Of a DNA stretch of 24,006 nucleotides, positions 1-24,006 are shown one piece after another. A model generated the notes under the pieces. It was not told where the DNA came from. It did no database searches and worked only from the letters and a program-made list of their open reading frames with translations. Within the stretch, counting starts at the first letter, position 1, and each line of letters starts with the position of its first letter. The translations under genes were made by a program, and so were the position numbers. Origin of the DNA: a virus; IMG/VR virus record IMGVR_UViG_3300035698_026868, positions 1-24,006 of that record; one strand, written 5' to 3'.

Positions 1-199
1 ACTTGCTATCATCGTGGTTTTATCAGCTTTGTTCACGATGATAGCTCCCAATGTAGTGACCAAGGCAGAATTGGAAGCTAGTCAAAAAACTGTTACTGTT
101 CAAATAACTAGTATTTGTAATAGAATAGATAGGCTAGATACTGAGCTGCATAAAAGGTTTGACAAGTTAGAGTTTAAATTAGATACTCTAAGAAAATAA
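1..199 (+). CDS. Membrane-anchored coiled-coil protein, 3' end (partial)
   Basis: The reading frame is open from the left edge, so this is the 3' part of a gene that begins outside the window; the GTG at 14 need not be the start. The visible part begins with a hydrophobic stretch (about 15 residues rich in Ile, Val, Leu, Ala) and continues into a polar, heptad-like helix rich in Lys, Glu, Leu and Asp up to the C-terminus (ending KLDTLRK). One membrane segment followed by a coiled coil is common in phage holin-associated and XhlA-like proteins, but nothing here proves that role. The next gene is also a small membrane protein, which fits a lysis or membrane module. Confidence 0.55.
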   Translation, partial: LAIIVVLSALFTMIAPNVVTKAELEASQKTVTVQITSICNRIDRLDTELHKRFDKLEFKLDTLRK

Positions 200-221
200 G
201 CGACAATTTCTGAGATAATTT

Positions 222-440
222 ATGATAAATATGATGCACGTTATAATTCTAATCAGTATTTTTCTCATCATTTCAGTAATGATCAATCTTTTTCTAGCAA
301 TCAAGATAGTCAAAACTAAAAAAACAACAAATATTAAACCGTCTCAGGAATTGTCCGATTTCTTATCTGACACTAAAACGCACGGATATGGCTTTGTAAG
401 AGTCGATCCCAATAATGTGTTTACACGCTTGAGGCGCTAA
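222..440 (+). CDS. Small single-pass membrane protein
   Basis: Encodes 72 residues. Residues about 5-28 form one strongly hydrophobic segment, followed by a basic stretch (KIVKTKK), which suggests the C-terminus is cytoplasmic. The tail has a distinctive segment, SDFLSDTKTHGYGFVRVDP, that looks conserved rather than random. There is no strong Shine-Dalgarno before ATG 222; ATG 231 and 234 are alternative starts. The stop codon overlaps the ATG of the next gene (TAATG at 438-442), so it is translationally coupled to the sugar-enzyme cassette. Function is not recognised. Confidence 0.6.
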   Translation: MINMMHVIILISIFLIISVMINLFLAIKIVKTKKTTNIKPSQELSDFLSDTKTHGYGFVRVDPNNVFTRLRR

Positions 441-1294
441 TGAATATTTTAATTACTGGTATCACTGGGACACTAGGTACAATAGTGACTCAAAAGCTTT
501 TGGAAGATGGTCACGTTATTATTGGTCTGTCTAGAGATGAGCAAAAGCAACAAACTTTCAAATATAAAGATCATGTTAATTTAATTTTGGGTGATGTTAG
601 AGATCGAGATTCATTCAATAGAATTAATTATAGAATTGATAAGATATTTCATTTTGCAGCACTTAAATGCATCGATGTAATGGAAAGAAACCCACTTGAA
701 TGTATCAAAACTAACCTCCAAGCTACAAAAAACGTGTTAAATTACGCAGAAAAGGGTAATAAAACTGTAATTTTTACATCAACAGATAAAGCCGTTTATC
801 CGGTGAATGTATATGGACACTGCAAAGCCATTAGTGAAACGCTAATTCTTGATAGTGCAGTGCGACATATCGTTTGTAGGTATGGTAACGTGATAGGTAG
901 TCGAGGGAGTGTAATCCCTCTCTTTTATGACAGCATTAAGAACCACGGATCATTCAATATTACGTCAATGCAAATGACTCGTTTTTGGATAACTCAAGAT
1001 GAAGCTGCAGATTTTGTGATTGACAGCGCTAATAAGATTGATGGTGGTTTAAAAATACCTTTTATTCGAAGCGCTTCTGTGTATCATGTAGCTGAGACCA
1101 TCCAAAGGTTTTTAAATAAAGATAATGTCAAGATTAAGAAAGTTGATATTAGGCCAGGTGAAAAATTGCATGAGTGTTTATCAAGAGAAGCGGAAAATGG
1201 TGTTAAAGATGCTTACAGTAATAATCCAACTTATCTGATGAATGAAAAAGAGTTAGAAGATTTACTGTTCCCAATATTGAAAGGGCTGTCATGA
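440..1294 (+). CDS. NAD-dependent nucleotide-sugar 4,6-dehydratase/epimerase, PseB/CapD type (extended SDR)
   Basis: Encodes 284 residues. Visible extended short-chain dehydrogenase features are the NAD-binding GITGTLG at residues 7-13, a GDVRD acidic turn at 51-55, HFAALK at 71-76, STDKAV at 114-119, and Tyr125/Lys129 as the YxxxK pair. RYGNVIGSRGSV at 147-158 and RPGEKLHE at 238-245 are hallmarks of the PseB/FlaA1/CapD branch. The STDK motif places Asp116-Lys117 where PseB uses Asp/Lys with Tyr for 4,6-dehydration and C5 epimerisation of UDP-GlcNAc, the first step to pseudaminic acid. It is shorter than typical PseB (about 330). GAGG upstream and a TAATG overlap support ATG 440. The exact substrate and stereochemistry are inferred. 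Confidence 0.87.
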   Translation: MNILITGITGTLGTIVTQKLLEDGHVIIGLSRDEQKQQTFKYKDHVNLILGDVRDRDSFNRINYRIDKIFHFAALKCIDVMERNPLECIKTNLQATKNVLNYAEKGNKTVIFTSTDKAVYPVNVYGHCKAISETLILDSAVRHIVCRYGNVIGSRGSVIPLFYDSIKNHGSFNITSMQMTRFWITQDEAADFVIDSANKIDGGLKIPFIRSASVYHVAETIQRFLNKDNVKIKKVDIRPGEKLHECLSREAENGVKDAYSNNPTYLMNEKELEDLLFPILKGLS

Positions 1295-1917
1295 TCGGTA
1301 TTGTAGGCATAAAAGGTAACATGGGTTATAGGTATAGGATTGGATTGGAATTCTTAAAAGAGGAATGTTGTGGTTGGGATTATGAAGCCGATGAAGAGAA
1401 GATAATATCAGTTCAAAGGATAGCAGATAAATATATAATCGCTACACCTACTGAAACCCATATTGATATTTTAAAAGATCTGATGCCATACGGCAAACCC
1501 ATTTTATGTGAAAAGCCAATCGTCAAAACCCGTGAAGACTTTGAAGAATTAAAGCTCCTAATGGAAAAGTTTGATACCCCATTATTTATGGTAAATCAAT
1601 ATAATTATATTCGAGAGCTTGGCTTGGGCGCTGGCACTTATTATAATTATTATAATACTGGTAAAGACGGTGTATTCTGGGATTGCATACAACTAATTCA
1701 TCTAGCAAGAGGTGATCTAATTATTAAAACTAATAGTCCAGTTTGGAAATGTAAAATAAACGGAGTAAGACTGTCCAAGGATGATATCGACGGATTATAT
1801 TTGAAAATGCTATCCGACTTCCAAACGGATATGGTAAGTCTTTGGGGTAAAAAAGATATTTTAGAAGCTCATGAAAAGGTGTTTGCTTATGAAAGTGCTA
1901 ATAGGAATTCAAGCTAG
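1291..1917 (+). CDS. Short Gfo/Idh/MocA-family oxidoreductase
   Basis: Encodes 208 residues and overlaps the previous gene by ATGA (1291-1294). The N-terminal half is a Rossmann domain: GIVGIKGNMG at 3-12, ATPTETH at 51-57, and the family signature CEKPI at 73-77 with the catalytic-type Lys. The C-terminal part (NQYNY at 102-106, then WDCIQLIH around 130-137) retains an outline of the substrate domain but is much shortened, because family members usually have about 330 residues. Such enzymes oxidise or reduce sugar hydroxyls with NAD(P). Its place inside a nucleotide-sugar cassette suggests a sugar-modifying step, though the substrate is not evident. There is no sign of a frameshift; it looks compact rather than broken. 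Confidence 0.75.
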   Translation: MIGIVGIKGNMGYRYRIGLEFLKEECCGWDYEADEEKIISVQRIADKYIIATPTETHIDILKDLMPYGKPILCEKPIVKTREDFEELKLLMEKFDTPLFMVNQYNYIRELGLGAGTYYNYYNTGKDGVFWDCIQLIHLARGDLIIKTNSPVWKCKINGVRLSKDDIDGLYLKMLSDFQTDMVSLWGKKDILEAHEKVFAYESANRNSS

Positions 1918-2590
1918 ATCAACTAGTACCAGGTTGCCAAATAAAATACATATGGATCTAGGTGGTAAGCCAGTCCTGCAGTGGGTTCTTGACTCATGTA
2001 AGCAGGCTATGGACTTTCTAAATAGATCAAACTTAGGTGTTAATGTAGACCTAGCTTTATTGATCCCAAAGGATGATAAACTAAAAGACTTGTACGAGGG
2101 TAAAGTTGAGATAGTCGAAGGGAGTGAGTTAGATGTTATTAGCCGATATATTAAAGCTCTTCATCAATACGATTCTGATTACATTTGCCGCATTACGAGC
2201 GATTGCCCTTTTATACCACCTCATATTATATCGAGATGTATTAAAAGCGCAGTCATCAAAAAGAGTGACTATATTAGCAATGTATTAGTGAGAACGTTCA
2301 AAGAAGGGTATGACACTGAAGTTCTATCAAGGGGATTAATGCAATTCCTTGATTCCATTAGTGAGCTACCTGAAGAGAGAGAGCACGTCACTTTAAAGAT
2401 GTTTAAGTATCAAAAGAATCAAGATTTTGATTTACCATTTACCATCTGTCATATCCTGCAGCAATTTGATGAGAGCTTTATTACAACCTCTATCGATACT
2501 TTAGAAGAATATCACAAAGCATTGAATGTTATTAAGACGATAAAAAATAAACGCTATGAAGCACAATCAACTGGAATTTGTATTGCATGA
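1889..2590 (+). CDS. SpsF-like CMP/NDP-sugar cytidylyltransferase
   Basis: Encodes 233 residues from ATG 1889, chosen over ATG 1871 because AAAAGG lies about 9 bases upstream and MKVLIGIQARS matches the usual family N-terminus. Nucleotidyltransferase motifs are IQARSTSTRLPNK at 7-19, GGKPVLQWV at 25-33, SELDVISRY at 79-87, RITSDCPFI at 101-109 and DYISN at 127-131. This is the SpsF/COG1861 relative of the CMP-nonulosonate synthetases NeuA and PseF, which activate the sugar acid with CTP. The gene overlaps the oxidoreductase by 29 bases and the aminotransferase by ATGA. In bacteria, SpsF sits with NeuB-like SpsE and acetyltransferase SpsD, the same set of families found in this window. Confidence 0.82.
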   Translation: MKVLIGIQARSTSTRLPNKIHMDLGGKPVLQWVLDSCKQAMDFLNRSNLGVNVDLALLIPKDDKLKDLYEGKVEIVEGSELDVISRYIKALHQYDSDYICRITSDCPFIPPHIISRCIKSAVIKKSDYISNVLVRTFKEGYDTEVLSRGLMQFLDSISELPEEREHVTLKMFKYQKNQDFDLPFTICHILQQFDESFITTSIDTLEEYHKALNVIKTIKNKRYEAQSTGICIA

Positions 2591-3777
2591 GATACTTAGA
2601 TAGGGCTAATATAAGCATAGCGCATGGAGCGCTAACTAATAGCAAAAGGCCAGAAAGTTTTGTTAAGGGAATATACCCAACTCATATATCTCGTTCGCAA
2701 AGTTGCTATGTTTTTGATGAATATAACCAAAAGTTTATTGATTATATTTGTGGCCTGGGTACTAATATCTTTGGCTATGATAACTTAGAAATTCGTGAAG
2801 CTGTAACTAAACAATTGAGAACGGGTGCAGTTTATAGTTTATCATCAACTCTAGAAGTAGACGCTGCAGATATTTTCAAAGGCATGTTTACTTTTATGGA
2901 CCGTTTAAGGTTTTTAAAGACCGGCTCAGAGGCTTGTTCGGCAGCGATCAAAATTGCTCGTGCATATACGGGCAGGAAATTGATCCTTAGCGAAGGCTAC
3001 CACGGTTGGCATGATGAATTTGTATCTCTTACTCCCCCTGCGAATGGAGTAATTGATTCTGGTTTTATGAAACATTTAAATGAAAAGAATCTTGAAAATA
3101 AAGATACGATAGCAGGCATTATATTAGAGCCTGTAATAATAGATCACTCACCTAAGCGGATCAAGTATTTAAGAGACCTTAGATCTTTTTGTGACACTCA
3201 TGGAATTGTCTTAATATTTGATGAAATCATAACAGGCTTTCGCTGGCCTAAATATTGCGTTGCAAAACAATATGGAATTAACCCAGACTTAATTTGTCTG
3301 GGAAAAGGCATAGGGGGAGGGCTTCCTTTAAGTATTGTTGGTGGCAGGGCTAAGATCATGGAGGCGGATTATTTTGTAAGTTCAACCTTTGCAGGTGATC
3401 TGCTTTCCCTTGCTGCCGGCATAAAGGCTTGTGAGTTAATTAAGAGTTCTTATGCAATAGATCGGACTTGGTTAGAGGGAAGAAAGTTTATTGATAAGTT
3501 TAACCAACTCGCTCCTAAAATTATTAAGATAGAAGGGTATCCGACTCGAGGGATATTTACCGGAAGAGATAAAGAAAAGTCCCTATTCTTTCAAGAAATG
3601 TGTAAGGCTGGGGTATTATTTGGACCATCATTTTTCTTTAATCTCGACCTAGCTGCAGAGACTCATAACGTTCTCAATGTATCAGAATGGGTTTTAAGGA
3701 AGATAGAATTAAATCAAGTTGAATTAACCGGAGCAAGGCCATTGAAGCCTTTCGCTCAAAAAGTAAGGGATGTGTAA
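2587..3777 (+). CDS. Class III PLP-dependent aminotransferase (glutamate-1-semialdehyde aminomutase-like)
   Basis: Encodes 396 residues from ATG 2587, which overlaps the preceding stop (ATGA). Class III fold-type I signatures are present: KTGSEACSAAIKIAR at 111-125 (phosphate-binding), GYHGWHD at 137-143, DEIITGFR at 212-219 with the PLP-contacting Asp, and LGKGIGGGLPLSIVGGR at 238-254 with Schiff-base Lys240. SSTFAGD at 265-271 is where relatives read GTLSGNP or similar. The length is a little below HemL (about 430). Tetrapyrrole synthesis is unlikely here. In a sugar cassette it probably aminates a keto-sugar, replacing the DegT-type aminotransferase PseC; that role is inferred. Confidence 0.83.
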   Translation: MRYLDRANISIAHGALTNSKRPESFVKGIYPTHISRSQSCYVFDEYNQKFIDYICGLGTNIFGYDNLEIREAVTKQLRTGAVYSLSSTLEVDAADIFKGMFTFMDRLRFLKTGSEACSAAIKIARAYTGRKLILSEGYHGWHDEFVSLTPPANGVIDSGFMKHLNEKNLENKDTIAGIILEPVIIDHSPKRIKYLRDLRSFCDTHGIVLIFDEIITGFRWPKYCVAKQYGINPDLICLGKGIGGGLPLSIVGGRAKIMEADYFVSSTFAGDLLSLAAGIKACELIKSSYAIDRTWLEGRKFIDKFNQLAPKIIKIEGYPTRGIFTGRDKEKSLFFQEMCKAGVLFGPSFFFNLDLAAETHNVLNVSEWVLRKIELNQVELTGARPLKPFAQKVRDV

Positions 3778-4007
3778 TGAAACAATTTTTATCGTTTAGA
3801 GTTCATGAAAATATTGCAGAGCCTAAAAAAAAACCTATCTTAGTTGCTTGTGATGAGATGGTCAATATGGAGACTGTGTCACGAATAGCACCTTGCTATA
3901 AAGATGGTGAGAAACTCCATAATAGATGTATCCTAGTGATCCCAGGGCAACCTATCATGATTGACGGATCCTATGAAGAGGTAAAGAAGAGGCTTGATGC
4001 ATTATGA
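3777..4007 (+). CDS. Small protein of unknown function inside the sugar cassette
   Basis: Encodes 76 residues, with ATG overlapping the aminotransferase stop (TAATG at 3775-3779) and AGGGATG upstream. It has a basic, Pro-containing N-terminus and a beta-rich centre. The C-terminus, VIPGQPIMIDGSYEEVKKRL, faintly resembles the small FlbD-like or phage beta-proteins that end in a [VI]xGSxEEV helix. Two Cys residues (25 and 40) do not form a clear metal site. It is wedged between aminotransferase and acetyltransferase with overlaps on both sides, so it is co-translated with them. No enzymatic motif is seen; an accessory or regulatory role is possible but unsupported. Confidence 0.65.
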   Translation: MKQFLSFRVHENIAEPKKKPILVACDEMVNMETVSRIAPCYKDGEKLHNRCILVIPGQPIMIDGSYEEVKKRLDAL

Positions 4008-4522
4008 TATCTTATGGAAATAAAAGAGTAAGTCTGACAGGCATCATACCGGTTGAAGCCATGTCATGGAGGAACGAAAGTTCGGTTTATGACTATTGCC
4101 GTCAGCATACTTTGATTAGTCCTCAGGACCAACTTAACTGGCTTGATAAGATAGAAACCGATCCGCTTATTAAAATGTACGGTATAGACTACTATGGCGA
4201 AGAGGTTGGAGTGTGTGGCTTCACTAGCATTAATCTTATAAATCGATCTGCAGAGTTTAGTCTTTATATTAAACCTGAAGCTCAAGGTAAAGGGTTAGGT
4301 AAAGATGCTTTATACTGCTTGATAAGACATGGCTTTGAGGCTTGGGGTTTCAATCGAATTTGGGGAGAGACCTTTTCCAAAAACCCAGCTCTTGACCTGT
4401 TCACATCCATGGGATTTAAAATTGAAGGTAAACTTAAGCAAACTCATTTTAAAAAAGGTGTTTATTTAGATTCATTTATGATTGCAATTTTAAGGAGTGA
4501 ATGGGATGAATTATGCGATTGA
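4004..4522 (+). CDS. GNAT N-acetyltransferase, PseH/RimJ-RimL-like
   Basis: Encodes 172 residues. The N-terminal half has WRNESSVYDYC at 22-32, the WRN-type start of amino-sugar GNATs such as PseH. Motif A, the acetyl-CoA pyrophosphate loop, is QGKGLGKDAL at 94-103. Motif B, NPALDLFTSMGF at 127-138, is also present, followed by a short beta strand and the phrase DSFMIAIL near the end. PseH acetylates the 4-amino group of UDP-4-amino-sugar in the pseudaminate pathway, and SpsD is the equivalent in spore-coat polysaccharide synthesis. The gene overlaps its upstream neighbour by ATGA (4004-4007) and ends the enzyme run. A protein-acetylating function cannot be excluded. Confidence 0.8.
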   Translation: MISYGNKRVSLTGIIPVEAMSWRNESSVYDYCRQHTLISPQDQLNWLDKIETDPLIKMYGIDYYGEEVGVCGFTSINLINRSAEFSLYIKPEAQGKGLGKDALYCLIRHGFEAWGFNRIWGETFSKNPALDLFTSMGFKIEGKLKQTHFKKGVYLDSFMIAILRSEWDELCD

Positions 4523-4739
4523 AACAATTCTAGTCATGCTATCATTACAATTAATTATTGGTATCTATCTAATATTCCAAATGAGAAATAGACAACAGAC
4601 AATAACGTTTGACGAAAACAGTAAGAGTGTTAAAATATCATCAAGACCCAAACCAAAAGAGAATAAAATAATCAGAAATTCTGAAGCTCTTGAAGCTAAG
4701 AAAGCGGAGGCTTTAGATAAAAAAGAAGGATGGGATTGA
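4506..4739 (+). CDS. Small membrane protein with charged tail (possible inner-membrane spanin or exclusion protein)
   Basis: Encodes 77 residues from ATG 4506; the AAGGAGTG at 4492-4499 is spaced correctly for this start, and an in-frame GTG at 4497 lies within the ribosome-binding site. Residues 4-25 form one transmembrane helix, and the rest is a charged Lys/Glu-rich tail with a helical C-terminus. Its stop overlaps the ATG of a lipoprotein gene (TGATG at 4737-4741). A one-helix protein coupled to a lipoprotein resembles the i-spanin/o-spanin arrangement, but no nearby endolysin or holin was recognised, so the role is open. Confidence 0.6.
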   Translation: MNYAIETILVMLSLQLIIGIYLIFQMRNRQQTITFDENSKSVKISSRPKPKENKIIRNSEALEAKKAEALDKKEGWD

Positions 4740-5131
4740 TGAAAATATTAACGATCTTATTATTACTAGCTCTATTTAGTATTGGAGCTTGTGAGAAGTA
4801 CAAAAAGAAGTGCTTAAGCTATGTTGAGCCAAAGGTTGAAGCCTTAGCATTAGATCTAAGTGAACGATGCAAATGTAATTATGCAGAGACTCGTAAACAG
4901 TTAAAGGTAATACCTGATCAAATCTGTTTAAGAGCATATGATAATTATAAGAGTGATGGGATGATTGGTACCCCAGCTTCAATATTATGTGTTGTAGCTA
5001 AAGATTTAATTATTGAACAGATATCATTTAATATTAGTAAGAAGCTGAAGTGTGAGATACCAATTCATGATTGCCTATCATTTGATAAGTTAGAAAAGCT
5101 TATCGACAATTACGTTTGCTCTAGCCTATAA
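4739..5131 (+). CDS. Cys-rich predicted lipoprotein
   Basis: Encodes 130 residues from ATG 4739 (GAAGGA at 4725-4730; ATG 4730 is a less likely start). The N-terminus is Met-Lys, then a hydrophobic h-region and the lipobox SIGAC, giving a lipidated Cys18. The mature part contains eight further Cys (25, 44, 46, 63, 84, 105, 112, 127), enough for several disulfides in the periplasm or on the cell surface. There is no Pro-rich segment of the Rz1 kind. The 3' end overlaps the convergent RusA-like gene by 11 bases. Superinfection exclusion, surface modification and outer-membrane spanin are all possible; the sequence shows only export and lipidation. Confidence 0.65.
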   Translation: MKILTILLLLALFSIGACEKYKKKCLSYVEPKVEALALDLSERCKCNYAETRKQLKVIPDQICLRAYDNYKSDGMIGTPASILCVVAKDLIIEQISFNISKKLKCEIPIHDCLSFDKLEKLIDNYVCSSL

Positions 5132-5585
5132 CTCTATTCCTTTTACAACCACAATTACATTTTTGGTTTGGGTCTTTTAAGTTTAAACATTCAGGACAAA
5201 TTGACATATCATTTAATGTAGTGCTCCATATCTCAATATCGATATGGGGGTCCGTCTTATCAATTATATAATCTACTTCTAAAGCAAATAAATTATCATC
5301 AGGCCCGATACCATGTTTACCTTTAATCGCATCACAAATTGATTCTGATACATTGATACAGTCAGATCGATTATTAGGCTTCGCACAATAGATCTTAATG
5401 AGAGTTTTTGTGTAGGGTAACCTTGTAATACCAATTTTATTCATTGCTGATAGAAGCGCACAAAAAACCCCTGTCTTAGCATCACGATATTTTGGGTTAA
5501 GAAATTTCTTTCTACCTGATCCAAACTTTTTATTTTTAGATAAATCTGAGTTCCAGGGAATTGTAAATCTGAGTTGTAAATGCAT
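5121..5585 (-). CDS. RusA-like Holliday-junction resolvase with C-terminal Cys cluster
   Basis: Encodes 154 residues on the minus strand. The central segment RSDCINVSESICDAI (73-87) followed by GIGPDDNLFALEVDY (92-106) follows the RusA pattern of an Asp-rich motif, a helix and a DD turn. Asp75, Asp85, Asp96 and Asp97 are present, but the position of RusA's second motif Asp (RPDxDN) is Ile77. A C-terminal extension carries CPEC at 130-133 and CNCGC at 143-147, a probable zinc knuckle absent from short RusA proteins. RusA enzymes cut four-way junctions during phage recombination and packaging, fitting with Erf and SSB nearby. The start at 5585 has no Shine-Dalgarno and lies close to a predicted -10 box. 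Confidence 0.72.
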   Translation of the reverse strand: MHLQLRFTIPWNSDLSKNKKFGSGRKKFLNPKYRDAKTGVFCALLSAMNKIGITRLPYTKTLIKIYCAKPNNRSDCINVSESICDAIKGKHGIGPDDNLFALEVDYIIDKTDPHIDIEIWSTTLNDMSICPECLNLKDPNQKCNCGCKRNRVIG

Positions 5586-5595
5586 AATTGGGGTT

Positions 5596-5625
5596 ATAAT
5601 AAGGGAGAGTGGTACAAAGAGTCAA
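5596..5625 (-). promoter_or_regulatory. Promoter for the RusA-like gene
   Basis: On the minus strand, TTGACT (5625-5620) and TATTAT (5601-5596) are separated by 18 bases. The expected start of transcription is only a few bases before ATG 5585, so the mRNA would be almost leaderless. The remaining sequence from 5626 to 5745 holds no gene that I can support. Confidence 0.5.
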
Positions 5626-5745
5626 GAGTAAAAAACCCTATACCCTAACCTAACTTTTAGTGCCTTGGAAGCCCCGATGGGTAAGGCCCTGTCTGCTAGT
5701 GGAAAAACTAATGAAGAACTTAAGTAAGAACCATTATGAAATACG

Positions 5746-5973
5746 CTAAATAATTTTACTTGATTTGATACTATCTACTGGGTTAGTATCTACACCATTA
5801 AAGTGGGTATTTGTTTCAAGTAAGATTTTTTTAGATATGGTCAATGTATCAAGTAATTGTTTGGCCCTGCGGGTGACAGGTCTTAACGCCCAACTTAGCA
5901 TTACCGTGTCCATTGGGCCGGCCCTAACACCGGTCCTCAATTTTTTAATGAGATTTTGCGAAAACTCAGTCAT
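5746..5973 (-). CDS. Small basic protein of unknown function
   Basis: Encodes 75 residues on the minus strand. AAAGG five bases before ATG 5973 is a good ribosome-binding site, and the orientation agrees with the flanking leftward operon. Both facts favour this frame over the similarly long plus-strand reading. The protein is basic and probably helical, with no membrane segment or metal-binding motif. Its position between the membrane protein and RusA suggests an accessory replication-region gene. Function is not recognised. Confidence 0.5.
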   Translation of the reverse strand: MTEFSQNLIKKLRTGVRAGPMDTVMLSWALRPVTRRAKQLLDTLTISKKILLETNTHFNGVDTNPVDSIKSSKII

Positions 5974-6032
5974 TTCAGCCTTTAAATCATGTTCATAAAA
6001 ACACTATAATAAAACACTAAATTTGTAAATGA

Positions 6033-6227
6033 TCATTTTAAATTATTATCCAGGGGTGTAACAGTCACTTCATTATCTGTAATATGTACTTCACAAGGAG
6101 TTATACCAGTCCTGCCTAAATTAAAGATATCCTTGGCTACACTACCAAATATAAAATGTAACACTGTTACAAAGATTATCAATCCAAATATCGATGTAAG
6201 TAACAGTATAATAAATATTGTAATCAT
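6033..6227 (-). CDS. Small membrane protein
   Basis: Encodes 64 residues on the minus strand. Residues 2-28 are almost entirely hydrophobic and form one long transmembrane segment, followed by a polar domain of about 35 residues (VTPLDNN near the end). The start overlaps the stop of the upstream Cys-rich gene by one base (TAATG). It is therefore co-translated with the replication genes. No family is recognised. Confidence 0.6.
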   Translation of the reverse strand: MITIFIILLLTSIFGLIIFVTVLHFIFGSVAKDIFNLGRTGITPCEVHITDNEVTVTPLDNNLK

Positions 6228-6706
6228 TAGAAACTCATTTTCTTTGATAACTGATTAATAACTTCTTTTAGGTTTTTACTGATCAACCCTTTTTCCACTT
6301 TATCTTTAAACTCAGCAATTTCTTGAGGGCCAAATTTATTGCGCCAGACCGATCTATCAGTGGGACAAGTTTTATAGTATTTCTGCTTCCAATATTTAGC
6401 GCTATTACAGTCTCTATTGGGACAAAGAAATATATGATCGGTACTATCCTCTTTTCTTTCTAAACTAATCCTACCCCCTAGACAGGCCGTATGATCGCAT
6501 GATTCATATTCTTTACAATCAGGTCGATCGATACCATCTATTATGACAGTAAATGAGTCTACACTGGGGAATTTAACACCTTCATTAATAACTCTTTCCA
6601 TTGATTGATCGAAGGCGTTTTCACTACACCCTTCTATTTGCTTCCATAAGTAATCCACAAACTTATCGGTCCCAAGGCGCTTGCCTTGAATCTCTTCGTA
6701 ATCCAT
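6227..6706 (-). CDS. Cys-rich (probable zinc-binding) protein of the replication operon
   Basis: Encodes 159 residues from ATG 6706. The frame stays open to a TTG at 6823 and has ATG 6793 preceded by AGGGAAG, but those starts overlap the upstream gene by 65-95 bases, so 6706 is preferred with reserve. Six Cys at 64, 70, 75, 95, 100 and 114, with several His and Asp nearby, look like one or two zinc sites. The C-terminal third is a Lys/Glu-rich helix. It follows the DnaD/O-like initiator, the place where phages often encode a helicase loader or a second replication factor. No Walker motif is present, so it is not a DnaC-type ATPase. Confidence 0.55.
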   Translation of the reverse strand: MDYEEIQGKRLGTDKFVDYLWKQIEGCSENAFDQSMERVINEGVKFPSVDSFTVIIDGIDRPDCKEYESCDHTACLGGRISLERKEDSTDHIFLCPNRDCNSAKYWKQKYYKTCPTDRSVWRNKFGPQEIAEFKDKVEKGLISKNLKEVINQLSKKMSF

Positions 6707-6728
6707 TACTTTTCCGAGATAGTAACCT

Positions 6729-7349
6729 TTAGATATCTTCACTTCCCATGAACCTCTTGGCAAACTCTGCACGCTCTCTTCTGCGTACTTCATCAGCCAT
6801 TTCTTCCCTGGTTTTTTGATCAACTAATTTTACACATTTATCCCAATGCTTAATTAGTCCACTTGTCGATTGTATTACTTGACTCCAAAAATGATCCTTG
6901 AATATTGCTTTAACAACTCTCTTAATAATGTCGTAATCGTCTAAAGCATTTTGAAGCTTTTGAATGTCGGTCGCCCAATCTTGAATTTTAACTTTGCTTA
7001 AATTGAGAGCTTTTTTATTGTTGGCTTTAACACTACTTAATATTAACTCAGCTATGTCTAAATCAATCTGATCGTAGGTATATTTTAGATCAACCTTATT
7101 GTTTTGTTTCTTTTTTACGACTAGTGTCGTACGAGAGTTTCCTTGTCTTGGCAAGATTTCAATATACTTATTTAACTTTAAAAGTCTCTTCTTAATAAAT
7201 GTCTTTTCAAGCCCTGTTAAATCGGCTAATTCTCTGTGACTAATATCAACAAATTCTGACTTTTTAGCTAGGTTATAAACGTGAGCATAAATCAGTAAGT
7301 AACCATTACCCATATCAATTAAGTGGCTCAACTCTTTTGGAGTTATCAT
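6729..7349 (-). CDS. Replication initiator, DnaD/lambda O-like winged-helix protein
   Basis: Encodes 206 residues on the minus strand. Residues about 8-75 look like a winged helix: a first helix with a GNGYLLIYAHVY segment, the HTH-like HRELADLTGLEKTFIKKRLLKL at about 38-59, and a beta wing with PRQGNSRTTLVVKKK. The C-terminal part has FWSQVIQSTSGLIKHWDKC at 154-172, which resembles the DnaD/DnaT-type ssDNA-binding end of phage replisome organisers (a conserved W/F-x-S-x-I then L-x-x-x-W). These proteins bind the phage origin and recruit the host helicase. It is the first gene of the leftward operon, directly at the divergent control region. The ribosome-binding site is modest. Confidence 0.62.
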   Translation of the reverse strand: MITPKELSHLIDMGNGYLLIYAHVYNLAKKSEFVDISHRELADLTGLEKTFIKKRLLKLNKYIEILPRQGNSRTTLVVKKKQNNKVDLKYTYDQIDLDIAELILSSVKANNKKALNLSKVKIQDWATDIQKLQNALDDYDIIKRVVKAIFKDHFWSQVIQSTSGLIKHWDKCVKLVDQKTREEMADEVRRRERAEFAKRFMGSEDI

Positions 7350-7383
7350 CTTGCATCTCTTTCTTTAACATTAAGTTAATTTG

Positions 7384-7412
7384 AATTTAGAACAAATAAA
7401 TAAAATTGTAAA
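7384..7412 (-). promoter_or_regulatory. Leftward promoter of the replication operon
   Basis: On the minus strand, TTTACA (7412-7407) is followed after 17 bases by TAAATT (7389-7384), about 35 bases upstream of the initiator ATG at 7349. The -35 lies within the left arm of the palindrome at 7406-7430. The -10 match is only moderate. Confidence 0.45.
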
Positions 7413-7430
7413 GTCTTTTTTACTTTACAA
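7406..7430. promoter_or_regulatory. Palindromic operator candidate in divergent control region
   Basis: TTGTAAAGT (7406-7414) and ACTTTACAA (7422-7430) are perfect 9-base inverted arms with a 7-base T-rich spacer. Each arm carries a TTTACA hexamer that serves as -35 for one of the two divergent transcription units. A dimeric repressor bound here would silence both directions; the ribbon-helix-helix protein encoded at 7478 is the obvious candidate. Confidence 0.55.
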
Positions 7431-7454
7431 TAAAAAAATAATACTATATATATT
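7424..7454 (+). promoter_or_regulatory. Rightward promoter for the RHH-SSB operon
   Basis: TTTACA (7424-7429) lies in the right arm of the palindrome. The A/T-rich track downstream offers TATATA at 7447-7452 (17-base spacer) or TATATT at 7449-7454 (19-base spacer) as -10. Transcription would start 15-20 bases before the ATG at 7478. Confidence 0.45.
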
Positions 7455-7477
7455 GATTAATAACAAGGGGGATAGAG

Positions 7478-7636
7478 ATGAAAAAAGAATTAAATACAAC
7501 TGTTCAAATTCCACGAGAAGTTTATGTCAGGCTGCAAGAAATTAAGCTTAAATATTTGGAGCGTGGTGAGAAGTTTAGGATTAGAGATTATGTTGAAGAA
7601 GTGTTACTTGACGCAACTGATAGGGAGCTACACTAA
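7478..7636 (+). CDS. Ribbon-helix-helix (Arc/MetJ-type) transcriptional regulator
   Basis: Encodes 52 residues: ATG 7478 to TAA 7634-7636, preceded by AAGGGGG six bases upstream. The sequence begins MKKELNTTVQIPREVYVRL, a short basic beta strand (TTVQIP) leading into helix A, then a turn with ERGEKFRIRDYV and helix B ending in VLLDAT. This is the standard beta-helix-helix layout in which two monomers pair their strands and insert them in the DNA major groove. The stop overlaps the SSB start (TAATG). Its place next to a perfect palindrome controlling two operons suggests autoregulation of the replication switch. RHH assignment rests on pattern alone. Confidence 0.68.
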   Translation: MKKELNTTVQIPREVYVRLQEIKLKYLERGEKFRIRDYVEEVLLDATDRELH

Positions 7637-7941
7637 TGAATAGAGTCACGTTGATTGGATATCTCGGAAGTGATGCTGAGATTAAGGACTACAATGATGG
7701 GTCATACGTTAGATTAAATTTTGCTACTAGCGAAAAAATACTGGATGAAAAGGTCACGAATTGGCATTCAGTAATCCTTTTTGGCAAAATAATAGAATGG
7801 TCAATGCCATTGCATAAGGGTCAGAAGCTAATGATCGAAGGTCAGATCAAATACAAAGAGATTGAGGGTAAAGTGTTAACGTCAATAATTGCTAGATCAC
7901 TGCACAAAATGGAAAGGAATGACAATAATGATTCTAGATAG
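7636..7941 (+). CDS. ssb: Single-stranded DNA-binding protein (OB fold)
   Basis: Encodes 101 residues. MNRVTLIGYLGSDAEIK is the typical SSB N-terminus, followed by YVRLNFATSEK, TNWHSVILFGK and GQKLMIEGQIKYKE, which are the OB-fold strands and the conserved W-H and G-L-E positions. The domain is complete, but the protein ends at about residue 101 with Asn/Asp/Arg and lacks the long linker and acidic DDDIPF-type tip that recruits partner proteins. It coats ssDNA during phage replication and recombination. The 3' end overlaps the next small gene by 14 bases. The Erf protein in the same operon carries a tip of the missing type. Confidence 0.9.
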   Translation: MNRVTLIGYLGSDAEIKDYNDGSYVRLNFATSEKILDEKVTNWHSVILFGKIIEWSMPLHKGQKLMIEGQIKYKEIEGKVLTSIIARSLHKMERNDNNDSR

Positions 7942-8101
7942 AGATGGATCTGGGAATGGTTCTGGCCATGGATATGGTGATGGATATGGATATGGATATG
8001 GTGATGGTGATGGTAGTGGGCATGGATATGGTGATGGTGATGGTGATGGATATGGATATGGTAATGGTAGTGGGCATGGATATGGTGATGGTGATGGTTG
8101 A
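7928..8101 (+). CDS. Gly/Tyr/Asp-rich repeat peptide
   Basis: Encodes 57 residues from ATG 7928, with AAAGGA upstream inside the SSB gene. After a short leader (MILDRDG) the whole protein is a low-complexity run of GYG, GDG, GSG and GHG units. It has no hydrophobic core and is probably disordered; the alternating Gly-Asp could bind cations. Similar Gly-Tyr-Asp peptides occur beside DUF6948-type genes in other phages as far as I recall, and this window has one on each side of that gene. Coding is supported by the ribosome-binding site and by a repeat unit that keeps the frame; function is unknown. Confidence 0.6.
   Translation: MILDRDGSGNGSGHGYGDGYGYGYGDGDGSGHGYGDGDGDGYGYGNGSGHGYGDGDG
7949..8101 (+). 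repeat. GGTGATGGATAT-type hexanucleotide-based tandem repeat
   Basis: The DNA is an imperfect array of 6-base units of the form GGTGAT, GGATAT, GGTAGT and GGGCAT. All units are multiples of three bases, so copy-number change by slippage would lengthen or shorten the peptide without a frameshift. A related shorter run lies at 8443-8528. Confidence 0.8.
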
Positions 8102-8130
8102 TGTTAAAAAATAAAAACTAATTTTTAACA
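8102..8130 (+). other. AT-rich hairpin between repeat gene and DUF6948-like gene
   Basis: TGTTAAAAA (8102-8110) and TTTTTAACA (8122-8130) form a perfect 9-base stem with an 11-base loop, immediately after the stop codon. The stem has few G/C pairs, so it is a weak attenuator or RNA-stability element at most, not a convincing terminator. Confidence 0.35.
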
Positions 8131-8142
8131 AAAAGGGATAAA

Positions 8143-8442
8143 ATGAAGTCAAAAAATATTGGTAAAATTTGTATGGTAAGGACTTATAGTGCAGGCGTAT
8201 TTTATGGAAAACTTGAGTCATTAGAAGGTCAACATGGAGTAGTGAAAAAAGCAAGGCGCGTCTGGTATTGGGATGGTGCGGCTTCATTGTCACAGCTAGC
8301 AACAAAGGGATCTTCTGCACCTGAGAACTGTAAATTTCCGTGTGCTGTAGAATCTGTGGAGCTAACAGAGATTATTGAAATTATTCCTATGACAGCAAAA
8401 GCTATCAAGGCACTTGACTCGGTTAAAATATGGGAAAAATGA
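8143..8442 (+). CDS. DUF6948-like phage protein
   Basis: Encodes 99 residues with AAAGGG upstream. The sequence shows a small beta-rich domain with VRTYSAGVFYGKLESLEG at about 12-29, ARRVWYWDGAASLSQLA at 37-53 and a C-terminal ESVELTEIIEIIPMTAKA. These are the phrases I associate with the DUF6948 family, common in phages and without known function. The family match is from memory. The gene is bracketed by two Gly-Tyr-Asp-rich peptide genes and its stop overlaps the next start (ATGA at 8439-8442), so the three are expressed together. Confidence 0.72.
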   Translation: MKSKNIGKICMVRTYSAGVFYGKLESLEGQHGVVKKARRVWYWDGAASLSQLATKGSSAPENCKFPCAVESVELTEIIEIIPMTAKAIKALDSVKIWEK

Positions 8443-8531
8443 ATAGTGGGTATGGTAGTGGTAGTGGGTATGGTGATGGATATGGTTTTGGTGATGGTGA
8501 GGGTTGTGGATATGGTGAGGGCAATGGATAA
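8439..8531 (+). CDS. Second Gly/Tyr-rich repeat peptide (30 residues)
   Basis: ATG 8439 overlaps the DUF6948-like stop (ATGA) and is preceded by GGGAAAA; the frame ends at TAA 8529-8531. The peptide starts MNSGYGSGSGYGDGYGFG and continues with Gly alternating with Asp, Glu, Tyr, Cys and Asn. It is compositionally homologous to the peptide at 7928-8101, probably a duplicated or shortened copy. The overlap coupling on both ends (next gene starts at 8524) supports translation despite the small size. Confidence 0.55.
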   Translation: MNSGYGSGSGYGDGYGFGDGEGCGYGEGNG

Positions 8532-8700
8532 AAAAGACAGCATATTTTATAACATGACAAACGATGAAGCCCGACAGTGGATCATCGACAATAGCCCGAT
8601 CAGGCCAGGCTGGAAACCACCATCTAAAGAGAGTTGCAGGCAAGCTGTCAGGATTATTGAAAAAGTTTTGCAGAAACGGCAGAAAATGGTTAAAATATAG
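8524..8700 (+). CDS. Small phage protein of unknown function
   Basis: Encodes 58 residues from ATG 8524; GGTGAGGG just upstream is the ribosome-binding site, and the start overlaps the end of the repeat peptide by 8 bases. The N-terminal half contains ARQWIIDNSPIRPGWKPPS, a motif that looks conserved, and the C-terminal half is a basic amphipathic helix (VRIIEKVLQKRQKMVK). It may bind nucleic acid by this helix, but no family is recognised. It sits directly before the Erf gene in the recombination operon. Confidence 0.62.
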   Translation: MDKKDSIFYNMTNDEARQWIIDNSPIRPGWKPPSKESCRQAVRIIEKVLQKRQKMVKI

Positions 8701-8707
8701 GATAAGT

Positions 8708-9235
8708 ATGGAAATATATGAACGAATTTTAAATGTGATGAATGAAACTAAGAAGGTTATACAAACAGGACATAATAAATTTCAGGGGTATAAATATCTA
8801 AAATATGAAGACATTCTAACAGCGATAAGATCGGCTATGATTAAAAATGGAGTACTATACTATAATAGTGTACTCGAAGAACATTTAGGTTCATTTGATA
8901 CCAAAAAAGGCAAAATGAACTGGACGCGAATAAAGGTTAAGCATACTTTCACAGATGGTAAAGACAAGATCGAGTTTGATAACTGGGGTTATGGGTCAGA
9001 TAATGGCGATAAAGCTGTGTATTGTGCCATGACAGGAGCCAAAAAGTATGCTTACACCACTATGCTTATGTTAGCAGATGGTATAGAAGGGGAGTCGACC
9101 GACCCCGAGAATGATAAACCAGAACCTACCCCTCCACCAACAAAAGCACCAGTAAATAATCAAGGTGGCTTTCCAGCGGATTGGAAAAAAGATGATAATG
9201 ATCCCGGGCCCATAGCAGAAGATATTCCTTTTTAA
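8708..9235 (+). CDS. Erf-family single-strand annealing protein
   Basis: Encodes 175 residues from ATG 8708, with AGGA at a 5-base spacing. The core has FQGYKYLKYEDILTAIR at 25-41, a central beta region (YYNSVLEEH, RIKVKHTFTDG), and the family hallmark GDKAVYCAMTGAKKYAYTTM at 100-119. A Pro/Asp-rich linker (about 131-165) follows. The protein ends in AEDIPF, nearly identical to the acidic tip of bacterial SSB. Erf anneals complementary strands during phage recombination, genome circularisation and repair. It works with the SSB and RusA encoded nearby. The tail suggests recruitment of host proteins that bind the SSB tip; that is inference. Confidence 0.82.
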   Translation: MEIYERILNVMNETKKVIQTGHNKFQGYKYLKYEDILTAIRSAMIKNGVLYYNSVLEEHLGSFDTKKGKMNWTRIKVKHTFTDGKDKIEFDNWGYGSDNGDKAVYCAMTGAKKYAYTTMLMLADGIEGESTDPENDKPEPTPPPTKAPVNNQGGFPADWKKDDNDPGPIAEDIPF

Positions 9236-9251
9236 GTCAATTACAATTGAC
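9236..9251. promoter_or_regulatory. Inverted repeat overlapping the -35 box
   Basis: GTCAATT (9236-9242) and AATTGAC (9245-9251) are perfect 7-base arms separated by AC. The right arm contains most of the TTGACT -35 hexamer, so a bound protein would compete with RNA polymerase. A similar TCAAT/ATTGA palindrome overlaps the -35 at 11135-11145. Confidence 0.5.
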
Positions 9252-9274
9252 TTTACTGTGTAGTTTGGTATAAT
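9247..9274 (+). promoter_or_regulatory. Strong promoter upstream of the small-lipoprotein operon
   Basis: TTGACT (9247-9252), a 16-base spacer and a perfect TATAAT (9269-9274) with an upstream TGG (9266-9268), giving an extended -10. It is just after the Erf stop and about 40 bases before GTG 9313. It is one of the best sigma-70-type matches in the window. Confidence 0.7.
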
Positions 9275-9312
9275 AGAAAGTAGAGTAAGGAAACGATAAA
9301 GGGGGGATCTAA

Positions 9313-9387
9313 GTGAACCTAATAGAGATTATAGCATTAATTGGGTTTACTATTTTTGTAATCATTTTAATTAAGGGGAAAGTATGA
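9313..9387 (+). CDS. 24-residue membrane peptide
   Basis: GTG 9313 has a strong G-run ribosome-binding site (AAAGGGGGG at 9298-9306, spacing 6), and the frame ends at TGA 9385-9387, overlapping the ATG of the lipoprotein gene (ATGA). The peptide is a hydrophobic helix (IIALIGFTIFVIILI) with a basic end (KGK). It follows a strong promoter directly. These features support a real membrane microprotein coupled to the lipoprotein, or a leader peptide. No homologue is recognised. Confidence 0.5.
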   Translation: MNLIEIIALIGFTIFVIILIKGKV

Positions 9388-9587
9388 AAAAATTAATTTG
9401 TGTGATCGCTTTAATAAGTCTAAGTAATTGTAATTTTGGTGGAATAATCCAAGCAAAAGATAGCTCATCATCATTAGGCCCAGTGGATAGTTTAGGGGAA
9501 AAATGCTATGGTGACTGGAATTGTGGAGCCCTTGAGAAGTGTTATATAGGGCAATTTAAAGTCACTGGAATTTGTGTGGATAAATAA
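9384..9587 (+). CDS. Small Cys-rich predicted lipoprotein
   Basis: Encodes 67 residues. MKK plus a hydrophobic region and the lipobox LSNC predict cleavage before Cys16 and lipid attachment. The mature part has four Cys (41, 47, 53, 64), spaced like a small disulfide-stabilised module (CYGDWNC, KCYIG, GICVDK). AAGGGGAAAGT precedes the ATG. It is likely exposed on the outer surface or in the periplasm of the infected cell. Roles such as superinfection exclusion are known for phage lipoproteins of this size, but nothing specific identifies it. Confidence 0.65.
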   Translation: MKKLICVIALISLSNCNFGGIIQAKDSSSSLGPVDSLGEKCYGDWNCGALEKCYIGQFKVTGICVDK

Positions 9588-9589
9588 TT

Positions 9590-9781
9590 ATGAATAAATC
9601 AGAATGCCCAGGCTGTAATAAGATGAAAAATATGACTCAGGGGGGATCATTTCCGGATAAGAAGCCGAAAGATCATCCCATCAGAATATGCTTATCATGT
9701 TCAAGGATACTAAAGAAATATGGCCTTGGGACCGTGAGGACTTTGAGAACTTTTTTAGAGGGGGGAAGTGATGCTTTATAA
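9590..9781 (+). CDS. Small zinc-ribbon-like protein
   Basis: Encodes 63 residues with two CxxC pairs, CPGC at residues 6-9 and CLSC at 34-37, about 25 residues apart, as in a small zinc ribbon. The rest is basic. The start lies two bases after the previous stop, and the end overlaps the next gene by 11 bases, so it belongs to the same operon. The ribosome-binding site is weak, suggesting reinitiation. It may bind nucleic acid or act as a protein adaptor; function is unknown. Confidence 0.6.
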   Translation: MNKSECPGCNKMKNMTQGGSFPDKKPKDHPIRICLSCSRILKKYGLGTVRTLRTFLEGGSDAL

Positions 9782-10214
9782 AATGTTATCTATTTTAGGT
9801 ATTTTGGTCTTATCTAATTGTGGCGATATGACAGGCGATGTAAACTTGTCAGCTAAAAAGGAGGCAGAAATTAAAGCTCAAGCCGAAACTAAAGCTTCAA
9901 TTTGTCCCTCTTTTTCGGAATTGCTTAAATTAAAGGCAAATCAAAAGATTGCCGTTGAATTTCTAGCATTAGATATTGATATAGAGAATGAAGTTGATCT
10001 GGTGGTTCCTCAAATGTTGAAAAGAGGGATGTCAAAACAACAAGTTAAAGATGTCATAGGCCAAGGTGAGAACGATGACTTTCTAGGAAAAGATTGTTGG
10101 ACTTATGGCTACCAAGATAAATGTTGTGAGCTGTCTTGTAAAGTCTGTTTTGAAAGAGGCGAATTAGATGAGATTGATAATATAAAAGGCGCTTATGTCG
10201 ATGTAAACTTTTAA
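9771..10214 (+). CDS. Predicted lipoprotein with BamE-like C-terminal pattern
   Basis: Encodes 147 residues from ATG 9771 (AGGGGGGAA directly upstream; the in-frame GTG 9768 is less likely). A hydrophobic leader ends in the lipobox LSNC, lipidated at Cys17. An Ala/Lys/Glu-rich helix follows (about 27-44). The C-terminal half has GMSKQQVKDVIGQG at 86-99, then CWTYGY at 109-114 and CFERGELDEID at 126-136. This order recalls the BamE/SmpA-type fold (GMS-x-QV-x-x-xxG, then W-x-Y, then FxxGxLxxI). Additional Cys at 109, 118, 119, 123 and 126 may form disulfides. The resemblance is by eye and the function unknown. Confidence 0.65.
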   Translation: MLYKMLSILGILVLSNCGDMTGDVNLSAKKEAEIKAQAETKASICPSFSELLKLKANQKIAVEFLALDIDIENEVDLVVPQMLKRGMSKQQVKDVIGQGENDDFLGKDCWTYGYQDKCCELSCKVCFERGELDEIDNIKGAYVDVNF

Positions 10215-10223
10215 TGAAAGCTA

Positions 10224-10391
10224 ATGATGAAATACTTTGTATGCTACGAGGAAGAGGAATCAGTTAAGCTATTAACCTTCTACAAAATGGATCGAATGAA
10301 TGAGTTTATGAAAGGTTTGGCAGATAGCGGCCTTAAGGTTATAGCTGCAGGCAAATCGCAGCGAGGTATGTATGAAAAACCCTATTGCTGA
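10224..10391 (+). CDS. Small hypothetical protein
   Basis: An open frame of 55 residues from ATG 10224 (or 54 from ATG 10227) to TGA 10389-10391. It fills the gap between the lipoprotein gene and the HTH gene, overlapping the latter by 20 bases. The sequence begins MMKYFVCYEEEESVKLLTFY and has a helical middle and a basic C-terminus, a composition that looks like a real protein. The ribosome-binding site is weak. No family is recognised. Confidence 0.45.
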   Translation: MMKYFVCYEEEESVKLLTFYKMDRMNEFMKGLADSGLKVIAAGKSQRGMYEKPYC

Positions 10392-10596
10392 CTATCTAGA
10401 AAAAGAAGAGAAGAGTCAAGCTTGGCTAGCACGTGAAGCCGACTGCAAAAAACAGACTATTCATGCTTATATAAATGATGTTTCAACTAATATTACAGCT
10501 ATATTGATGTTTAGAATTTGGATGGCTACCGGCATTAGACCTGCAGTTATGGCACGTTATGCCACTTTTAAATTAAATAATAAGGATGAATTATAA
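10372..10596 (+). CDS. Cro/CI-like helix-turn-helix regulator
   Basis: Encodes 74 residues with CGAGG upstream. The helix-turn-helix is SQAWLAREADCKKQTIHAYI at residues 15-34 (helix, turn at Ala-Asp-Cys, recognition helix KKQTIHAYI). It is preceded by an N-terminal helix typical of small Cro-like proteins and followed by a third helix and a tail ending NNKDEL. There is no C-terminal oligomerisation or protease domain. It may act as a DNA-binding repressor of the accessory or early promoters in this region. Target sites are not determined; palindromes at 9236 and 11135 are candidates. Confidence 0.65.
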   Translation: MKNPIADYLEKEEKSQAWLAREADCKKQTIHAYINDVSTNITAILMFRIWMATGIRPAVMARYATFKLNNKDEL

Positions 10597-10601
10597 ATGT
10601 A

Positions 10602-10610
10602 TGTTATAAT
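10602..10610 (+). promoter_or_regulatory. Extended -10 promoter for a leaderless gene
   Basis: TGT-TATAAT (10602-10610) is a perfect extended -10 box, with only six bases between it and ATG 10617. There is no -35-like hexamer at the right distance and no Shine-Dalgarno, so transcription probably begins at or next to the A of the ATG. Confidence 0.5.
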
Positions 10611-10616
10611 TGATAT

Positions 10617-10868
10617 ATGGAACATAATTTCAATGAAAATGCGGTCGATGAAAGTACAGAAGATGATAAGTCAGGTAAATCTGCTAGAAAATATACTTAT
10701 AACGCTTATTGTGATAGCCCAATGTGCATCGAAAAGCGATATAGACAATGGCCCAGTGGCTGGTTTGGCAACAAAGGTACTGCAAAGCTAGGAGGACTTA
10801 GGGAAGGGGATCCAAAACCCTTTGCTTGTCCAGATTGCAAGTATCCTTTGTTTTGGGAAAGAGTGTAA
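10617..10868 (+). CDS. Small zinc-binding protein, probably leaderless
   Basis: Encodes 83 residues. The first 20 residues are acidic (DESTEDDK) and probably disordered. Cys32 and Cys37 together with CPDC at 71-74 form a four-Cys zinc site, with WPSGW and a Gly/Lys-rich loop between the pairs. The pattern suggests a zinc ribbon that could bind nucleic acid. An alternative frame (10597-10791) is hydrophobic in places but lacks the consistent pattern. The start has no ribosome-binding site and follows an extended -10 box by six bases. Confidence 0.6.
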   Translation: MEHNFNENAVDESTEDDKSGKSARKYTYNAYCDSPMCIEKRYRQWPSGWFGNKGTAKLGGLREGDPKPFACPDCKYPLFWERV

Positions 10869-10871
10869 ATA

Positions 10872-10919
10872 TGGGGGGGGGTTTTATGAACTGCCAAACC
10901 GAGTAAGCGCCCCTCCCCA
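10872..10919 (+). other. G9/C4TC4 hairpin with a mini-ORF in its loop
   Basis: A run of nine G (10873-10881) can pair with CCCCTCCCC (10910-10918); with the flanking T-A this makes a 10-base stem containing one G-U pair and a 28-base loop. The loop holds ATG 10886 followed by six codons and TAA 10904-10906, with the G-run placed as its ribosome-binding site. No T-tract follows, so it is not an intrinsic terminator. Confidence 0.45.
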
Positions 10920-10939
10920 CCTATATGATTGGAAGTAAT

Positions 10940-11113
10940 ATGAAAGAACATGGATTAAGCGTTACAGAATTATCGAAAGAGATTAAAAAACTTGTCCAAA
11001 AAATGATAGATGATAATGAAACGAAGATTCAAAAGATAGATAGAGTGAGATATTTGGACTCTAAAATCAAAAAACTTAAAGACTCAACCCACCGATTTAA
11101 AATAGTTAAATAA
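10940..11113 (+). CDS. Small helical protein, paralogue A
   Basis: Encodes 57 residues from ATG 10940 (GGAAG at 10931-10935; the in-frame ATG 10925 has no such site). It is highly charged, Lys/Asp/Glu-rich and probably an all-helical hairpin (LSKEIKKLVQKMIDDNETK, then KIDRVRYLDSKIKKLK). It aligns with the product of the gene at 11189 around EIK-LV-x-x-I-x-x-NE and the following K-D heptads, so the two look like tandem paralogues. Function unknown. Confidence 0.6.
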   Translation: MKEHGLSVTELSKEIKKLVQKMIDDNETKIQKIDRVRYLDSKIKKLKDSTHRFKIVK

Positions 11114-11134
11114 TAAAATTAATCAATAATTAAA

Positions 11135-11145
11135 TCAATGATTGA
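11135..11145. promoter_or_regulatory. TCAAT-G-ATTGA palindrome overlapping the -35
   Basis: TCAAT (11135-11139) and ATTGA (11141-11145) flank a single G and overlap the TTGACA -35 box. Further TCAAT copies occur close by at about 11122 and 11172. It resembles the repeat at 9236-9251, so one regulator could control both promoters. Confidence 0.45.
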
Positions 11146-11168
11146 CACCCCTCCCAAATAATTATAGA
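11142..11168 (+). promoter_or_regulatory. Promoter for the gene at 11189
   Basis: A perfect TTGACA (11142-11147) is followed by TATAGA (11163-11168) after 15 bases. The spacer is short and contains CCCCTCCC. The expected transcript would start about 11175 and include the G6 ribosome-binding site at 11179-11184. Confidence 0.5.
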
Positions 11169-11188
11169 CAATCAATAAGGGGGGTTAT

Positions 11189-11395
11189 ATGACTTCAATT
11201 AATGTGACAAAAATGTTAACTTTAAAGGAACTGGTCACGAGTAAAGTAGCTGAGATTAAACATTTGGTCCATGCTATAATAAATGCAAATGAATCTGACT
11301 TTGACAAATTAGATAAACTAACGCAGACTCAAAGAAGGTTAGAAGGTTTATGCTCAGTTAAAAGTGTTAGAAAGAAAGAATTTAGTCCAAGCTAG
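11189..11395 (+). CDS. Small helical protein, paralogue B
   Basis: Encodes 68 residues with AAGGGGGG five bases upstream. After MTSINVTKMLTLKEL the protein is helical and charged: AEIKHLVHAIINANESDFDK then KLTQTQRRLEGL, resembling paralogue A in the same order. The C-terminus is basic. It has its own TTGACA promoter, unlike paralogue A. Function unknown; such small helical hairpins can be inhibitors or DNA mimics, but nothing specific is seen. Confidence 0.6.
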   Translation: MTSINVTKMLTLKELVTSKVAEIKHLVHAIINANESDFDKLDKLTQTQRRLEGLCSVKSVRKKEFSPS

Positions 11396-11424
11396 TGCAA
11401 TTAAAGAATGGGATAGAGAGTATA

Positions 11425-11619
11425 ATGACTTTGAAAACTAAAAAACCATACTTATTTTATTATAACGACATTATTGACGGTTGGGCTATCTGTCCGGATC
11501 TTATAAAAATATTTGATTGGAAGTTATTAGCTGATGAGGAGCAGGTTGAGGTTCTATTTAAAGTAAAATGGTTTACTGAAAGAGAGTTTGCTTGTTTAAA
11601 AGCTGTAATGGAACTCTAA
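11425..11619 (+). CDS. Small hypothetical protein
   Basis: Encodes 64 residues from ATG 11425; the frame remains open to GTG 11395, which overlaps the previous gene. It starts MTLKTKKPYLFYYNDIIDGW, with many aromatics, and has a helical C-terminal half (ADEEQVEVLFKVKWFTEREF). It ends inside the 3' end of the convergent sigma-like gene, overlapping by 24 bases. There is no recognisable motif. The start is uncertain. Confidence 0.5.
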   Translation: MTLKTKKPYLFYYNDIIDGWAICPDLIKIFDWKLLADEEQVEVLFKVKWFTEREFACLKAVMEL

Positions 11620-12021
11620 GATCTTCCTGATTTCTTTCATGCGATGAATGGGCCAGGTTGACGACTTATTGAATAAGTGTGCAATTTCAACATATTTTAG
11701 GCCATACTTAACTCTCAACAATAAGATAGCGCGATCAACATCGTTTTCAATTTTATCACAGATTGAAGTGTCGAATGGTTTTTCAAAGAGGGCCCTTTTA
11801 TTATCATCATACTCAATTGCACAATTAAGTAGTTTTTTAGCGCCATATCTGCCATTTTTACGTCTCATATACTCACAAAAGATCACTTTTTTACTGTAAC
11901 AACCATTTTTGAGGTAGTACTCAATTCCAAATGATGCAAAATCTTCTGCATCTTCAAAGATAAACTTTTTCATTCTGGCATGGTTGAATAGATTATTCCA
12001 AAACTTTTTTAATTTATGCAT
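11596..12021 (-). CDS. RNA polymerase sigma-like transcription regulator
   Basis: Encodes 141 residues on the minus strand. The N-terminal third (NLFNHARMKKFIFEDAEDFA at 10-29) resembles the DAEDF-containing region 2 of small sigma factors. The C-terminal segment from about 95 to 134 (RAILLLRVKYGLKYVEIAHL, then a Ser-rich turn and WPIHRMKEIRKIL) resembles the region 4 helix-turn-helix that contacts -35 DNA. It is compact, as in phage-encoded sigma-like late regulators. It lies just before the late operon. Its own ATG has no Shine-Dalgarno and follows an extended -10 by six bases. A plain HTH regulator is the alternative. Confidence 0.6.
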   Translation of the reverse strand: MHKLKKFWNNLFNHARMKKFIFEDAEDFASFGIEYYLKNGCYSKKVIFCEYMRRKNGRYGAKKLLNCAIEYDDNKRALFEKPFDTSICDKIENDVDRAILLLRVKYGLKYVEIAHLFNKSSTWPIHRMKEIRKILEFHYSF

Positions 12022-12027
12022 ATCATG

Positions 12028-12036
12028 AGTATATCA
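12028..12036 (-). promoter_or_regulatory. Extended -10 promoter of the sigma-like gene
   Basis: On the minus strand, TGA-TATACT (12036-12028) is followed by only six bases before ATG 12021. TTGCTT lies 18 bases upstream as a poor -35. The arrangement predicts a leaderless mRNA and matches that at 10602-10617. Confidence 0.45.
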
Positions 12037-12909
12037 TGTAAATACTTTATAAAGCAACCTCTTAAATCTAGACCATTTTGACTTTCGCACTTCAGGTTTA
12101 TCGGGAGCCGGTGGTAATATAATACCGGTCGGCGGACCAAACTTATAATCTTTAGTGACTCCCTCAACTGCTATCACAGACTTAAGCACGCTCTTTAATA
12201 CTTCACAATGAATTGATACAACTCCTTTGTGTCCGTACTTTACCCCCCAGGAATTCTTGATTAAAAAGTAGACATTATCATCAATAGTCTCGTATCCATA
12301 AATCATAACAGCATGACCCCCACTAGAGTTCACTTGACCTGTATCGGTAATGATTCCATTCCGAGGGTTTCTAAACTTCTCAAACATTCTAAAGGAAATC
12401 ATTAATGGTCGACCTTTAGCTAAGTGATCCATTAAAAATCTCTTATCAAAAAATGATCTATAAGTGTTTTGAGCTATCCTGCCTTTAGCATCTAATAACA
12501 TAGTCTCGGTCGGTGCTACAAAATTACTAGCAGTATAAGGGCAAAGAGTCTCATGGCAGCAACCGTACAATGATAAGGTTTTGCTGGCAGCATATATACT
12601 TGAACCACTGTAATACGTGCCTTTCCAAGGGTCTAGCAATTTGTTCATGCTATAACAGTACTGCTCACTCAGATCATCAGGCTTACCATAGCTGCTATAT
12701 ATTATAGATTCCAGTGTGGCCACTGCAGCAAACCCGGTACACGATCCATTCGGGCCTTGATCCTTAATAGAACTGATTGGTAATATAACCTGGTTAGGTA
12801 AATCTTCTGTGGGGTCTTCAAAGCCTGCCCTATGAGTATACTGTAAGTGTTTTTCCCCATCATAATCTAAAATATGATCATCAAGTAGCTGGTAATCTAA
12901 AAAATTCAT
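12034..12909 (-). CDS. Papain-like (C1A-type) cysteine peptidase
   Basis: Encodes 291 residues from ATG 12909, chosen because AAAGGGGGGATC precedes it; the frame continues upstream to 12939 but that part overlaps the late promoter. The catalytic set is intact: Gln51 for the oxyanion hole and Cys57 in DQGPNGSCTGFA (50-61), His199 in GGHAVMIYGY (197-206), and Asn219 in KNSWG (218-222). There is no signal peptide. The C-terminal tail is Pro-rich then strongly basic (about 259-291, ending in SRFKRLLYKVF), perhaps a membrane or nucleic-acid anchor. Targets could be host proteins or virion precursors. C1A peptidases are uncommon in phages. Confidence 0.85.
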   Translation of the reverse strand: MNFLDYQLLDDHILDYDGEKHLQYTHRAGFEDPTEDLPNQVILPISSIKDQGPNGSCTGFAAVATLESIIYSSYGKPDDLSEQYCYSMNKLLDPWKGTYYSGSSIYAASKTLSLYGCCHETLCPYTASNFVAPTETMLLDAKGRIAQNTYRSFFDKRFLMDHLAKGRPLMISFRMFEKFRNPRNGIITDTGQVNSSGGHAVMIYGYETIDDNVYFLIKNSWGVKYGHKGVVSIHCEVLKSVLKSVIAVEGVTKDYKFGPPTGIILPPAPDKPEVRKSKWSRFKRLLYKVFT

Positions 12910-12932
12910 GATCCCCCCTTTAAATTCCGATA

Positions 12933-12961
12933 TTGACATTGTGTACTTATTTTTTTATAAA
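12933..12961 (+). promoter_or_regulatory. Late-operon promoter
   Basis: TTGACA (12933-12938), a 17-base spacer and TATAAA (12956-12961). Transcription would begin about 12968, giving a 60-base leader before the small terminase gene. It lies in the divergent gap between the peptidase gene and the packaging genes. Confidence 0.65.
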
Positions 12962-12986
12962 ATTATTATAAAATAGTAAACAACAA

Positions 12987-12998
12987 TATGATATCATA
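12987..12998. promoter_or_regulatory. 12-base palindrome in the late leader
   Basis: TATGATATCATA is a perfect palindrome located about 20 bases downstream of the expected late transcription start. It may be an operator, or chance in an AT-rich leader. Confidence 0.3.
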
Positions 12999-13029
12999 AT
13001 GCCAAACCTTAAATTAAAAGGAATATAAA

Positions 13030-13404
13030 ATGGCTAGACCCGAGAAGAAATTTGATAATGAATTGTTTGAGAACCTATGCATGATCCAATGCACTCAGTA
13101 CGAGATATGCAGTGTGATGAACCTAACCGACAAGACTCTATTAAAGAAGATCCATAAGCGTTACAAGTTAAGTTTTTCCGATGCTTATAAAAGGTTTACG
13201 GCTTCCGGCCTAATGAGTCTCAGAAGAACACAGTTTAGGTTAGCTGAGAAGAGCGCAGGCATGGCAATATGGTTAGGTAAGCAATATCTTAACCAAGTGG
13301 ACAGGCAAGAGATTGATTACAATAACGTAGAGCCTATCGTGATTGTGACAGATCGAGAAGAGATAAGCGTTCAACCTTCACCTGCTCAAAGTTTTAAACA
13401 TTAG
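13030..13404 (+). CDS. terS: Terminase small subunit
   Basis: Encodes 124 residues with AAAAGGA upstream. The N-terminus MARPEKKFDNELFENLCMIQ, then CTQYEICSVMNLTDKTLLKK (20-39), is a helix-turn-helix that would bind the pac or cos site. A following FSDAYKRFTASGLMSLRRTQ helix and GMAIWLGKQYLNQVD (77-91) is the phrase widely seen in small terminases of this class. The C-terminal tail is acidic to polar and probably contacts the large subunit. It is the first gene of the late operon, and the large subunit lies one gene downstream. Confidence 0.78.
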   Translation: MARPEKKFDNELFENLCMIQCTQYEICSVMNLTDKTLLKKIHKRYKLSFSDAYKRFTASGLMSLRRTQFRLAEKSAGMAIWLGKQYLNQVDRQEIDYNNVEPIVIVTDREEISVQPSPAQSFKH

Positions 13405-13412
13405 AGGGTAAT

Positions 13413-14189
13413 ATGAAATTCAAAGAATGCATGGAAAAAGAGATTCCTTATATCATTGCAGAAATAGGTAGCAACTGGCGAAAGTATCCTGATTATGAAT
13501 CGTGTTTTGACATTACACTAGAGCAAATATATAGAGCTCATGTTGCCGGATCCGATGCAGTTAAGTTTCAAATATTTACCCATCTTGAATTGTATGGATA
13601 TGAAGACCCAGAGGCCGAGTTAAATGATTATGTCTTCCCACGGTCATGGGTACCAAGGATTAAAACATATTGTGATGCTGTGGGTATTGATTTTATGTGT
13701 TCGGCGTTTAGTCCGGAGGGTTATAATTTTATCGATCCCTTTGTTGATGTCCATAAGATCGCAGCGCCAGAGGGCAACTGGGAATATCTAGTTGATCATG
13801 TTAAATCTAAAGGTAAGGATATCATTAAATCGGGCAAAGCTTATGATATTGATGCAATAGATTATGATGTATTTTGCATCGAAACTGTGAGTAATTATCC
13901 TGCGAACCCTAGAGACTATGAGATAGTAAACAGCTTTATGGGTTTATCAGATCATACTAAAGGGTTTGACTTAATTAAAGAGGCTTTGAATTGTGATTAT
14001 AGAATATTTGAAGTTCATGTAGACTTATTATTTGGAGAGGTTAAAACTCCCGATGCTTGCGTGTCACTTAACTACTTTGATTTCACTGAGTATGTTGACA
14101 GGATTAGAAACCCTGATAAGTATTATAAAGAACCAAAAGATTATTCTAGAAAAGAAGGTAAAGATGGTTGGTTTAGACCAAAGTTATGA
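13413..14189 (+). CDS. NeuB/PseI/SpsE-like nonulosonic acid synthase without SAF domain
   Basis: Encodes 258 residues with AGAGGGTAAT upstream. It follows the NeuB TIM barrel: AEIGSNW with Glu17, SDAVKFQ with Lys51 and Gln53 (47-53), MCSAFSPEGYNF (95-106), HKIAAPEGNWE with Lys115, Glu120 and Asn122, IETVSNYP (156-163), GLSDHTKG with His181 (178-184), EVHVDL with His202, and TPDACVSL (212-219). Cellular NeuB has about 340-350 residues, the extra being a C-terminal SAF (antifreeze-like) domain that supplies an Arg to the neighbouring active site; here that domain is absent. The reaction would be condensation of PEP with an N-acetyl hexosamine. It lies between the terminase genes and overlaps terL by ATGA. 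Confidence 0.85.
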   Translation: MKFKECMEKEIPYIIAEIGSNWRKYPDYESCFDITLEQIYRAHVAGSDAVKFQIFTHLELYGYEDPEAELNDYVFPRSWVPRIKTYCDAVGIDFMCSAFSPEGYNFIDPFVDVHKIAAPEGNWEYLVDHVKSKGKDIIKSGKAYDIDAIDYDVFCIETVSNYPANPRDYEIVNSFMGLSDHTKGFDLIKEALNCDYRIFEVHVDLLFGEVKTPDACVSLNYFDFTEYVDRIRNPDKYYKEPKDYSRKEGKDGWFRPKL

Positions 14190-15472
14190 AATTCATATTA
14201 CATAAATATCAGGTTCTAGCCCATTATGCTTTACAACAAATTATTATAATGGCTGCAGGTATACAGTCAGGCAAAACCTCAATGGGATCTTATTGGTCAG
14301 GTCTCAAGGCTACCAACGGCAGTAGGTCGGCAAACCATATCATAGTGGCTCCTACTTATAAGATACTACAACAAGCATCACTTCCAAAGTTCCTTGGTAC
14401 GTGGTCAAAGTTTGGGAAATACAATAAGGTTGACTCAACATTTAAATGGAGTCACGGACCCACTACTTATATTAGATCAATGACTGATCCAAATTCCTGT
14501 GAGGGAATCACAGATGTTGAAAGTATTTGGGCGGATGAATGCGGGTTATTATCTCGGTTTGCCTGGGAAAATATCATGGGTCGGGCAGCCTTTAAACAAG
14601 CGCAAATCATTGGCACTACTACTCCGTACGCCCTAAATTGGTTATATCAATTATGGATTGACTGGAATAAGGGAAAGCGAGACGACGTATCATTTATTAC
14701 ATTTAAGTCAACTGATAATCCCAACTTTCCACAGGCAGAGTATGATCGACAAAAAGGTATCTTAGATATTACCCGTTTCAATATGAAATATAATGGCGTG
14801 TTCGGACAAATGGAAGGGCTTGTGTATCCCAATGTAAACAGGTGTCAGTCATTCATAATGCCTATCGGCACTCAATATTATGCAGGCGTTGACTGGGGAT
14901 ATACCAACCCCTTTGCCCTTGTCATTAGAGCCATAACACCAGACGGTTTACATTACAGAATATCAGAGTATTATCGTACACAGATGACTCTCGAAGAAAT
15001 GATAGAGATATGCAAAGTTAGACAGCAAATGTTTAACATCGAAATATTTGTATGTGATCCTGCCGAACCAAAAAGCATTGAGTCATTTAATAGAGCCGGC
15101 TTAACTTCTATTCCAGGGGATAACTCAATAAGAACTGGTATCGATTGCCACTTGAGATTAATAAAAGAGAAGAGGTTCTTTATCTTTGAAGACCTTAACC
15201 CAGAAGGGTTAGATGAGTATTCAACCTATCACTATCCGGAAGATAAAGAGGTCAAGATAGATGATGATGCTAAAGAACAATTACCCGTAAAGCAGAACGA
15301 TCATGGTATGGATGCTGATAGGCTTGTGACAATGTTCTTAGAGTATAACAAAAGCTTAAAGAAGAGTTCCCCCTTTGTACCAAACGAAAATAAAGAGATC
15401 CCAAGAGAGCCCTATAAGAAAATAGATTATCTAAAGAATAGAAACCGAGGTGGTTTTGTACGTCACGATTGA
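14186..15472 (+). CDS. terL: Terminase large subunit (packaging ATPase/nuclease)
   Basis: Encodes 428 residues, starting at ATGA overlap with the NeuB-like gene. The ATPase domain has Walker A GIQSGKTS (25-32), an adenine-side HIIVAPTYK (51-59), Walker B VESIWADECG (111-120) with Asp117-Glu118, and the coupling motif GTTTP (143-147). The RNase H-like nuclease domain has acidic residues Asp236 (AGVDWGYT), Asp291 (VCDPAEP) and Asp376/378 (HGMDADR). The protein drives DNA into the procapsid through the portal and cuts the concatemer. All catalytic motifs are intact. Confidence 0.93.
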   Translation: MKFILHKYQVLAHYALQQIIIMAAGIQSGKTSMGSYWSGLKATNGSRSANHIIVAPTYKILQQASLPKFLGTWSKFGKYNKVDSTFKWSHGPTTYIRSMTDPNSCEGITDVESIWADECGLLSRFAWENIMGRAAFKQAQIIGTTTPYALNWLYQLWIDWNKGKRDDVSFITFKSTDNPNFPQAEYDRQKGILDITRFNMKYNGVFGQMEGLVYPNVNRCQSFIMPIGTQYYAGVDWGYTNPFALVIRAITPDGLHYRISEYYRTQMTLEEMIEICKVRQQMFNIEIFVCDPAEPKSIESFNRAGLTSIPGDNSIRTGIDCHLRLIKEKRFFIFEDLNPEGLDEYSTYHYPEDKEVKIDDDAKEQLPVKQNDHGMDADRLVTMFLEYNKSLKKSSPFVPNENKEIPREPYKKIDYLKNRNRGGFVRHD

Positions 15473-15574
15473 CTGATCAAATTATCTTTGTTAGTATTAC
15501 TAATCTATATCCGATTATATAAGACACATATCTGATTTTATCCCAAATAAGAATTTAACAATCTAGGAGTCGAA

Positions 15575-15877
15575 ATGGTCTACGAGTACGTTTGCCCTAT
15601 TTGTAATTATCGAGATGAAATTATTAAAGGTCTCGAGGAGTTTGAAAGACAAGAGGTTTGTCCTATTTGTAAAGAGAAAATGGTTAGACTTATATCATTA
15701 ACTCACATCGATAATTCGTCTTTAGAAACTCCTTACTTTTCGTCATCTTTAGGTAAACGTGTTAGCACTAGAAAAGAAGAGGTTTACGAGGCTAAGCGAC
15801 TTGGCTTTGAAGAGGTTGGTAACGAAGATCAAGGTAAACATATTAAACCGCCGGTATCTGACTGGGAGAGTGTATAA
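15575..15877 (+). CDS. FmdB-like zinc-ribbon protein
   Basis: Encodes 100 residues with AGGAGTCG upstream. MVYEYVCPICNYRDE and EVCPICKEKMVRL contribute CPIC (7-10) and CPIC (29-32), the two knuckles of an FmdB-type zinc ribbon. The C-terminal part has PYFSSSLGKRVSTRKEEVYE then AKRLGFEEVGNED, a phrase common in phage proteins of this type between terminase and portal. It ends on the portal start (TAATG). Its role in phages is unknown; a packaging or head-assembly accessory is possible from location. The 100-base gap before it is AT-rich, with a TTAGTA-T-TACTAA inverted repeat at 15491-15503. Confidence 0.75.
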   Translation: MVYEYVCPICNYRDEIIKGLEEFERQEVCPICKEKMVRLISLTHIDNSSLETPYFSSSLGKRVSTRKEEVYEAKRLGFEEVGNEDQGKHIKPPVSDWESV

Positions 15878-17736
15878 TGGCAAATAAAATTGACGAGCAT
15901 CAAGCACCTTCAAAGGATGAAAGCCTTGATAAACAGGACAAAGAAAATAAAGAGGCGCAAGTCATTAAGATGGTCGAGAAGCTACTTGAAAAAGCTAAGC
16001 GCTTCAGGGCTTCTTACGATCAAGATTGGGTTGAGAATTATCAATTTTATAGAGGCAAACACTGGAAAGAAAAAAGACCATCGTACCGACACTCTGAAGT
16101 ATTAAATCTAACCAGGTCAGCTATTCAAAACGTGATAGCGCCTATTATGACCGATACTAGACCTAACATTGAAACCGTTCCAGAGGAGCCAAGTGATTTT
16201 GATTTCTCTGAAGTTATGACTCATATCCTTCGTTCTAAATGGGATAGAAAAGATTACTCAAGAGTTGTTGTTGATGCCATTATTGATGCATCCATTTACG
16301 GTACATCTATTTCGGAAGTACCTTGGAATAAAGATGAATTTTATGGGATCGGTGATTACGAGTTTAATACTATCGATCCATTGTATTTCTTTCCGGATCC
16401 AAGCGCACAAGAGATCAATCACCCCTCCTGTAACTTTGTAATTTATGCAGAGCCTAAAGATATCTCTGAAGTCAAACGACTCTATCCTGATAAGGCAAGT
16501 CAGATTAAAGCCGATGTCCTATCAGAAGCTGGGGTATTGGAAGAGAAGAGAGCCGAGAAAGACCCAAGGGTGCAGACAAACGCTGCGAATGCTGACCTAG
16601 TAGAGACCCAGGGGACAGGCGAAAGTAACGCAGATAGTCAAGTTGTATTAATCCAATGTTGGATGAATGATGATGAGGTTATTGAAGAGAAAATAGAAAA
16701 GGCCGATGAAGACGGTAATGTCACCCAGGCATTTAAGCAAATGAAAAAGTATCCCAGGGGTCGCAAGATTGTGATTGCTGGCAAAACTCTATTAGAAGAT
16801 ATTGATAATCCATATGCTGATGGTAAGTTTCCTTTCGCCCGCTATGTCGATAATCAGATGCCACGTGAGTTCTGGGGAGATGGCGAAGTAAGGATGATGA
16901 AGTCAACTAATATGATGATCGATAAAATCATGTCATATATATTGGACGTGTTAATTCTAACTGGTAACCCAATTTGGAAAGTTCCAAATGGCAGTGGGAT
17001 AGATGCTGAGCAGTTAATAAACGCACCTGGTTTAGTCATTCCATATAATGATGGTTTTGAACCAAGGCGTGAAGCTGGAACGCAATTACAACCATATATA
17101 ATCCAAACCTTAGATAGGTTGGTTAATTTATTTGAAAAAGAGAGTGGCATTAACGAAGTATCTCAAGGCGCAACACCTTCATCCAATGCTAGTGGAGTAG
17201 CTATCGAAAGATTGCAAGAGGCTGCACAAAGTAAGATCCGAATGAAGTCTAGAAACTTAGAAACATTCCTTAATCAAGCAGGCCGATTGCAGGTATCTAG
17301 AATATTACAATTCTATACTGAGCCAAGGGTGATAAGACTGACTGATACTCCTGAGGCCGCAAGGTATTTTAAATTTCATGTTGAAGAACAACTCGATGAG
17401 ACCGGACAAGTCCAGGCTCAGCTTGCCACCATTACTCCATACGTCGTTGATGAGCAAGGCAACCCTATCGAAGGTCAACCAAGGGAATTTGATATCAAAG
17501 GTCAGTTAGATGTTAGAATCATTACTGGAACAGAGTTACCTTTTGCTAGAGCGACTAAGGCTGCAAAAGCTAGGGAATTGTTTCAACTTGGAGTTATAGA
17601 CGAAGAGGACTTATTAGAGGCTATGGAATGGCCACGTAAAGAAAAAATATTAAAAAAATTAAACCAACGTAAACAAGCCGAGGCTGAAGCCCTTGCAATG
17701 CAAGCGCAACAAGCAGGCCCACAAGGAGCAAAATAA
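15877..17736 (+). CDS. Portal protein
   Basis: Encodes 619 residues, overlapping the preceding stop by one base. The N-terminal part has a charged leader and YDQDWVENYQFYRGKHW (about 46-62), then SAIQNVIAPIMTDTRPNIE, a well-known portal phrase. The middle has DASIYGTSISEV and IDPLYFFPDPSA. The region QGATPSSNASGVAIERLQEA (about 429-448) is typical of P22-type and related portals. The C-terminus is Lys/Gln/Ala-rich. The portal forms the dodecameric ring at one head vertex, docking the terminase and later the tail connector. Length is in the usual range. Confidence 0.9.
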   Translation: MANKIDEHQAPSKDESLDKQDKENKEAQVIKMVEKLLEKAKRFRASYDQDWVENYQFYRGKHWKEKRPSYRHSEVLNLTRSAIQNVIAPIMTDTRPNIETVPEEPSDFDFSEVMTHILRSKWDRKDYSRVVVDAIIDASIYGTSISEVPWNKDEFYGIGDYEFNTIDPLYFFPDPSAQEINHPSCNFVIYAEPKDISEVKRLYPDKASQIKADVLSEAGVLEEKRAEKDPRVQTNAANADLVETQGTGESNADSQVVLIQCWMNDDEVIEEKIEKADEDGNVTQAFKQMKKYPRGRKIVIAGKTLLEDIDNPYADGKFPFARYVDNQMPREFWGDGEVRMMKSTNMMIDKIMSYILDVLILTGNPIWKVPNGSGIDAEQLINAPGLVIPYNDGFEPRREAGTQLQPYIIQTLDRLVNLFEKESGINEVSQGATPSSNASGVAIERLQEAAQSKIRMKSRNLETFLNQAGRLQVSRILQFYTEPRVIRLTDTPEAARYFKFHVEEQLDETGQVQAQLATITPYVVDEQGNPIEGQPREFDIKGQLDVRIITGTELPFARATKAAKARELFQLGVIDEEDLLEAMEWPRKEKILKKLNQRKQAEAEALAMQAQQAGPQGAK

Positions 17737-18041
17737 TGGCAGATATGAATCAAGTACCTCAAGGGCAACCACAAGCAGAGCCACAAGCAGAGCCACAAGC
17801 TCAACAAGCTCAAGTAGACCCAGAGGCTTTAGTGAATCGAATCAATGACGACCTCGGTCAATTAGTTGTAGTAGTCGAGCAACAATCTCCTTCAAACGCT
17901 GGTGAGGTTCAACACTTATTACAGTCTTATCAAAAAGTGATTCAAAATATTTCACAAGGTGGAGCTCCAGAACAAGCCGATGCACAGCAATCACAAGGCG
18001 CTGTACCCATTATGGCTCAAGGAGCTCAACCAAAAATTTAG
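17736..18041 (+). CDS. Gln/Pro/Ala-rich small head-module protein
   Basis: Encodes 101 residues and begins at the portal stop (TAATG). The N-terminus has tandem QAEP repeats (DNA repeat about 17771-17800) and both ends are Gln/Gly/Pro-rich and probably disordered. The middle (LVNRINDDLGQLVVVVEQQ to LLQSYQKVIQNISQG) is helical. It sits between the portal and scaffold-like genes, a common place for short assembly factors. No motif identifies it; it may belong to the scaffold. Confidence 0.65.
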   Translation: MADMNQVPQGQPQAEPQAEPQAQQAQVDPEALVNRINDDLGQLVVVVEQQSPSNAGEVQHLLQSYQKVIQNISQGGAPEQADAQQSQGAVPIMAQGAQPKI

Positions 18042-18049
18042 GGGATTAA

Positions 18050-18997
18050 ATGGAAGAAAATACGATTAAAGAAAATGAGAGTCAACCGGTAGAAAGTCAA
18101 GAACAAGATTATGATGCTCTTTATGATGATGTTATGGGTGCCAGTTCTGAAACTCCAATGGAGGATGAACAAACCATCGATACCGGGTTAGAAGGTGCGG
18201 AGCAATCCACTGAGACCGATACCGAGAAGACAGAAAAATTATGGGACTTAAAAAGAGGCGAAGACGTAAAACAAGTTAATGAGGAAAAGTACACTGAATA
18301 TGCGCAGAAGGGTCTCGACTACGAGATTAAAATGGCGGATATGAAAGCGGAAAGAGAAGTGTTCGAGCAAGAAAAAGGTCAAATTACCCAAGAGAAAGAA
18401 CGCTTGGAAAGTCAATTTGGCGAACTTGCAACAATACAGGAGTATACAGTACAAAACCCTCAGTTCTTACAAGTTGTTCAAAACGAATGGGCTAAAGTTC
18501 AAGGTCAACCATCCAATGCAGCGCAAGATGGTTCTAATCCTATGACTCCTATCGTTCAACAACTACAAGCTAAGATCAATGAGTTTGAAGACCGGTTCAA
18601 AAAAGAAGATGAGATAGCAACCACTAGGCAAGCCGCCGAAGAGGAAGCTGCGCTCGATAAGGATATTATTGTTTATAAAGATAAGTATCCAAACTTCGAT
18701 TGGACTACTCAAAACGAAAAGGGGAAGAGCTTGGAAGAACAGATTTTACAACACGCCATTGATAGCAATATCAAAAACTTTAAAGCTGCAGCCAATGACT
18801 TTCTTATTGATGAGCACATGAAGATAGCTAATATCCATGCGAAAGAGAACGCTGCAAAAACCTTGCAAAACAAGAATAAGATGGGATTAAAAGGGATAAC
18901 TTTAAATTCCGTGAAGACAATTAACCGGGCTGAAAATGTTAGAAATAAATCATGGGATGATCTAGCAAATGAAGCCTTAAGTGAATTTAGCAATTAA
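18050..18997 (+). CDS. Scaffolding-like protein
   Basis: Encodes 315 residues with AGGGGATT upstream. The first 70 residues are very acidic (QEQDYDALYDDVMG, TDTEKTEK). A long charged coiled coil follows (about 95-135, ADMKAEREVFEQEKGQITQE), then another acidic helix (about 175-205) and a basic, Asn-rich C-terminus. This layout, with an acidic disordered start, a coiled-coil rod and a basic end to contact the coat, is typical of phage scaffolding proteins. It is directly upstream of the major capsid gene. No catalytic residues of a maturation protease are visible. Confidence 0.75.
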   Translation: MEENTIKENESQPVESQEQDYDALYDDVMGASSETPMEDEQTIDTGLEGAEQSTETDTEKTEKLWDLKRGEDVKQVNEEKYTEYAQKGLDYEIKMADMKAEREVFEQEKGQITQEKERLESQFGELATIQEYTVQNPQFLQVVQNEWAKVQGQPSNAAQDGSNPMTPIVQQLQAKINEFEDRFKKEDEIATTRQAAEEEAALDKDIIVYKDKYPNFDWTTQNEKGKSLEEQILQHAIDSNIKNFKAAANDFLIDEHMKIANIHAKENAAKTLQNKNKMGLKGITLNSVKTINRAENVRNKSWDDLANEALSEFSN

Positions 18998-19012
18998 TCA
19001 AAGGAGATCCTT

Positions 19013-19930
19013 ATGGCTCTAACATATGACCAAATTTCAGGAATAACTGAGAAGAAATTTTTACCAAAATTAGTAGATAATTTATTTAACAACCATCCAC
19101 TTTTAAAGCGGTTTAAGAAAAATGAACAGCTTTTAGACGGTGGGACAAAGGCTATTATACCTTTAGAGTATGCTGAAGCCACTGCAACAGGCTGGTATCA
19201 AGGCGCTGAGACTTTAGACGTAAATGATAATGAAATTTTGACAGCGGCAGAATATTCTTGGAAGCAACAATATGTAAACATAAGTATTACACGACGTGAT
19301 GAGCTTATGAACATGGGTGACGCTGGCAAGATCAACTTTGTTAAAAGCAAGATGAAAAATGCTGAAAAGACTCTTAGAGATCAATTAGCTGAAGGAATTT
19401 ACAATGATGGTTCTGATGCTAAAGCTATTGTAGGATTACGAGCGATCTGTTCTGCTAGTAACACCATCGGTGGAATTAGTCAAAGTGACTATTCATGGTG
19501 GCAAGCACAGTTAGATTCATCTACAACAACCTTGACAATTGCCGCTATGCAGAGTCTATATGGCGACTGTGGTGAGGGAACAGAGTATCCTACGGTGATG
19601 GTTGGCGATCAAGACATGTATGACCGTTACTACAATCTTTTACAGCCCCAACAACGCTTCCAGAGCGAGTCTGAAGCTAAGGGTGGGTTTCAAAGCCTTA
19701 TGTTCAACGGAATAAGTATAATTGCTGACAACAAAGCACCTAGTGGATACCTTTTCGCTCTTAATGAAGAGTATGTTAAGCTATATCCACACAAGGACGA
19801 GAATTTTCGCTTTGAGAAGTTCATGAAACCACCTAACCAAAATTTAAAATTAGCTAAGATCTACTTTATGGGCGTATTCGCTAGCTCTAATAACCGTAGA
19901 CATGGCGCTATGAGTGCAATTACAGCGTAA
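19013..19930 (+). CDS. Major capsid protein (HK97-type fold expected)
   Basis: Encodes 305 residues with AAAGGAGATCC upstream, one of the strongest ribosome-binding sites here. It begins MALTYDQISGITEKKFLPKL and contains VNISITRRDELMNMGD (about 92-107) and IYNDGSDAKAIVGLRAI (about 128-144). Later it has TVMVGDQDMYDRYYNLLQPQ (about 194-213), a block commonly seen in phage major capsid proteins, and a C-terminal KIYFMGVFASSNNRRHGAM. Its position after the scaffold supports this. There is no large N-terminal delta domain, consistent with a separate scaffold. Confidence 0.85.
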   Translation: MALTYDQISGITEKKFLPKLVDNLFNNHPLLKRFKKNEQLLDGGTKAIIPLEYAEATATGWYQGAETLDVNDNEILTAAEYSWKQQYVNISITRRDELMNMGDAGKINFVKSKMKNAEKTLRDQLAEGIYNDGSDAKAIVGLRAICSASNTIGGISQSDYSWWQAQLDSSTTTLTIAAMQSLYGDCGEGTEYPTVMVGDQDMYDRYYNLLQPQQRFQSESEAKGGFQSLMFNGISIIADNKAPSGYLFALNEEYVKLYPHKDENFRFEKFMKPPNQNLKLAKIYFMGVFASSNNRRHGAMSAITA

Positions 19931-19961
19931 TCGATTTTAACAATATTTAAGGAGGTCAATT

Positions 19962-20435
19962 ATGACTTTTCAATATGGCGGACCCGTTTTAATGGAAAGT
20001 GTATCAAACACTACAGCTACTTTGGGAGTTAATTCTCCTCAGCTTGGAACTAAAGCAATGATCAACGGCGAAGACTATATCTTCGTTTATAACGGTGGAG
20101 GAGCTAGTATCACTGCAGGACACGCTGTAGTAATGAGTAACATTTCTGGTGTTCAAACTTATAATGTAAGCGTATCTTCAGTCACACAAGTAGACTTTGG
20201 CTTCGGTCTTTGTAAACATCAAACCATAGCTACCGGATATTACGGCTGGGTTATGTCTAGAGGGTTTGCTTCTTTTAAGACTGACGGAACTATTAACGCT
20301 CTTGGTGGTGGACTTATGCTAGGCGCAAATGGTGCTATCGCTACTGCTATCAACGGTCACACAACACCAATTTGTGGTAAGTTATTACAAACCACAACTG
20401 GCGGAGCTGGTTACGGATACTTTTTCTTTCAGTAG
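19962..20435 (+). CDS. Small structural protein, possible capsid decoration protein
   Basis: Encodes 157 residues with a full AAGGAGG upstream. It is Gly/Thr/Ser/Ala-rich with few charges and predicted mainly beta, ending in YGYFFFQ. The N-terminal MTFQYGGPVLMESVSNTTA and the central AGHAVVMSNISGVQTYNVS segments recall beta-rich decoration proteins that follow the major capsid gene in many phages. A clear terminator comes right after it, so its mRNA abundance should match that of the capsid protein. Confidence 0.65.
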   Translation: MTFQYGGPVLMESVSNTTATLGVNSPQLGTKAMINGEDYIFVYNGGGASITAGHAVVMSNISGVQTYNVSVSSVTQVDFGFGLCKHQTIATGYYGWVMSRGFASFKTDGTINALGGGLMLGANGAIATAINGHTTPICGKLLQTTTGGAGYGYFFFQ

Positions 20436-20446
20436 AATTTAAGTGT

Positions 20447-20472
20447 GTAGGGCTTCACGGCCCTACTTTTTT
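20447..20472 (+). terminator. Rho-independent terminator after the capsid genes
   Basis: GTAGGGC (20447-20453) pairs with GCCCTAC (20460-20466) around a 6-base loop (TTCACG), followed by six T (20467-20472). It is the only convincing intrinsic terminator in the window, and separates the capsid genes from the DUF115 gene. Confidence 0.85.
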
Positions 20473-20496
20473 ATATATATGAAAAGGGGAAATTAT

Positions 20497-21531
20497 ATGA
20501 CGTTAAAAACAGTTGAAATGGACTTCGAGTATATGAATTATATACCCGCTAGTCCTACTAAACCAAGCGAACTTTTCGGTCAAGCTTGTTCAAACGACCG
20601 GATCACCATTGACTCTTGGAGACCTACTTGGATAAAAAATATCAAAGAGAATAACGAAAGGTTTGGCCCATTCAAAGACAAACATATAGGTATGCTTTAT
20701 AAAAAGCACGCCCTTATGCCTATGATTGTTGCCGGTGCGGGCCCTAGTCTAAAAGATAACGCAGATGAGTTATTAAAAAAGAAAGATATACCCTTAATTT
20801 CTTGTCTACATAATTTTCATTTCTTCGAAGATAAAGGAATAGATGTTGATTATTACGTTACCTTAGACGCTGGGCCGATTACCATCAGCGAAATTCATGA
20901 AGGTTCTGATAAAGGTCTAGATTATTATCTCGAAAGATCCAAGAATAAAAAGCTACTTGCATTCATTGGTACAGATCCAAAACTTATTGAGCTTTGGCAA
21001 GGTGAGGTTTACTGGTTTAACGCTCCCATACCCGACCAACAACTTCTAAAAGAAATTGAAAATGTTGAGAAGCTTGAAATGTTTGTGTCAAACGGCGGCA
21101 ACGTCTTAGGTGCTTGCATGTATATAGCTAAGTCAATCATGGGAGCTAGTCAAATTGCTTTTATCGGAGCTGATTTTTCCTTTTCATATAGTAAAAAGTT
21201 TCACGGTTGGAACTCCCAATATGACTCTAAAATAGGCAATGCCATGAGGGCCACTGATATCTTTGGTCACAAGGTGTTAACCTGGGGTTCATATTGGAAT
21301 TTTAAAAGTTGGTTTGATTATATTTTTCAAACAGTACCAGGTATTTGGATTAATTGTAGCGAAGGTGGTTGCATGGGAGCCTATCCCGAGGGCAACATTC
21401 AGCAATGCATTCAGATGCCACTTAGTCAATTTATAGCACAACAATACATGCATGAGATGGTTGAATCTCAATGCTTAAAACCTGAAGATGGGAAAGATCC
21501 CCTGACAGGACAAATTAAACTATTATTTTAA
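20497..21531 (+). CDS. Maf/MptE-like (DUF115) putative glycosyltransferase
   Basis: Encodes 344 residues from ATG 20497, because AAAAGGGG at 20482-20489 has the right spacing; the frame remains open upstream through the terminator, which cannot be coding. MIVAGAGPSLKDNADEL (76-92), DYYVTLDAG (118-126), SNGGNVLGACMYIAKSIMGA (198-217), FIGADFSFS (222-230), ATDIFGHKV (252-260) and NCSEGGCMGAY (286-296) are the pattern of the DUF115 family, which contains 6-hydroxymethylpterin pyrophosphokinase MptE and the central domain of Maf flagellin glycosyltransferases. Maf proteins transfer pseudaminic or legionaminic acid from CMP to Ser/Thr. With NulO-type genes in the window, a transferase role is preferred over a pterin kinase. 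Confidence 0.78.
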   Translation: MTLKTVEMDFEYMNYIPASPTKPSELFGQACSNDRITIDSWRPTWIKNIKENNERFGPFKDKHIGMLYKKHALMPMIVAGAGPSLKDNADELLKKKDIPLISCLHNFHFFEDKGIDVDYYVTLDAGPITISEIHEGSDKGLDYYLERSKNKKLLAFIGTDPKLIELWQGEVYWFNAPIPDQQLLKEIENVEKLEMFVSNGGNVLGACMYIAKSIMGASQIAFIGADFSFSYSKKFHGWNSQYDSKIGNAMRATDIFGHKVLTWGSYWNFKSWFDYIFQTVPGIWINCSEGGCMGAYPEGNIQQCIQMPLSQFIAQQYMHEMVESQCLKPEDGKDPLTGQIKLLF

Positions 21532-21543
21532 AAGGAGTCAATC

Positions 21544-21813
21544 ATGGCTTGGACAGTAGCAGTTATTGATAAATTTAATGTAGCAAATAAAAGATGTCAT
21601 GTCTTATCTTGCACAGCAGATGCAACAACTCAGACAGTCGATACGGGCTTGGATGTGGTCGATCATTTTCAGATTACTGGACAATCTGCCGCAACTGCAG
21701 CTTGTGTTGCTTATAAGAATACCGGAGCTGAGGGAACTTCAATTGCAGGTAAGATTGGGTTTTCAAACATAGTAAGTGGAGACGTTTTCTTTTGTTATGC
21801 ATATGGCAGATAA
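21544..21813 (+). CDS. Small virion-region protein
   Basis: Encodes 89 residues with AAGGAG upstream. It is Ala/Thr/Gly-rich and probably beta-stranded (MAWTVAVIDKFNVANKRCHV, then VDTGLDVVDHFQITGQ). The composition matches head or connector small structural proteins. It is followed closely by two similar-looking genes, each with its own AAGGAG, forming a run of virion proteins. No family is identified. Confidence 0.65.
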   Translation: MAWTVAVIDKFNVANKRCHVLSCTADATTQTVDTGLDVVDHFQITGQSAATAACVAYKNTGAEGTSIAGKIGFSNIVSGDVFFCYAYGR

Positions 21814-21823
21814 GGAGTGAATT

Positions 21824-22222
21824 ATGGCAGATAATAGAAATATTTACTCAGTAGAATTTGCTGCAGGCGCAAGTGCTAATACGTTCACAAGTGCAATTGC
21901 ATTTAATGCTAAATACGATAAAGTATTTGTTAAGCGTCAAACCATGGCAAGCATCGCTACTATCTATCCTCAAGTAGCCTTGACTAATGCATCGGGTTCG
22001 TTCTTTAGAGTCATATTAGGTCAAAATACTAGTGAAGGACCGATCGCAAGTTCGGTTAGCAGTGTGTTGACATTAGCAACAAACGTCAGTGGTTATTATT
22101 GCGAGTTAGATCATGTCGGCCAGTTTCCATATCTAAGATTCGAGGTTGCATCACTTCCCACTTTAGCAGTCGGAATGGAAGTTGTTACAGCGAAAAGAGA
22201 TAGTGGACAATGGACACGATAA
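21824..22222 (+). CDS. Small virion-region protein
   Basis: Encodes 132 residues with AAGGAGTG upstream. Ser/Thr/Ala/Val-rich with low charge, beta-rich; it has SVEFAAGASANTFTSAIAFN near the start and SGYYCELDHVGQFPYLRFE near residues 90-110. The C-terminal GMEVVTAKRDSGQWTR is polar. The pattern fits head-completion or decoration proteins, and these Ser/Thr-rich surfaces would be plausible acceptors for O-glycosylation. No specific assignment is made. Confidence 0.65.
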   Translation: MADNRNIYSVEFAAGASANTFTSAIAFNAKYDKVFVKRQTMASIATIYPQVALTNASGSFFRVILGQNTSEGPIASSVSSVLTLATNVSGYYCELDHVGQFPYLRFEVASLPTLAVGMEVVTAKRDSGQWTR

Positions 22223-22232
22223 GGAGTTCCAA

Positions 22233-23087
22233 ATGGCAAATACACCAGCAGTAACAGTTTTTACAAAAACTATGACAACGGGTACAAGCTTTGTGGTTTT
22301 TGATGTAGTCAAGGGTTGGAATAAAATCAATTTAACAATTCCAGCTATGACAGAGCATCATTCGACTGCAACCTGTGATGTCAATGTATATGGTGGGGAT
22401 TCTTTAGATGGAACTTTCGGAGCGATATATTCCGATCATGGAGCAGCTACAGAATATCGTACTGAAGATCAACCTAGCCCTACTATTTATCAATTTATGG
22501 ATAAGACAGGTGATGGTACAGGTTCATTTAATGTCAACGCCGATGGGTCAGGGACAACTCTAACTTATTTTATCCAACCTCCTGCAGGGGAGGAATATCA
22601 TATAGAAAGAATGTTAGTTCATTATTCAGATACTTACAATTGGCGAGCTGATCATTACGGAAAGCTTGGTGGAGCACTTACAAACGGCCTTGAACTTGTG
22701 GTCACAGATGGTAGCGATGTCGTCAAAAATGAGTTAACAGCTCAAAGGTTTATAAATAATAACGGAAGCTGGGGAGCTTATTGCTACGATTATTCTTATG
22801 TAAACTTCGGGTCAGGCAACGACATGGCAAATGTCAGGTGGACTTTCAGCAAAGCAGGCAAGGCTATTCATTTGAATGGTGATGCCGGTGATAAGTTGAA
22901 ACTTCATGTAAGAGATGATCTATCAGGATTGGATGAGCATTACTTTATGATCCAAGGTTGGAAGCATGATAACCCCGAAGGGGAAGATAGAGTTGCAAAC
23001 GTTCCAGAAGGAATGAGATACTATAAAGTAAAAGTAGATAGTCAGGTTACAAATGCGACCGTTTTTAAAATGGTTTGCTCAGATTAA
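22233..23087 (+). CDS. Structural protein of unknown function
   Basis: Encodes 284 residues from ATG 22233 (AAGGAG at 22221-22226; the frame is open further upstream only within the previous gene). It is beta-rich and aromatic, with GWNKINLTIPAMTEHH and VNVYGGDSLDGTFGAIYSDH in the first quarter, a Gly/Asp/Thr-rich stretch with GDGTGSFNVNADGSG around 91-105, and EEYHIERMLVHYSDTYNW. It has no enzymatic motif. The location suggests a head, connector or tail protein. Confidence 0.65.
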   Translation: MANTPAVTVFTKTMTTGTSFVVFDVVKGWNKINLTIPAMTEHHSTATCDVNVYGGDSLDGTFGAIYSDHGAATEYRTEDQPSPTIYQFMDKTGDGTGSFNVNADGSGTTLTYFIQPPAGEEYHIERMLVHYSDTYNWRADHYGKLGGALTNGLELVVTDGSDVVKNELTAQRFINNNGSWGAYCYDYSYVNFGSGNDMANVRWTFSKAGKAIHLNGDAGDKLKLHVRDDLSGLDEHYFMIQGWKHDNPEGEDRVANVPEGMRYYKVKVDSQVTNATVFKMVCSD

Positions 23088-23110
23088 TATCATAAGAAAA
23101 GGAATAAAAT

Positions 23111-23494
23111 ATGAAAGTCAAAGTTTGGAATGATCACAGCGAAGACTACACCGAGAAATATGATGGTAAAACTTTATTGATTCCTGCAAAGGGTTTTATA
23201 GAGATGCAAAGAGCTAAGGCTAGGGACTTATTAGGAAGGTATACTAACCCCGCTAAAGATGGGACAGGTAAGGCACTTTATCCTAAAAAATTAAGAATGG
23301 AATTTGACATGGCAGAAAGAATGTCAGAATTAAATCAACCTGGTAAACCTGGAATGAATTGCATGAAATGTAAAGAACTATTCATCAGTGAAGAAAGCCT
23401 GTACGAGCACATTATAAATGAGCACTCAACCGACCTAGTTGATAAAGAAGAGGCGCTCAAGTCTATAAAGGAGAAAAAAGGTGGTAGAAAATAA
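23111..23494 (+). CDS. Structural-region protein with C2H2-type zinc finger
   Basis: Encodes 127 residues with AAAAGGAAT upstream. Residues 1-75 look like a compact domain with a basic helix (EMQRAKARDLLGRYTNP). Residues 84-106 show the spacing Cys-x2-Cys-x12-His-x4-His (CMKCKELFISEESLYEHIIN then EH), a classic C2H2 finger. The tail is Lys-rich. Zinc fingers in phage head-tail proteins may stabilise a fold rather than bind DNA. It overlaps the next gene by 14 bases. Confidence 0.65.
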   Translation: MKVKVWNDHSEDYTEKYDGKTLLIPAKGFIEMQRAKARDLLGRYTNPAKDGTGKALYPKKLRMEFDMAERMSELNQPGKPGMNCMKCKELFISEESLYEHIINEHSTDLVDKEEALKSIKEKKGGRK

Positions 23495-23969
23495 ATTTGA
23501 ACCTGTCTATGGGAAAGGCCCTATTCTAGGCATTCAAGGCAAATGGACCGCTATTTTAACCGGACCTGATGGTAAAGTAAAAGATCGTAGAGAGGGTAAA
23601 AACCTTATCACGACAAACGGAGCCGAGAAGTTGGCCGAACAACTCGTAGAAGCTACTGCTAGCGCCACGGCCTTATCATTTAAATATATGGCAATTGGAA
23701 CTGACTCTACTGCAGCTTTAATTGCTGATACCGCCTTAGGCACGGAGTCTGCGAGGCACACGGGTACGGTCTCTTATATTAGCGGTCAAATATATCGATG
23801 TAACGCCACGTTTGTAGCGGGTGTAGGCACCGGAGCAATTGTTGAATATGGTATATTTACAGCAAATGCAGCGGGCACTATGCTTAATAGAGATGTCGAG
23901 GCAGTCATAAATAAAGGCGCTGGGGATCAATTAACAGTTCAAGCAGATTTAACAATAGCGGCGGGCTAA
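23481..23969 (+). CDS. Structural protein, tail or baseplate-like
   Basis: Encodes 162 residues from a GTG at 23481 preceded by AAGGAGAAAAAAG. The N-terminal IQGKWTAILTGPDGKVKDRR then NLITTNGAEKLAEQLV resembles the small phage proteins with a KNLITxxG motif. FKYMAIGTDSTAA (about 67-79) and ALGTESARHTGTVSYISG (84-101) match the pattern of phage tail-fibre-associated proteins (IGTGxTA, TxLxxExxR). It ends on the ATG of the next gene (TAATG). Confidence 0.65.
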   Translation: MVENKFEPVYGKGPILGIQGKWTAILTGPDGKVKDRREGKNLITTNGAEKLAEQLVEATASATALSFKYMAIGTDSTAALIADTALGTESARHTGTVSYISGQIYRCNATFVAGVGTGAIVEYGIFTANAAGTMLNRDVEAVINKGAGDQLTVQADLTIAAG

Positions 23970-24006
23970 TGGCAGATTTAACAACAACTGTAAATGTAAG
24001 CCTTAG
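23969..24006 (+). CDS. Start of the next virion-region gene (partial)
   Basis: ATG 23969 overlaps the preceding stop (TAATG) and the frame stays open to the right edge, encoding MADLTTTVNVSL. It is cut by the window end. Coupled start and Thr/Val-rich beginning suggest another structural protein, but little can be said. Confidence 0.5.
   Translation, partial: MADLTTTVNVSL

Follow-up and report, generated by a model that had tools for sequence, protein, structure and literature searches.

The sugar genes scattered over this phage genome form one module that is kept across a large, deeply diverged phage clade, in which they are a nearly fixed part of the genome. We consider it probable (roughly 60%) that this phage-borne surface-sugar module makes a CMP-ulosonic acid that is put onto a phage structural protein late in infection. 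The window that we analyzed is the entire record IMGVR_UViG_3300035698_026868 (24,006 nt), and its clade is uncultivated and found in metagenomes only. The evidence for the module consists of gene families, intact catalytic motifs, a predicted transferase fold, co-inheritance, operon structure, and a position in the late gene cluster. A sequence-only reading of the window had claimed six of the genes in Table 1 (the PseB-like dehydratase, cytidylyltransferase, aminotransferase, GNAT, NeuB-like, and DUF115 genes), all of which are present at the positions claimed, with family matches above the Pfam cut-offs; it had overlooked the Gfo/Idh gene and the gene for a small membrane protein.

Table 1. 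Genes of the window that are relevant to the sugar module and to the phage head.
Feature	Position	Strand	Remarks
Small single-TM protein, clade family c22	222..440	+	First gene before cassette; profile match E 6e-10
PseB-like nucleotide-sugar 4,6-dehydratase, SDR	440..1294	+	TDK and YxxxK motifs; Polysacc_synt_2
Compact Gfo/Idh dehydrogenase, 208 aa, EKP motif	1291..1917	+	Fold like WlbA/WbpB and GnnA 3-dehydrogenases
SpsF/KdsB-like CMP-sugar synthetase	1889..2590	+	CTP_transf_3
Class III (GSAM-like) PLP aminotransferase (AT3)	2587..3777	+	PLP Lys243, counted from TTG at 2578
76-aa protein between aminotransferase and GNAT	3777..4007	+	No relative in clade set
GNAT N-acetyltransferase, PseH-like	4004..4522	+	Acetyltransf_3; below PseH cut-off
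NeuB-family ulosonic acid synthase, TIM barrel only	13413..14189	+	PF03102
Terminase large subunit TerL	14186..15472	+	Clade marker
P22-like portal protein	15877..17736	+	Clade marker
Major capsid protein, candidate acceptor	19013..19930	+	phrog_9953 major head protein, E 7e-61
Conserved protein directly 3' of capsid gene, candidate acceptor	19962..20435	+	Probable head-decoration protein
DUF115/MptE-like protein, Maf central-domain fold	20497..21531	+	PF01973; proposed CMP-ulosonic acid transferase

Single-sequence scans retrieved no close relatives, either in IMG/VR with window proteins P0007 and P0010 or among cultured phages with P0007 and P0008, and the relatives of the clade were retrieved only by a DUF115 query and profile queries. 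This gave a sample of 143 IMG/VR contigs with a DUF115 gene, of which the 17 of at least 31 kb were examined whole. The seven-family set (PseB, Gfo/Idh, SpsF, AT3, GNAT, NeuB, and DUF115) is complete in 13 of the 17; one other contig is without a recognizable Gfo/Idh only, two have a cassette that is cut by the contig start, and one, G029, has lost the cassette. In an independent scan with the capsid protein, all 68 loci had DUF115, and 32 of 34 had NeuB upstream of TerL. Among 47 further clade contigs, a good number of them partial, 27 have a NeuB relative. Given that the same gene set recurs across a diverged clade, we rejected chance scatter or contamination as its source. Near DNA matches that could assign a host were not found, and we did not trust a match to a 3.5-kb MAG contig in an Actinomycetota bin as evidence for an Actinomycetota host.

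The proposal that the dispersed genes belong to one system was borne out by the recurrence of the set in different gene orders. In relatives of the window, the cassette PseB-Gfo/Idh-SpsF-AT3-GNAT immediately succeeds the tail genes in the same orientation, so that its description as an "early-side" cassette was an artefact of the contig start and is wrong. The c22 gene has relatives immediately 5' of PseB or Gfo/Idh. In a sibling phage the cassette includes NeuB, locus L227 carries a contiguous PseB-NeuB-Gfo/Idh-SpsF-AT3 upstream of TerL, the set is inverted in L252, and unrelated phages have other orders. Start/stop codon overlaps link the cassette genes to one another and NeuB to TerL; the NeuB gene starts 8 nt after TerS and overlaps TerL by 4 nt. 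The genes at 1889, 2587, and 20497 start with an ATG that is a few codons into the longest ORF. Promoter and terminator scans performed no better than shuffles. The evolutionary distances of AT3, SpsF, NeuB, GNAT, and Gfo/Idh track those of TerL (r 0.28-0.59, p ≤0.006), with the AT3 correlation emerging only when the decayed G029 copy is excluded, and no such relation to TerL is seen for PseB (r 0.08, not significant). The rooting of the TerL tree is unreliable given its long outgroup branches.

The families named in the sequence-only reading were confirmed by Pfam, and the more specific names were not. The PseB-like protein matches Polysacc_synt_2 at 209 bits, above the Pfam cut-off, carries both SDR catalytic motifs, and has as its best PDB match the UDP-GlcNAc C6 dehydratase 2gn4 (E 7e-47); its score against the NCBIfam PseB equivalog is 205.9 bits versus a cut-off of 407.75. 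The SpsF-like protein matches CTP_transf_3 (58.3 bits versus a gathering score of 22.6) and the cytidylyltransferase 6oew (E 2e-24), and KdsB models outscore PseF for it. The aminotransferase matches Aminotran_3 at 139.6 bits, above the Pfam cut-off, is not of the PseC family, and keeps its PLP lysine in 20/20 pathway-bearing genomes. An intron was considered for the aminotransferase gene of G009, which gave no Rfam match. For the GNAT (Acetyltransf_3, 43 bits, above the Pfam cut-off), PseH is the best NCBIfam model, yet it reaches 69.6 bits against an equivalog cut-off of 93.1. The NeuB-like protein matches PF03102 at 72.9 bits versus a gathering score of 22.1, and stays under the NCBIfam equivalogs NeuB_NnaB (53.9 versus 399.65) and PseI (47.4 versus 340.25). 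Because these scores fall well under the equivalog cut-offs, the PseB-, PseH-, and NeuB-type names should be read as valid at the family level only. The catalytic barrel residues K51, K115, D180, H181, E200, and H202 of the NeuB-like protein are invariant in 22/22 sequences; the two histidines are the metal-binding ones of NeuB structures. The window protein (258 aa) ends after the barrel, and it is labeled NeuB-like rather than canonical NeuB because the C-terminal SAF (antifreeze-like) domain is missing; most NeuB relatives keep a longer C-terminal part, and several others are short too.

We infer the following route, including the order and chemistry of its steps, the nine carbons and identity of the sugar, and the acceptor. 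The PseB-like dehydratase would yield a 4-keto-6-deoxy amino sugar nucleotide, which the Gfo/Idh dehydrogenase, AT3, and GNAT would together equip with an N-acetylated amino group. The NeuB-type synthase would use the freed sugar and PEP to give a 3-deoxy-ulosonic acid, which the SpsF-type enzyme would convert into a CMP-sugar. Finally, in late infection, the DUF115 Maf-fold transferase would move the sugar onto a structural protein of the phage, either the capsid protein or a head protein encoded nearby, such as the product of 19962-20435 or of 21544-21813.

Canonical steps are missing from this route. The DegT aminotransferase (PseC/LegC) was found in 0/21 clade contigs, two with terminal repeats included, versus 14/14 control genomes, and the UDP-sugar hydrolases PseG and NeuC were each found in 0/21; the removal of the nucleotide that canonically precedes NeuB thus has no recognized phage gene. 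The route is therefore incomplete as known, with at least one step novel or host-supplied, and the gene content does not support the earlier claim that the phage carries its own whole route to CMP-activated pseudaminic or legionaminic acid. The same gaps are what one would see if the phage boosted or diverted a host NulO pathway, with the host supplying the PseC- and PseG-type steps and CMP-NulO going to host glycans. G029, a near-complete genome that has lost the pathway, also fits such a dependence, given that it keeps DUF115 only, as if the host could give the donor sugar; its DUF115 is intact (59/59 invariant residues), and the PLP lysine of its aminotransferase relic has become Ala. DUF115 without NeuB is otherwise seen perhaps in G042, a 22.7-kb partial contig. 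We regard this host-supplement explanation as quite improbable, given that a large cassette and an intact transferase are kept across a deeply diverged clade and that a mere supplement does not predict a fixed set with a dedicated head-cluster transferase.

The pseudaminic acid pathway for flagellin (PseB-C-H-G-I-F plus Maf) shares with the phage a PseB-type dehydratase, GNAT, NeuB-type synthase, CMP-sugar synthetase, and Maf-fold transferase. In contrast to that pathway, the phage is without PseC and PseG, has a class III aminotransferase and a short Gfo/Idh, and carries the genes as core genes beside capsid and tail genes rather than flagellar genes. A class III aminotransferase is, however, also found in the group I islands of Aeromonas (PMC7874193). 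The pse cluster of Pseudosulfitobacter pSMR1-1 (L140) likewise has PseB, GNAT, SpsF with AT3, and a NeuB-type synthase, but has PseC and PseG as well. SpsF and AT3 are fused there (677 aa) and are also fused in other phages, such as L267, whereas they are separate in the window clade.

The DUF115 protein was correctly described as Maf/MptE-like. It matches PF01973 (MptE-like/DUF115) at 72.4 bits versus a cut-off of 34.6, so that it, like the NeuB-like protein, falls within the family originally proposed. Its structural model aligns with Magnetospirillum Maf (PDB 5mu5) at Z 18.9 (rmsd 3.8, 240 residues; Foldseek E 8.5e-10), with which it shares the fold of the central PF01973 domain and a GxGPS motif. 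That domain has been described as Cst-II-like (PMC11339370). The phage protein (362 aa, ~15% identity) differs in having the central domain alone, aligning only to residues 238-536 of 5mu5 and lacking the N- and C-terminal Maf domains, and in its head-gene neighbors. The Pfam family name, together with a match to archaeal MptE/HPPK, a pterin kinase, at Z 14.2, leaves some room for an MptE-like pyrophosphokinase, or for a structural protein, with the sugar genes serving something else. We find this very doubtful, given that Maf is clearly the best structural match, that sialyltransferases of families GT29 and GT42 rank below it as a group (ST8SiaIII Z ~10, CstII Z 8.5), and that a sister branch with a rearranged cassette also has PF01973 (5 contigs). 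We therefore propose, on the basis of the model, that DUF115 is a transferase with a Maf/sialyltransferase fold.

The DUF115 gene lies inside the capsid-gene cluster of the window, and this placement of a transferase suggests that the sugars end up as a coat on the virus particles themselves; going by gene position alone, the acceptor is probably a virion protein. The product of the gene after the capsid gene gave no match in family searches, and its conserved Ser/Thr residues did not point to a glycosylation target. The same module could instead act on the host surface (flagellin, LPS, or capsule) and alter the infected cell, for example to exclude other phages, and the characterized Maf proteins do act on flagellin (PMC11339370; PMC7874193). 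A tyrosine recombinase in 7/23 clade contigs means that some members may be temperate. We hold a host-surface acceptor to be unlikely, given that DUF115 lies between capsid-proximal genes in all of the clade loci tested and that 16/23 contigs with a DUF115 gene show no tyrosine recombinase, the only type searched, some of these contigs being partial. Only one genome contig with a DUF115 gene was found in a scan over 84,980 species, which speaks against a main role in lysogenic conversion. Modification of phage DNA rather than protein is a further alternative, given that some phages are known to have glycosyltransferases that modify DNA (Pyle et al. 2024, as cited in PMC12619734) and that the cassette-less G029 has a TET/JBP oxygenase beside TerS. 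This oxygenase occurs in G029 only and never alongside the cassette, and the Maf enzymes so far characterized act on protein (PMC11339370), which makes the DNA alternative extremely improbable.

Glycosylated virions have a precedent in mycobacteriophages, which carry sugar on capsid or tail proteins (Freeman et al. 2023, as cited in PMC12619734); the window clade, whose virion modification is a prediction, differs in also encoding synthesis of the sugar donor, which would be an ulosonic acid. By capsid protein, the cultured phages closest to the clade are Mx8-like and ppBjS10J-1-like phages (29-31% identity), which have a similar head-gene order of terminase, portal, scaffold region, capsid, small structural protein, and tail genes. 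No relative of NeuB or DUF115 was found in the cultured phage collection, these phages included, at a tblastn E of 0.01. Phage genes that alter host glycans are already known, as are glycosylated capsids in some phages. In the open-access literature we found no description of a phage clade with acidic-sugar synthesis genes and a transferase as near-universal core genes, and nothing direct on phage NulO together with DUF115.

Returning to decoration of the virion, we tentatively extend it to a whole family of phages with a P22-type portal, which could decorate their virions with an ulosonic (sialic-like) acid via a reduced phage-encoded pathway. In such a pathway, AT3 and the compact Gfo/Idh would replace PseC, no known nucleotide-sugar hydrolase would be needed, and a minimal Maf-type transferase would be a core head-cluster gene. 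If our reading is true, the clade gives access to a Maf domain of minimal size and to an uncommon route to an ulosonic acid, with G029 as a natural loss mutant for comparison. These would then be phages with self-made sialic-like coats, a property relevant to their adsorption, their stability, the charge of the particle, and the way hosts recognize them.

The sugar genes of this phage almost certainly form one functional unit. The window, a complete IMG/VR record of 24,006 bases, is a fragment of the phage genome. An ORF check and family profile search upheld the positions and broad families that the sequence-only reading had given for six of them, and given that the window proteins attained none of the curated equivalog cut-offs for PseB, PseH, PseI and NeuB, their names are kept at family level. 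We identified two further cassette members (see table), and because adjacent genes from 222 to 4522 all overlap, by 1 to 29 bases, the stretch is one operon. Scanning viral contigs with the window DUF115 protein, and then with its profile, gave 143 relatives, which share the head-gene order TerL, FmdB-like, portal (P22-like in the window phage), scaffold, capsid, 19962 gene, DUF115 and 21544 gene. Among the 17 contigs at least 31 kb long, 13 contained all seven families, a recognisable Gfo/Idh was the sole absentee in G047, the contig start falls inside the cassette in G001 and G043, and G029 is devoid of the pathway. Direct terminal repeats occur in two contigs, G009 (126 bp) and G046 (114 bp). 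The capsid protein was used as a second query, which avoids selection on DUF115, and recovered DUF115 in 68/68 loci with enough downstream sequence and NeuB in 32/34 with enough sequence upstream of TerL, although near-duplicates among the contigs mean that counts are not fully independent.

Features of the window, with positions in nucleotides
Feature	Position	Strand	Remark
Small single-TM membrane protein family	222-440		Further cassette member; immediately precedes the other cassette genes in most of the clade; persists in G029
Compact Gfo/Idh dehydrogenase	1291-1917		Further cassette member
Gly-rich tracts (GDGYGYGDG-like)	7906-8109; 8444-8545		From short repeat arrays; overlap small early ORFs
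Papain-like C1 cysteine protease	12034-12939	-	80 bits; unusual for a phage; relative in G047
NeuB-like synthase	13413-14189		Starts 8 bases past TerS; 4-base overlap with TerL
19962 gene	19962-20435		Directly after the capsid gene
DUF115 protein (PF01973)	20497-21531

The cassette had been described as early-side and as split from NeuB, and neither description holds across the clade. Longer relatives have the cassette immediately after their tail and fibre-like genes, in the same orientation and ahead of the early genes; it appeared early-side because the window contig starts at the cassette. Locus L227 groups PseB, NeuB, Gfo/Idh, SpsF and AT3 (the class III aminotransferase) at 5703-9854, shortly before TerL (11241), and its DUF115 gene comes after that for the capsid. 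L237 has a similar arrangement, and L252 carries the cassette in the opposite orientation to its head genes. PseB, AT3, NeuB and SpsF occur in other orders in phage lineages with little head-gene similarity, and some distant lineages carry an SpsF-AT3 fusion, e.g., L267, where a DegT aminotransferase is present as well. Retention despite repeated rearrangement argues that the genes work together. PF01973 was present in the rearranged-cassette branch (5 contigs) and was not found in more distant cassette-bearing phage lineages. One such lineage encodes a 424-aa DUF354-like protein between GNAT-type genes and SpsF (L249:12306-13577), possibly an alternative glycosyltransferase.

Catalytic residues of the synthesis enzymes are conserved: the NeuB positions that bind metal and substrate are invariant in 22/22, the AT3 PLP lysine is retained in 20/20 pathway-bearing genomes, and the PseB motifs TDK and YxxxK persist in nearly all copies (G015 has Met for Tyr). 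The C-terminal SAF domain has been lost from the window NeuB and several others. The G009 AT3 frame (L029:16962-18737) contains roughly 150-170 extra aa inserted in frame, for which an Rfam search found no intron. The Gfo/Idh model (pLDDT 94.5) structurally resembles the WlbA/WbpB and GnnA 3-dehydrogenases. Given that those enzymes act alongside an aminotransferase, Gfo/Idh and AT3 may, by analogy, form an oxidation-transamination pair. DegT aminotransferases (PseC/LegC), PseG and NeuC were each absent from all 21 clade contigs, with working controls, and the identity of the product as pseudaminic or legionaminic acid is thus not established. Bacterial pseudaminic-type islands can contain class III aminotransferases, and some also lack PseG (PMC7874193); the Pseudosulfitobacter cluster encodes SpsF and AT3 as a single protein. 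The phage set thus represents a reduced or altered route.

We consider it probable, at about 0.7-0.8, that the module makes a CMP-ulosonic acid used by the putative transferase DUF115. The Maf-like assignment was borne out by structure search: the AlphaFold model (pLDDT 82.5, pTM 0.85) best matched Maf structure 5mu5 (Foldseek E 8.5e-10; Z 18.9 over 240 residues), and the profile matched it weakly by sequence (E 0.006). Archaeal HPPK/MptE ranked next (Z 14.2), followed by human ST8SiaIII (Z about 10) and CstII (Z 8.5). Same-fold proteins occur in other uncultured phages, where they are annotated MptE-like. Fold likeness alone does not prove function, and the main alternative is an MptE-type enzyme. 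In Maf enzymes, which transfer nonulosonic acids to flagellin, the central domain is described as Cst-II-like (PMC11339370).

Sequence comparison indicates that the cassette has long been part of the clade and that PseB has undergone some exchange, because mean identities of its proteins (0.35-0.46) are like that of TerL (0.44) and TerL distances are tracked by those of AT3 (G029 excluded), SpsF, NeuB, GNAT and Gfo/Idh (r 0.28-0.59, all p ≤ 0.006), whereas those for PseB show no correlation (r 0.08). Judged by capsid protein, the closest cultured phages are Bradyrhizobium ppBjS10J-1 and Mx8, which have a similar head layout but lack DUF115 and NeuB. Two TerLs of about 770 aa (L008:2652-4991 and L137:10441-12741, in G007 and G047) contain a LAGLIDADG domain in one and an intein splicing domain in the other.

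In G029, the only near-complete genome to have lost the cassette, PseB, Gfo/Idh, SpsF, GNAT and NeuB were not found, and AT3 is a short, diverged relic (28% versus 46% typical) with Ala for the PLP lysine. The nesting of G029 within the clade in a poorly rooted TerL tree suggests loss rather than primitive absence. All 59/59 invariant residues of its DUF115 are intact, which shows that DUF115 can persist without a phage-made donor; it may therefore use a host CMP-sugar or other donor there. Upstream of TerS, G029 carries an FkbM methyltransferase and a TET/JBP oxygenase (L110:9017-10506), the latter absent from 22 other clade contigs; a switch to DNA modification is possible.

Because 7/23 clade contigs carry a tyrosine recombinase, the sugar may have a role at the host surface. 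Among genome-collection contigs, the phage DUF115 occurs in only one, which is 3.5 kb long and belongs to an Actinomycetota MAG (L105); it may be a stray piece of phage or point to the host. Given a CMP-ulosonic acid used by DUF115, the head-cluster position of this gene, its occurrence in nearly all clade members and its scarcity among sequenced hosts tip the balance slightly toward a virion protein as the acceptor.
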